From Ananas comosus (Eukaryota > Streptophyta > Magnoliopsida > Poales > Bromeliaceae), in the NCBI RefSeq assembly GCF_001540865.1, contig NC_033638.1, forward strand, positions 5,736,795-5,800,794: a stretch of DNA of 64,000 nt, in the 5' to 3' direction. Shown here one piece after another: positions 1-64,000 of the stretch. The notes under the pieces are model-generated. The model saw nothing but the letters and a program-made list of their open reading frames with translations. It did no database searches and was not told the origin of the DNA. How positions within the stretch are numbered: position 1 is the first letter of the stretch; every line of letters begins with the position of its first letter. The position numbers were made by a program, and so were the translations under genes.

Positions 1-1360
1 CCAGAAGGTCAATTTGACCATAATGGACTAATCTTGGAGCATGAAAATGCTGAACCAATTGAACCTCCCTATGAAGAGTTATCCCAAAAGGAACATACAA
101 TAATAAAGCCAGCTACATAGAATAATAAAAATCTGTAGGAAGAGGTTGGCTTAAGAAGATTCTCAAGATAAAAGAGATCGGCAATTCCTGATGATTAGGT
201 AGTTTATCTCCAGGAGTTTGACTTTAATGTCAGACACTATAAAGACCCATAAACGTTTTCAGGGGCCATGCAGGGAGATAAATCGTTTCTATGGTATGAT
301 GCCCTGAAGGAATAGATGAAATCTATGACGGAAAATAAAGTTTGGGATCTCGTTGAGTTACCACAAGGAGTCAAAGCCGTTCGCTGTAAATGGGTCTTCA
401 AGACCAAAAGAGACTCTTTAGGTAACATAGAACGATATAAGGCTAGACTTATTGTCAAAGGTTTCACTCAAAAGGAAGACATTGATTATCATGAAACCTT
501 CTTTCCGGTATCAAAGAAGGATTTATTAAGAATTATCATGGCTCTGGTAGCTCATTTTGATTTAGAACTATATCAGATGGATGTGAAAACGATATTTCTA
601 AATGGGGATATAGAGGAGATAGTCTATATGTCGCAGCCTGAAGGCTTTAGCACAGATGAGAACAATCACCTTTCTTGCAGACTAAATAAATCTATATATG
701 GATTTAAACAGGTTTCCCGTCAGTAGTATATCAAGTTTCATAATGTAATTACTACATTCAATTTCGTAGATAACATTGTGAACCAGTGCATAAAACTTAA
801 GATTAGTGGGAGTAAATATATTTTCTTAATCCTGTATACAGATGACATTTTACTTGCAAGTAGTGATTTAAGTTTGTTTAAAGAGACTAAAGATTTTCTT
901 TCTAAGAACTTTGAGATAAAGGATATGGGTGAAACTTCTTATGTCATCGGCATAAAAATTCACAGAAATAGATCTCAAAGCATTTTGGTCTTTCTCAGAA
1001 AGCCTACATCGAAAGAGTTCTAGAAAGATTTAATATGACAAATTGTGCACCTACAGTTGCGCCTATTATAAAAGGTGACAGATTCAATCAGAAACAGTGT
1101 CTTCAGAATGATTTAGAACGAGAGCATATAAAAAGCATACCCTATGCCTCTACAGTAGGGAGTTTGATGTATGCGCGGTCTGTACCAGACCTGATATAGC
1201 TCATGCAGTAGGGATGTTGGGTAGATACCAAAGCAATCATGGCCTTGATCATTGGAAAGCCGCAAAAAAAGTTATGAGATATTTATAAGGAACAAAGAAT
1301 TATATGCTCACCTACAGACATTTTGACCATTTTGAGGTGGTTGGATATTCGGATAATATA
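1..1360 (+). pseudogene. Ty1/Copia pol relic (reverse transcriptase-RNase H)
   Basis: A decayed Copia polyprotein fragment running in from the left edge. The reverse transcriptase starts near 240. Conserved blocks are readable in pieces: the KWVFKTKRD and YKARLIVKGF motifs at about 390-460, the YQMDVKTIFLNGD block at about 570-610, and the active-site LYTDDILLAS near 832-858 (YTDD in place of the usual YVDD). The reading continues through the RNase H region to about 1350, where it stops at a TRIM LTR fragment. Frames are broken by in-frame stops (TAG before 316, TAG at 724-726, TAA near 1288) and frameshifts, so it is not functional. No 5' LTR, gag or integrase is visible. The family assignment (RVT_2, Copia) is secure; the lineage is not. 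Confidence 0.9.
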
Positions 1361-1362
1361 TG

Positions 1363-1485
1363 AGGTCTCACACTCTAGTCCCACATCGGATAATATGGGA
1401 GAGTGTGATAGGTTTATAAGTGATAGACACACTAGTAATAATAACTGAAATTAAGCATTTTGGCCCCACCGAGTTATTATTGATC
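1363..1485 (+). mobile_element. TRIM LTR fragment
   Basis: About 120 bp matching, on the opposite strand, the 154-bp LTRs of the complete TRIM at 59497-59930. Shared landmarks are TAGTCCCACATCGGATAAT, the GAGTGTGATRGGTTTATAAGT block and ACACACTAGTAATAATAACT. It abuts the Copia RNase H relic abruptly. Only one LTR is present, with no primer-binding site beside it, so it is a solo or truncated copy. Confidence 0.7.
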
Positions 1486-1499
1486 ACCCTTTTATTGTT

Positions 1500-1905
1500 T
1501 ACCCTTTATAGATCCTATGATCGCTGGCGAGGTAAATGACAACGACGAGGGTGTCACAGAGTAGTGAACCATGAGAGATCTAGATGTACTCTTTATTTTG
1601 AACTTTGAAATATTGTAATATTTTGGAATCAAAACATGTAAATTCGGATGAAGTTTAGTTTTGTGAAATATTTTCAAATGGTTCTAGGCTTTGAAGTTGC
1701 TTAAAATTGGATCGGGTTTTAAATTAGTAGTTGCACTCTAATATTACTTGTATCCATATCTTGTATGATTGTAGAGGTTGGTTTATGATTCCGCTTTGTG
1801 CGGGTAAGGCAAGCCTTGCCTGTTCGGCGGATCTGTTGCACGTGCCCGAGCGAGCCTAATAGGCTGTCTGGGAGCGTGATAGGTTTAGCCCTATTATATT
1901 TTATA
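1500..1905 (+). mobile_element. Gypsy LTR 3'-end fragment (family of the 57.6-kb chromovirus)
   Basis: The stretch with TACTCTTTATTTTG, TTGTAATATTTTGGAA and the end block GGCAAGCCTTGCCTGTTCGG / GGGAGCGTGATAGG parallels the 3' part of the LTR at 57637-59231 (blocks near 58985-59020 and 59150-59230). Only the 3' portion is present, so this is a truncated LTR of the same or a sister family. Confidence 0.6.
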
Positions 1906-3114
1906 TATAGGACTATTATAAATCAAAGGGGTGTCACATGCGGCTTTTGCCTAAGATCTATAGACCAGCACAATAGCTCTAGATTGGGTTATTTGTTGGA
2001 CTGATCGTCCAATTGACAAATGGCATACTTTGCATTTCGACTTGATTATAGTAGCTGCATTTCTTACTATGACATACATATGTCTTATGCGTTTACTCTT
2101 ATGCTATTGTAGTTGGTTATCGTATAATTATCTTACGTTTTTTTTCAATTAACCAATGAGTGCAGTTTGCCCTTGGCGCCGCATTGGCCTACTAGAAAAT
2201 ATATGTATATATATTTCTCATCCCTCTTTTTTACATGTGATGCAAGTGGAGGGTTGTGCGTGAGGTTATGCATGCATGGTAGATAGAATCTCAGTAGCTT
2301 TCCTCATTTTTGAACTTATTTTGTGTACGTGGATCGAGTTGTATAATTCTGTAACCCTTTATTTACCACTCTTTGACATTGTGATGTAGTTGTGGTTTCA
2401 TAATGTGAGTTGTAACCTTGGAGTTTGGATTTTGATCGGTTTCAGTTTTCTTGTGGTAAATGAATTCTAGATTTGGTTTTCAAAATGGTTTACTCTTATG
2501 CTATGGTATATTGTGTTATATATGTTGGTTGCAGTGGTTATTTGTGTGGTTTAATATTATATTTTTTGTTAATGTGGCAGATCTATACACATTTGAAGCA
2601 ATAAGTTGTTAGTTAAAAAAATAAATTACACTGTTTCCGCTAAACTCTATTTTTTGTCGAAAAAAATTTACGAAAAGAACTCCAGCGCATGACAGAGATG
2701 CTAAGATGCATAAGGGACTTTTGTAATTCAATTCATTTACGGGAAGATGCACTTAACTATCGGCATCAAATAGGTCCATTGTGCGCCCGGCTTTGCAATC
2801 GAGAGCTTAACTAAAGATAGAAGATGAGAAAGAGATACCTGCACAACTACAAGACAAACTCTACAGACATATCTGTAGGGGGTGGAGGGAGTCCTTTATT
2901 AATTATTAAGAAAAAGGTTTTGCACTTTCTGAAATTGGTCTTCACTTTATAAGCCAGATCTGATCATGATCGATCCCTTATTTTAATTTAACAAACATTC
3001 TGCATGCAATGTGCTCCATGATAAGAATTATTGTCCGCATGCACCTGGTGTACTATGTACTATATTATTCTGAACTCCATTAAAATTTAATTTTATTCAC
3101 TATATTATATGACA
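1906..3114. other. AT-rich intergenic sequence, no feature recognised
   Basis: No coding region with support, no RNA gene and no clear terminal repeats were seen. Short ORFs here show no family motif. Confidence 0.5.
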
Positions 3115-3515
3115 AACTAGGCTAGAATACTATTAATAGCACCAAGTTATTTGTGCTATTAAGTTTTCGACTCTTGGATTAAGCGATATGCGGTTAAGAT
3201 GATATGATAGTGTTCCTTTAGAGTTGAGTGAGTTGTTTGCTGAATAGTATGATCTAACAGGTGAAATGGTTAAAATGGTAGATCTGACGGTAGAAAACTT
3301 GGTAGTATCTTTTTTTTTTTTTGAGAGATAGGTAGCATGCTACCCGCTTCGTTTATTTTTTTTAGAAATAAACTTTGCTAGAAATGTGAATCAATTAGGA
3401 TTCGAACTTGGAACCTCGGGTACCAACCACCAAGCCCTTTGCCACTTGCGCCAGGGATAGTCAGTAAAACTTGATAGCATCAAGTGCTTGGTGCTATCGA
3501 TAGCATTGCAGTTGG
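3115..3515 (+). mobile_element. MITE (family A) split by a SINE
   Basis: Terminal sequences ACTAGGCTAGAATACTATTA at the left and GGTGCTATCGATAGCATTGC at the right are inverted counterparts. Two further copies lie at 12452-12672 (reverse) and 53178-53386 (forward). The 53-kb copy runs uninterrupted through the point where this copy carries a SINE, so it serves as an empty site. Without the SINE the element is about 230 bp. It has no coding capacity. Confidence 0.7.
3310..3465 (-). mobile_element. tRNA-derived SINE with 16-bp target duplication
   Basis: Read on the minus strand: a 5' tRNA-like head with A-box-like sequence (GCGCAAGTGGCAAAGGGC) and B box AGTTCGAATCC (plus-strand 3399-3409), a body, a perfect palindromic hairpin GGTAGCATGCTACC (3331-3344) and an A-tail (poly-T at 3310-3322 on the plus strand). 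It is flanked by AAAACTTGGTAGTATC (3294-3309) and AAAACTTGATAGCATC (3466-3481), a 16-bp target duplication with two differences. Further copies are at 16401-16600, 17763-17905, 41283-41541 and 52876-52963. Confidence 0.85.
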
Positions 3516-4299
3516 AATCATTATATGACATTTAAAAGTGTGTCTCGAACACTTTTAAAAGTAAAACGAACTACTTATTTCGACATCCTTTCTAGCAACG
3601 CAATGGAGCATCTGAATCAGCGAAGCATCTGAATCAGCGATCGAAACTATTAAATATGATATAAGCTATTTGAACTTTATGAAAACCGAATTTTATCATT
3701 TTATGGCATTATTTGCTTATTAATCAAGTGGTTTCAAATTCACCTTATTTAGTCATTAGAAATTTTTTTAATTTTAGAACTATTTTAATAGTAAGCAAAT
3801 GAAGTGAAAAAATTACAGAAGTTAATTTCTATAAAATTTAAATAGCCTAGAATTTACATTTAACAAAGCTAATCATCGGTTTACATACTCCGTCGTCAAA
3901 AATGGCACAGAAGTTAAATGGCCCTTTACTTTCTAGAAATTTTACTCTTCAAAAGGTATTGATATACATTGAAAATGGATAACTAGATCCACACGAAAAC
4001 ATAGAAATTTGGCACTCAAAACTCCCATCTTTCGAATTGCGGCAGTTAGTTACCTAAAAATCAATTGCCTGTGCGAACCAATGGATATTAATTAAATAGT
4101 CTAAGAAATAGTGAACAACTCCTGCTAATTGAATCATCAAAGCTTTTTGACACCAAAACTTGGTCTCAGTTGTAAAAATTAACTGCAACATTTAAGGCTT
4201 TTAATAATCAAATACGATCACATCTATCAAATTGATTCCAAAATTTAAAACACCTATATATGGTTAATTCTAGAATTAATTTTATACAGATCCCTACAA
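3516..4299. other. AT-rich intergenic sequence, no feature recognised
   Basis: Nothing beyond low-complexity AT-rich sequence and a short local duplication near 3600-3640 (GAGCATCTGAATCAGCGA, then GAAGCATCTGAATCAGCGA) was seen. Confidence 0.5.
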
Positions 4300-4833
4300 T
4301 GATATCAAATAACAAATATATATTTACAAAACTTTAGTTATCAGATTTATCCCTTTAAAAATTCTCTAGTTTGCAAATATCTCCCTCACCGTTTGATTCA
4401 CTATTAGATTTTTAACGGTGGGTATGTAAAATAACTATTTTGTTCTTACAAATTTCTCTCTGAAAAAAAAATGCTTGTCTTTCTCTCTCCTCACCTTCCC
4501 TACGGTACGTGTGGCGTATCTTATTTTTGCTGCCACTGAGGGTCTCGCAGCTATCGCTTTTGACGTCACCACCGCCGTAGGTGTTGCCGTCACCATGGAT
4601 GAAGAGGAGAGAGTGAGAAAGATAACATGACTCAACATTAAAATACAAATTATATATATAAGGAATAAAAATATCATTTCACTCCTTAGCTAATTGTGGT
4701 TAGCATTTTTAACTCATGATTATCTAAATTTTGATAACAGAAGAATATATTTGCAAACAGAAAAATTTTTATAGAGATAAATTTTATAGCTTAAGTTTTG
4801 TAAAAATATATTTACTATTTGATGACTTTGCAG
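4300..4833. mobile_element. Foldback MITE, Mutator-like appearance
   Basis: The left end (ATCAAATAACAAATATATAT, then TTTACAAAACTTTAG) and the right end (CTTAAGTTTTGTAAAAATAT, then TTTACTATTTGATG) form imperfect inverted repeats of about 65-80 bp. The centre (4490-4610) is GC-richer. Long inverted repeats without coding capacity suggest a Mutator-type MITE, but no 9-bp target duplication could be fixed. Confidence 0.5.
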
Positions 4834-4933
4834 ATGCAAAGTCATATGCGCTTGTTTCTTAATTCTAGTTGATAATGCAAATATGAGCTGGTGCTCTACT
4901 TGCAGTTAAAATATTACTCGTACCTCTCACCGC

Positions 4934-4936
<3 letters not shown>

Positions 4937-4987
<51 letters not shown>
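4937..4987. repeat. (TC)n microsatellite
   Basis: An uninterrupted dinucleotide TC tract of about 50 bp. ORFs reading through it (poly Leu-Ser) are translation artefacts. Confidence 0.95.
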
Positions 4988-4989
<2 letters not shown>

Positions 4990-5163
4990 TTATTTCGCAA
5001 CGGAGTTATTCCTTGCTGTAATTCCTTTTTTGGCTACATCTATTTATCCTTTTTCGAAGGTATTTTGGCTCTTCTTGTTCCTCTCTCTTTTTTTTCTCTC
5101 ACTTCACGGGTTCGCCCACATGCGCACCACCGCTGGAAAGCTCCGACGAGTCCAACAGGAGAA

Positions 5164-5165
<2 letters not shown>

Positions 5166-5221
<56 letters not shown>
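5166..5221. repeat. Poly-T tract, 56 bp
   Basis: Fifty-six consecutive T residues. This could be the A-tail of a minus-strand retroposon, but no SINE or LINE body was recognised beside it. A homopolymer of this length may also be unreliable in length. Confidence 0.9.
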
Positions 5222-5423
5222 CCGGAGTCAGAAAAATAAATGCTAACCTACTCGCACGCCCACCATCAAGCGCTCGCCACCAATGCTTGCACATTCCGTT
5301 CACATTACTTGGACGTGGGACGTATCCAAAGTTTCCACAGTCACGGTCATCCAATATTTTAAAATAGAAATAATAAGGGTTAATTTCATACCATTTGTGA
5401 ATTTTATATATATATATATATAT

Positions 5424-5892
5424 AGAGTTGAGCTAGAATACTCTCGATAGTAAACGGGGCGTTTTACTATCGAGTTGTTTTCGATGATAGAGCTTCCAAA
5501 TTGACGATCGGCTCCGTTTAACATGATCTATACCACTTGAAGTGTTTAGAAATCAAATTTCAAATCTTTTCGACATCATTTGCCTAATGATCAAAGGGTT
5601 TCAAAATTTGTAATTTTAATGGTGGATAAGAGACGTTTTCTCGTTTAACGGTGTAAAGATATCCAAATCAATTGAATTTTTGTTAGAAAATTCGAATATT
5701 CATTTTCAACCATTCATTTTTTGTTCACTAGATGGATAAAAGAACAATATCAAAATGCGCTGGAATTGATTCTAGGTAGTTTAAATGGTTATAATCATAT
5801 TTAACGAAGCCGATCGCAATTTGAAGCTCTATCATCGAAACAACTCGATAGTAAAACCCCCGTTTATATCGAGAGTATTCTAGCTCAACTCT
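5424..5892. mobile_element. Foldback MITE M1
   Basis: The left terminus AGAGTTGAGCTAGAATACTC and the right terminus GAGTATTCTAGCTCAACTCT are exact inverse complements, and the inverted repeat continues with mismatches for roughly 100 bp. The element sits in TA dinucleotide runs, consistent with TA target duplication. An inner block, GACGATCGGCTCCGTT (5503-5518), is shared with M2 and M3. No coding capacity. Confidence 0.75.
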
Positions 5893-5915
5893 ATAATATA
5901 TTATATTATATATAT

Positions 5916-6457
5916 AGAGCAGGCTGCTGTGCTCTCAGGGCACGGAGGCCTCTGTGCTCCTGAGCCGTTTTCGATGATGGAATTTTCGAATCGACGATCG
6001 GCTCCGTTGACTTGATCTAGCGCATTTGAAGTTTCTAGAAAATAAATTTTGTAATTTTTTGATACCTTTACCTAGTGATCGAAAGGATTCAAAATCAATA
6101 ATATTCATGGTTGATATCTGTCGTTTTCAAGTTTAACGTGTAGAAGTATTCAAATCAGCATGTAACTTTGATACAAAATTCTTTATACTATCTACAATAA
6201 GATCAATATTTGTGATTGAAATTTTAGTGCTATATCACTACTTTTTATAGGATTTTTTTTTTAGCCTGTTAAAATTATAATTTTGAATCCTTTCGATTGC
6301 CGTAGGTAAATGATATCAAAATTGCAAAATTATTATCTAGAAACTTCAAATAAGCTAGATCAAGTTTAACGGGTGATCGTTGATTCGGAAACTTCTCACA
6401 AAAACGGCTCAGGAGCACGGAGGCTCCGTGCTCCTGAGAGCATAGCAGCCATGCTCT
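5916..6457. mobile_element. Foldback MITE M2
   Basis: Inverted termini: AGAGCAGGCTGCTGTGCTCT at the left and AGCATAGCAGCCATGCTCT at the right, followed inward by GGAGCACGGAGGCTCCGTG, itself a hairpin. The core block GACGATCGGCTCCGTT (5993-6008) is the same as in M1, although the outer ends differ. Flanked by TA-rich sequence. Confidence 0.75.
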
Positions 6458-6490
6458 ATATTATATACTTATATTGTATAGCCGGACACA

Positions 6491-6492
<2 letters not shown>

Positions 6493-6565
<73 letters not shown>
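6493..6565. repeat. (CT)n-(TA)n compound microsatellite
   Basis: CT repeats (6493-6538) pass directly into TA repeats (6539-6565). The same compound order occurs at 53387-53452 beside other MITE ends. Confidence 0.95.
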
Positions 6566-6568
<3 letters not shown>

Positions 6569-7943
6569 CAACCTTAATATATTATTTCGATAAAAGTTCG
6601 GATGTTTTCAAATATATTCTAATTATTATTAAAATTTTTTGAAAAATTTTAGTTAATCATAAGTTAAATACTTAACCATAGTTAATTAATGAGGTGAATT
6701 GATATTTTTACCCCAATTCAATTAACAGTTGGAACTTTTTGAGGAACATATTTGTGATGGCAAAAAAGTCATTTCACTTGTAAAATAGACATCGTTTTAA
6801 CAATAACAAATCAGAGAGATATATTTAAAAATATTAAGCCTTTTGTCGAGACAACGTATAAAAGTTGAACTTTGTATGAATATATTTGCAATTCACCATA
6901 TTTGTAAGGACTTGTATGAAATTAGCCCAAATAATAATAATTATATATGATTTCTTATAAAAATGTCAAATAATAAATAAATTTTTATAAAATTTAAATT
7001 ATCAATTGCTTCTTTAAAATTTTGTCATTTGTAAATATATTCGTCTACTACAAAAATATAAATAATTAATCGTCAGGAAAAAAAAAAATTAGATTAGGTA
7101 AGGAGTAAAATTATTTTTTATATATAATTTATATTATAATATTGTATAAAATAATTTTTTTGTCTCTCATATATAATTGTGATAATTGCTTATATATCCT
7201 ATAAAGTTCTCGACTTTCATATTTATTCATCTTAGAAGGCTAATATGAGAATTATTCATCCGAAGCTTTACTATTCTAAAAGATGTCCTTATAAAATTTC
7301 AAGCTTTTCAAATATCAGTATCCCCTTGTGAAAGACTATTTTACCCTTATATATATATATATATATATATATATCAGTATCCCCTTTGATTTTGCTATTA
7401 AATATTTTAATATATTTGATTGGAGTTATTTAATGACTCTCAAACTTAAAAGTTTGTTTTCTACAAGCATGATTATCATATTTCACATAATTTATCCAAC
7501 TACAGTTCAATTAAAGTAAGTAATAAACCTAAATACGGAGCCGGCTAATAATTTTTCCGCATTGAGAACCTCTCAAGTTAGGCCATTTTGTATTGGTAAA
7601 AATGTAAGGGACTTATTTGAGCTATATATGACTCATTTTGATTCAATTTCCTAATCTTTGAAAATCTAGATTTTGCTTTTAAATCTTTTAATTCATTTTA
7701 TTTGAGCTATTTAATGCCTCTCAAACTTCAAAGTTTAAATGCATAGTTTATTTCTGTAGGAGTGAGTAGCAAATTTTATATAATATATACAATTACAATT
7801 TTATTGAAATAAGTGATGAGCCTAAAGTTTGTATGGAAAGAGCCATCAAATGGCTTACATTGGATAAATTAATTAAAAGATTGTGTGGTAAAATAAAACT
7901 TTTAAAGATCAAATAGTTAAATTAAAACAGACAAAAGTTCAGG
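6566..7943. other. AT-rich intergenic sequence with (TA)n near 7352-7373
   Basis: Degenerate repeats are likely, including two similar blocks with TTTAATGACTCTCAAACTT (7430s) and TTTAATGCCTCTCAAACTTC (7710s), but no terminal structure or gene was found. The sequence ends at an N followed by vector DNA. Confidence 0.5.
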
Positions 7944-8015
7944 NACTCACTATAGGGCGAATTCGAGCTCGGTACCCGGGGATCCTCTAGAGTCGACCTG
8001 CAGGCATGCAAGCTT
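7944..8015 (+). other. Cloning-vector polylinker (assembly contamination/junction)
   Basis: After an N at 7944 comes the 3' part of a T7 promoter (ACTCACTATAGGGCGA). An uninterrupted pUC/pGEM-type polylinker follows: EcoRI 7959, SacI 7965, KpnI 7971, SmaI 7975, BamHI 7980, XbaI 7986, SalI 7992, PstI 7998, SphI 8004 and HindIII 8010. Such an ordered run of sites does not occur naturally. Plant sequence resumes after AAGCTT, consistent with a HindIII clone end left in the assembly. Confidence 0.99.
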
Positions 8016-10621
8016 GCTTCTCCACCAAAACCATCCATTTTGGGAGAGATTTAGAGAGAGAAAATGGAGGCTTCTCTTTTTCCCTCTTTCCATGCGTGTG
8101 TGGTGTGGCGTGTGCGTGTGTGGTGTGTGGCCGAAGGAGAAGAAGAAGCATCTGATGCTTCTTCATAATACCCCTCAAAACACTATTCATCCCGGGCAGC
8201 TTGAAATCTGATAAATTTCGTTGGAGCTCTTCCGGATGTCCGTTTGAGCTCAAATTTGGCAGGCAAGTTCGGTTTCACTTCGTATGTCCAAAGAAATTTT
8301 AATATTTCAGTTTCGACCTCGTTTGGTCACTGAAAACTGTACCGAACTGCAATCTTTATCAGATAGCTATCAGATTTTTATTTCTCGCTCTACGGGTGTC
8401 AGAAAAATATGAAACCTTAAATCTAGCCTCATAAAAATATTTCTGACATCTCTGCCAATTTTTATAATTTTCTGAGACTGTGCATTTTCTGCTAATTTAT
8501 CTGCCCCGTTTCCAACAGAAAATTCTAGATCTTCTGTTTTCATTCCGATTTCAGCACAGGTCATTTCTAACTCATATTTCACTTCTCTAAATCCAATAAA
8601 AATAGTATCTCATACTATTTTTATTTATTTCTATTTTTATATTTAAATCCGGTATATTACATTACACCACAACCTTACCGGAACCATTTAAATGTACACT
8701 GTAACTTCATATTTTTAGAAGTTCGGTACCTTACATGCATAGACCCGCTATACAGATGGAGTTTTTCTCGCTCGCATGAACCGTTAATCCACAAATTATG
8801 GTATATTTCATTTCACATAGAAAATAAAACACACATATAACATAATGTGGTAGTCACCTAATAGCAGTTACTTCACTACAAATTTTTATTACGCTTTTGG
8901 TTTCATACATCATTTTCTCCAAAATGAGTACATGTTTCAACCATTAGAACAATTTACATATTTGATCTTCAACGGTGTAGACTTTTACAAATAACATCTT
9001 CCAAGTGTTCTAAACACATTTTTTTACAAGGGTATATCTTTTCTACCAAAAGCCGGGCGGACGACTACCTAGTGCGCGACACCCTTCCAACGATCCTATG
9101 TCCCGATAGCAGGTAGACCTGCAAAAACGAGGGTAAGAATTACAAACACAGTTCTCAATGGGTACATCCGCCGAATAGGATAATCCATCCCTACCAGATC
9201 TAAAAAAGGCAAAATATATATAATGAATATAGAGGGTAAAATCAATTAGAGAAATAATTGTAACAAAATGTCAAAAAGTAAACTACTATATCGATCATAC
9301 ATCTACAACGGTCAACTTTAACTTGACGGTATCCTAAGAGGTTTATGCATCAAGTGCACATTCCTTAGTAATCCGATTTACCCAATCGATAAGGATAGAA
9401 CCTGCAGTTTGTCCCATACTTGTAATCAACTCAGCTTTATGGGCTGCGAAATTGTTGCTTATGCCCAGTACTAATCTATGGGTGGCGAAATTATATATCG
9501 CACACACTAAACTAATAGTATATACACCTAAAGAGCCGACTCGTGGGAATGTGACATCGAACGAGCAAAGCTTAGCGAGCTAATGACCTCTACAAGTATC
9601 AATCACATGTAATTGCTCCAAGGGGTTATGGTTTAACAAACACACCTTTGACGGCACTATGTTTTAACAACTAGCCAGCTAGGTTCACATGTTGTATTCT
9701 CTAACTACATTTAGAGAATGTCATAATATATATGTTTCGAGAGTTCAATGTTACACAGGTTCTCAAGTTCTTTATCAAGGATCATGACACATAATAGAGA
9801 GTTTTGAGATTACGATACATCAATATAAATTACCATGACCCAATGTGTTATACAAATCTATCATACAAAACTCATGGCTCTTACCAAGTCACGGTAGATA
9901 TTCCATTCATTGATCATGTATCAGCGTACAATCGCAAACATAACCATTTTGTACAATAAAGCTACCATATATACTACTCGTATAATAGTTACACATGAAT
10001 ATTGGAATGAACAGACAAGAATAAACTCTCTAAACAGGAAAGTTGGTCCAACCATTTCGTAAAGCACAATCTACCTTAATTCGTCCTTCGTTGTCAAGTG
10101 AATCTTGTTCTATGCGCCCAATCCAGGGGCCCGATTTTGCAAAACACCACCAACATCATGTTGGCCGGTTATTAGGGGTCGCAACGTTATTATAAAGACG
10201 ATTTTTGTTGTTGAGCATGTCAAGGACCCTACAATTGACGTTCTCAAGGATTATTTTGTTTTGAAATACAAAATCTCTCATTCTAGTCCTAGAGTCACTA
10301 TTCATGTGAAATATTTTCCAGAAACTCTTTTAACTTTGTTATATTCTAGTAATGATTTCCTAGGATTTATAAAGAAAAACTCATTTTCCCCCAAACCCTA
10401 GCTCAAAACCTAGAAAATCATCTTGACTTCAAGCTAGCTTGGCTTTTCAATGTGTAGTAGCTTGCACCTCTCTAAAGAAGTTATCCCTAGCTTGATTTTA
10501 CTCCAAATATCACCTTGCTGGAGAAGAAATTGCTAGCGGGAGAGAAAGAGAAAGAGATTATTAGGGTTAAGGCTTTTAGAGAGAGGAAAAAGAGGAGTTC
10601 TTTTCTTCATGCATGGGGGAG
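8016..10621 (-). mobile_element. Degenerate LTR-retrotransposon-derived sequence
   Basis: No coding region is supported. The block near 9115-9180 (GCAAAAACGAGGGTAAGAAT, then CAGTTCTCAATGGGTACATC) resembles the minus-strand reading of conserved LTR blocks at 29760-29835 and 63895-63965. This suggests an old LTR on the minus strand. Boundaries could not be set and the interior is strongly decayed. Confidence 0.4.
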
Positions 10622-10626
10622 TAAAT

Positions 10627-12405
10627 TGTTAGAAAATTGCATACGGTAAAAACGCAGCGGAAAAAAAAATCAAACAAATTTGATTTTTAAAAACTCTCGA
10701 GATCCAATCTCAAAAATCACGCAATTAGGATCCCTCATGTTCTTTAAGATTAAAGAAGAAAAACAAGATCGAATCTTTACATTTTTCGCAGATAGATTTT
10801 TTCCTCAATTTGATGATCGTGGAATTCGGTTCTCTTGAAGCCGCACATGCGTCCGGCCTCTATAGGTATCCACACAAAGTTCTTGATTTGATCGATGTCC
10901 TCACCGGGGTGCTAGCTCCCTTGCAAAAGGACGTCTTTCTTGCTAGAAGATGGAAGAAAGAAGAGAGGATAGATGACCGCTAGGATTTTCTAAAAACTCT
11001 CATATATTATATATAGGAATATAATCCTATTCCTAATAATATAATGACAATTAAGGACAAGTATAAATCTAGATTTAAATTTATCCTTTCCTTAATTGGT
11101 TAGATTGATCAAATCCTAATTTGATTCGACTTGAATTTTATATTAATTCGATCTTATCAAATTAATAATACAACAATTGCACATAAGTCCTCTTATAATT
11201 TACTAACTATTAATAAGTCCTCTCTTGTAACATTTACACTTTAATACCACTAATTTGTAACAATTACAAATTAGTCCAATTATCAACATATTGACAATTA
11301 GGTCCTTCGACGATTTAATAATCGCGAACTAGCTATCCGATCAATCACAACCTCTTATGTGTGTGACCCCATAGCTTCTATTCTATCTGGTAGTGAGATA
11401 TATGTTGATCACTATCAACAATATACTGAAACTCCTTTCAATGGATCGGAACAATTCCAACTCAGCCCAATAAGAATTATCGATCATCTAGATAATTCTC
11501 ATGAGTCTCACAATCCACCAGTGACGCCTAGCAGCATGTAGTGGCATTCCAGTAGAATGGAATAGTGAACCTCTTGGTGCAGTTACCGTGTGATACAATC
11601 CTTCTATCATGAGTCCCGACTAGACGGAGATTATGGAATAACTCGTCAAACCCTATCGTCTGTCATATGTTAAATTTATTCGACTCGAGTTTCTAATATC
11701 GGAAACCCTTTTCCGCTATTAACTCTGCCCTGGCTAAGGTCTTCTAAACTCGGTCTCATAAATCACATAAGACTAACACTCCTATCTACCAAGGGAGATA
11801 GATTCCATCTAACTGCGCAGCCTATTCCTACAATGAACCTACTGCAGCCAACATGCACCGCAAGGACCCGAATGGCTAGGGACCAAGTGTATGTACAGTC
11901 AAACTACAGTAACCTCATTGTGAATAGCCGAGGCACCGCAGGTCAAAGGACCAGTCACACTACTGCAACAATTGAGTAAGTCACTGACGAGTGAGTAGAC
12001 ATCCAAGTGACTTCTCGCGTTGGTCACGCTCGATACCCTTGTTCTCTAACAACCACTTGCATATTCGCTTCAGTGTCTCCACACTGTCGACTCGAGACTC
12101 GTCTACCCAAAAGGGAAGCGACCTATGCACTAATCTCACTGGATCAATCACCGTCCCCGTGATGATCCATTGATCGGGAGCATTTAGGAATTAACCACCA
12201 ATGACACATGTCTCAAATTCTCAACTCTTGAGAATATATGTCATCATCTTATTAATTTCTTGGACGATTCATGGACACATACACAACATGAATAGAAATA
12301 AAAACCCAAAGTTATTCATAATATTTAAAAGTCAAATACAAATTTATGTCCTAGAAAGAATATATATGTGTCGGCCTAGTTGGCTTCTAGGGCATACATC
12401 TAACA
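10627..12405 (-). mobile_element. Solo LTR, Copia (Angela/Tork-like), TSD TAAAT
   Basis: On the minus strand it begins TGTTAGATGTATGCCCTAGA and ends CAATTTTCTAACA, giving perfect 7-bp terminal inverted ends TGTTAGA/TCTAACA. A perfect 5-bp target duplication, TAAAT, is at 10622-10626 and 12406-12410. Length 1779 bp with no internal domain, hence a solo LTR from intra-element recombination. The start resembles the well-known cereal Angela-type LTR start; lineage is inferred from that. Decayed relatives are at 20691-22850 and 34540-35070. Confidence 0.88.
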
Positions 12406-12451
12406 TAAATAAGAGGAGAAGAGTAAAAGGGTTATATTTATGGAGTCCGTC

Positions 12452-12672
12452 TGGGATACTATCGATAACATCAAGCATTTAGTACTATGAGTTTTTCGCC
12501 GTTAGATTTAACATTTTGACTATTTTCACCCGTTAGATTATACTATTCAACCAATAACTCACTCAATCCTAGGGGCCCATATCATCCTAACTTTATATTT
12601 TTTTCATTCAAGGGCTGAAAACCTAATAGCACTAATAGTTTGGTACTACAGATAGTATTCCAGTCTAGTTCA
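12452..12672 (-). mobile_element. MITE family A, reverse copy
   Basis: Reverse-complement counterpart of the elements at 3115 and 53178. It has the GATACTATCGATAACATCAAG end at the left and ACTACAGATAGTATTCCAGT at the right, with the shared inner motif ATAACTCACTCAATCCTAGG. No SINE is present here. Confidence 0.65.
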
Positions 12673-12942
12673 TATTTATGAGCAATGCTACTCATACATT
12701 CCAATCGGAATGCATATCTTACATTCTACTCAGCCAATGGGTGGGATGATTTTACTAGTCACATCAAGTAATTTTGGACCTAGCTGTAGTGTTCCGGGGG
12801 TTTGGTATCAGATTGGCTACAGTATTAGCGATTGGTCGACACATCTGGAGAGTGTCGGATTGAATCGGAATCGTTTTTGCACAAAATGGATGCGGAAACA
12901 GACTTGGTGTACTCAAATTAGCAAAACTAAAGTTTTGCCAGT

Positions 12943-13213
12943 TTCGGGCGCCCAGAATATGGTTTGGGTCGCCCAGAACTTGAGTGCTGAACTGAGCTGA
13001 AACTGGAAGCCAATTCGGATCCTATTTTCGGGCACCCGGAAATGGGTCCGAAAGTTCACTTTGTAATTATCGATGGCGTTGACACGTGTCTGGTGGTAGG
13101 TGAGGTCCGCCGGACCAGGTTAGGGGCACATCATATTGCGGGCGGAGGAACCGAAGAGGAGTGTTTGTTCAGTCTGGGAGTTTTGGACGCCCAGAAGTGG
13201 GTTTTGGGCGCCC
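12943..13213 (+). repeat. Phased palindrome array, GGGCGCCC type
   Basis: Five TTYGGGCGCCCAGAA-like palindromes or near-palindromes with centres at about 12949.5, 12970, 13033.5, 13188.5 and 13209.5. The doublet spacings are 20.5 and 21 bp. They lie upstream of the TATA box inside the U3 of LTR A. Possible role: paired sites for a dimeric DNA-binding protein (inference). Confidence 0.7.
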
Positions 13214-13287
13214 GAAAGTGCTGAATTCTGCAGGAGCAATAGGTTTGCATTTCTGTTCTTGAGGCCTATTGTACCATTCCACCTCCC

Positions 13288-13295
13288 TATAAAAG
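13288..13295 (+). promoter_or_regulatory. TATA box of LTR A
   Basis: TATAAAAG about 78 bp downstream of the last palindrome, placed where an LTR promoter is expected. LTR C has a comparable TATATTTA (32708-32715) about 83 bp after its last palindrome. Confidence 0.6.
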
Positions 13296-15246
13296 ATTGG
13301 GTGTGATCCCCTGAGAAGCTTTTTCACCCTTCTTCACAGAGAGACTTTATTTTCGCATTCTAGCCCCTCTAAACTCTCCAAATTGCACGATTCCACCTTG
13401 AGGACTGTAGTTCCAGTAGATTTCCAGCAGCGACCTTCGGCGTTTTGGCTCGTGGGCGACGTAGGAAGCTCCGATTGCTGCGATACTTAGTTTGGTGGTT
13501 AGTAGACTTCTTAGAGTTTTCGTAGAGCCTATTTTGACAGCATTTGATTGAGATTTGTATGGTCAATTTGGCGTTTTTTTGAGCTGCTGCTGTATTGGAG
13601 CTGAAATTTGTCATTTTTATGGTTTTCTTGGATCAATTCTTGAAGGAACCTGGAATTCGGACCTGAAGACATTACTCCATCATACTCCACTTCTTTTGGG
13701 ACTTTTCTTCACCTGAATTGTAGATTGGAAGGTGAGTTTGATATTGAAGTTGGAGAAAATTAAGCTTAATGGCTGAAATTGTGGGTATTGATTGAATTTT
13801 GTTGTTCTTGTGTTTAGACCCTTGGGGAGTGTTGTTGCTGGTCTCAACAGGGTTTTCTAGCGGTTGCTTGCTGTCATCGAGCTCGTGCTAGAGGTGGGTT
13901 AATGATATGCTTACCAGATTCTACGGATTTCCTCCTAAGCCTAGTTGATGTCAGCATGTATATTTTTAGTCTTTGTATATCATGTTATTTAGCTCGAATT
14001 CGTTGATTTGCATACTAATTGTAATATGAATTTGGAACATACAATAGTGATTTAGAATAAATTATACATATTAAACTTAGAACTTGGCTTAGGAGTAAAC
14101 TATCGATTCTATATCGTCATTTTCTCAAACTACCAGATTTAGCTCTAGGAGCCGTAGTTTGTTTGTATCGCTGCAGTTTGTGGACGGTGGATACCCAGAA
14201 TAGTGTAGAATATATTTACACTCGTGCTCGGATGCCGAGATTATTTTACAGTAGTATATAGACTATTTCGGACTGTTGGGTGCCGTTGAGGTTGACGGTG
14301 GACCCAGATTTGCTGTTTTGCATCGGATTGTGCCGAGGGTACGTAGATTATGGTTGTTAGACCAGTTTGATCTTTCTGCTTTGACTATAGCCTGTAAGAG
14401 CTTGATTGAGCTCAGCAGAGACACACTTGTATACTCGGTTGGATAGCGCCCGCGAGTGCCACTCCGGAGTCGGGCTTAGTGCCTTTGCGTTGTTGTCGGT
14501 TTGTCCTGGTTCGACTTGCTCTCCACTGATGACCCAGCGTGGTGGTAGTTAGTGTAGCTTCGGCAGGCGGGACGGGTGTGTTCACAGTCCCTAGTAAGAT
14601 TGGGTCTGAGTTTGCATTTTCTACATATATTAGTATTTGGATCGTGATAGAATAGTGGCATATAGCTGTAGATTTATTCTAGCTTTCTTTACTATTATTG
14701 AGCATACATCTGTAGACTTAGTGGGTGAGCCGTTGAGGTCGGTAGCGGTACCCACTAAGGGCTACTTTTTTTTGCAGTAGTTCTCACACCCAGTTGTGGA
14801 ACCCTTTTGCAGAGCTTTCTTCTTCAGCTGCTGTTGTTGCGGATACAGATCGTGGAAATGGAGTCGCGAGTTAGATCCCTTCCAATGTTGCTACTGATCT
14901 AGAGATTTATCCGCTACAGGTAGTGTTGGTTTTTGGTTCTTGTACATACTGATATTAGATTCTCGCTGGAGCGAGTGTTTTTGTATCTGGATACTATGTA
15001 TGTATTTGAACCGATGTTACCTACATATGTTTTCTTTTAGCAGCTCTATACTACTGGTTGCAGTGTTGTATGATTACAGGTACAGGTACATCTATCGCTT
15101 CGTATACAGAAAAAATTTCTATATATACGGCGGGTCTGTTAGCGCGCCCGGAAAAACGAGTAATCCGGGGCGTGACACTAGCACAATTGCATTTTACTCC
15201 CACAGAGAAAAATTGCAACTGCACTCACAAGTTCCGTTAGTTGATG

Positions 15247-15463
15247 GAGTTTCGAAACTCTCTTCAAGGGAGTTCCGGAACTCGAATTCCCCTTGCACAA
15301 CTATAGTTTGGGTTTTAGAATCCTTCAAGGAATTCTGAAACTTGAAAGTTTTCTAGTGTTCTGCGAAGGTAGGGTTCCAGAATCCCTTGTGATGTTCTAG
15401 AACTCGGAGTTTGGGGGCTTAACACTCTATTCGGGTTCTGAAAGTCCTCATCAAGTTCTAGAA
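15247..15463. repeat. Phased TTCTAGAA/TTCCGGAA palindrome array (about 62-bp tandem units)
   Basis: Eight palindromes have centres at 15253.5, 15276.5, 15316.5, 15336.5, 15378.5, 15398.5, 15439.5 and 15459.5. Spacings are 23, 40, 20, 42, 20, 41 and 20 bp. The first two are perfect 14-mers, GAGTTTCGAAACTC and GAGTTCCGGAACTC. The unit is a roughly 62-bp doublet repeat. The TTCnnGAA core is the plant heat-shock-element half arrangement. The surrounding sequence is probably an older LTR or element into which LTR A inserted (its right target duplicate ends at 15182). Confidence 0.75.
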
Positions 15464-16381
15464 CCCAAAATTTTATGTCTCTAGCTGGTTTAAGCTTTTG
15501 AACGTCGAATTTCATGTCGTTTTCACCCCAACTTGATTCTAACTCACTCGACACTCTTTGTTCTCTCAAATAGCTTCACATATCAATTTCTACCGGCACA
15601 ATTTGGTCAAAGTTCAGTATGGTGTACTAAATTTTAGTATATCATAGGTAATTTCTATATATTATTATCTTTTGAAATCAACTCGTACCTATATTTCTAA
15701 AAAATATTTTAAAAAGTTTTTTAAACTTTTAAAATCAAATAATTTTACTCAAATAAATTAAGAATTTTATCGAAATTCTATCAAATTTAGTAATTTCTCT
15801 AAAGAATATTAGTCTCATATTAAATATAGGGATAAAATCTGATATGCTCTTCAAAGATTTAAAAATATGTTATTTATCCTTGAATGATCAAAATGCCCTT
15901 GTGATCTCAAAAAATTTCTTCAAATATGCTTTGTTCCCTCTAGGGTTTACTAATAAGATTGAGTTTTGGAAGGATATTTTGAGTATTGAAAGATAGGCTT
16001 AAAAATTTTTAATAGTAGTAGCGGGAATAAGCTAAAGCCCTTTAAATATAAATTGAAAATTAATCTTTTTTATATACGAATTAAGATATTGGCTTTTAAA
16101 CTTTTGGATTGTACCCATACCCTTTAACTTAAAATAATATCAGAGCTTAATTTACACCACCCTTTCGCCTAGTATCTTTCTATACTATATAGTTTTATTT
16201 AGTTCGCTCTGTTGGATGTGACTCATGTGATTTATTTAAGGCTATCTATAAAGATACTATCAATTTATTCAAGACGACTATAAAGATATGATCGATCCAA
16301 CGGTTATGATGTATTTCGATACATTCTTGATGGACGGACATGATTAAACATCCTTATATTAGGTTATATATATATAACATA
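15464..16381. other. AT-rich intergenic sequence
   Basis: No gene or bounded element was recognised. A segment near 15840-16020 (GATATGCTCTTCAAAGATTT to AATAGTAGTAGCGG) has a counterpart near 35310-35510, indicating a dispersed repeat of unknown class. Confidence 0.45.
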
Positions 16382-16400
16382 TGGGATTCCCAGCCTAATC

Positions 16401-16600
16401 TTCTTTTTTTTTTTTTTTTTTTTTTTTTTTNGAGGTATTTCATAGAATAAATTTTTTTTTTTTGAGAGATAGGTAGCACGCTACCCGCTTCGTTTATTTC
16501 ATTTAGAAATAAACTTAGCTAGAAATGTGAATCAACTAGGATTCGAACTTGGGTCTCGGGTACCAACCACCAACCCTTTGCCACTTGCTCTAGGGACGAT
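16401..16600 (-). mobile_element. SINE with perfect 19-bp target duplication
   Basis: The direct repeat TGGGATTCCCAGCCTAATC occurs at 16382-16400 and 16601-16619. Between them, on the minus strand, are the tRNA-like head (B box complement at 16539-16549), the hairpin GGTAGCRYGCTACC (16472-16485) and an A-rich 3' region with two homopolymer blocks, one ending at the N (16431). This is the most intact SINE in the window. Confidence 0.92.
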
Positions 16601-16619
16601 TGGGATTCCCAGCCTAATC

Positions 16620-17762
16620 CTAATCCTAATTTTCTTTGACGACTCCATCTCCAAAGATAAGAAAATAGACTCAAAACATCCTACTCTTTTACAGATCATA
16701 AATAAGAACGAACCACAAGAAAAAATCGCCGTCTACATTCCGCACTTAGAAATCAAAATCATGACAGAAGATACGAACTTAATTTTTATAAAGTCTAACA
16801 CCCTCAACCTAGTTTCATTTGGTTTAAACCAGTTTTTCGGTATGAGCATAGTAGGTTTAACTATATTATAAACTGTATGAGAACTAGTAGTACGGGACTA
16901 ACATGACACATACTTAGAGCTACGTTAAAGAAGATGTGTTAAAAATATTACTTCCATATAAAATATCAAACAGAATTAAATTGACCATCCTAACTCTTTG
17001 AGTTGAGCCAGAGTCTTGTAATAATTTTCAACAAACATAACTAACATAATTTGCAAATAATAATTAATAAAATTTTTAAATTAAATTAAATTGTAAACTT
17101 TAATAATTAGTACAATTTAAATTAAAAAAGATTTAAATATATGGAACTTATCGAAACTAAAACTACTTTTGTTCTAACTACCTGACCTATATATGGAAAA
17201 ATCTTAGTTTTACTACCTTATCTTTTAATTTATGTAATTTAATTTATTTAATAGCTTTTTTACTTCACAATTTTAATATAGTATATTATTTTAAATGGAA
17301 ATGAAACAAATCAAAAGTAAGGAATCAAAACTAAAACTTTTAAAGGTTGGATGGTCGGATCAAAACTTTTAAAAGTTAGATAATCCGAACAAAATAAATA
17401 ATAGTTGAAATAAGCTCTATACATTTTTATCAAATCAATTTTAAAAATTTTGCAAACCCTTAAATGAGTGAGGGTATCCTTATCGAATTCTCTAATTTTT
17501 CTATAGTTAATCGACCTATGTTCAATGTCCTAGGCAAGTTTCTTCAAAAATACTCCAAAATTTACGGAGAATCTTTGATAATTAGGTTTGGGAAAGTGTC
17601 GGCGGGGCATGTCACTACCTATCCAAAGATTTAAAAAACTTGTTTAAATTTTTAATATTAAAAAAATTAATTAGATTCGTGAAAAAAAATAAGTCTTTAA
17701 CTTCATAGTGATAAAATTTATTCTACTTTTTCACAAGACAGTACTGCTCTGCTTATAAAATA
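16620..17762. other. AT-rich intergenic sequence
   Basis: No supported gene. The 114-aa ORF spanning 16527-16871 starts inside the SINE and has no recognisable family motif, so it is not called. Confidence 0.5.
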
Positions 17763-17905
17763 TTTTTTAAGAGAAAAATAGCATGCTGCCCTTTTATTTA
17801 TTTTTTTAAAAATAAATTTAATTCAAAATATAAAATAATTAGACTTTAAATTTAAAATTTTGAATATCAGTTGCTAATTTTTTTTGCCACTTGGACATTG
17901 CTTCT
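17763..17905 (-). mobile_element. Degenerate SINE copy
   Basis: Plus-strand order AAGAGAAAAATAGCATGCTG, TTTATTTATTTTTTTAAAAA, TTTGAATATCAGTTGCTAAT and TTTTGCCACTTGGAC matches the SINE layout of 3310-3465 with many substitutions. Confidence 0.55.
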
Positions 17906-17968
17906 AGAACTTGTATATATTTTGAAGTTAGAGATGGCACTTCTTTTCACAATGTTAGTTACTTTTAG

Positions 17969-18812
17969 GGGCTGTTTGGTTGGATGTAGTTGCAGAAACA
18001 GTGTAGTTGGAAATACATCCAATTGCAAATGCTGCAGTTGTAACTACACCTAGTCTGTTTGGTTTTACGCAGTTGCAACTGCTGCAGTTACATTTCTACT
18101 GTTTGGTAATATAAAGCTGATAGTTATATTTGTGAATTTTGTCACCTTTTCAGATAAAGTGGTGAGATTACCTTCACTAAACATAAAATAATTGTATAAG
18201 TTTATTAATCATTTAAATTGACTATTTATAAATAAATAAGTAGATATATATAATATTCTTCAACTTATTAATCGACACATTTAAAATTTTTAATTTATTT
18301 AATTTTAATATGTAAATCAAACTTTAAAATTTAAACGATTCTCTCATTTTTTTTTATCAAATTTAATAATTATAATTAATTAAAACTTATTAAATTAACA
18401 TACACGATCACATTCTATAAAAATTTTTTAAAAAAACTATATTTATATTTTAAATAAAATAAATTTAAAAAATTTAATTTTTTGCACAAAGCTTGTATTG
18501 TCTAAAAAATTTTATTAGTATGAGTTTATTTACAAGTATTTTTATTTACCTATATACATATATTATTTATTTATTTAGCTATTTATTTATTTATTTATTA
18601 TTGTTAATTTATGGGTGATCCTATCCCTCACCAACTGCTGCAGTTGGAACTACGACCAATTTGGATGTAGTTCCAACTGCAGCATTTGGACCTTCTTGTG
18701 TAGTTGGAACTGCAGCAGTTGAACTCAACTACACTAAATCAAACAAAGGAATTGAGGCTGCACGTATTTGCAACTGCACTGCAGTTGCAAATGCGTGCAA
18801 CCAAACAGCCCC
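17969..18812. mobile_element. Tourist-like (PIF/Harbinger) MITE, TSD TTA
   Basis: Terminal inverted repeats GGGGCTGTTTGGTTG and CAACCAAACAGCCCC with the TTA target duplication at 17966-17968 and 18813-18815. The arms contain several GCAGTTG/CAACTGC repeats; the middle is AT-rich. At 844 bp it has no transposase. Confidence 0.88.
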
Positions 18813-18815
18813 TTA

Positions 18816-19084
18816 GGGGAAACTTCAAATACCCGAGGTGGTTTCGCACTTTTTCATTTTAGTACCCTATGATTTAATATTTCGTTAAATTATATATCTC
18901 GAAATGGATAATAAAAAGAGAAAATTGAAACCACAGGGTACTAACTTGATACACTTGAAACCACAGGGTACTAAAATGAAAAATTACGAAACCACACCCA
19001 CAGGGTACCAACTTAATAAACTTTAAACCACAGAATATTAAAATAAAAAAGTGCGAAACCACATGGTATATTTAAAGTTTCCCC
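18816..19084. mobile_element. Second MITE with TTA duplication, directly abutting the first
   Basis: Terminal repeats GGGGAAACTTCAAATA and TATTTAAAGTTTCCCC, flanked by TTA at 18813-18815 (shared with the preceding element) and 19085-19087. The interior holds several copies of GAAACCACAGGGTACTAA. Length 269 bp. Confidence 0.85.
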
Positions 19085-19099
19085 TTATTTTTACGAAGT

Positions 19100-19390
19100 T
19101 GATGTGAAGTGGCGCACTCTCATTAGTGGAGATCCGAGCGGGGCGCATTTGGAATTGGCACCTACTGGCTAGGTCAGGCACTCCGGGCAGGCCTCCGCAC
19201 CGAGCACACGGGCGTCCCATGAGTGCAGACAAGATGGGGTACAGACTGCCGGGCATCTCCAAGGCGCGACCCAATCACGCGATGAATGCCCGCCGAGCAG
19301 GCGTTCGTATTGGCGAGTCACGGGGCAAATGGAAGCACTGTCACATCAGAGGATCTGTGCAAAACAGACAGGGTGTTCTAGGAATTTCAT
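19100..19390. other. GC-rich island of unknown nature
   Basis: A GC-rich stretch of about 290 bp in AT-rich surroundings, with open frames on both strands (88 aa plus, 78 aa minus). Neither translation shows a motif I recognise. It could be a captured exon or decayed repeat. No splice-site pattern supports a gene. Confidence 0.3.
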
Positions 19391-19994
19391 AAACAGGATA
19401 AATTACAAGTTTGGTGGTATTCACACTATAGGACGATGGCATTTAGTTTTCAAAATTTTAATTTATTATAATTTTGACTTAAATTTTTAAAATTATTATA
19501 ATTAAGTCTTATAATTTAATCTTATCGACTCAATATTAATATATTACTGATTTGAAAGTAATATAACAGTATTTTGATTGGTATTGTGGCAACAATTAAA
19601 ATGTCACATTGCTTTTATATCAGTGATTCGCCAAGGCTTAGTAAACTAAATTGGGTTGTGATACTTAATTACAAGTTCGAAAAGTTCGAGCTGGAAATTG
19701 AAAAAAATAAAGTTTGAGGACGAAATTATTACTTATTTGATAGTTATGGGACCAAACGTGCAATTTACTTTGAAATTATATTAAGGGTAAACTCAAATTT
19801 GCTCTTATGTAGTATGGCATTTTTTTGTCTTACCACTCCAAAGTTCAGAAAGTTGCACTTAACTATCCTATATATAATATAGTGCAGTTTTATTTTGTCA
19901 CCCTGTGGTTCAAAAAGATACACTTATTTTGCTATAAAAAATTAATATTAAATAAAGTATTACCCTATGGTTTTCAGAAAATTTTACTTTATTA
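19391..19994. other. AT-rich intergenic sequence
   Basis: Decayed non-coding repeats are likely (blocks such as AAATTACAAGTTTGGTGG and CACCCTGTGGTTCAAAAAG), without definable ends. Confidence 0.4.
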
Positions 19995-20690
19995 TTTGTT
20001 GACACTGAAAATAAGCACTGGTAAAACAGGCCATCGAAGGTGATTTCGGCAAGAAAGTTTGACGAATAATAGCCAACATGGTTTTCGACATTATACCCGA
20101 ACGCCCTACTTCGGAAATTAAAAGATCGGTTCATTTGAATTAGATTGTTCAAAATTTAGATGGACGCGATCAAGGGCGAGAAATTATGGGGCAATTGAAA
20201 AAAGAAAGGTAGCGAATCGCGGGACTTACAACGACGATCGTGACGACGGACCTATAAACAGCGAAGACAACTATAAAGGAGCAGATCCGAACATCACATC
20301 ACAAATGCTAGTCTATACCACGCATACTAGAACTTGGACTAACTGTAATATAGGTTAAGAGTAGCTGTAACGTAATCAGGGGTAGATTCAACATAATCTC
20401 TATCGCTGTTCGGCCACTGACGATATCGCCCTCCATGACTGTACCACTACAACCATCGGCAGATCACCTCATTCTCACCGACAGATGTACTTTCCAGTGT
20501 TGCACTTCTCCATCCCAGTGGAGTTCCTCGACAATCGCCTTTATCGCTGTTATAGCTGCCAAGAAGCAGTGTATAGCTCTAGTCGTATACAAGCTGTCGA
20601 CCGAGCCACGATGATCGATGTCATTTCAAAGAGCTTGATTGAAGTGTCAACTGTGAGGAAATGGATGCGCGTTCATTCGTATTAGTGCAG
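19995..20690 (+). mobile_element. Gypsy-type LTR fragment F1
   Basis: Aligns with F2 (22860-24353) through blocks such as CAACATGGTTTTCG, ATCGTGACGACGGACC, CCTATAAACAGCGAAGAC and CATCACATCACAAATGC. It serves as the MITE-free counterpart for the CACTA insertion in F2. The right end is cut at about 20690, where a Copia-like LTR begins. Confidence 0.6.
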
Positions 20691-22850
20691 CGAAAATAAT
20701 TTTATTATAAAATATGATCTAATCATGTATATCTTAATATCATAATATTTATGATATTAATATATGTGTACCAAAATCATCTCGTGTAGCACACAAAAAT
20801 TATTATTTTAATCTAATTATAAGAAGGGTTCGAATTTCAACCTTTACTAATTACTAAAATTATTTGATGGTGGATATTAGATTTGAACTTCTGATCCTTT
20901 AATCCGCACAAGTGTCTGACCCCTATGTGTATCTACACAAGACTGTTCTGGGATCATTGCTTTAAACAATCACAATATAATAATAAAACTCTTTTTTTAA
21001 TCTTTTTGTTAATGTGGAGAAAAATTAATTCTCAAAAACTATGATAGCAATATCAAGAGGATTAATTGTAATATAAAAAATCAATTATTATAAAAGGACA
21101 TTTATCTTTTATGATTAAAAACAAGCTCTATATAATTGGGAGGACTCTCTTTCTTTGTTCTCGCTCTTCACTTCATGTCTTAAGATAATTCTCGTCATTG
21201 AGAGATGCCTCTATTTAAAGATGAGGCTATAGGTAGAAATACAAGAAAAAGGTGGAGAAACAGTCTCATAATGCAACAATCCTTTCTATATAATTAATAA
21301 TGCATCTCCCTTTCTCTAAAGGTTGGAGAGGAGAGTAAGGAATGAGAGAATAAGGAAAAAATGTACACCATAAATAAGGGGAGAGAAACTCTTCTTTGAT
21401 GGAGAGGAAAGAAATCACCACGGTAAGTGAGAGGAAGTAAACTTCTCTCATTTAATAGCTGTAGAGTGTTTTCTCTCTCTCTTCATTAGGCCATATGTTG
21501 CTTTTTTCTTTCTTCCACTATCTATCTCACATAATTATAACGTAGTTAATTAAATTCAAGAGAGAGTTATCACCTTTTTCTATAAACTATTGCAACTATT
21601 ACATATAAGTTATAATACTAAATCAAATTTAGTATAAGGCCGCCCCACACAAATTTCATTTTTTTGCAATTTGAGTTTTTTGTGAACCAATATAGCAAAT
21701 AAATTCTCGCTTTGCCATTTTAGTAAACTGGTCTCTGTAAGTTCTCCAAGCACTCGATCACAAGCAGCCTTTATGTTCTATCTCATAGTGAGACGTGATA
21801 CTAAACTCCTTTAATATCACCAACAAAACTCCTTTCGATGGACCAAAATATTTTTAGCTCTCCAAACAAAGTGTGATTGGCCATCTTAATCACTTCCAAT
21901 TGGTCTCACAATCCACAGGTACGTGAGACTTAGCAATATATAGAGATAAACAAAATAGAATGATTAACAGAGTGAATCTCTAGATGTAGTTACTGTTTGA
22001 TTAAATCTTTCGATCACTTGTTTCTATTGAGTTGAGATTATGAATAACTCGTCAGACCCCATTACTCAGTTATATGTCTCATCTGATTAACAACTAATTT
22101 TGTAACGATAAATGAAAACTCCTTTCTATAATACCACGTTATTTTGGTCGAGGTGTTTTTGTATTTTGTAAAACATATAGCATATGACAATTACTTCTCT
22201 ATCAAGGGTGATAGATTCAATCTTGGCATATACCTACATCTACATATGATCCATTGCAGTTAATATGTGTCAAATTTAACCCATAATTAGGGTATAAAGT
22301 ATTTACACTATTAAACTATAATAATCCATATGCAAGATAACCATAGCGCCTTGGGTCAAGGGATCACGCACACCACTATAGCATGGAATCATTCACTGAT
22401 GAGTAAGTAGGCATCCATGTGATTGTTTGTAGTTGGCTATATCGGTGTAATTGTTCTCTAACATTCACCTCTAACATTCACCTATATGCTTGCTCTAATA
22501 TTACCACACTAAAGACTTGAGACTAATCATCTCACAAAGAAAGAATACTATATTGACCTAACTGGATTAATCACCGCCCTCGTAATAATCTTATAATCAG
22601 GAGCATTTAATAATTAATTACGAAAAATATATGTTTCAAATTTCTAATAATTTAGAAATATAGTTCTGCTACCATTAATTTTATGGACGATTAATATATG
22701 CATTTGACAATAATATAAATAAAAAAAATACCAATTTATTAATTTTAATGAAAATACCAATTTATTATCCCAATTAATGAACATATGAGAACCAAGGATA
22801 GTGGATTATCATGCGTCGCTTCGAAACTTGAAATGATGGTTGCAAAAGGT
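20691..22850 (-). mobile_element. Decayed Copia (Angela-like) LTR
   Basis: Shares ordered blocks with the solo LTR at 10627-12405: CTCCTTTCGATGGACC / CTCCTTTCAATGGATC, GGTCTCACAATCCAC / GAGTCTCACAATCCAC, AATAACTCGTCAGACCC / AATAACTCGTCAAACCC and GATAGATTCAATCT / GATAGATTCCATCT. Same minus orientation. Ends are not defined. Confidence 0.6.
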
Positions 22851-22859
22851 TTCGATAGT

Positions 22860-24353
22860 CACTTGTCCCTCCCACAAGTTACTACCTTGACATAAAAAAA
22901 TAAGCATTAATAAGACAACACGTCGAAAGTGATTTTGGTTTGCCAGAGAATAACAACATGGTTTTCGGTGTCGCATCCGAATGCACCTACTTTGAAGAAT
23001 GAAAAGCGGGTTCATTTGACTTAAATGGTTTAAAATTCAAATGGGCGCCATCGAGAGCGAGAAGTTATGCAGGAGCTGAGGAGAAGGTGGTGAAATCGCA
23101 GGAGTTACTCCGATGATCGTGCCGAGACACCTATAAAAGGTAAAGACAGCAACAGAAGAGATCGGATCATAACATCATATCACAGATGCGAGTCTATACC
23201 TCGCGAGAAGTAGTAGTCGTAATGTAGTCTAGGAATAGTCGTAACATAATTTAGGAGCGGCCTCAACACAATCTTCACTGCTATTCAGTCCATGACAGCA
23301 TCATCTTGACGACCGGACCACTCCGACCATCACCGGACTACCTTGTCCTCTTCAATGAATGTATTTCCCTATGCGGCGTCTCACTACAATAAAAACGGTC
23401 TATAGCGACACTTTTAAATATAGGTACATGTCAAAAAAGTGCTGCTAGCTAAAATTACCGACACTTTTAAAAAGTGTTGCTATATGTGGGGTCGCTAGGT
23501 ATATAGTGACAGTTAAAGAGTGTCGCTATAACCTAAAATAGTGCTGCTAATTTACAAACACTTATTTAAGCATTTAGCAATCGCTGAAACTCTATCTCGT
23601 TGGCTGCGGTGGCGGAGGAGGACGACAGTAAAAGCTCTTCGTCTAGAATTTCAGTGGATTGAGTGAAGAAAGAAGAAAAGATGGCAATTGATTTTTCTTT
23701 TTTGTTTCTTTTCTGTTTGTAATCGGATCAAATGGACTGGGTGTGGTGGGTTGAGTAGAGTAATCTTTTATTTTTAGTTGGATTGGGCTTTATATTTAGG
23801 CATTAGTAGATGTGTTTTTAAGTTTTATCATAAATGGGACACTTACTCAAAAGTGTCCCAAACATGTGTCCCTATAATCTAATTCTGTTGTAGTGTCCAT
23901 CCATGTGACCTACTTATTCCTAAGGACCGCTGTTGCACGGTGGTCCCCTATCACCACTTCGGCCCAAATAGCGGCCGGAATTTGGAAGTTGAAGCGCCCA
24001 ACCATCGCTAGCATGTGTGAAGACATCGAGGCCTTTCCTCTAGCCGATCCCGTCCGGACGGTTTCCTCTTTGGTTGGTGTCTAAGACCAAGTAAAATCAC
24101 GTCTCTGCATCAGAGGGACAATGTAATATTGTAAATGTAAAATCTTAAGATGAATGCTTGTAATAGTTAGTTAGCACTTTATGTTTTTGATACTTACGCA
24201 ATCTATATGTTTGCTACTGTTCCTGGTTGGAACCTCGCGTATTGCATTGTTTAGATTGTGACGCCTAGAACGTACAGGAAAAGCTCTGTCCGTTCGGCAG
24301 TCTGCCGACGTGCCCAAATCCGATCAAATTGGCGGAACTCGGGGCGTGACAGA
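22860..24353 (+). mobile_element. Gypsy-type LTR F2 carrying a CACTA MITE
   Basis: A second copy of F1. It has a TATA-like CCTATAAAAGGTAAAG near 23132 and a typical end, CTCGGGGCGTGACA, at about 24339-24353, the same end motif as LTRs A-D. It is interrupted by the MITE at 23382-23895. No internal domain follows. Confidence 0.6.
23382..23895. mobile_element. CACTA-type MITE
   Basis: Ends CACTACAATAAAAACGG and TTCTGTTGTAGTG form the CACTA terminal inverted repeat. Subterminal repeats GACACTTTTAAA, AGTGTCGCTATA and GACACTT..AAAGTGTC occur on both sides, as usual for En/Spm-type elements. Flanks TCT and TCC are a probable imperfect 3-bp duplication. At 514 bp it is non-autonomous. F1 is a related copy without the insertion. 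Confidence 0.85.
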
Positions 24354-26600
24354 CAACCTGGACTGGCGGACAGGTCGGACTGCACCATATGGGCAGCCCG
24401 AAAACAATTTTGTGCTAGGGAATTCTACCAACAGTACCTTATTTGACAATAAATTTTTTTATTGAAATAAAAATAAAATTTAAAGATAGTTTTGTTCAAT
24501 TTTTTGAACCACGAGAAGGCAAAACGAAAATGCATTGTACCATATCAGGGCAAATTTAAGTTTTCTTTTATATTTATGGAAAGAGTAAACATGGATCGGG
24601 AGATTCTATCTTTAAAAAGTTAACTAATTAGCTTAGATTATGTTTAATATTGTTGATTATTAAGTCAAGTACTTTATTATCCAAAATAATGTAACAGAAA
24701 ATAGCTCTGTTTAATTCGAGATGTGTTCAAGCTTTACTCTTAAATTGATCTAAGACCTTTTTTCTATACCTTCGCATTGCCATAGCTGCTACCAACATTC
24801 GGACAAAAGTTATATGAGCATCGTCCCCAAACTACTAGTTTGGGGACAATGCCGATGGGCGCTGCATGGCCAGCGCGTGCCCATCACTACCCTCATTTTC
24901 TCTCCATTCTCACTCTCTAAAAATTTATGCGCATGAAAATTTTTTTTTCATTTTTTCTCATTTCCGTCCGTGCAATGGGCGTGCTGGGGCCACGCAGCGC
25001 CTATCAGCATTGCCCCCAAACTAGTAGTTTTGCTCATACAATTTTTGTTCGGGAAGATTTTCAAATTCTGAGTTTGTTGGCTGCCCTTTATTGCAGACAA
25101 ATGCTAAAAAATAATGTTGAAGCAGAGCACTAATAGATAGTGGGATAAATAGTGATTTTTTTTTTATCGAGTGTATTGTAATTGGGTAAACTGCACTTCT
25201 AGTCCCTAAACTCTCACTCAAGTTTCAATTTGGGACTTTCAATTTTGATGTCAGATATTTTGAACTTTCAGAAATATTTTGCTGTAGTTCTGAAACTTAT
25301 AAATGTATTTTATTGCAATTATTATTTTAGAATAAAAATGATTTACTGTATCCAATTCATCTTATATTTGTATACTATAAAATCAGCCAATCTATCATCC
25401 ATATGTTACATTCATTTGAACAATTTAATTTGTAAAGAGTGAAAAAATTAATACTTAATGAATATAAATAAAATAAATAAATATAAGTACACACAAATGT
25501 CCTGAAAGTAGGTAATCATCTAAATTCAAAATTAAAATAAAACATAGCTGGAAAGTTCGAACCCCTGGCACAATCTACCATGTTAAAATTACATTAGAAC
25601 AATGCTACAATACACTTAAGAGTATAGGTGTAAATCATACACCCTAACCTTCTTGTGGTATAGTAGTTTATTTTCTTATTGTCAATGTTAGTATTTTGTT
25701 AGATTTGTATTTGATTGTTTAGTTGGATAAAAATTAATATTTAAATTTGCTAGAGATAATAAGATTTAAATATTAACTAAAATATAAATATAACTAAATT
25801 AGGATAAATATTTAAATTTATTAGAGATAAACTAAATATAAATTTAAATATTATTTGGAGTAAGAATTCTAAATATACTAGAATTGATGTACGTTTTATT
25901 GTCAGCATCATATAAATACCATGTGGGTTGCTTTTGAAAGTTAGTACGAAAGATAGAGCCTCTTTGGTGGTATTGTACGAGAGAGATAAAGAGAGTTGGC
26001 TATGGTTGCATGCACATAGTGCATGGATTTGTCAAACGAGAGAAATTTTTTTGACGAGAAAATAATAAAAGAGATTCAGAAAGAGGCTTAGGTTTGAAAC
26101 TACTCTGTTATAAAAAAAAAAAAAAAAAATCAACTTTACTCTTCTTTTATTTAATGAATTTTATTTTATCCGTATATTTTTATTTTTTGTTTTTTTCTCT
26201 TTTGTTATTGTATTATTTTTTACTGAAAAGACGGATTTATGGTAAAAATCTAATTTGCTGCTTCCCGTTGCGAAAAATTCTAACAACTTATATCAAATCA
26301 ACAGCAGTCGGTATAATTATAGATTCTTTAAGATTTAATATTAAGACGGGTATTAGATTCTGAATAGTTATTATTATATTTTGTTACTAAAACTATGAAG
26401 AGTTTTTTTTTTAGTCTTTAAATCTAAAAGGGTGTAAAATATATGTACTCTTTATGAGCGAGGTAAAGATGGTATTTTTCATTGAAATATTCTCAGGCTT
26501 TTAATCTTTTTGTCGCGTTGTTACTGGCTGTGAAATAATCAAGCTGTAGAGAAGTAGTACAAGACACGTTACTTTCACGCGTCAGCCCGGGGGGCCCTAG
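24354..26600. other. Intergenic sequence upstream of the protease gene
   Basis: AT-rich, with no supported gene. Two inverted blocks near 24820-24850 and 25010-25030 (ACTAGTTTGGGGACAATGCC / GCATTGCCCCCAAACTAGTA) enclose about 170 bp and may be a small foldback element. A poly-A run is at about 26112-26129. Confidence 0.4.
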
Positions 26601-26603
26601 CTC

Positions 26604-26613
26604 TATATGTATA
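26604..26613 (+). promoter_or_regulatory. Putative TATA element of the protease gene
   Basis: TATATGTATA lies 97-106 bp upstream of the chosen ATG (26710), compatible with a 5' leader of about 70 bases. A GGGGCCC motif is at 26591-26597. Placement only; no direct evidence of use. Confidence 0.45.
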
Positions 26614-26709
26614 GGGCACCCCCAACCCTCCGGCTCCTCTTGCAAGTTGCAACCCAGTGAACCCGCCCTCCAATTAATCCAGCTCTGTCACTCTCTTTCT
26701 CGCACCGCC

Positions 26710-27783
26710 ATGTCGACAATGGCTGCAGGGGCCACCCTTTCCCTGCTGGTCCTCCTCCTAATAACGTCCTCTTCCTCCTCAGGGGCAGCTTCCTCCCCTG
26801 GCGGCTCCTGCTCGGTGCCTCCGGACGGGGGCTCGACGCTGCGCATCATCCACGCGTTCGGCCCCTGCTCCCCGCTCCGCCCGGCGGCCCCGCTGCCCTC
26901 CTGGGCGGACTTCCTCTCCGCCTGCGGCTCCCCCGCCTGCTCGCAGGTCCCCGCCCCGTCCTGCAGCCCCGCCAACTCCTGCTCCTTCAACATGAGCTAC
27001 GGCGGCTCCTCCCTCCTCGCCGGCCTCGTCCAAGACTCCCTCTCCCTCGCCGCCGACGTCGTCCCCTCCTACACCTTCGGCTGCCTGCAGAGGGTCACCG
27101 GCAGCTCCGCCCCCCCGCAGGGCCTCCTCGGCCTCGGCCGCGGCCCGCTCTCCTTCCTCTCCCAAACCCAGAACCTCTACGGCGGCACCTTCTCCTACTG
27201 TCTGCCCAGCTTCAAGTCGCTCAACTTCTCCGGCACGCTCCGGCTGGGCCCCAAGGGCCAGCCGCAGCGCATCAAGACCACCCCGCTCCTCGCCAACCCC
27301 CACCGCCCTTCCCTCTACTACGTCAACATGACTGGCGTCCGCGTCGGCCGCCGCGTCCTGCCGATCCCCCCCTCCGCCCTCGCCTTCGACCCCGCCACCG
27401 GCGCCGGCACCGTCGTCGACGCCGGCACCATGTTCACGCGCCTGGCGCCGCCGGCGTACGCCGCGCTGCGGGACGAGTTCCGGCGGCGGGTCAGGGCCCC
27501 CCTCGCGCCGCCGCTGGGGGGCTTCGACACGTGCTACAACGTGAGCATCGCGCCGGCGCCGGCGGTGACGTTCCTGTTCGACGGGGCCGCCGTGACGCTG
27601 CCGGAGGACAACGTGCTGATCCACAGCACCGCCGGCACCATCACCTGCCTCGCGATGGCCGCGGCGCCCGACGGGCTGAACGCCGTGCTCAACGTCATCG
27701 CCAACATGCAGCAGCAGAACCACCGCGTGCTCTTCGACGTGCCCAACGCCCGCGTCGGATTCGCACGCGAGATGTGCACGTGA
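26710..27783 (+). CDS. AED3-like nepenthesin-type aspartyl protease, N-lobe deleted
   Basis: A single-exon ORF of 357 aa. ATG 26710 is chosen because it has a good context (CCGCCATGT) and opens a clear signal peptide (residues 1-27: hydrophobic LSLLVLLLI, then Ser/Ala). The upstream in-frame codon at 26647 is TTG. From residue 70 to the end it matches plant secreted A1 aspartyl proteases of the AED3/At1g09750 group: SYTFGCLQ (119-126), GLLGLGRGPLSFLSQT (138-153), SYCLPSFKSLNFSG (162-175), the C-lobe catalytic site VVDAGT (235-240, Asp237; DAGT instead of the usual DSGT) and a MQQQNHRVLFDVPN tail. Potential N-glycosylation at N94, N172, N206 and N277. Family members are near 440-450 aa and have an N-lobe DTSND-type catalytic motif. 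Here residue about 67 (SWADFL) jumps to the region just after that motif. The deletion is in frame, so the protein could be made but should lack proteolysis. Either a natural deletion or an assembly collapse. The CDS is strongly GC-rich. Confidence 0.9.
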   Translation: MSTMAAGATLSLLVLLLITSSSSSGAASSPGGSCSVPPDGGSTLRIIHAFGPCSPLRPAAPLPSWADFLSACGSPACSQVPAPSCSPANSCSFNMSYGGSSLLAGLVQDSLSLAADVVPSYTFGCLQRVTGSSAPPQGLLGLGRGPLSFLSQTQNLYGGTFSYCLPSFKSLNFSGTLRLGPKGQPQRIKTTPLLANPHRPSLYYVNMTGVRVGRRVLPIPPSALAFDPATGAGTVVDAGTMFTRLAPPAYAALRDEFRRRVRAPLAPPLGGFDTCYNVSIAPAPAVTFLFDGAAVTLPEDNVLIHSTAGTITCLAMAAAPDGLNAVLNVIANMQQQNHRVLFDVPNARVGFAREMCT

Positions 27784-28092
27784 TGTGACCACCCAGCGAG
27801 CGAGCAGGAAAGGAATTAATCGATCCTTGTTGTCTTGTTTGCTATAACACTAAATTGGTGTTAATTAGTGTTGTTTTGTTAGTAGCTAGTGTGATGCATG
27901 CATCTTTGGCTGTCTTATTAATTAGTTGTCTTCTGGTGGTGTGTGTTTCTCGTCTTTAATTATTTTCATCGGATGGTGTCTTTTTGGGTCAAAGTGTGAC
28001 AACGAGTCGGGACGCTTGTACGGCGAAAGTTCTTTTTCCTTTTCCCTTTGCCACTAATTAAGTACCGGTTATTTCTTACTTTTTTTATGTAT
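27784..28092. other. 3' flank of the protease gene
   Basis: AT-rich non-coding sequence presumably containing the 3' UTR. No certain poly(A) signal is assigned. It ends at the Pack-MULE terminus. Confidence 0.5.
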
Positions 28093-28703
28093 GGAAAATC
28101 CACTAGTTTTGAGATTTTACATATTCGATCTGATTTTTTAGTGAACTGATCAAAATATTCTTATTATTTTTTTTCTCGTTTTTTCTCTCAATTTTTTTTT
28201 TTTCTTTCTGAAGAAGGCGGCGGAGGCGGGAGGCGGGAGGCGGAAACGACATACATCGCCTCTGCCCCTCATGCTCTCGTCCTTATCTGCGCACACCCCA
28301 CCAGCGACGAAGAGGAAGTGTTTCTCGAAGACGAGAAGAACACCGGCGAGAGGGGAGAGAAAACTCCATTGAGAGCGGTGGCTGCGATAGAGGGCAAGGG
28401 AGAGATCGCGATAAAAAATAATTAATAAAAAAATAAAAAAAAAATTTTCCATATGAAAGATTAAAAATTATATAAGAAGGAAGAAGATAATTAAATTGTA
28501 TTGTTAAAATAATATTACACTATTTTAAAAAAAATTACACTATTTTAAATAAACGTTGCACTCTTTGAGATAAAAATTACACTATTTAAAATCAGATTTA
28601 CACTCTTTAGAATGAAGTTGCATTATTTAGGTGAAATTTATACTATTTTTTTTTCTTCCTCTTCTTTCTCATCCTTTCTTCTCCTTCTCCTCCCTGAAGC
28701 CCT

Positions 28704-29278
28704 ATGAAGAAAGTGGGATGTAGGTCGTTGGTGGCGGCGGCGGCGGGGCACGGCACGGCGCGGTGGAGTAAAGGAGGTGGGATGCAGTCTCTACTGCTGC
28801 TACTGCTGCTGCTGCTGCTCCTGCTGGTACATTCGCATCAGCAGCATCCGTATCCGTGCCTCCGGAGCTCTTGCTTTAATTCCGCGTTGGCGGCCCCATC
28901 AGGTCGGCGCGCTCCGACCATCTGGACATCCTCCGGCGCTACATGAACTACATGGCCTTCTCGGCATGCCCCGACGATCTCCTCTCTGTAGCCGAGGCCC
29001 TCCTCCTTTTCGGCTGCCAGCCTCTCTCTCGTCGTCGCTGCTTCTCCCCAACCGCAGCTCCTTCGCCTCGCCAGCTCCCACGGCGCCATCCCGATCCACC
29101 TCGCCCTCGACGTGGGCGGCGGCACCGGCACCCTGGCCGCGAGGGTCCGCCTTCTCGCCAATGCCACCGTGCTGACGACCACCATGAACCTGGGCGCCCT
29201 TTACTCCTAGGCCGCTACCCTTCGCGGCCTCGTCTCGCTCCACGCCCCGCTCCCAGCAAGGATACTGGATAGTGGGCA
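28704..29278 (+). pseudogene. Plant SAM-dependent methyltransferase (At1g29790-like) fragment
   Basis: Three successive frames together resemble the N-terminal half of a plant family of membrane-anchored SAM-dependent methyltransferases. 28704-28850: an N-terminus with GTARWSK and a Leu-rich anchor (12 Leu, CTG microsatellite). 28940-29060: a segment with RYMNYMAFSACPDDL and LLLFGCQPLSRRRCF. About 29085-29278: the SAM-binding motif I LALDVGGGTGT, followed by TTTMNLGALYS. At least one frameshift and a TAG (29207-29209) break it. The C-terminal half is absent. It lies between the arms of the Pack-MULE, so capture is the simplest explanation. The start ATG lies within the left terminal arm. Not functional as a methyltransferase; transcription is possible but unseen. 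Confidence 0.65.
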
Positions 29279-29400
29279 CTAATTTCTTTTCAATCTTAAC
29301 TTCTTAACCCATAAAATTAGGCATGGTTTTCTCTGATGTATTGTATAAGCTCAAAGATTGTTTGAGTCTACTTGATTTGATCAGTAGTATGTATGCTAGC

Positions 29401-31245
29401 AGTCACGTTCCGGATTACACGTTTTCTTGGGCACCCTGACAGACCTGCTGTATACAAAGAAATTTTTTTTGTATACGAAGCGATAGTTGTACCTGTAAAC
29501 AAACCAAGCTACAATCATAAGGTAAAGAGCTACTAAACTGAACTGAATATATAAATAAACATCAATTTCACTATACATACAAAGTCTCCCAGATACAACA
29601 TCTCTTGCTCCAGCGAATAACTAGCATAAGTATGTATATGAACAAAAACTAAAACTATCTGCAGCTGGTACTCCTCTAGTACTGTAACCAGGGAAAGGAT
29701 CTAGCTCGCGACTCCCTTTTCACGATCAGAATCGGTGACAGCAGCAGCCACAGAAAAAGGCTCTGCAAAAAGGGGTCAACAACTGGGTGTGAGAAATACT
29801 GCAAAAAGAAGTAGTCCTCAGTGGGTACTGCTATCGACCTCAACGGCTCATCCACTAAGTCTACAGAAAGTATGCAGAAGGATAGTAAAGTTAGCTGGTA
29901 AAACTCTACAGCTATATGCTACTATACTATCTCTACCCAACACTAGCTATCTGTAGATATACGAAAAATGCAATCTCTGACCTAACTGACTAGGGACTGT
30001 GAACGCACCCGTCCCGCCTATCGAAGCTACACTAACCACCACCACGTTAGGTTGTTGGTGGAGAGCAAGTCCAACCAGGACACTATGACATCAACGCAAA
30101 AGTACAAAACCTGACTCCGGAGTGGCACTCGTGGGCGCTACCCAACCGAGTATGCAAGCGTGTCTCTGTCGAGCTCAATTAGGCTCTCACAAGTTATAAT
30201 CAAAGCAAATGGGTCTAACTGGTCTAACAACCAAAGCTCACGTGCCCTCGGCACAATCTGATGCAAATACAGAAATCTGGGTCCATCATCAACCGCGACG
30301 ACATCCGACAATCCGGAACAGTCTACATACTACTGTAAAAATAAACTCGGCATCCCAGCACGAGTGTAAACTCATCCTACACTAATCTGGATATCCATCG
30401 CATACTAACAGCGACGATACAATAAAACCACAGCTCCTAAAGCTAAATATGGTAATTTTTAGAAATGAAAATGTAGGATCGATCTATATATTTTTTCCTA
30501 AGTCAATACCAAGTCTAACATGTAAAATTAAATACTAGCTTAACTCCAAATTTAGATTTTATATTCTAATCTATGAATTCAAGTACTAGCAATAAAATAA
30601 ACCAAGAATACATATCGACTATACTAAAACTTAGAAGGTATTCCGACGATTTCGGTAAACTTCAACCCACCTCAAAAAGCTCGTCCAACTACGGCGAGAA
30701 GTCGAAATGAGGGAAAACACGCGCTCGCCCGGCCTCTCAACGACGTAACCGCGACGCACGCGCTCCCGAATGGCCCTCCGAATCGGCGTCGGAAATCTCC
30801 TAAGCTCAAATTGGATCTCCACCTCAAACACGATCCAAATACTAGAGAGAAAAAGGATCTCAGCTAACCAAGTTGATAAAGATGAGGGTGAGTAGGGGGG
30901 CAACCTTATCCGCCAACAACAAAGAAAAAGACCATAATGCCCCTTTACCAACTCCACATGATAGCTGGAGTACCGGTACACGATTTGGTTACCGGTATTC
31001 AGCTTCTCAACCCGCAAGCTCGCGCACAAGGTACCGGTACCAACCCAATGCCGTACCGGTACTCAACACTAAAATCCTGCACTTTGCGGATTTCAGCGTC
31101 AAAACTCTACTCTCGTCTCGAGTCTAGTCCGTTTTGCGTCCATTTTGCGCGAAAACGACTCCGACTGGTCCCGATACTCTCCATATGTGTCGACAAGCCT
31201 CAGATGCTGAAGTCATACAGGGTGCAGAACACCAGGGATACTACA
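29401..31245 (-). mobile_element. Gypsy LTR B, nested in the Pack-MULE
   Basis: Minus-strand copy of the LTR family of A, C and D. It starts TGTAGTATCCCTGGTG (plus end at 31245) and ends CGTGAC near 29401. The shared GTATACAAAGAAATTTTTTT..GTACCTGTA block is at 29450-29495. No internal domain. Flanks CTAGC and AGCGC do not form a clear target duplication. Its U3 carries GTACCGGTAC palindromes like LTR C. Confidence 0.8.
30970..31062 (-). repeat. Phased palindrome array, GTACCGGTAC type (LTR B)
   Basis: Four sites: 30970-30979, 30989-30998 (degenerate TTACCGGTAT), 31031-31040 and 31053-31062. Centre spacings are 19, 42 and 22 bp. Confidence 0.75.
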
Positions 31246-32332
31246 AGCGCTTCTTTCTAAATAGTGCTGATGCGGATGCCGCCACCGCCACCAAGGGCCC
31301 GCATCCTACTCTCTCCGTAGGGCTTCAGGGAGGAGAAGGAGAAGAAAGACGGAGAAAGAAGAGGAAGAAAAAAAATAGTGTAAATTGGAGGAAGAAGAAG
31401 AAAAAAAAATGGTGTAAATTCCACCTAAATAGTGCAAATTCACCCTAAAGAGTATAAATCTGATACCAAAGAGTACAATTTCTGTCTCAAATAGTGCAAT
31501 GTTTATTTAAAATAGTGTAATTTTTTTAAAAATAGTGTAACATTATTTTAACAGTACAATTCATTATTTTCTTCCTTTTTATATGATTTTTAATTTTTCA
31601 TGTAGAAAAAAAATATTTTTTTATATTTTATTTTTTCTTTATAACTTTTTTTAGTCATGATCTCTCCCTTGCCCTTTATCGCAGCCACCACTCTCGCCGA
31701 GTTTTATCTCCCTCTTGCCGGTGTGCTTCTCATCCCTAAGAAGCACTTCCTCTTCGTCGCCGGCGGCGGTGGCGGGCTGCGGAGGTAGTGGAGAAGGGTC
31801 GTAGAGAAAAAAAAAAAAAGAATCGCGACGCAGCCTCGGCGGGGTCGGAGGCAAGGAGGGCGGGGGTTGCGCGGGCTAAGGACGAGGCGTGAGGGGTAGA
31901 GGCGAGGCACGCTGTTTTCGCCTCCCGCCTCCGCCGCCTTCTTTGCAAAGGAAAAAAAAATGGAACGAGAGAAAAAAAAAAAAAGAGGAGAGAGAAAAAG
32001 TAATAAGGGCCTTTCGGTCAGTTTATTAAAAGTTCGGACCGAATCTGCAAAATAAAAAAATGTGATCCAATTTTGCAAAAGCCAAAAATTAGTGGATTTT
32101 TTATTAAAAAAGGCGAAAATTCTTCAACGATTATCAATATTAAAAACATTCTTTAAATTTTAAAAAGATTATAACATTCTGTCGAAAATTATGACTAAAT
32201 ATTTATTATGCCCCTCTAGTTGATTACCATTCATGTCCCTTTACTTAAAAATAAATAAATAAATAAAATAAATTTTATAAATTAAATAACTAGTAAGCTT
32301 AAAAAGATAATGGCATAAATTGAACTGAAAAA

Positions 32333-34202
32333 TGTAGTATCTCTAGTGTTTGGTTGCCCGTGAGATTTCAGCATCTGAAGCTTTGTCGACACATCTGGAG
32401 AGTGTCGGGACAAGTTGGAGTCGTTTTGGCGTCAAATGAACGCAAAATGGACTCAGTGCGACGCAAGAGCAGAGTTTGACATTGAATTCTGCAAAGTGCA
32501 AGTTTTCAATATTGAGTACCGGTACGATGCAGGGGAGTACCGGTACCCCAGTGTATTCTCCGAACTGCTGCTCTCGGGTTGCGATAATTGATGCTGAGTA
32601 CCGGTACGGCATCGGGCTGGTACCGGTACTCCAGCTGGGATGTTGAGTTGGTGAGGGGTAGAATAGTCTTTTTGGTTGGTGGATAAGCATGCCACCTACT
32701 CCATCTTTATATTTATCCACTTCATCTGCTGAGAAAAGGTAATTATTCTTTTCCTCTCTCTCTCTAGTTTTAATTGTGTGCTTGATGGAGGCCACGACTT
32801 GAGCTCGGATCGACGTCGACGTTGCACCGAGGAGCCGTTTGAGCGCGTGGATGTCGCGGTTGCGTCGTTGGAGGCAGGGTGAGCGCGTGTTTTTCCTTCT
32901 CTCGACTTCTCACCGTAGTTGGACTAGATTTTCGAGGTGGGTTGAAGTTTTCCGAAATCGCCGGAACATCTCCTAAGCTTTTATATCGTCAACATGTATC
33001 ATGTGTTTAATTTCTTGCTAGTACTCGAATTGATGGATAAGGCTTAAAATCTGAATTTGGAGTTAAGTAGTAGTAGTATAATTTTATATGTTGGACTTGA
33101 AATTGAATTAGGAGATAACTATAGATCCTACACTATCAGTTTCTGAAAACTATCAGATTTACCTTTAAAAGCTGTGGTTTATATGTATTGTCGTAGTTTG
33201 TATGCGGTAAATACCCAGATTAGTATAGGATGGGTTTGCGCTCGTGCTGGGATGCCGAGTTTATTTTACAGTAGTGTGTAGACTGTTTCGGGTTGACGAG
33301 TGCCTTCGCGGTTGACGGTGGACCCAGATTTTTATATTTGAATCAGATTGTGCCAAGGGCACGTGAGCTTTGATTGTTAGACTCATTTGCTTTGATTATA
33401 GCCTGTAAGAGCCTAATTGAGCTCAGCAGAGACACCCTTGCATACTCGGTTGGGTAGCGCCCACGAGTGCCACTCTGGAGTCGGGCTTTGTGCTTTTGCG
33501 TTGTTGTCGCAGCAGTCCTGTTTGGGCGGTGCTTTAGAACCGGCCACCTCAATGGTGGTGTGTGGTATAACTCGCACGCAAGCGGGACGGGCCTGTTGGC
33601 AGTCCCTTCACAGTATAGTCGTTGTTGCAGGGGATGCATATCTATAGATAACTAGAGTTGGTTAATGATAGTATAGGGGCATATAGCTGTAGGGTTTCCA
33701 GCTTTCCTTACTATCTCTTGCATATCAGTCTGTAGACTTAGTGGGTGAGCCGTTGAGGTCGGTAGCAGTACTCACTGAGGACTACTTTTTGCAGTAGTTC
33801 TCACACCTAGTTGTTGAGCTCTTTTTGCAAAGCCTCCTTCTGTGGCTGCTGCTGTCGCCGATACTGATCGTGGAAAGGGAGTTGCGAGTTAGATCCCTTC
33901 CCTGGTTGTAGTTCTAGAGGAGTACCATCTACAGGTGGTTTTGGGTTTTTGGTTTATATACATACTTGCTGGTACTCGCTGGAGCGAGTGATATCTGTAT
34001 CTTGGAGACTACGTATGTATAATGAACCTGATGTTTATTTATATATGTTTATAGTTCTGTTAGCAGCTCTATACTACTAGTTGTAGTTTTGTAAGATTAC
34101 AGGTACAGGTACAGCTATCGTTTCGTATACAGAGGAATTTTTTTTGTATACGACGAGTTTGTCGGCGTGTCCGGGATAAACGTGGAAATCCGGGGGGTGA
34201 CA
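32333..34202 (+). mobile_element. Solo LTR C of the same Gypsy family, TSD AAAAA
   Basis: Starts TGTAGTATCTCTAGTG and ends CCGGGGGGTGACA, with AAAAA on both sides (32328-32332 and 34203-34207). Length 1870 bp. Palindromes at 32516-32629 precede a TATA-like TATATTTA (32708-32715). The 3' part is near-collinear with LTR A. No internal domain. The A-rich duplication is weaker evidence than that of LTR A. Confidence 0.85.
32516..32629 (+). repeat. Phased palindrome array, GTACCGGTAC type (LTR C)
   Basis: Four perfect GTACCGGTAC decamers at 32516-32525, 32537-32546, 32598-32607 and 32620-32629. Centre spacings are 21, 61 and 22 bp, that is, two doublets. Each contains a KpnI-like half and an AgeI-like ACCGGT centre. 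They lie about 83-190 bp upstream of the presumed TATA box. Confidence 0.85.
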
Positions 34203-36815
34203 AAAAATATTTACATTATAAATTGAATAAGAAAACTATCCTTAGGGATATAAATTGAACCAAAAAGGTACAACTTATGTGATATTTAGTTGTAGTAAGG
34301 GACAAATAGGTCATTTCATATTCTAACTCCAACAACATTCTAATAAAAATAAACAGAAAAGATTTTATGATATTACTTATGGATTTATAAGCCTAATATT
34401 GATATTGGCAATTTTAAATGAGTATTTATTATTTTTCAATTCTTGAGTATGCCGGAAATTACCCTTTTATATTTTTTTTGAATTTTTATTTGTGAGGAGA
34501 TTATCTTTATCTTTAGGGTGAAAATGCATGGAGATCCCCTCATCTGCGATTCTAAAATCATACTATCTTGGCTAAGAATTTTTGGGTATTATCGTGCAGA
34601 TAGTATTAGATAAATATCTCCTAATTGAGGGTGATAAATTTTATCCCGACATACATCTATCCATACATGCAATCTACTACAACAACCATTTATTTATTAT
34701 GGTCTAAAGTATTTATACAGTCAAATTATAGTTACACGTAAAATAATAGTGATGTCTCAGGGTCATAGAATTGTTCCCACCATTATAAAATTAAACAAGT
34801 CACTAATGAGTGAGAAACATCCATATGGCAATGCATAGAAGGTCACATTAAGTGAATTTTATTCTCTTATTAACAAAACTATCTGACTTAAAATTTGTTA
34901 TCCCATAAAGAAAACATAATATACACTAATATAACCAGATTTATCGCCATTCTTGTGTTAATCTGATGATAAAAAGTATCCAAAAATTAATCACAGAAGA
35001 GTGGATGTGCTGATTTTCTAATATTTTAGAAATGTGATTCCTCTGCTATCAATTCTATAGCCGATTCATGCATATCTAAAAAAAGCATAATTAAAAAGAA
35101 ATATTAACAAAAGTATCAATAAGTTTGATAAAATTAAGCCTTTTAGTAGAATCACACGAATCCAAAAAAATAGAATTTGAGGAGGCCTCAATTCAAAAAA
35201 AGAAAAGAAAGAAAAGGCCTATTTCCGATTGGCCTATAGTAAAAGGCATCCCTACAATTATACATTTTCGTCTATCTTTTGTACATTTTTCTTAAAAAAA
35301 TTAAGGGGGATAGTATTTAATATGTTCTTTAAAATTATAAAAAAATCTTATTTATTCCTTCAGAACCAAAATATATTTATTAAATTTTAAAAATTTCTTC
35401 AAATATTTTCATTTCCTCTAAGGTTTACAAGTGAGATTGAGTTTTAGAAAGATATTTTGGTAATTTTAGAATAAATTTAAAAATTTTGAATAGTAATGAG
35501 GGTAAATAAGCAAAAATCCCTTTTAAACTTATATTTTAATTAGGTTGTATATTTGTGAAAAGGATCTTCTCCGCTTTGCCCACCCAAAGTTTGACCTGAA
35601 CAATTGTTGAACATAAAATAAAAATAAAAAAACACACTTTGTAGTCACTTAAGTTTGTGAGAGAAATAATTGCATAATATTACTTATATAATATCAGAAA
35701 AGAAGGTGGTGAAGAAAGTGTTGAATATAAATAAAATATAAAAAAAATAATTTCCTAGCAGGTATTTATTGGTTCGGGGATGCTCTTAGAATAAAGGACA
35801 TATTCTCTTAAACAGCTGTTTTTATGAAAAATTGGTATTTTTATTTTTTTTCAAAAAAATTGAAAAATGAAAATACTAATTTTTTATAAATCCTAAAAAA
35901 ATTCAAAAAATTAGTTTTTCTTAGACATAACAGGCGAAAAACTGAAAAAAAAAATTTTCTTGAAATATTTTGTTTTAATATTCTTTTTCATATTTTTATC
36001 GAAAAAGTAAACAGCTACTAAGTTATATCCAAGCACTAGTAAAAATAGTTAGAACAACTTTTTCAAGTCAAAATTGACCGTCAAGAAAAACCACCACCAC
36101 TTTAGGTAACATGGAACAAAATTGTCCTACATTTTATTTTTGTAATAATAGTTTATCTTTAGAAAAGCTATATTATGTAATAATATAAATTATGTTAAAC
36201 ATGAAAATGTATTATCATCTTTTTGTATTAATTAATTGGCAATATTCCTCTCACTACCATTAAAAATGTAAACTACCTTCTTGCAAATTCAACCATTTTT
36301 TTCTTACTAAAACAACATTATTTTTTCTTTATTCAAGGCCTTTTGGCAAAAAAGACTCCACTAATTCTGTGTTTTTGCAAAAATGTACTTTTTTTTCGTT
36401 TTCACATGTTCTGACTAAAAAGTTAAAAATTGATCAAAATATTCATGCCTTAAACACCCCATCTCTTCTTCCTCCACTACCTTCTCGCAATTTATGTCTC
36501 CACTGCCGGTTGTAGCCTCGAGCGCTCATCCCACCTCTACCGCATCCACACAACTCTTCCATTGCTGATTTCAGTGATTTAGGGGCTCATTCCAGTGATT
36601 TATTTCAAACCATTGCTGAGCCCAATTTTTAAATGTTAGATAAAAATGCATCGTGACAGTAAACTTTTTTTTTTTCCTTCTTCGCTGATAGTCAAATAAA
36701 CTTTAAAAAATATATATTTGGAATCTGAACTTACGAAAGCTTTCTTATGAACCATTTTTCAGATCGTTCACCCTGATCATTAATCGCAAAAGTTCAGGCT
36801 ATTAGAAAGATACAA
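34203..36815. other. AT-rich intergenic sequence with an Angela-like LTR relic
   Basis: 34540-35070 contains decayed blocks of the Copia LTR seen at 10627-12405 (for example CTAATTGAGGGTGATAAATT, CACTAATGAGTGAGAAACAT and ATCCATATGGCAATG). The remainder is low-complexity, with a likely small Tourist-like remnant near 35765-36015 (TTGGTTCGGGGATGCTC). No gene. Confidence 0.5.
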
Positions 36816-36821
36816 CTAATT

Positions 36822-36990
36822 CACTTAAAGCGTACAGATATAGTACTCGTGGGTCTTGATTGTGACTCGGCCCAACCAGCTTTACACTATTTCGAACATG
36901 ATTCGACTCAAGTCAACCTACCTTCATTTTGAACGTGACTCGGCTCAACCTAGCCTCTCGTCACAGGACAGAATGTTGACCCTTCAAATT
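36822..36990 (+). repeat. Dispersed repeat, paired with 56018-56205
   Basis: The two segments share ordered blocks: ACAACTAATTCACTTAAA / ACAACTAATTTACTTAAA, GTGACTCGGCCCAACC / GTCGGTCCAACC, TTTCGAACATGATTCGA / TTTGAACATAACTCGA and TCGTCACAGGACAGAAT / CCGCCACAAGGCAGAAT. Class unknown; probably part of an LTR. Confidence 0.55.
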
Positions 36991-37342
36991 AACACCATCG
37001 AGTATTATATTTCATCCATTTAAAATGATGAGTATTCAGGCATAATGTAAAGAATAATGAAAGACATATTCTTTCAATTTAGAAGGAATATATTTTTTGG
37101 CGTCAAAATGCCAATTTACTATAAAAGAAAACTCAATGTGATAACTATAATCAATTTTGATCACAAGAGAATTTTGGCATTAAGAAGATTTATTTATATT
37201 GTTTAATTGCTTACATTCTTTATTGTTCCTTGACCATATCAATAATGCTAGTTACTTTACATAATGGAATAGCAACCCAGGTAATTAATTCACTGGAAAG
37301 TTTTAAAAGTTCGAATGAAAAATTTGAAATTTTTAATGTTTA

Positions 37343-37580
37343 GGGGATGTTTGGTTCCTCGGATATATTCTTTCCAAATTTTATGAAAAATTAGCATTTT
37401 TATTTTTTAAAAAAAATAGAAAAAAATATTAATTTGTCATAAAATTTGGAAAATAAATTCTAAAAAAAAATAGTTTTTTTTAAACCAAATGGTCGAAAAA
37501 CTGAAAAAAAAAAAAAATCATAGAAATTTCTTTTCTTGAAAATCTTTTCCTCACGCTCTTCTGACGAACCAAATACCCTC
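37343..37580. mobile_element. Small Tourist-like MITE
   Basis: Ends GGGGATGTTTGGTTCCTC and GACGAACCAAATACCCTC are imperfect inverted repeats. Flanks TTA (37340-37342) and CTA (37581-37583) approximate a 3-bp duplication. 238 bp, AT-rich interior. Confidence 0.6.
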
Positions 37581-37991
37581 CTAGGTTTTTTTTCTCCAAA
37601 TGGTCAAAAGTTCTAGTAGTTGTGGTACATTTCACTATTTAAGCCTTAACTTTTTTTTGTATAAAAGTAAATACTGCATGTAGCTGTTGTACTATATATT
37701 ATAGCTACTGTACCATTTGGCACTTTAAATTGGCAAAAAATTGGAAATAGGTGATTTGTTGCAAAAGAAAAAAGAAAAAAGAAAAAAGGGTTTGGATAAC
37801 AAATAACAAATATTGAATTTTTATAGTTTGGGTAGCTATCTGTAAATGGATAAAATTTAGACATTATTGATGCATTAAATTCCTATTTTTTAAATAAAAA
37901 ATATCTGCGAAAAAAGAAGCCCAAAATCGTTGGGCTTGTAGGATAACATTTAAAGCCCGACGGGCGCTGGTTTAATACCACCCCAGAAAAA

Positions 37992-38023
<32 letters not shown>

Positions 38024-38059
38024 AAGAAGGAAAAAGATAAAAAAGAGGACACACATGCT

Positions 38060-38688
38060 TGGGAAGGGGAGTTTTCTAGCAAGACCTTGAATAAACGGTC
38101 TTACAGCAAGATTTGGAGACTTCGAGTATCCCTAAAAGTAAAAATATTTTGTTGGATTATTCTTAAGAAGTGACCTCTTACTGTAGACAACCTAATAAAG
38201 AGAGCTTGGACTGGCAACACAGTCTGCGTGTTGTGCAAGTTCGAAGAGGAAACTGTTAATCATTTATTCACACGATGCATCTTCTCGAGATTTCTAATGA
38301 TAACGACCTTGGAGTATGCCCAGTCTAGAGATTGGGGCGATGATGTGATCTCGATTTAGGATAGATGGATGGCGAGGATTGGAAACGCAGTCATCAAGTA
38401 CTACATTATTCGGATTGGTAGTCTGCTGGTGGGCAATTTGGGAGGTCAGGAATAGCGTGATCTTTAGGAAGACCCAACCGGACCCCTTCCTTGTAGCTCA
38501 CAAGATTAAACAGCTGATGAATTTTTTAGAGCAATTTCTATCAGCTAATCGGCCGCACGCTTGCAGTCGGTAGTTTTTTTTTCTTCGCCCCCTCCAAGGC
38601 CTGTGTTACCTTACCCCTATAGCTTAATTTATCTTTTCAATGAATGAAGCAGGTAGTGTGTTACCTAGTTATCGAAGGAAAAAAAAAT
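38060..38688 (+). mobile_element. 5'-truncated LINE, zf-RVT end and 3' tail
   Basis: The reading KIWRLRVSLKVKIFCWI (about 38108-38160) and the CVLC...NHLFTRC pattern are the zinc-binding (zf-RVT) domain found after the reverse transcriptase in plant LINEs. Stops and a frameshift (continuing as WWAIWEVRNSVIFRK at about 38430) show decay. After the coding part comes a short 3' UTR with GAATGAAGCAGGTAGTGTGT-type tail, hairpin GGTAGTGTGTTACC (38652-38665) and an A-tail at about 38678-38687. The reverse transcriptase itself is absent. Confidence 0.8.
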
Positions 38689-39366
38689 AGTGATACGCAG
38701 AAAGATCCAAAAGGGGAAGCCTAAAGTAAACATTTTGGGCCAGGCTTATGCGGTCCAGGGGGCATTTGGCTGTTTAAGACATGTACTCGCACACAAAATA
38801 TAAGAATACTTCTCACAAAGATACAGCATAATCAATCGTCCTTTAGATTTAATGCACAAATTATAAAGTAGTAATGAATGGACTATTAGATCGTCATTCT
38901 ATGGAAAGAGTCTAATTTTTGTCCGATTGAAACCTCTATGTTGAGATTAGCTGTTCAATCAATTACAGAGTCAATTCTTTATTCATGTTATCCGATATGT
39001 GTCACTAGAATAATTTCCATCTTTTATTATATAAATACATCCAATGTCTTATTCTGTACTTGGTATTCGTAAAAGTTTGATTTCATACCATGACATATCT
39101 CTACCTCAAAAAAAAAAAAAAAAAAAAAAAAAAAGAAAGGAAAGAAAAGAAAGTTATGTATGAAATTGATAGATCTTGAACAAAATTGTCAAGTTGGTGC
39201 TTATTTGATCTAACTTTTTGAACAACATTATTCCGCATTCTATCCAATAATAGCACTCAAGTTTTTGATAAACAAAAATTCAGAAACTTTTGATGTAATA
39301 AGAAATTAAAATTTTTGTTAATTATTATTGCAGAAATTTGCTGACGAATTTTTTACAGAGAGTTCT
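38689..39366. other. Intergenic sequence
   Basis: No gene. A poly-A tract at 39108-39134 may be a retroposon tail, but no body was recognised. Confidence 0.45.
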
Positions 39367-40336
39367 TGTTAGCTATGTATTATTGGACTAAAATAGATCC
39401 AACTTCCTGTTCCGTGACAATAGGCTCAGCAAACTAATAAGTTGAGTTGGATGAGTCTAATAAGTTGAGTGGAGGTGTGGTCCATAAAAAACCTAACGGC
39501 AAGAGGCTCAACAATAGACCCAATGTTTAGATAGCTTGAGTCTGGTCGAAACCCCCAAGCACTGTGACTGAGCCTTTATATGCGATGGGTGTGCCCTTCC
39601 TATCAGCATGTATTTTTGAGATAGTTGGTTAGTACTTACGATCCACAAGTGGTATCAGAACTAGTGGCACGGGTTCGATTCCTACATTCTGCATTAATGG
39701 TGTAAGTGTTGGAAGGGAGATTGTTGGCTTTTTATTATTGCTAAAATAAGTCCAACTTATTGCTCCGGCTAAAATAAGTCCAACTTCCTGCCCCGTGACA
39801 ATAGACCTAAGAGACTAATAAGTTGAGTAAAGGTGTGGTCCACAAGAAACTTAGTGGCAAGAGGCTCAACAATAGACCCAACATCCCGGTGGCTTGAGTC
39901 TGGTCGAAACCCATAACCGCTGTGGCTGAGGCCTTAAGTGCGATGGGTGCGCTATTCCTATCAGCACGTGCTTTTGAGATAGTTGGTTAGTGCTTACGAT
40001 CCACAAGTGGTATCAGAGTCAGTGGCGCGGGTTCGATTCCTACATTCTCTATTAATGGTGTTAGGTGTTGGGAGAGAGATTGTTGGCTATTTATTATTAG
40101 GCTAAAATAAGTCTAACTTCCTCCCAATGATAATAGGCTCAAGAGACTAATAAGTTGAGTGGAGATATGGTTCACAAGAGACTTAATGATAAGGGGCCCA
40201 ACAATAGATCCAACGCCTAAGTGGGTTGAGTCAGTCGAACCCCACGAGTGCTGTGGCTGAGCCCTTAAGTGCAATGGGTGCGCCCTTCCTATCAACACAT
40301 ACTTTTGGGATAGTTGGTTAGTACTTATGATCCACA
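39367..40336 (+). mobile_element. Tandem TRIM: LTR-internal-LTR-internal-LTR
   Basis: Three LTRs at 39367-39647, 39722-40005 and 40081-40336 (281, 284 and 256 bp) begin TGTTRGCTWTTTATTATT or similar and end ATCCACA. Two internal domains of only 74-75 bp separate them. Each internal opens two bases after the LTR with a primer-binding site for initiator tRNA-Met (TGGTATCAGAAC 39650-39661; TGGTATCAGAGTC 40008-40020) and closes with a purine run (GGAAGGGAGA; GGGAGAGAGAT). The direct repeat AGTTCT flanks the whole array (39361-39366 and 40337-40342). No coding capacity. Confidence 0.88.
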
Positions 40337-40499
40337 AGTTCTGACCCAGCTCAAGATTCACATAGAACCAAGAATGAAACATATCTAATAGAACTCATCG
40401 AACCTAAAAATTTAAGCTTATTAGGTGTCTAGATCCATTAGTATATATCAATTCTCTGCTCACTTATTTGTTATACGATATCAGACTATTTATATGGCT

Positions 40500-41010
40500 A
40501 AATAACAGAAACTTTTCTCTCAATATCCGATTTTTTACTTTTTTCCTCTGTCATTCAAAAATTTATACTTTACCCTCTTAAAAAATAAAAAATGTTCACT
40601 TTGACCCCCGCCGTTAGTGTTCCGTTTTAAGGTTTCATTGATATTCTATTTTTTTTATATCCAAAATACTCTTGAAACTCTCTTCCTTCCTCATCCTCGA
40701 CTGAGCCGCCTCGCCCTCCACTGCGCCGCCTCGCCTTCGCCGACCGCTCTGTCCATACCCACACACGCCCTCGCACGCCTCCATCGCCTCACCCTTGCCC
40801 TCGCCCACCTCGCGTCCACGCCTACCTCGAAGAAGATGAAGGGTAATTTGGTCATTTTATCACAACGTACCCTCCTGCGAATATTTTTTATTTTTAAGGC
40901 GGTAAAGTGTAGGTTTTTGAATGATAAGATTAGAAAGTATAAGTTTTTGAATGATAAGATTAGAAAGTAAGAAAACGAGTATCGACAGAAAGATTTTCTG
41001 TAATTTAGCA
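40500..41010. mobile_element. Foldback MITE, Mutator-like, GC-rich core
   Basis: The left (CTAAATAACAGAAACTTTTC) and right ends (GAAAGATTTTCTGTAATTTAG) are imperfect inverse complements, and repeats of CATTCAAAAA continue inward. A GC-rich core at 40690-40830 differs from the AT-rich arms and could be captured host sequence. Segments flanking it (40342-40490 and 41095-41275) resemble each other (CAAGAATG..ACA, GTCTATTAGATGTG), so the region is a mosaic. Confidence 0.5.
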
Positions 41011-41282
41011 TTAAATTACTTCCGACTTTGACTCAAAACCACTAATTTTGATCATACGATACAAATTAGACTAGTAATCCAAAATCGTGAAACCATGACC
41101 TCTGATAGCACTTAGAGAAAGTTCTGGCCGGCTCAGTCCCCGTGAATCCAAGAATGTGACAAATTTAATGGAGCGTATCCAACCAAAAAGCTCAAGTCTA
41201 TTAGATGTGTGCACATTAATAAATATTACTCCTTTATTCTCTTTTTAATTATCCTATGTGGGATTATTCAGATATGATTTTT

Positions 41283-41541
41283 TTAATTTTACTTTTTGAG
41301 AGAAAGATAGTTTATTATCCGTTTTGTTCATTTTTTTAAAAAAATAAACTTATTTGAAAACGTGAATCAACTAAATTTTAAACTTGGAATCTCAGATATC
41401 AACAATCAACCTTTTTACCACTTGCACTTGTTTATTTTTTTTACAAATGAATTTATTTAAAAATATGAAACAACTAGACTTCGAAACTTGGGACCTCGAA
41501 TATAAACAATCAAACTCTTTCTCACTTATGCTAAGGCTGGT
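41283..41541 (-). mobile_element. Two degenerate SINE copies in tandem
   Basis: 41283-41420 and 41428-41541 both follow the plus-strand SINE order: T-rich, ATAAACTTATTT, GTGAATCAACTA, TTTAAACTTGGAATCTC / CGAAACTTGGGACCTCG, CAACAATCAAC, CCACTTGC. The second lacks the 3' hairpin. Diverged copies, no clear target duplications. Confidence 0.6.
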
Positions 41542-43345
41542 CAGTATATATTTATTTTAACAAAATTAATAGTAAAAAAAGTTACTACTGCTGTTTCCGG
41601 TGGGGGAACAACACTTGGAACTTACGACTATTTCAAATAGCAAGTCAAATAACACTGAGCTTGAAGAAAAAGAAAGGGAAATTAAACAAAAAAAAAGAGA
41701 AAAAAAAAAGAAGGGCATGAACAGTTATTAGAACACAAAACGAAGTTTCAAAAAGAGCCAAAAAGGTCCCTAGACATTTTATCAAAAGAAAGAGAGGAAA
41801 TTCCCTAAATACCCTCCTTTAGACCAGACACATGCAGCTTTCATGCATGCATGACCAATGGGCCCCACAACCGCCCACCCAATCAGAGGAGGCCTGCAAC
41901 ATGAGCATGAGACTGAGTATAGAATTGTTGCAGCAAAAATTAATTCATTTCAAATTCAAACTTTATTTTTTATTAGTTCAAACATTCTTCAGTGTGCATG
42001 ACATGTTCCTTTATTTAAGGAGAGCTGAGATGAGGTCTTAACCATGGAGGGTTGACATTTGCCCACCACAACCCTGCTGTATAAGATGAGCAGCATATGA
42101 GTGTCTCAATCTTAGGACTGCTGGTGTCTTTCTGCTTCCTGAGGAAGCAGAAGCCTTCTACACTTCTGGGATCTCAACTGATTTCAGCTTCTTAACCAAG
42201 CAATAAGCACATAACTCTAGACCAAATGCACAAAAGATTAATTAAGCGAGCAGTGAAGATCAATCTAGACTTTATGTGAATGGTCGCATTCAGTACGTAG
42301 AAATTTCTTTGAAGACTATCAAAAACTCTTGTGATCGTGCAATTTGAACATCTATTCAAAAGGCCGGAAAGAGATCGATCCCGCTTCTTTTGCTTCTCAA
42401 ACAGAAAACAATTATTCAGTATAAACCATGTACAAAGTGCAGTTAATGCCTAGAAAAGAGATCCCAAAGTAGTTGGAGTGTGTGGAGATTAAACTTGGAG
42501 CATGTTGTTCACTAGTCATTATCATGTGGGTTCTACAACACCTGACACCCTCAGTTTTCCTATGCCCTGCCCTGCTCCCTATGTCCACTTCATTTGAGAC
42601 AACACTCTCCAATTCCAATCCCAAGTCAAATGACTCATCACTCCCCTCTCTGTTTAAGCAAACAGTGCACCACCAAAAATTGGCTACATGACAAAGTGCT
42701 TCCTCTCATCATGCCTCTGCAGCTTGGCCCCATCTCTCTGATAAAAGCAACATGGAGGGGCCATTCTTTTAATGCTCATTCTACTTAGCTTTATTTACAT
42801 CTATGAGAAAAGAAACCCAGTCCTTGGTCCTATTATTTGACACTGTACACCATTTTGAACCATCACACAAAATATCCCACAGTTTTTCTGTTGATCTCTT
42901 TAGAAGCATCAACAAAACTAGTTACAAATTAAGGGGGAAAATTTTTTTGAAGAAAAAGAATGGTGTCTTGTACATTTTACCCTCAGGTAAAAGATTTACA
43001 ACTCTGAATCGGCTTGCGCGCTACTAATTACAAATTCTCTCTATCTGTACCTTTGAATGAATATGTAAAGTTTATCTATAAAAAAAGAAACATTAGTTAA
43101 CTGTATACATAATCATATTTACGGTTGGGCCGAGTGCCGGATCGAGCCGCGAAATTCCTTGCGAGGCCACGAGCGAAATTCGATCGCCTTTTGATCGTTC
43201 TTTTTGATTTAATAATGGCTGCAGTTGACCTTCGTCCGAGCCAAGCGTAAGCTGCATTTGTTAACAGCTTTGGTTCGAAGAATTTGAACTTCAATTCCAT
43301 TGTGAAAAGCTCTTTAATTTTAGGGTTTTTTTTCTTTTTGGTTCT
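41542..43345. other. Intergenic sequence downstream of the PIP5K gene
   Basis: The part next to 43345 must contain the minus-strand 3' UTR. A minus-strand AATAAA lies at 42791-42796 but its use is unproven. No other gene is supported. A 10-bp stem with a 3-base loop is at 42130-42152. Confidence 0.45.
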
Positions 43346-46300
43346 TCAGGTGTCTTCTGCAAAGGCTTTGAATATGAAGTCGCGGAAGCGCTTTGAGTAC
43401 TGCTTCGGATCAACAGCCGATATCGATGTCGGGTCGTATTGGATCGATTTGTAAGCGTGCTCGAGCTTTTTGCTAATATCATAATCTTGGAGAATGTCTA
43501 TGATTCCGAAGTACAATACGACGTCGTAGAATTCCCCCGTCGATTCTCCGATTAGCTGGCAATCATAATCGTTCCTTCTAACAGTGAGTTCAGCCCTTGC
43601 AGGCATGTTCGTGCCGAGTCTGATCGTAACCCACCTACAGCACCAGAAGGTAAGGACATAATTTCTTTAGTTACTCGTTTCAAGCATTTAGATGCAAATG
43701 AAAATATGCATTTTAATTAATAAGCTTCTTGAAGAAAAAAATAATTACAGGAAAACTGAAAAGTACAGAAAATAGAAAATGAGCAGTCTCGCTTGATTAT
43801 GCAGTTTAGTCGTTTAAATCTGTTTTACACTCGCTGTTACGAAGCCCATTGAGCATGGATATTTGTTAGACTCGAAAAAAGCAAAGATAACAGAAACTAG
43901 ATAGCCCACAAAGCAATTATGAGTCATAACTCATAAACTGAGTAATTGTACAGAAGCATGCATCCATCCTGATTAAACTAAATAAGGCTTTCGTTTTATC
44001 CTAAAATACTCGATAGCCTCCAACCAAGAAATCATATGAGCAGTAGAACTAGTTCACTGCAGTATAAACTTTTGAAGGAAAATGAAAGAGAACATCTTAA
44101 AATTAACGAGGGGCTAGTTCTTAAGTACCTATTTGGATCGTAAAGAAACTGATCCATGTCTACTCTTGAAAGGCGTGGTGTCGTTTGTCTTGTGCCATCT
44201 ACGTCATTAGTACCTTCAACCACGCCACAAAATTTTGTTAGCTCTAAATGTGACAACATTAGATGACACCCATAAGCTAAATCAGAATTTGATACCAACC
44301 TTCAGGTACGTGCGGATTTCGGGTGTCTCTAAAATGTACACCTACCAAGAGGCTGTAATCCATTATTCTCTCCTGCTCGAGAAACTCGCAGTCCCTGTCA
44401 ACTTGCCTGTATAAAGAAACATGCATAAGCTCCATATTAACGTCAGAGAGCACCATGGTATAATCCCCCAAAAGGGAAATAAGGTGATCATTATAATATA
44501 GGTGAAGAAAAGATAATGTTCAATCACCTTTGGAAATCTTGGAACCAAGGCCTCTGCAATCGAAATATGAAGTTAAGATCGAGGTCTTTTAAAGTCGTGT
44601 ACTCATCGATTTCCGTCTCTGGCTTATCAGTCATCCGACCATGCGACGATCCTTTCAGATCAAAACGCCTGTGGATAGCATACTCGGAGCAGAATAGGTT
44701 TCCCATGATAACGAAACGGACCTGATCAATATCCAAAGGGAAAACTTTCGTCATCTTAGCTAACAAATGTATCGCATCAAATCTTTAGTATCACACACAT
44801 TTCCAACCTTCTTCTGAGCAGCCCCAGTTAACCTAACACAGTGTAGACCAAAGAACTTGGTCACCAAGGTGTCCTCAAAAGCACGAACATGATTATAATA
44901 AGCTGGAAGCATCCTCAGGAGCACCTATACAGTGGCAAGTGATGAGGGTTCAGCGAAGGAGCTTCTAGGCTTCTTAAGCGTAAAAAATAAAACGAAAATA
45001 TTATATATAGAGAGGTAACCTTTACTTCGGACTTCTTCATCGTCTTTATCATGTACTTGTCATCATTGGTGAGGTAAAAGAAGCTCCCACTCTTACCAGG
45101 GGAGGAGAGTTCACGAAGCGCATCGTTTCCACAGAGGGACATCATATAATCCGCTGCATCTACCTTGAAGAGCTTCCGAAGTGTCCTGTTCATTCAATTC
45201 AAGTAAATGAGATTGCAGTGTGAATAGCAAGTAATCTGATCATCGGTACAAATGATTACCAACCGGAACACCAACGGGCAGTAATCCTTCCATCTGAAAT
45301 CGCAAGATTGGTGCGGAGGCGTATATTTTGTCCCTTCGGGAGGGAATTTCGTCCATACTTTTTCCTTGGGGTCGAAGGCCGACGCTTTCAGATCAAGGGT
45401 GATCGGGCCTTGTTTTCCTACAGCATGCCTGTTTCACCACACGCCAAGAAAGAAAATGGTGATAATTTTGCTCACAGAAGATGCTTTAAATAGTTTCTGA
45501 ACAGTATTCCTGATGATGCTTTAATGTCCTCTATTCTAAGCTGAATTATATATTGCGATTCATTCTGTTTATTTCACACTACAAAGTCGAGCAATTTCAG
45601 ATGGAAAATTCTCCGAGTAACAACCTAAACAGGAAGCTTCAGTTAATTGACTATGTTATGTTATGTACGTCTAGAAGAAGCATGAAAATGTTTTTTGATC
45701 GGACTAGCGAAAAAATTGAGGCTTTAATCAAATTTGGTGTATCATTTGATTTCTGAGTGAATGACCCTGTTCTGGGTCAAAAACAGATCTACTTCTTTTA
45801 GGATTTATTGCTTTTGACCTATTACTAATTTTTATCACAAAGACAAACCAGCTTCCAACCATGTTTGGAATTCTCGCAATCCAACAAAGGGGAGCGAAAT
45901 CGACCAAGAAAGCCTAAATCCGCAGAAATTCAATTTGATTTGATTACAACAATAAGAACGGTAGTTGTTGAAAGCCATTGTTTTTTTTAAAAAATAAAAA
46001 AATAAAAAAACTAACATATCATTTCTCACTCTTGTTCGAACAAATTTGCATCCAGGATATTTAGAAAGAGAAAATTCGCAATTAATCAACAAAACAATCC
46101 ATAAAAGAATAATCAATTGGCTCCTGTTTCCATTCACAATAAGTGTTTCTTATCATAATCCCAAGACGAACCTGATCCCGAGCTGCAGATTGAGCATGAG
46201 CTCGTAATTCTTGTGCCCCTTGGAGATGGTCTCCCCCTGCCTCTTCGGCACCCGCGGCAGCGGCCACCGCATCTGCAGCCGTCCCCCCAACCCCCTCGTC

Positions 46301-47613
46301 TCCGCCTCCTCCAACCCCAACCCTCCGATCAAATCCTCGGGCCCCTCCTTCCCCCCTCCCCCGCCACCGGCCGCAGCTGCTGCCGCCGCCGCTGCCGCCG
46401 CCACCACCGATCCCCCGTCGACAATGTCGCACGTGATGTCCCCATCTGACTCCCAAATGCAGATCCTCTCAAACCCCTTCTCCCCGCCGCCGACGCTATT
46501 GTTCATCCCTGCGATCCTCCCGTGCCCGCCGCCAATAATTCCCCCGACGCCGCCGTCCCCCGCGCCGGGCGCGTCGACCGACGCGCGCCTGCGCGGGCGG
46601 GGCCCGTTCCCGGTGCCGATCTCGGCGACCTTGGAGCGCCACAGAGCCTGCTTCTGCGCGAATTCCGGCTCGTCGCCGGACCAATTCAGCGCCTTCTGCG
46701 ACGGCAGGATCGAGANGGCGGAAGAGGGGGGGGCGGGCGCGGCGTCGACGGAGGAGGAGCGCTTTCGGTTACTGGAGAGGGCGGAGGAGGCGGCGGCGGC
46801 GGGGGGGTAGAAGGTGCCGCAGACGCCGCCGGCCCTGGACCAGGTGCCGACGTAGCAGCTGCCGTCGGGCCAGGTGAAGACGCCGCTGCCCTTGGGGACG
46901 CCGCCCTCCCAGAGGCCGTCGTAGCGGTTGCCGTTGGCCCAGATCAGCGAGCCCTTCCCGTGGATGAGGCCGGCGCGCCACTGCCCGGCGTACTCGGTGC
47001 CGTTCCGCCAGACGTAGCGGCCGGCGCCGTCCTGCAGGCCGTTGCGCCACTCGCCGTCGTAGTAGTCGCCGTTCGCGTAGGACTTGTTGCCGGCGCCGTG
47101 CTTGAGGTTCATGAGCCAGCCCCCGCGGTAGGTGTCGCCGGCGGCGCCCGTGTAGGTGCCGTGGCCGTCCATGAAGCCGGCCTTGAACTCGCCCTCGTAG
47201 GTAGCCCCAGACGGCCAGGAGAACTTCCCCTTGCCCGTCGCCTTCCCGTGCCGCCAGTCGCCCTCGTACATGCACCCGTCCGTCCACAGGTACTTCCCCG
47301 CGCCGTGCGGCACCCCCCCGCGCCACTGCCCCGTGTAGAAGTCGCCGTTCGGCAGCAGCCGCTCCACGTCCCGGCACTCGCTCTCCGCGCCCGCGCCCGC
47401 GCCCCCGCCCGGATGGTCGTCGCTGGACGACGACGTCGTGGACGCCGAGCCGTCGGCGTCGTCCGCCGGCGCGACGGACATCGGGGTGAAGATCGACACG
47501 CGGCGTCGCACCTGCTGCTGCTGCTGCTGCTGATGGTCCTGCTGCTGCTGCTGCTGCTGCGCTTTACGCACCGTAGACTCCCACGCCTTCGCGCGGAGCT
47601 GCTCCTTGTACAT
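43346..47613 (-). CDS. Phosphatidylinositol-4-phosphate 5-kinase with MORN repeats
   Basis: Makes PI(4,5)P2 from PI4P at the plasma membrane. Eight exons joined by GT-AG introns: 46172-47613, 45264-45428, 45020-45185, 44808-44924, 44528-44721, 44300-44406, 44129-44213 and 43346-43634. Total 2565 bp, 854 aa. ATG at 47611-47613. The N-terminus [11 protein letters not shown], then SVAPADD, is characteristic of the PIP5K4/5/6 group. Two Q7 tracts lie at 19-25 and 28-34. Eight MORN repeats span about 92-271. A variable linker follows, with an ambiguous residue at 300 (N at 46716) and a poly-Ala/poly-Gly stretch at 405-421. The dimerisation segment is [17 protein letters not shown] (465-481). Kinase landmarks: GKSGS 566-570, MIKT with Lys583, DLKGS 651-655, MDYSLL 710-715 and a C-terminal IIDILQDYD. 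No key residue is missing. Exon 1 is extremely GC-rich and creates long spurious antisense ORFs. Likely functional; the precise paralogue is uncertain. Confidence 0.95.
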
Positions 47614-48020
47614 TCTCCGCGCGCCTCTCCTTCCTCTTCTTCGTCCTTCTCGCTGTGGCGACGCAAATGGGCATGTACGAGGACAATGCCGCTTTGGGCT
47701 ATCTCAAAAACGCCGGCTCATTAGAACCGACCCAGCCGACCCATTTTCGCCATGGATGAAGAAGCATTGCAGCAGGGAAATAGAAGAGACAGAGGAGGTC
47801 AGAGGGAGAGGAAATGGAGAAAGAAGAAGGGAGAGGGAGGAGGTGGTGGGTGTTTTGTTTTTCCCCTTTTTTTCGGTTTTTTTTTTCAATTTTTTTTCAT
47901 TAATGCGAAAGAGAGAGAGAGAGGAAAAAAAAAAATAAAGCCAAAGCTGGCTTTAATTTAATTTTTTTTTTTCTCTCTCTCTCTCTCTGTCTAACTCTGT
48001 CTCTTTCTTTTCTCTTTTTT
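47614..48020 (-). promoter_or_regulatory. PIP5K 5' leader/promoter region, GA-rich on the sense strand
   Basis: Upstream of the ATG the sense (minus) strand is purine-rich, including GAGAGAGA runs (plus-strand CT repeats at 47971-47988 and GA at 47908-47922). GA-rich leaders are common in plant genes. No definite TATA box or start site is assigned. Confidence 0.4.
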
Positions 48021-50273
48021 ACCGGCGAGGACAGCAAGGAGAGGGGAGGAATTGGGGATTTTTTCTTTTTTGCTTTCTTATTTTTTATTTTTTTTATTTT
48101 TTTATTTTTTGCTTTTTTTAGGTTGTCTCTGCCTAAATTAGTGTGCAGGTTTTTATTGGGCTCCGATTTGTACTCCTAGGTTGCCTAAGAGCCCAACAAA
48201 ATCCCCAACAATTGGAAGGATAATAAAAGAGGGAGATAAACCCTATTTTTAAGGCTAATTAGTTCTTGATAAAAGTATTAGGACAAAATCTAGTGATTAA
48301 AATTAAAAAAAAAAATCCAAAAATGTCCTTCACTATTGGGGTCCAAATAACTAATTACAAGAAAAAGATCGCAAACCCCTTTTACACGGCATTGCTCTAT
48401 TATTTACTATCTTTCAAATCAAAATAGTTATTAGGTACGCTATAAGTTTCTATCTTGGTAAATTATTGATGTGTCAGAACGTATTACGCATCAGCTTTCT
48501 ATTGGCTCATGTATATAGTTCGTAATTAAAAATTACATAGTAGCACATCATAACAATTTGTCCCCTTTATGGATCTTAGAAAACTCTTATATAGTTTGTA
48601 AAGTATGATATTCACAATACTTTAGGATCCGTTTAGTTCAACGTAAAACCAATAAAATAATTTTTCGTGAAAAAAAAAATTTGATAGGAAAAAATTTTAC
48701 ATTTTGCGGTCCTTGGCTTGTAAGATATTTTTTTATCAATGTTTGTTTGGTTAAAAGAAAAAAAAAATCACATTTGTTGTAGTTTGAGTTTCAATTTTTC
48801 GTCGAAAAATAGCAAAAAATAAAAACTTTAATTTTTTTTAATCTTTACATCAAATCAGATAAACAAAAAAATATTTTCATATCAGAAATAATTTTTTGAT
48901 TCGTTTTATGCCGAACCAAAAGCCACTTAGTAAAAAGAGGAGGGACAAAAATCATAACAAAACATTAATAAAGTGGTCCAAGTGGCAAGAGAGCTTTTTA
49001 TGTTTCTCGTGATTGGTAAATTAAAATTAGATGACATAATTTTCAATAATAATAATAATAATATAATTAGTTGGTGTAAATTTTGCTAATATATTCTCTT
49101 TTTTTTTTTTTCCGTAATACATTGAAGAGAGGCGCTTCTTCGTGCGTCCATATACAGGCCCTTGCGCGCAGGAAGTGGTGTTTTTTTCCATTATTTTTTT
49201 AAAAAAAACAATATTTTTTTTAATTTTTTTTAATTATTAATATTTTCATTTCATAATTATTAAAGCACTTTGTGTGGTGGGTGCCTTGACCCGATCCATT
49301 CCCGTTAATAAGTTGTTTACAGTTCATCTCACATTAACGATAAATAATTGTTCCCTGCACCCGGTGTATAAGTACACACTGTGGACCACACACACTTTTT
49401 AACAATCAATTGTAATCCAAGTTGATAGATACAACTCTTATGCCATCTAAAGAGCCAACATATAAACAGTTACAACAATTAACTATCGCAGTATTAAAAC
49501 CACGTGCTTTTATCCATTACATTACCAAATTAGATCTAAGTAATCATAATAATCAACAGAAGAGGTAGAACTATTGTTTTGTTTGTTAGAAATATATTTC
49601 GGAAATTTATAATTTACATACGTAGTACACCTTTAAAGGTTATAAAATGAGTGGAATGAGTTAGATTTTAAATTTTAGCTATCTAAGATGGGATTCTAGA
49701 GGTGCGGTGTTTATACACCCGGTTCAGGAAATATTTTCCGTACTAACGCAAATAGCATCTTAGGACGGTTGTGGTCAACGCATCACCGAATGTGCTACCC
49801 CCACGAAATAGAAATGTTGATAGGTTTAATTAGGCTTTATATATAATTTGATCCCAACTAAGAAAAAGTACGAGCTTATTAGATTTTGCATGCCTTTTAG
49901 GCCTAAATTCTAAAATAACTTTTCTACTCTGTGTGACGCCCCACTTTTTAGAAGATTATCCGTTCTAAAATTATTCTACTCCTATTACGCTTAATTCTTT
50001 TAATTTCTTGAATATAATCATCACCTACAATGATGTAGTCCAAACAAACACTTAGCCTCATATATGGGACTATTTCAAATCCTAATATGTCACATTCTTT
50101 CTCTTTGAGTCCTGGCGTTCTCGTTAGGCTCAAGGTCGTGTCGCGCTACACCCACAACATTCGTCAACTAAGGAGCTGCGCTCTACCCACTGTATAACAC
50201 TGATTTAGCCGAGATTCATCTCATACTTCTAATTAGTGATTGCTTCTAATATATATCAACTATCACGCTCCGC
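48021..50273. other. Intergenic sequence with a Tourist-like remnant
   Basis: 48626-48928 has ends GGATCCGTTTAGTTCA and GCCGAACCAAAAGCCACT resembling inverted Tourist termini. Elsewhere there is only AT-rich sequence, homopolymer runs (48070-48120) and a decayed repeat at 49290-49400. No gene was seen. Confidence 0.45.
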
Positions 50274-50281
50274 CTCCTAGG

Positions 50282-50903
50282 TAGGGATGCAAACGGATCC
50301 CGGTTGGTGGAGATCTCGCCCCGATCAGCCCCGACGGGGGCAGTAAATGAGAAAAAATAAATAGATTTGGGGCAGGAAACGTGGTAAATTTTACGATCCG
50401 AGATGGATTCGGGGCAGGAAACGAGAGAAATTTTGACCCGCCCCGAATCCGCCCCTCCATGATCCACCCCGAATCCCCCGAAAATTATTTATATTTTAAA
50501 AAAAATATTCTTAAAAAATAATATATTTACAAAAAAGTTCAAAATATAAATAAGTTAGTACTCTCATTTCTAATGTATTTGAAACTTATGAATTTTGTTT
50601 TAAATTGTGATTGATATTTTTTATTTTTATAATTGATATTGTTAAATTATATATATAATATTATTAAAAATTATTAATTTATATTTTATAAAATATTAAT
50701 AATATTATAATTTAGAAAAAATATTAGTTGGCGGGGTGGATTCGGGGCGTCGGCGGGAGGCGGGTTACGAGGCGGGACGGATTATGGGATGTATTTTTTA
50801 ACCCGTCACGGATTCGGGGCAGAAGGCGGGGTGGGATTTTGCTAGTCGGGGCGGCAGGCCGGACGGGACTCCCGCTCCCAGATCCGCCCCGTTTGCATCC
50901 CTA
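50282..50903. mobile_element. Non-autonomous hAT element, perfect 8-bp TSD
   Basis: Termini TAGGGATGCAAACGG and CCGTTTGCATCCCTA are near-perfect inverted repeats. The target duplication CTCCTAGG is exact at 50274-50281 and 50904-50911. The arms are GC-rich with repeated GGATTCGGGGC/GCCCCGAATCC motifs; the centre is AT-rich. 622 bp, no transposase. Confidence 0.9.
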
Positions 50904-50911
50904 CTCCTAGG

Positions 50912-51313
50912 AGTCACCATCCTAGACCCATTTTAGTCTTAACACGTTTAACTCTTGTAACTTCTTAAACCTAGCCACCATCCAAAATAGTATAACCGGA
51001 TTAAAAAATTTAACATATTATATCTTATATATAAAACTATTACAAATTCTAGAGTGTCACACTGTGGGAGAATCAGAAACTAAATATTTAGTCAAATAAA
51101 TATTGACTCTATGTAAAACAGTAAAATACTTTTTATTTGAAAGAAAAAGTTTAAAAACACTGAAGCTTAAGTTGCACGGAAAGTTAACGAAGACAGTAAA
51201 TTTATTTTAGGTGAAATTCATCAACTGAAAAGTTCACTTTTTTTCAGTTTGGAGAATTTTACATGCAATCAAACACCGTCTAAACTAAAATAAAGTAATG
51301 AAATTAACATAAA
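50912..51313. other. Intergenic sequence
   Basis: AT-rich; nothing recognised. Confidence 0.5.
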
Positions 51314-51589
51314 CTACTTGCGCTGTGCTTGTTCGATGGTAGTAAAACCAACTACTGCAGCTATACCTGCAGCAAACCCTCCAACTGAAGCGATTCAACC
51401 TCGAGCCCAATTTGCTATGGCTTGAGCTGCAACAATGGAAGGTATATAAATGCATGTTTCAATTTTTCTTGCTGGAGTTGTCCAATTGAGTATAGCTTGA
51501 GCAGCAACAACGGAAAGTGTATAAATGCATGTTTCAATTTTTGTTGCTGTAGTTGTCCAAACGTCAAACTGTGCAGGTGATGTAGTCAT
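51314..51589 (-). pseudogene. Unidentified small ORF with in-frame 75-bp duplication
   Basis: From ATG (51589) the frame reads 64 residues to a TGA (51395-51397). Reading on in the same frame gives 26 more residues, including SVGGFAAGIAAVVGF, to a TAG at 51314-51316. The region contains two tandem units of about 25 residues beginning KIETCIY and containing VVAAQAI / IVAAQAI. Nucleotide identity between units is high, so the duplication is recent. A minus-strand TATA-like TATAAATA is at 51872-51879, 283 bp upstream. I do not recognise the protein. It may be a decayed gene end, part of a transposon, or chance. Confidence 0.3.
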
Positions 51590-51871
51590 GACTGTTCTAT
51601 TTTCATTCCATCTACCGATAACTCCACATCAAAATGGATTTAGTGATTTTGTTCGCCAAACCCCATATGACGCCTGCTTTTCTGCTCAAAGATGAACAAT
51701 TCTATCTCGATCTTGCTAGTCTGGACATCTCCGCCCTCAAAGACTAAGTACAAAAAAGAGATAATAAGAGAGAGGGATCGAGGTTCTAAAAAAATTAAGT
51801 ACTATATTACTTATAAGCAAAAATTATAATAACACTCTCTCCACTCTCTCTCTTAGTCTTAGCCAGCCCTC

Positions 51872-51879
51872 TATTTATA
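51872..51879 (-). promoter_or_regulatory. Possible TATA box upstream of the small ORF
   Basis: TATAAATA on the minus strand in a GC-moderate context (GCCTATAAATAGAGGGC), which looks like a plant core promoter. The downstream leader contains a GA repeat. Speculative. Confidence 0.35.
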
Positions 51880-51889
51880 GGCATATAGT

Positions 51890-52875
51890 AAACATTGAAT
51901 TTACCAACCATACCGCCTATATTAAACACCCACTAACACTTAGAAAGCAGTCCACATAAATACTAGGTGAACCTAATAGTTGTCCATGACCTTTGAATTT
52001 TCGTTGATAGTTTTGGAACCTTTAATTAGTCCAGCAGTTGCATGACCCTTTGTCTCCCACAGTGGCTATTGGTTTTTTACCTCTTTGGCTATCCATTTGG
52101 GCCAGGGATGTAGGCTGTGTTAAAGAATCGCTAAGTCCTTAATAACATACTTGGAATTTTAAAGGCTTAATTACACTATATTATACTATACTTTACAATT
52201 TGTTTTTTTACTTTTTATACGTTACTTTTTTAAAATGGACCACTCAACTATCTATTTTTCTGCAATCCCTGTACGATAGAGTATAAATTTACATAAAATT
52301 TATAAAATACTGGCTAAAAGTAATGGAGTATATATTTAGCTCATTTTGAGATAAACTAATAAAAAAATATATAGAAATAATAAAAAGTAAATTAATATAA
52401 TTTGATAGAAACTTTCAATGAATTTATAAGAGATTCATTTTACTTTTTTTTTTCTACTATTTAACCAGTGTCTCTTAATAAAGTTATTAAATTTTATATC
52501 TAAAATAATAGATTTGTTAACGGTAATGTAGAGAGTGACGAAAAAAAATTTTTAGTAAAAAAAAAGAAAAGTATAAGGTAAAAAAACAAAAACAAATCTA
52601 AAGTACTGTAAGTATCGAAAGTCCCAAGTTTCCAAATTATTGGATCTATTTTTTATGGTACAGCATCTAAAGTGGTAGTGATCCACTGTTAAGATTAAGA
52701 TACCACTAGTGGATGAGGGATAATACGCAAATTTTGGGTTGTATTTGAGACTTCCATTTTATATATAAACATTTGTGAACAAAGCCAAACGAGTTACATG
52801 TGTCAAATCTACATCTATTCAAAACCACATATATTCACAAAATCAGATATGCTAAAATCAGACGAGACATTCTTA
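51890..52875. other. Intergenic sequence
   Basis: AT-rich; no gene or bounded element recognised. Confidence 0.5.
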
Positions 52876-52963
52876 GTGCAAGTGGCAAAAAATTTAATAA
52901 TTGGTATTTAAGTTCGAAATTGTAGTATGCTATCTCATTCTCTCTCAAAAGAAAAAAAAATGC
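52876..52963 (+). mobile_element. Internally deleted SINE, plus strand
   Basis: The order GTGCAAGTGGCAAAAAATTT, TTGGTATTTAAGTTCGAAAT, GTAGTATGCTATCTC, ATTCTCTCTCAAAAG and an A-tail matches the sense strand of the SINE. The body between the B box and the hairpin is missing. Confidence 0.6.
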
Positions 52964-53177
52964 TAAACCAGTAAATTTAAACTAAATATCCCAAATCAAA
53001 TATCCAATATTTTAACAGCTGGATCAAAAAGCGACCAAAAATATTACAGGGTTAATAATCGCTGGTTCAACCAACGGGCCATCCATTGGTTAAGCTAGTG
53101 ACGTCAGCATGACATCAGCATAGCGTCATAAATATTTAACAATTATTTTTAATTTTAGAATATATATATTTATATAG

Positions 53178-53384
53178 AACTAGGCTGAAATACTATCAAT
53201 AGTTTTTAGTTTTTTAGCGTTAGGATGAAAAAATGTACGGTTAGGATGATATGGGTCCCCTAAGGTTGAGTGAGTTATTGGTTAAATAGTATAATCTAAT
53301 GAGTAAAATAATCAAAAGGGTTAATCTAACGGAAGAAAACTTGATAGCACAAAGTGCTTGGTGTTATCGATAGCATAGCAGCCA

Positions 53385-53386
<2 letters not shown>
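53178..53386 (+). mobile_element. MITE family A, uninterrupted copy
   Basis: ACTAGGCTGAAATACTATCA at the left, GTGTTATCGATAGCATAGCA at the right, and the segment GAAGAAAACTTGATAGCAC where the 3.1-kb copy holds a SINE. No coding capacity. Confidence 0.7.

Positions 53387-53452
<66 letters not shown>
53387..53452. repeat. (CT)n-(TA)n compound microsatellite
   Basis: CT repeats to 53434 followed by TA repeats to 53452, between MITE A and MITE M3. Same order as at 6493-6565. Confidence 0.95.
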
Positions 53453-53453
<1 letters not shown>

Positions 53454-53454
53454 G

Positions 53455-53924
53455 GGCTAGGCTTATATACTATCGGTAGCACGTAGCAAGCTGTTTCCAA
53501 TGATGCGACTTTCAAATCGACGATCGGCTCCATTAAACTTGATCTATACTATTGAAAGTATTTTGAAAACTAAATTTCATATTTTTCGGCATTATTTACC
53601 TATCAAACGAGTGGTCTAAAAATGAACGGCTGAAAAGAAAAATCTCATAAAAAATGATGATAAAAGACTTGAATTTAAGATCATAGCTATTGATCTTATT
53701 CTAAATAGTGAAAAAAAATTTCTATAAAAATTTAATCAGATTTGGATTGTTTTACGCCGTTAAATTCACAAACACATCACATCTACCATTAAAATTGTCA
53801 ATTTTGAGACCTTTTGATCACTAGCCAAATGATATCGAAAAATTATGAAATTTAGTTTTCAAATACTTTTAATAGTGTAGATGAAGTTTAATAGAACTGA
53901 TCGTCGATTTAGAAGCCGCTCAAT
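53455..53924. mobile_element. MITE M3 (shares core with M1/M2)
   Basis: Starts GGGCTAGGCTTATATACTAT. The inner block GACGATCGGCTCCATT (53519-53534) is mirrored at the right by GAACTGATCGTCGATTTAGA (about 53897-53916). The right terminus is truncated relative to the left. Confidence 0.6.
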
Positions 53925-54179
53925 TAATGTGTTTACGTAGTTCCATCTCCACCCAATACTTCATCTTCCTAACCCCTAAGTTTTAAATTAATGTGTTTAC
54001 ATTGTCAGTCATCTAAATAAATTAATTTCACAAGAACAAATGAGTAAAATAATATTTTTTTATACTTTTTTTTTCGGCATACTGTTTTCTTTTTTCTTTT
54101 TTTTCTTAGTGCACAAAAAGTGTTCATGTTTTGTAACTTTTTAAATTCTTTTTCTGTTTTTTTAAAGTTGTGTGGGGAT

Positions 54180-54607
54180 TGAAATTAAGATTCCGAGGAT
54201 CACGGCGGGGTGCGGCAGGAGGAAGCGACGATGGATTTGCAGTCAGTGAGAGGGAAGAAGCAGTGAGTGTGGGAGGATCTATGCGAGATAGACACGATCG
54301 TGACTAAGAAGCAGCTTGACGCTAGCGGCGAAGGCGACGTAAAAATCGGGATTCGCCTCCCAGATGTCGACAACGTAATCAAGGTGTGTATAGGTAGAAA
54401 CTCTTTTATTGCTTTTTTCATTATTGTTATATATAATTTATTTACTAAAATTATAAATTTTGCTATTTCTATATCTATATCTGTTTTATATCTTCTTTTG
54501 TATTTATTGAAGTCTCATGTAAGTCAAAAAATGTTAAAATTTTTATTTTGTTCATATTTTGTCTTCTATAGCATCATTCCGCCGCAATGCGCGGATAATT
54601 TTACTAG
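54180..54607 (+). mobile_element. Probable Helitron 3' end with exon-like cargo
   Basis: At 54579-54594 the GC-rich stem-loop CCGCCGCAATGCGCGG (six pairs, one bulge) is followed after nine AT-rich bases by CTAG (54604-54607) and then T: the Helitron 3' signature. Upstream, 54185-54385 is an island of coding-like composition. It reads from ATG 54231 with a TGA in frame, then continues as a frame with DASGEGDVKIGIRLPDVDN ending at a GT (AAGGTGTGTA). The cargo protein is not recognised. No 5' TC end was located, so the left boundary is arbitrary. Confidence 0.45.
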
Positions 54608-55272
54608 TATATATTGTTATTATTATTATTATTATTATTATTCTAGTATTATATGTAATTATAAAATATCGGTTTCTAAACCAAATTAAGTAGATATAAA
54701 TTATAGGTTTCACTTGATATAAGACTAATCTGTATACTAATAAAAAATAAAATCAATAAAGTTGATTTTAAATCATTAGATTTTTATATGTTTTGATAAA
54801 AAAAAATCCAGTCAATTTGATTAAAACCGGATCGATTCACCGATTTCATGGTTGAACAACCATTTCGAATGATTCAAAACGATTTTTTGATTTATTCGGC
54901 TCAAGGGATTAAATCGAATTGTTTTACAAACTGAATTACGGTCGAACAGATCGAATCAGTCATAAACTATTTAAATGCAGTAATCCTGGTATTCCAGTTT
55001 GCTTGGTGACCAAGATGGCTAGAGTAGTTGCTAAGTAGACTCACAGGTTTGAGGTTACGGATCCTGCTGCAACCCCACCACCAATAGGGTGACATGTTCG
55101 ATGCTTTTAGTTTTTGCAGGATTTGACGTATCATTCCAGGGGTGGAAACTTCAATTGTTTTTAGTACAAAGGGACACTTGTTGGATGCTCACATAAATAG
55201 ATAAATAAATAAACAAATAAATAAATAAAAGAAAAAAATTTATATAGAGAGTATCTATCACTTAGCGTTTCT
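54608..55272. other. Intergenic sequence with (TTA)n
   Basis: A TTA trinucleotide run at about 54617-54643 and an AAATA-type repeat near 55195-55230. No gene. Confidence 0.5.
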
Positions 55273-55922
55273 TAGACCTAACAATCTCGGCCCTAACCAG
55301 CGGGTGCACGCGGGTTATCAGCAAATTTACCGATATGAGTACCAACTTTTTCAACCTAAAAAATTATGGATAAAATAGGTGGGTATCCATTAAGCTATGG
55401 CATTTTGGGTAATCCACGGATACCCACGGGTACCCGCATTTTAATTACAAAATATATTTTTCTAATTAATATATTTTTTTATTTACCCATTTTAAAAATT
55501 CTAATCCAAATTTTTTATTACGTGTCTTTTATATTATGAAATATTTTTGTTTTAAGACTTTAAATGCTTTTATTGTATATTATAATATTTTAAATAATGA
55601 GTTATATTACGTTTTTAAAATTTATATACATGTATTTTATATTTAAAAAATATAAGAGCATTTAATAAGAGCAAAAAAAAAAAAATTGCTGGTAACTTTT
55701 AACTTATATATATGTGTTTTGTATTTAAAAAATATAAGAACAAAAAAATAAAATAAAATTGCGGGTAACCCGCATGCCCAGCCGCCCACCCACAGACGGG
55801 TATGAGTAAAGATCGATGTTGGCTACCCAAAAATTTGTGGGTAAATTTTATCCATGCCCAAATAATCCGCAGGTACAATAATTCGCTCGCGGGTTACCCA
55901 ACCGGTCCGTTTGCCAGGTCTA
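55273..55922. mobile_element. Second hAT-like MITE, imperfect 8-bp TSD
   Basis: Left end TAGACCTAACAATCTCGGCC and right end ACCGGTCCGTTTGCCAGGTC, then TA, are diverged inverted repeats. The inner arms carry GCGGGTTATC / GCGGGTTACCC motifs. Flanks GCGTTTCT (55265-55272) and GCTCTTCT (55923-55930) agree at 6 of 8 bases. 650 bp. Confidence 0.6.
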
Positions 55923-56017
55923 GCTCTTCTGCGAAAAAACTCTACAAAATTTCAATTTTGATAATTACATTGTCGTAGTCCGATTGTTGGTATTAATTTT
56001 TAATTCTAAAAAGTCAA

Positions 56018-56205
56018 ACTGTTAGAAATACACAACTAATTTACTTAAAACAAATAGACGTGATGTTCACGGATCTCGATTGTCGGTCCAACCAACCTCA
56101 CATAACTTTGAACATAACTCGATCCAACTCAACGTCCCACCATTTTAAACGTGATTTGGCCCCATCTGGCCTTCCGCCACAAGGCAGAATACTAGCCTCT
56201 TTAGG
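56018..56205 (+). repeat. Dispersed repeat, paired with 36822-36990
   Basis: See the 36.8-kb copy for the shared blocks. The 88-aa ORF here is an accident of the repeat. Confidence 0.55.
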
Positions 56206-57354
56206 CCAACACAAACTTTATAAAATAGTTCAATTGGCTCTCTCTTCAAATGAAGTTACTAATTACACAATTATTTTAATTATATTTCTTGCATATCATT
56301 TTATAAAACCTTTTTTTTTTTATTGATACTATATCTTTGAAAATTTTGGAATTGAGTTACTTTTGTGAGATAAATTGAATTTCATCAAATTCATTAGTGG
56401 TTTCATCGAATTTAATAATTATAATAATTATTTTTTGACAAACAACATTAAAACAATTAACTATTATTAGATAATAGAATAATTAAATTAATTTTTTTTA
56501 CTTAACTGGCTGAATAATTCAAATAAAAAAAAGGAGATCTATAAGATATCATTAAAGGGAAAAAAGAAGGTTGAGGGAACTACTTAAAAATGATATATTA
56601 TTGATAACATTTTATTGATAACATGAGTTTTAGTCCATTTTTAACGATAACATTTTATCAAGCAACACTATCTTCTACAAGAGAACAAAATAGAGCTTTG
56701 CAAATTTTTGGCTTAGCTAGTTCCTGCAATTCATTGAGCCATATTACTTAGGTAAAAATGTATAGAGACCCCTTCAACTATAGGCCGTTTTGAAATAGGC
56801 CCCCAATCATAATTGTGTTGATAAACATCCATTAACCTTTTTTTAAACAAGTTTTTCGATTACTTAACTTGAAATTGTTGTTAAACTCAATAGCTATATT
56901 AGCTATTAATCATTAGTTATTCTAATTTTACTCAATAAAAATTATTAGACATATTAAATTTGAAGAGATTACTGATAAGTTTGACAAAATTTTTAATTTT
57001 TTAATTAAAATTTACTTAATTTAAAAAAGTCAAAAGTTAATAAGGTTGAAAATAAAAAAAAAAGGGAAAAGTTGAGGGAGTCAATCAAAATGGCCTACAA
57101 TTGAGGGTGTCTCCATACATTTTTACTTATTAGTTAGAGGGAAAAGTCTACCTATACATCGATGTGACAAGTAAAAGCCATCACACTCTGCGATGGATGG
57201 GTGGGATGTGTATCATACACCCCTTTTCGGGTGTATGTATAGCATTGCTCAAGTTAAGTGATCAAAGCGTTCAAAATTGTCCCTCAAAAATGTAATATTA
57301 TTGTATATATATCCTTACCATTAGTTTCTATTAGTAATTTTTGATTGACCTACT
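56206..57354. other. Intergenic sequence
   Basis: A small foldback-like remnant at about 57162-57252 (GTATCATACACCCCTTTTCGG, GTGTATGTATAGCATTGC) resembles the segment at 12682-12765 in reverse. A block TAAAAATGTATAGAGACCCC (56752) recurs inverted at about 57108 (GTGTCTCCATACATTTTTAC), suggesting a roughly 370-bp foldback element. No gene. Confidence 0.4.
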
Positions 57355-57636
57355 GATGCAAACAGGGCGGAACGAGGGGCGGGAGTGATACCCATCTCCC
57401 ACCCCATTTCTTGTCAGGGCGGATTTGGGGCGAATTATTTTTTATTCTATTTTCGGCCCCTACTTATTGTTCTAGTCGAGATGAATCGGGATTGAAGCGA
57501 ATTTTTGATGAATTTTTGGCCAATCGGAGCGAATAAAAGGGTCTCCTGCCTCCCACTCTATCTTCTTGATGGATTTTCGATGAAAAGGGTCTCAGACTTC
57601 CTGCTCTATTTTCTTGGCCGGTTGAAGCAAATTAGG
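57355..57636. mobile_element. hAT-type MITE remnant
   Basis: GATGCAAACAGGGCGGAACG and repeated GGGCGGATTTGGGGCG motifs resemble the 50282-50903 element. The right part is lost at the chromovirus LTR start (57637), consistent with that LTR having landed in it. Confidence 0.45.
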
Positions 57637-59231
57637 TGTAATGTACTAGACTTTTGTTAAATTGACAAAATACAGATTAACTCATACTCAAGATGATTAA
57701 AATAAGTTTTAAATAAGACTTAGACTGAGTTTGAATTGAATTGAAATCAATTCAAAAACAAACGAAGCTCCACAACAAAGAAATCTAAGTTTCAGGCATT
57801 TCCGGACACTTGGAATAAAGATTCAAGCGCCAAAATGGGTTTCGGATGGCCAGTCGGAGTGCTCGGATCATCTAAACGCTCTTCAAGAGAGCATGTTGGT
57901 GAGCAGTCTAGCTTTCGAGCCACCCAGAATGCCCTGTGGGCATCGAAAACACTTTCAACCTCATCTAAGGGCATTCGGATCAACTACTAGATCCCAACCC
58001 AAGAGTTGATTTCACTGGACAGACGTTTCAGATGCCCGAAATCCTCTCTGAATGCCCGAAACACCTTTCAGATAGTCCGCTATGGGCGCCAGAATGACCT
58101 TTGGATGTTCAACCCAAGAGCACCTCCTCGCACGATGGATTAAACAATCTAATGCCCAATTCCCATTTAGGATACCCGAATTATGAATCGAAACTGGCAG
58201 ATCCAGGGGTGTCCGGTTCCTTGATTGGGCGTAGTTATGATGGATTTAGTCGTTCGAAAGTTTGGGTAGTTGCCCAAAACCTAGTGTGTAGACTGTAGTT
58301 TGTTTTGTTGCAAATTTGAAAGCTTGAGGGATTTATGAGCTATTGTAGCATCTTTATAAATACGGTTTCACAGAAAACCCTAAATTCCCAGGCCATTTTC
58401 CCTTTCCACCCTTTTTCTCTTCATCCTCTCTTCTTCAAGCAATGGTGCCTTAAAATCCCAATCGTTTGATCTTGGAGATCCACCAGGTTGAAGGGAGAAG
58501 AAGTCCATTCACCCACGTTTCTCTCATTAGAAAGAGAAAAGGTGAGTTGGTGTTTATAATGTTTCTTTTTAGAGTTTTCTCAAAACTGAGATTTGAGAGT
58601 TCTAACTCGGTTAAAACCCCCTTTTAGGATTTTCTTGGTGGTCTAAGGAGATCAAGAATCATCCTTTAAAAGAGATCTAAAAGAATTTGATCTCTTCTTT
58701 GTCCACAGATTTCTTAGTTTATTAGCATATATCATGGATAATAATTGAACTAAATGTGATTTCTATTGTAAAAATAAATATTATTTATTATCATTATCTA
58801 CTAATGCTTCTTGTAAACCATGTGAGTGTAGAGCACCACTTTCGGCCGTTGCACCCACTGAAAACTTATTCAAGTTCTCATTCCTTGTGGTTTGTTACTT
58901 TTGAGAGCCCACTATCACTGGTGAGGTGTAGGACCGTGACAAGGGAGTGGCAGAGTAGTTAGATCGTTATGAGTTGGTCTAGTGGGTACTCTTTATTTTG
59001 GGAAAAAAACTTGTAATATTTTGGAAACAAATATTGTAAACTTTAAAGTTAAAGTTGTAATGAGTTAATTTAATTGTAGTCACACTGATGCTCTATTATA
59101 TCCACATCATGCATGTGGTTGTACATGTTGGTACATGTTTTCACTTCGTGCGAGCAGGGAAAGCCTTGTCCATTCGGCAGGTCTAATGCACATACTCTAG
59201 CGGGCCTAAATAGCATTCTCGAGGCATGACA
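57637..59231 (+). mobile_element. 5' LTR of the chromovirus
   Basis: TG...CA ends. Upstream half-palindromes lie at 57799-58100 and a TATA box, TATAAATA, at 58355-58362. The first 150 bp are recognisable in the 3' LTR (for example GAATTGAATTGAAATCAATT / GAATCGAATTAAAATTAATT). A primer-binding site was not identified immediately after 59231. Confidence 0.8.
57799..58100 (+). repeat. Phased half-palindrome array, GCCCGAA/TTCGGAT type
   Basis: TTCCGGA at 57799, TTCGGATG at 57841 and CTCGGATC at 57862 (offsets 42 and 21 bp). Then GATGCCCGAA 58031-58040, AATGCCCGAA 58051-58060 and GATAGTCCGC 58071-58080 at exact 20-bp steps. More degenerate than the arrays in LTRs A-C but with the same periodicity. 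Confidence 0.55.
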
Positions 59232-59496
59232 AATAAGAGTGGCCGAATTAAAGCATAAGAAAAGTTTCTTGGTGGTTTTGATAAAACATGTCTTAAGAAA
59301 ACTCTAAGGACTTAGGAATGTGAGTGGTGCATAAACTTCGGCGTAAGTAAGTGATTGGATTTTATGTGTTACCAAACAGAATGTTGGGGATGGATCGAGT
59401 GAGATGCATCTTTCATTCTTCAAATGGTCACGTTAGCGGCCGACAACGTGATGTCAGGAATGAGAGAAGGTGTCCCTCAAAAACATTCGCATAATT

Positions 59497-59930
59497 TGTA
59501 ACGACTCGACCTGCTAGCAATAATAACTCATTGGGTCCAAACCACTGGCCCAAAGTGCTTAAGCTTAGTTATTATTACTAGTGTGTCTGTTACTTATAAA
59601 CCCATCACACTCTTCCACATTATCCGATGTGGGACTATTGGAATGTCACAAACTCTCCTTATTTAGGCCCTGATGTTCTTGTCAGTCCGGCCCAATCATA
59701 AAGATAGTCTCACATTTACCAGGCGATGTGAGATCCATCTCAAACTTCCAGCTTATTATCAGGCTCTGATACCAAATATAACGATTCGACCGGCTAACAA
59801 TAATAACTTATTGAGGTCAAACCACCAGCCCAAACTGCTTAAGTCTTATTATTATTACTCGTGTGTCCGTCATTTATAAACCTATCACACTTTCCCATAT
59901 TATCTGATGTGAGACTACTAAGATGTCACA
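59497..59930 (-). mobile_element. Complete TRIM retrotransposon
   Basis: Two 154-bp LTRs (59497-59650 and 59777-59930) flank a 126-bp interior. On the minus strand the LTR starts TGTGACATTCC and ends near CGTTACA. The primer-binding site TGGTATCAGAGCC (plus-strand 59762-59774) lies two bases inside the 5' LTR, and AAGGAGAGTT precedes the 3' LTR. Flanks TAATT (59492-59496) and TAGTT (59931-59935) match at 4 of 5 bases. The total of 434 bp with no ORF fits TRIM definitions. Confidence 0.92.
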
Positions 59931-60234
59931 TAGTTAGGCCAATCTTTTTTTTCGTATGTTATTACAGGGTTTAAGCAGCAAACTTTGATTAAAATTGAGG
60001 TTGACGCTGGGTGTATAGGATAGGATGGCTCTCCGTGGTTAATAGAGGACGAAATCCGCATTGACACGACCTAAGGCACCTTTGCGCTTGGGTTCGAGTG
60101 TAGGAGTTGCACGACCAAATAACCTTGCTAATTAGTGTAGTCGGAGGCAATCTAAGGCCTCCCGATGCTAGAGAAGTAGATCAAGAGGTTGCATGATATA
60201 ACCACGTAGAGCTTTGCATGCGAGCTAGGAACCC

Positions 60235-61270
60235 ATGTCTTTGCCTCCTATGCAGACGGGTGCGGAGGGCATCGCAATGGCATCCGCGCCTGTATCGGCA
60301 CACTCTACTCCATTGGGGATGACAAAGAGGAAGCCCCTTAGGACAAACTCAGATGTCTCCGCCACAGAGCACATAGCTTAGCGGGTGTAGCAGGAGCGAG
60401 CTTTGGAGAACCTCGCAAACTTCAGGAAGTTCAACCTGCCAATCTTCAACGGCAAGTGCATTGATCCCTTGGTAGTCGAGTCATGGGTCAACACCATAGA
60501 GAAGTTGTTTGAGGACTTTCCCATTTTGGGCCAGGACAAGCTCCATTTGACTGCCCACTATTTAAACAAGATGGTCCAAAAATGGCGGAAGTCGGAGAAG
60601 TGTAAGCTATATGTTACTGTCTTGCCACCTCCAACATGGGAGGAGTTTCAGGAACACCTCTTTGCATCCTATTTCTTCGGTACTGCGAAGCAGTAAATAG
60701 AGGAGAATTTCAAGGCCCTTCTCTAGGAGAATCGTACGGTGTAGGAGTATGAATAGGAGTTCTCCTGCAACGTGAGTTGTATACCATTCATGGTAAGGGA
60801 TAAGTTGACAAAGCTCAGTACTTTGAGTGGGGACTCTGGCTAAGAATATGCGAAGGTCCAACCCCTCAATCTGTAGACCTTTCAGGCAATGGTAGAGAGC
60901 ACCCGATTGGCAAAGTGGGGCAATGTTATGGTGCATCAAAAGCGCGAGGCCCTAGAGAAGGGTGAGAAAAAAGCGAAAGAAAAGAAGCGATTTTTCGAGT
61001 GGTTTTGGGGGGCCCAATCTAGCCTCTAACGGCCTATCAAGCACCTTGCGCCCACAGCCACAGTCGCACGGGTCTTTTACCCCTCGTCTTCGAGCTCGGT
61101 GTGTGATCTGTGGAGGGACTCATCATCTACACTAGTGCGAGCAGCTCTATAAGGGCGTAGCACCGACCCCATGTAAAGATTCAGTTCCATCCATCTCGAG
61201 ATAGTATTGGAGGGCATTATCTGTCGCTCCTTTGGACAGGCGACTCTCTGCTTCATGACAGCACGAGGGG
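60235..61270 (+). pseudogene. Gypsy gag relic with zinc-knuckle region
   Basis: One frame from ATG 60235 reads as retrotransposon gag, with FNGKCIDPLVVESWVNTIEK (about 60440-60510) and a capsid-like helix region, down to about 60990. It contains TAG at 60379, 60388, 60724, 60742, 60754 and 60874, and TAA at 60694 and 60841. Further on, in another frame, CVICGGTHHLH and a Cys fit a retroviral-type zinc knuckle (about 61100-61140). Not functional. Confidence 0.75.
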
Positions 61271-61390
61271 TCATGATAGGCACCGAATAGAAGAGTATTT
61301 GCCACTCAGGTGGAGGATGAGTCGGCAGTCGATAATGTCGTGGCTATGTTGATCATAACACAATCGCCGCAACTTGAGGAGATGTGATGG

Positions 61391-61937
61391 TTGGAGTTAG
61401 AGGTTGTGGCGCCCAAGACACCGATGAAGTTGATGGCATCGATGTTGCAACCTACATTGTTGGAGAGAATCAAGGAGAATAAGCTTAAGATTCAAGTTTT
61501 CAAAGAATTCATTCCAACATTGGAGAAAGTCGCACAAGTGAATTTCATATGGATGATAGAGAGGTACTTTTGTTTTGAGATTGATTACATGTATTGGCAG
61601 ATTTAGAGATCCGAGATGAGATCTTGAAAAAGGTGCATAGAAGCACCTTATATTCTTTATCCAAGTGGCACCAAGATGTATAAGAATTTTAACTTGAACT
61701 TTTAGTGGCCAAGAATAAAGAAGGACATTAAATAGTTTGTAGCACAATATTTGACATAGCAACAAGTGAAGACAGAGCATTAACTTTCCGCAAGAAAACT
61801 TCAAAGCTTGATTATCTCCATGTGGAAGTGGGAGAACATCATTATAGAATTTGTAGTAAGATTGCCTTACTCATAGGCCAAGCATAATAAGATTTGGGTG
61901 ATCATGTACAGATTAACTAAAATGGCAGGTTAAAGAA
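61391..61937 (+). pseudogene. Integrase region, first (partial) copy
   Basis: A pre-integrase segment (LQPTLLERIKENKLK, about 61448-61492) and an H2C2-type region (RDEILKKVHRS, GTKMYKNF, KKDIK) lead into the start of the integrase core (KWENIIIEFVV; IWVIMYRLTKMA at about 61891-61926). It then stops. Several stop codons and a frameshift. The catalytic core beyond the first block is absent. Confidence 0.75.
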
Positions 61938-61974
61938 TAGCAAGCATCTAACAAGAAGCTTCAGATGCGACCCA

Positions 61975-63110
61975 ACTTTGAGAGTGAGTATGCGAAGGTT
62001 TTCAGTTTGGACTCCGAGAAGGTCTTGCAGTTTTGAGGTCAGTTGTGTGTGCAAAGTGACTCAAAGATTCGTGAAGAAATCTTAAAACAAACACACCCGT
62101 CTCCGTATAGCATACACATGAGAGGCACCAAAATGTTTAAAGATTCGAAAATACATTTTTGGTTGCTTGGTATAAAAGGTAATGTTGGGCGCTTTGTGAC
62201 TTAGTGCCCAGTGTGCCAACAAGCCAAGGCGGAGCATTGACTTCCAGCGAGCAAATTGCAAAGTCTACCTATACCCATTTGAAAGTAAAAGAAGATAGCC
62301 ATAGACTTTATAGTGGGCTTGCTCGGTCGCAAGAGTGCCACGATGCGATTTGGTTGAGTGTGGATTAATTGACAAACACAATTCATTTTCCACCAATCCA
62401 CACCATTTGGTCACAAGGAAAATTAGCACCAATTTATATTAATGAGGTTATGTGATTCCATGGAGTTCTAGTATTTGTCGTCTCAAATCGGGACCCCCGA
62501 TTCGTTTCGTAGTTTTGGGTGAGTCTCCACGGGACTCTTGGAGCGCACCTTTTTAGCACTAAATACTATCCTTAAAGCAACGCGCAATCAAAGAGGACTA
62601 ATTAAATCCTTGAGGACATGTTGCATGCATGCATCCTAGATTATAGGACTGATTGGCAATAATATTTGCCAACGACAGATTTTTCATACAACAACAGCTT
62701 CCAAGCAAACATCGGAATAGCATCCTATGAATTAATAATGTATGACAAAAAGTACTGATCTCTATTGTATTGGATGAGGTTGGCGAGATATCTATCTTAG
62801 ATTTAGACATAGCACAAGAGGCCAAGGAGAAAGTGAGGATTACGCGTCAAAAGTTATTGACGACCCAAAGTTGACAAAAGAGCCACTTCGATAAGCGATG
62901 ATGTGATTTGATGTTTAGGGTTGGAGAGCGTATGCTCTCGAAAGTCTCTCCTACAAAGGATGTAGAGTGATACACAATGCGGGGAAAGCTAAGTCCTTGC
63001 TATATTGGACCCCTTGAAGTGTTGGAGCTGATTGGCCCTGTGGCATATCGAGGTGCAATACCCCCAAGCTAGCAGGAGCACATGACGTGTTTCACGTCCT
63101 AACTCTCTAA
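61975..63110 (+). pseudogene. Integrase region, second (near full-length) copy
   Basis: Repeats the same landmarks: FESEYAKVFSLDSEKV, IREEILKQTHPS, GTKMFKD and VCQQAKAEH (about 62210-62238). It continues through the core (IAIDFIVGL; FSYNNSFQANIGIASYEL near 62683-62736) to the C-terminal GKLSPCYIGPLEVLELIGPV segment (about 62983-63042). Degraded by stops. Confidence 0.75.
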
Positions 63111-63351
63111 GTATGTGTCCGATCCAACACACATCATCAGCTATCCACCATCAGACTTGTCGGAGGATTTGAGGTATGACAAATGTCCGATCAGCAAACT
63201 CAATAGGCAATAGAAAATATAGCTGAATTGCTCCAAACCCTATGTGATAGTGCTATAGAGCAACCACAAGAAGCGAATAGCTATTGGGAGCTCGAGAGCA
63301 CCATACAGGAGCATTTTTCTCACTTATTGGGCAATCAATATGAGTGAGAGA
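63111..63351 (+). pseudogene. Chromodomain-like C-terminus of pol
   Basis: DPTHIISYPPSDLSEDLRYD followed by LNRQ, then in another frame YWELESTIQEHFSHLL and a TGA at about 63346. This is the layout of the C-terminal chromodomain of Tekay/Del chromoviruses, where a W-E-x-E motif is typical. It supports the lineage call. Confidence 0.65.
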
Positions 63352-63535
63352 TGTAATGTAATTTGGCTAAAGTGGTAAAACATGGATTAAATCTTCCTAG
63401 ACATGACTGAAATAGATTTTGAGAGGTTTAGACCAAGCTTGAATCGAATTAAAATTAATTCGAAACGAAATAATGCTCCAAAACTCAAAAAACTAAGTTC
63501 TAGACTAATTCGAATGCCCGAAATAGGAGGCCGGG
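63352..63535 (+). mobile_element. 3' LTR start of the chromovirus, cut by LTR D
   Basis: Begins TGTAATGTAATTTGGCTAAA and follows the 5' LTR for about 150 bp up to the first palindrome site (AATGCCCGAAATAGG), then stops at LTR D. Confidence 0.75.
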
Positions 63536-64000
63536 TGTCACGCCCCGGATTACACGTTCCCCGGGCACGCCGACAAATCCGCTGTATACAAAAGAATTTC
63601 CCCTGTATACGAAACGATTGCTGTACCTGTAAATCAAACACTACTACAAACAGTAGTAGAGAGCTGCTAGAGAAAACAGAAGCTAAACAAACTGAGTTTC
63701 ATATACATAGTCCAAATCCAAAATACAAAGCTACTCGCACTGGCGAGTTAAGTCCACTATGTACATAAACTCGAAACAAAACATCTACCTGCAGTAGGGG
63801 CACCTCTAGCTCAGCACGTCGGGTAGGGCTCTAACTCATGACGCCCTTGCCTCGATCCTGATCCGCGGACGGTGCAGCAGCCGGAACCTGTGGCTCTGCA
63901 AAAACAGGGGTAACGACTGGGCGTAAGAACTACTATAAAAATAAGTAGTCCTCAGTGGGTACCGCCCAAAACAACATCGGTCCACCCACTAAGTCTACAG
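63536..64000 (-). mobile_element. Gypsy LTR D (same family as A-C), runs off the window
   Basis: The minus-strand end CCGGGGCGTGACA corresponds to plus TGTCACGCCCCGG at 63536. Blocks GCTGTATACAAAAGAATTTC, GTACCTGTAAATCAAAC and AGTAGTCCTCAGTGGGTACC match LTR B. Left flank CCGGG (63531-63535). The remainder, including its U3, lies beyond 64000. Confidence 0.85.

What the first reader, a model, noticed from the sequence alone, without database searches (positions are those of the whole stretch)
12943..32629. Conserved geometry, swapped sequence: phased palindrome doublets in LTR U3 regions
LTRs A, B and C, the 15.2-kb segment and the chromovirus LTR all carry short palindromes or half-palindromes in doublets 19-23 bp apart, with other gaps often near multiples of about 20-21 bp. 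The core differs: GGGCGCCC in A, GTACCGGTAC in B and C, TTCTAGAA/TTCCGGAA at 15.2 kb, GCCCGAA in the chromovirus. A versus B/C share the same downstream LTR sequence, so the site appears replaced while the spacing is kept. In A and C the last site is about 80 bp before a TATA box. Two helical turns place sites on the same DNA face, suggesting cooperative binding of a dimeric factor; 20-21 nt is also near plant small-RNA length. U3 repeat turnover is known for Tnt1 and Tto1, but I do not know this palindrome-exchange pattern as described.
Basis: partly seen in the sequence, partly recalled or inferred. Interest (0 to 1): 0.78.

Follow-up and report, generated by a model that had tools for sequence, protein, structure and literature searches.

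The report
Two-turn palindrome arrays in plant LTRs
Jumping elements in this plant genome carry clusters of short mirror-symmetric DNA words in their promoters, set about 20 letters apart, and the word differs between element families while the spacing stays, as if a paired protein binds them.

Summary
The doublets are real. LTRs B and C carry four TACCGGTA-cored sites each (centre gaps 22/42/19 and 21/61/22); LTR A five GGGCGCCC-like sites (21/63/155/21); a 15.2-kb array has gaps 23/40/20/42/20/41/20. The chromovirus LTR has only a 20-bp half-site repeat.

In the 382-Mb genome, TACCGGTA pairs with centre spacing 11-41 bp number 11,940; 10,264 lie at 18-23 bp. GGGCGCCC gives 181 pairs, 46 of 50 listed at exactly 21 bp. 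ATGGCCAT, the tool's own reversed control, gives 231, 41 of 50 listed at 19-23 bp, and repeats several TACCGGTA multi-site layouts.

Cores vary less than neighbouring U3 columns in the B and C clades; in A the evidence is weaker. An in-place swap between A and B/C is not shown: their whole U3 bodies differ. TTCTAGAA and TTCCGGAA are not large genome-wide classes.

Best reading: clustered sites for dimeric DNA-binding protein(s) on one helix face, spread and exchanged with U3 modules. The protein is unknown.

The parts
12785..15177 (+). LTR A, solo LTR, 2393 bp, flanked by CTAGC duplication
   Evidence: ends and 5-bp duplication read; an A-type relative follows an integrase frame
12835..12858 (+). 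conserved U3 head of A (imperfect inverted repeat GACAC..GTGTC)
   Evidence: 705+695 places with up to 2 mismatches vs 6+9 control
12942..12978 (+). A doublet 1: GGGCGCCC 12946-12953 and GGTCGCCC 12967-12974, 21 bp apart
13030..13037 (+). A site 3, GGGCACCC, 63 bp after site 2
13181..13217 (+). A doublet 2: GGACGCCC 13185-13192 and GGGCGCCC 13206-13213, 21 bp apart
13288..13294 (+). TATA-like box of A, 78.5 bp after the last site centre
15249..15464 (.). 15.2-kb array of degenerate GTTCYRGAAC sites, gaps 23/40/20/42/20/41/20, in the sequence that LTR A interrupts
29402..31245 (-). LTR B (3' boundary degenerate)
30970..31062 (-). B array: TACCGGTA cores centred near 30974, 30993, 31035, 31057 (gaps 19, 42, 22)
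32333..34202 (+). LTR C, solo LTR, 1870 bp, flanked by AAAAA duplication
32385..32408 (+). conserved U3 head of C
32516..32546 (+). C doublet 1: GTACCGGTAC at 32516-32525 and 32537-32546, 21 bp apart
32598..32629 (+). C doublet 2: GTACCGGTAC at 32598-32607 and 32620-32629, 22 bp apart
58032..58061 (+). chromovirus LTR: two ATGCCCGAAA half-sites 20 bp apart; not a palindrome doublet by the test used

Best explanation
The arrays are clustered sites for one or more homodimeric, sequence-specific DNA-binding proteins in the promoter part (U3) of LTR retrotransposons. Each palindrome would hold one dimer. Centres at about 19-23 bp, or multiples such as 40-42 and 61-64, would put neighbouring dimers on the same face of the helix, ending about 80 bp before the TATA box in A and C, and favour cooperative binding. 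Families differ in core (TACCGGTA, GACCGGTC, GGGCGCCC, ATGGCCAT) because U3 modules are gained, lost and exchanged as blocks, while spacing and two-fold symmetry are kept by selection. Shown here: the sites, the spacing, conservation of cores in the B and C clades, arrays of different length, some same layouts with different cores, and one core in two LTR families that show no similarity outside or next to the array in the stretches read. Inferred: deletion as the cause of the short arrays, module exchange, protein binding, dimer, cooperativity, and effect on transcription or silencing.
For: TACCGGTA pairs: 11,940 at spacing 11-41, 10,264 of them at 18-23. Of 98 listed, 83 lie at 19-23 and 7 at 39-41; by spacer cluster, 22 of 31 lie at 19-23. 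GACCGGTC 14,045 pairs, 46 of 69 listed at 19-23. GGGCGCCC 181 pairs vs 27 control, 46 of 50 listed at exactly 21. ATGGCCAT 231 pairs, 41 of 50 listed at 19-23, several layouts matching TACCGGTA. Core columns vary less than base-matched array columns: C clade, 32 copies, identity P=0.0016, transversions P=0.00035; B clade, 12 copies, 0.0015 and 0.047; A clade, 28 copies, identity P=0.006 for 16-bp sites and 0.015 for 8-bp cores. B and C layouts read as deletion variants of the longer array in L030, L039 and L040 (inference). The L089-L091 stretches match B/C-type LTRs only in or next to the array.
Against: No protein, motif match, binding or expression data. In the A clade transversions are not significantly fewer (P=0.25 and 0.23). 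Copies share ancestry, so P values are not from independent samples. CpG retention in sites is only slightly higher (0.78 vs 0.72; 0.83 vs 0.73; P about 0.14), so site occupancy leaves no clear mark. Spacings of 14-15 and 32-34 in GACCGGTC arrays, 17 in some TACCGGTA and ATGGCCAT arrays and 155 in A are not multiples of two turns. ATGGCCAT pairs lack the one TACCGGTA spacer word tested, so an in-frame core swap is not proven.
Confidence: 0.62

Rival explanations
1. The arrays are by-products of tandem duplication of about 21-bp units (slippage or template switching in reverse transcription), spread by copying, with no binding function.
For: L039 has a duplicated 21-bp unit and seven sites; array length varies between copies.
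Against: Within C the two short spacers are no more alike than shuffles (P=0.77). At 15.2 kb most spacer pairs are not significant: 1 of 6 short and 2 of 6 long below 0.05. Cores are kept better than neighbouring columns. Similar spacing recurs with four cores, and 98 listed TACCGGTA pairs fall into 31 spacer clusters.
Confidence: 0.2
2. A VANC-like anti-silencing system: an element-encoded protein binds its own motif array in non-coding DNA and removes methylation, and motif and protein co-evolve, which is why cores switch between sister families.
For: Family-specific motif clusters in non-coding element DNA with concerted change inside each element, as described for VANDAL elements (PMC5735166, passages read). 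One U3 uses one core in the copies counted.
Against: No VANC-like or other extra gene was found or sought; only fragments and an integrase ORF beside an A-type LTR were read. VANC21 motifs are nine bases and arrayed in one orientation in the passages read. One core occurs in two LTR families without homology outside or next to the array. CpG sites in cores are not clearly better kept.
Confidence: 0.13
3. Spacing reflects 20-21-nt small RNAs or phased small-RNA processing, not protein geometry.
Against: Two-fold symmetry is not needed for it; spacing varies 14-23 and peaks differ by core. No small-RNA data were available, so this is untested.
Confidence: 0.05

Closest known systems
Tnt1/Retrolyc1/Retrosol (Solanaceae) U3 subfamilies
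   Same: Related elements that differ mainly in the U3, seen as modular evolution (PMC1838419, abstract and passages read). Here A and B/C share LTR ends but not the U3 body.
   Different: The two Tnt1 papers have 0 hits for 'palindrom' (passages read). BII boxes bind defence-induced factors (PMC3316501, passages), whereas the factor here is unknown. The one element type tested here is Ty3/gypsy-like.
VANDAL transposons and VANC proteins (Arabidopsis)
   Same: Short family-specific motifs clustered in non-coding element DNA, changing together within an element (PMC5735166, passages read).
   Different: VANDALs are DNA transposons (recalled). The VANC21 motif is nine bases, arrayed in one orientation and often part of tandem repeats. 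Here sites are palindromic, spacers inside C are unlike, and no VANC-like protein is known.
Pineapple Del-lineage chromoviruses
   Same: An A-type LTR follows an integrase with a chromodomain-like tail. Del elements are 16.4% of that genome (PMC6022998, passages read).
   Different: That paper's main text has no hit for 'palindrom' or 'tandem'.
Heat-shock elements in plant LTRs (ONSEN type; recalled, no call)
   Same: TTCNNGAA half-sites resemble the 15.2-kb cores.
   Different: TTCTAGAA pairs show only a threefold excess over control and no strong spacing peak here.

Membership tests
Ty3/gypsy Del/Tekay-like LTR (LTR A type) | LTR with target-site duplication | tested here: met
   CTAGC on both sides of A, AAAAA on both sides of C
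Ty3/gypsy Del/Tekay-like LTR (LTR A type) | integrase as the last gag-pol domain before the 3' LTR | tested here: met
   L049 frame with Integrase_H2C2 and SH3_Tf2-1 ends about 50 bp before the start of the match to LTR A; one A-type copy only
Ty3/gypsy Del/Tekay-like LTR (LTR A type) | chromodomain at the integrase end | tested here: inconclusive
   tail looks chromodomain-like by eye; no Pfam chromodomain call
Ty3/gypsy Del/Tekay-like LTR (B/C type) | own integrase beside a B/C-type LTR | tested here: inconclusive
   L071 holds an integrase ORF 66% identical to A's, but it overlaps the stretch expected for the LTR
VANC-VANDAL type anti-silencing array | element-encoded protein that binds the motif | not tested
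   internal regions were not surveyed; only fragments read
VANC-VANDAL type anti-silencing array | motifs dense and in one orientation, in tandem repeats | tested here: not met
   sites are palindromic, so without orientation, and spacers inside C differ
Phased dimer-site array | palindromic core, spacing excess near two helical turns, core conserved above flanks | tested here: met
   A clade weaker; GACCGGTC and ATGGCCAT cores tested for spacing only
Phased dimer-site array | a protein that binds it as a dimer | not testable with these tools
   no binding data

The most novel reading that the evidence does not exclude
A large part of this genome's LTR retrotransposons compete through a geometric promoter code: two-fold symmetric sites on a roughly 20.7-bp ruler, whose core word can be replaced wholesale (TACCGGTA, GACCGGTC, GGGCGCCC, ATGGCCAT) while the multi-site layout persists, because related dimeric proteins (host or element-encoded) with the same dimer-dimer contact but different DNA words take turns in driving or un-silencing the elements.
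Probability: 0.25. Interest if true: 0.9.

Novelty: new variant of a known kind. Interest (0 to 1): 0.72.

Why it matters
It would give a direct, countable handle on how retrotransposons keep their promoters readable by the host while changing sequence. Over 26,000 pairs of four cores at spacing 11-41 bp were counted in one genome, with a spacing rule that can be tested in a reporter. If element-encoded proteins bind them, it would extend sequence-specific anti-silencing from DNA transposons to LTR retrotransposons. The cores are also bait for finding the proteins.

Tried and rejected
In-place site exchange between A and B/C: rejected, because the U3 bodies are not clearly homologous. The first version of that test (mean z 3.6) still contained homologous head sequence and was replaced.

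TTCCGGAA and TTCTAGAA as large genome-wide classes: 14 vs 17 and 104 vs 34 control. Spacing: 8 of 14 and 15 of 50 listed lie at 19-23 bp. The 15.2-kb array remains a single local case; its copies could not be searched.

CpG-centred methylation sites as the common theme: rejected, since ATGGCCAT has no central CG, and CpG retention is not significant.

Hairpins: not computed; 8-16-bp loopless palindromes make poor hairpins (reasoning only).

Conservation counted after dropping C-to-T and G-to-A changes favours G+C-rich sites, so it is not used as evidence; the base-matched test replaced it.

Spacer homology between ATGGCCAT and TACCGGTA arrays: the spacer word ATCA, present in 12 of 28 listed 22-bp TACCGGTA spacers in one orientation or the other, was found in 0 ATGGCCAT pairs. 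So the shared layouts are not simply recent core swaps within that spacer type; other spacer types were not tested.

LTR D at the window end: its U3 lies in a run of N.

Never answered: TACCGGTA pairs at 42-72 bp and mixed TACCGGTA/GGGCGCCC pairs (and repeats of 80 at 84, 87, 89, 92, 94, 96), and copies of the 15.2-kb segment and chromovirus LTR.
Full report
WHAT WAS CHECKED. The window is G000:C18:5736795-5800794 of a 381,958,007-base genome. Size fits pineapple: the passages read from PMC6022998 give 118,709,778 bp as 31.08 percent of the genome, which works out at about 382 Mb. The species name is therefore an inference. LTR A (12785-15177) and LTR C (32333-34202) are solo LTRs with 5-bp duplications CTAGC and AAAAA. 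LTR B lies on the minus strand, about 29402-31245. A interrupts the sequence that carries the 15.2-kb array.

THE SITES. C has four GTACCGGTAC sites and B four TACCGGTA-cored ones. A has five GGGCGCCC-like sites. Centre gaps are A 21/63/155/21, B 22/42/19, C 21/61/22. The 15.2-kb stretch has degenerate GTTCYRGAAC sites with gaps 23/40/20/42/20/41/20. Against 300 dinucleotide shuffles, palindrome doublets at 18-24 bp are unexpected in A (P=0.003), B and C (0 of 300 each) and 15.2 kb (P=0.003). The chromovirus LTR has none, only two half-sites 20 bp apart.

COPIES OF THESE LTRs. From hits to A's U3, C's U3 and the shared LTR part, 87 loci were fetched, not counting the LTR D stretch; each search scored only its best 40 candidates. 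Searching the loci and window for the U3 head gave 99 raw places. Of these, 28 A-type, 32 C-type, 12 B-type and 4 long-array copies were used. The 23 left out are loose head matches on the wrong strand or in unrelated sequence, second matches in one locus, and two partial arrays (L028, L060). Loci L001, L033 and L048 duplicate the window and were dropped before the count.

ARRAY HISTORY. Distances from the head to the first site are nearly constant within a type: 115 in most A copies, 134-137 in most B and C copies. Long copies L030 and L040 have six sites with gaps 21/62/22/42/19, and L039 has seven. C's 21/61/22 and B's 22/42/19 read as deletion variants of that array (inference). L045 lacks the array. 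In the copies counted, one U3 uses one core.

A AGAINST B/C. Blastn finds homology at LTR positions 1-125 (67-71% identity) and from 1107 of A onward (75-76%). With cores masked and the head excluded, A against C, B and long copies scores a mean z of 1.8, 1.7 and 2.2, single pairs up to 6.0; C against B scores 24.6 (samples of 48-144 pairs). So the U3 body was replaced, or has diverged almost beyond recognition; single sites were not swapped in an otherwise shared U3. Both keep a 21-bp doublet followed by a gap of 61-63 bp.

CONSERVATION. Core columns were compared with columns of the same commonest base in the array region. C clade: identity 0.957 vs 0.915 (P=0.0016), transversions 0.5% vs 3.2% (P=0.00035). 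A clade, 16-bp sites: identity 0.915 vs 0.877 (P=0.006), transversions not significant (P=0.25). B clade: identity 0.948 vs 0.896 (P=0.0015), transversions P=0.047. Copies share ancestry, so these values are guides. CpG pairs in sites are kept slightly more often, but not significantly (P about 0.14 in both A and C).

GENOME-WIDE SPACING. TACCGGTA pairs at centre spacing 11-41 bp: 11,940; at 18-23 bp: 10,264, 86% where an even spread gives 19%. Of the 98 listed forward places (all on one chromosome), 83 lie at 19-23 and 7 at 39-41. The spacers fall into 31 clusters, 22 of them at 19-23. GGGCGCCC: 181 vs 27 for the reversed control; 46 of 50 listed lie at exactly 21 bp, with AA at spacer positions 3-4 in 51 and 46 of 52 distinct spacers counted in both orientations, so the wider site is TTNNGGGCGCCCNNAA. 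TTCTAGAA: 104 vs 34, 15 of 50 listed at 19-23. TTCCGGAA: 14 vs 17, 8 of 14 at 19-23.

A scan of 356 kb of held sequence (overlapping loci counted twice, cores with fewer than two G or C left out) for identical perfect palindromes 11-70 bp apart gave 139 TACCGGTA pairs in 52 loci and 11 GACCGGTC pairs in 3 loci; six other cores had one pair each, and GGGCGCCC had none, since A-type doublets are imperfect. Genome-wide, GACCGGTC gives 14,045 pairs vs 254 control. Of 69 listed forward places 46 lie at 19-23; further peaks are at 14-15 (12) and 32-34 (7). The reversed control of TACCGGTA, ATGGCCAT, showed 198 of its 231 pairs at 18-23, so it was searched itself. Of 50 listed, 41 lie at 19-23 and many form arrays. 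Its layouts 20/52/22, 20/51/22/34/22, 20/63/22/17/23 and 22/17 resemble TACCGGTA layouts 20/52/22, 20/51/23, 20/63/22, 22/17/23 and 20/64/20/22/23; other layouts of both cores have no partner in the lists. So the 231 is not a chance level; the controls of the other cores (27, 17, 34) are nearer one. CTGGCCAG (254) was not examined. ATGGCCAT pairs lack the spacer word ATCA that 12 of 28 listed 22-bp TACCGGTA spacers carry (0 found). So neither core nor that spacer word is shared, only the layout.

OTHER LTR FAMILIES. L089-L091 form an LTR family that, in the 700-800-bp stretches read, matches the B/C-type LTRs only in or next to the array and carries TACCGGTA arrays with gaps of 19-23 and about 63. 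Array modules may have passed between families (inference).

ELEMENT TYPE. An A-type LTR in L049 directly follows an open integrase frame (Integrase_H2C2, SH3_Tf2-1) with a chromodomain-like tail by eye, as in Del/Tekay chromoviruses. The link to an integrase is not clean for the C type.

HOW IT PROBABLY WORKS. Symmetric cores, spacing near two helical turns and its multiples, and a position about 80 bp before the TATA box in A and C fit clustered binding of dimeric proteins. Which protein, and whether it activates or removes silencing, is open.

LITERATURE. Modular U3 change is known for Tnt1 relatives (PMC1838419, passages). Motif arrays that co-evolve with an element protein are known for VANDALs (PMC5735166, passages). 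Searches (listings only) showed no title or abstract start describing two-turn palindrome arrays with core exchange in plant LTRs. The library holds open-licence papers only and the lists were capped, so absence there is weak evidence.

Noticed in passing
window 12835-12858, 32385-32408 and about 1400 other places: The U3 head GACACATCTGGAGAGTGTCGG, an imperfect inverted repeat, is kept in both A and B/C clades although the U3 body is not: 705+695 places with up to 2 mismatches vs 6+9 for the reversed control. It may be a second protein site.
   Followed up: partly
L028:2069-2307, L046:2508-2715, L080:220-274: GACCGGTC arrays near fetched LTRs; genome-wide 14,045 pairs, more than TACCGGTA.
   Followed up: partly
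G000:C4:6800292, C6:1221783, C1:16878160 and others: ATGGCCAT arrays with multi-site layouts like those of TACCGGTA arrays; letters could not be read.
   Followed up: partly
window 18002-18800: Inverted-repeat element rich in TGCAGTTGCAACTGCA-like palindromes, looks like a MITE or other terminal-repeat element.
   Followed up: no
window 28494-31561: 87% inverted repeat arms (171 bp) around LTR B: B seems to lie inside another element.
   Followed up: no
window 63541-64000 and L069: A further related LTR (D) on the minus strand; its U3 is in a run of N.
   Followed up: partly
genome-wide control CTGGCCAG: The reversed control of GACCGGTC has 254 pairs, about ten times the controls of GGGCGCCC, TTCCGGAA and TTCTAGAA (27, 17, 34), and may be one more array core.
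   Followed up: no
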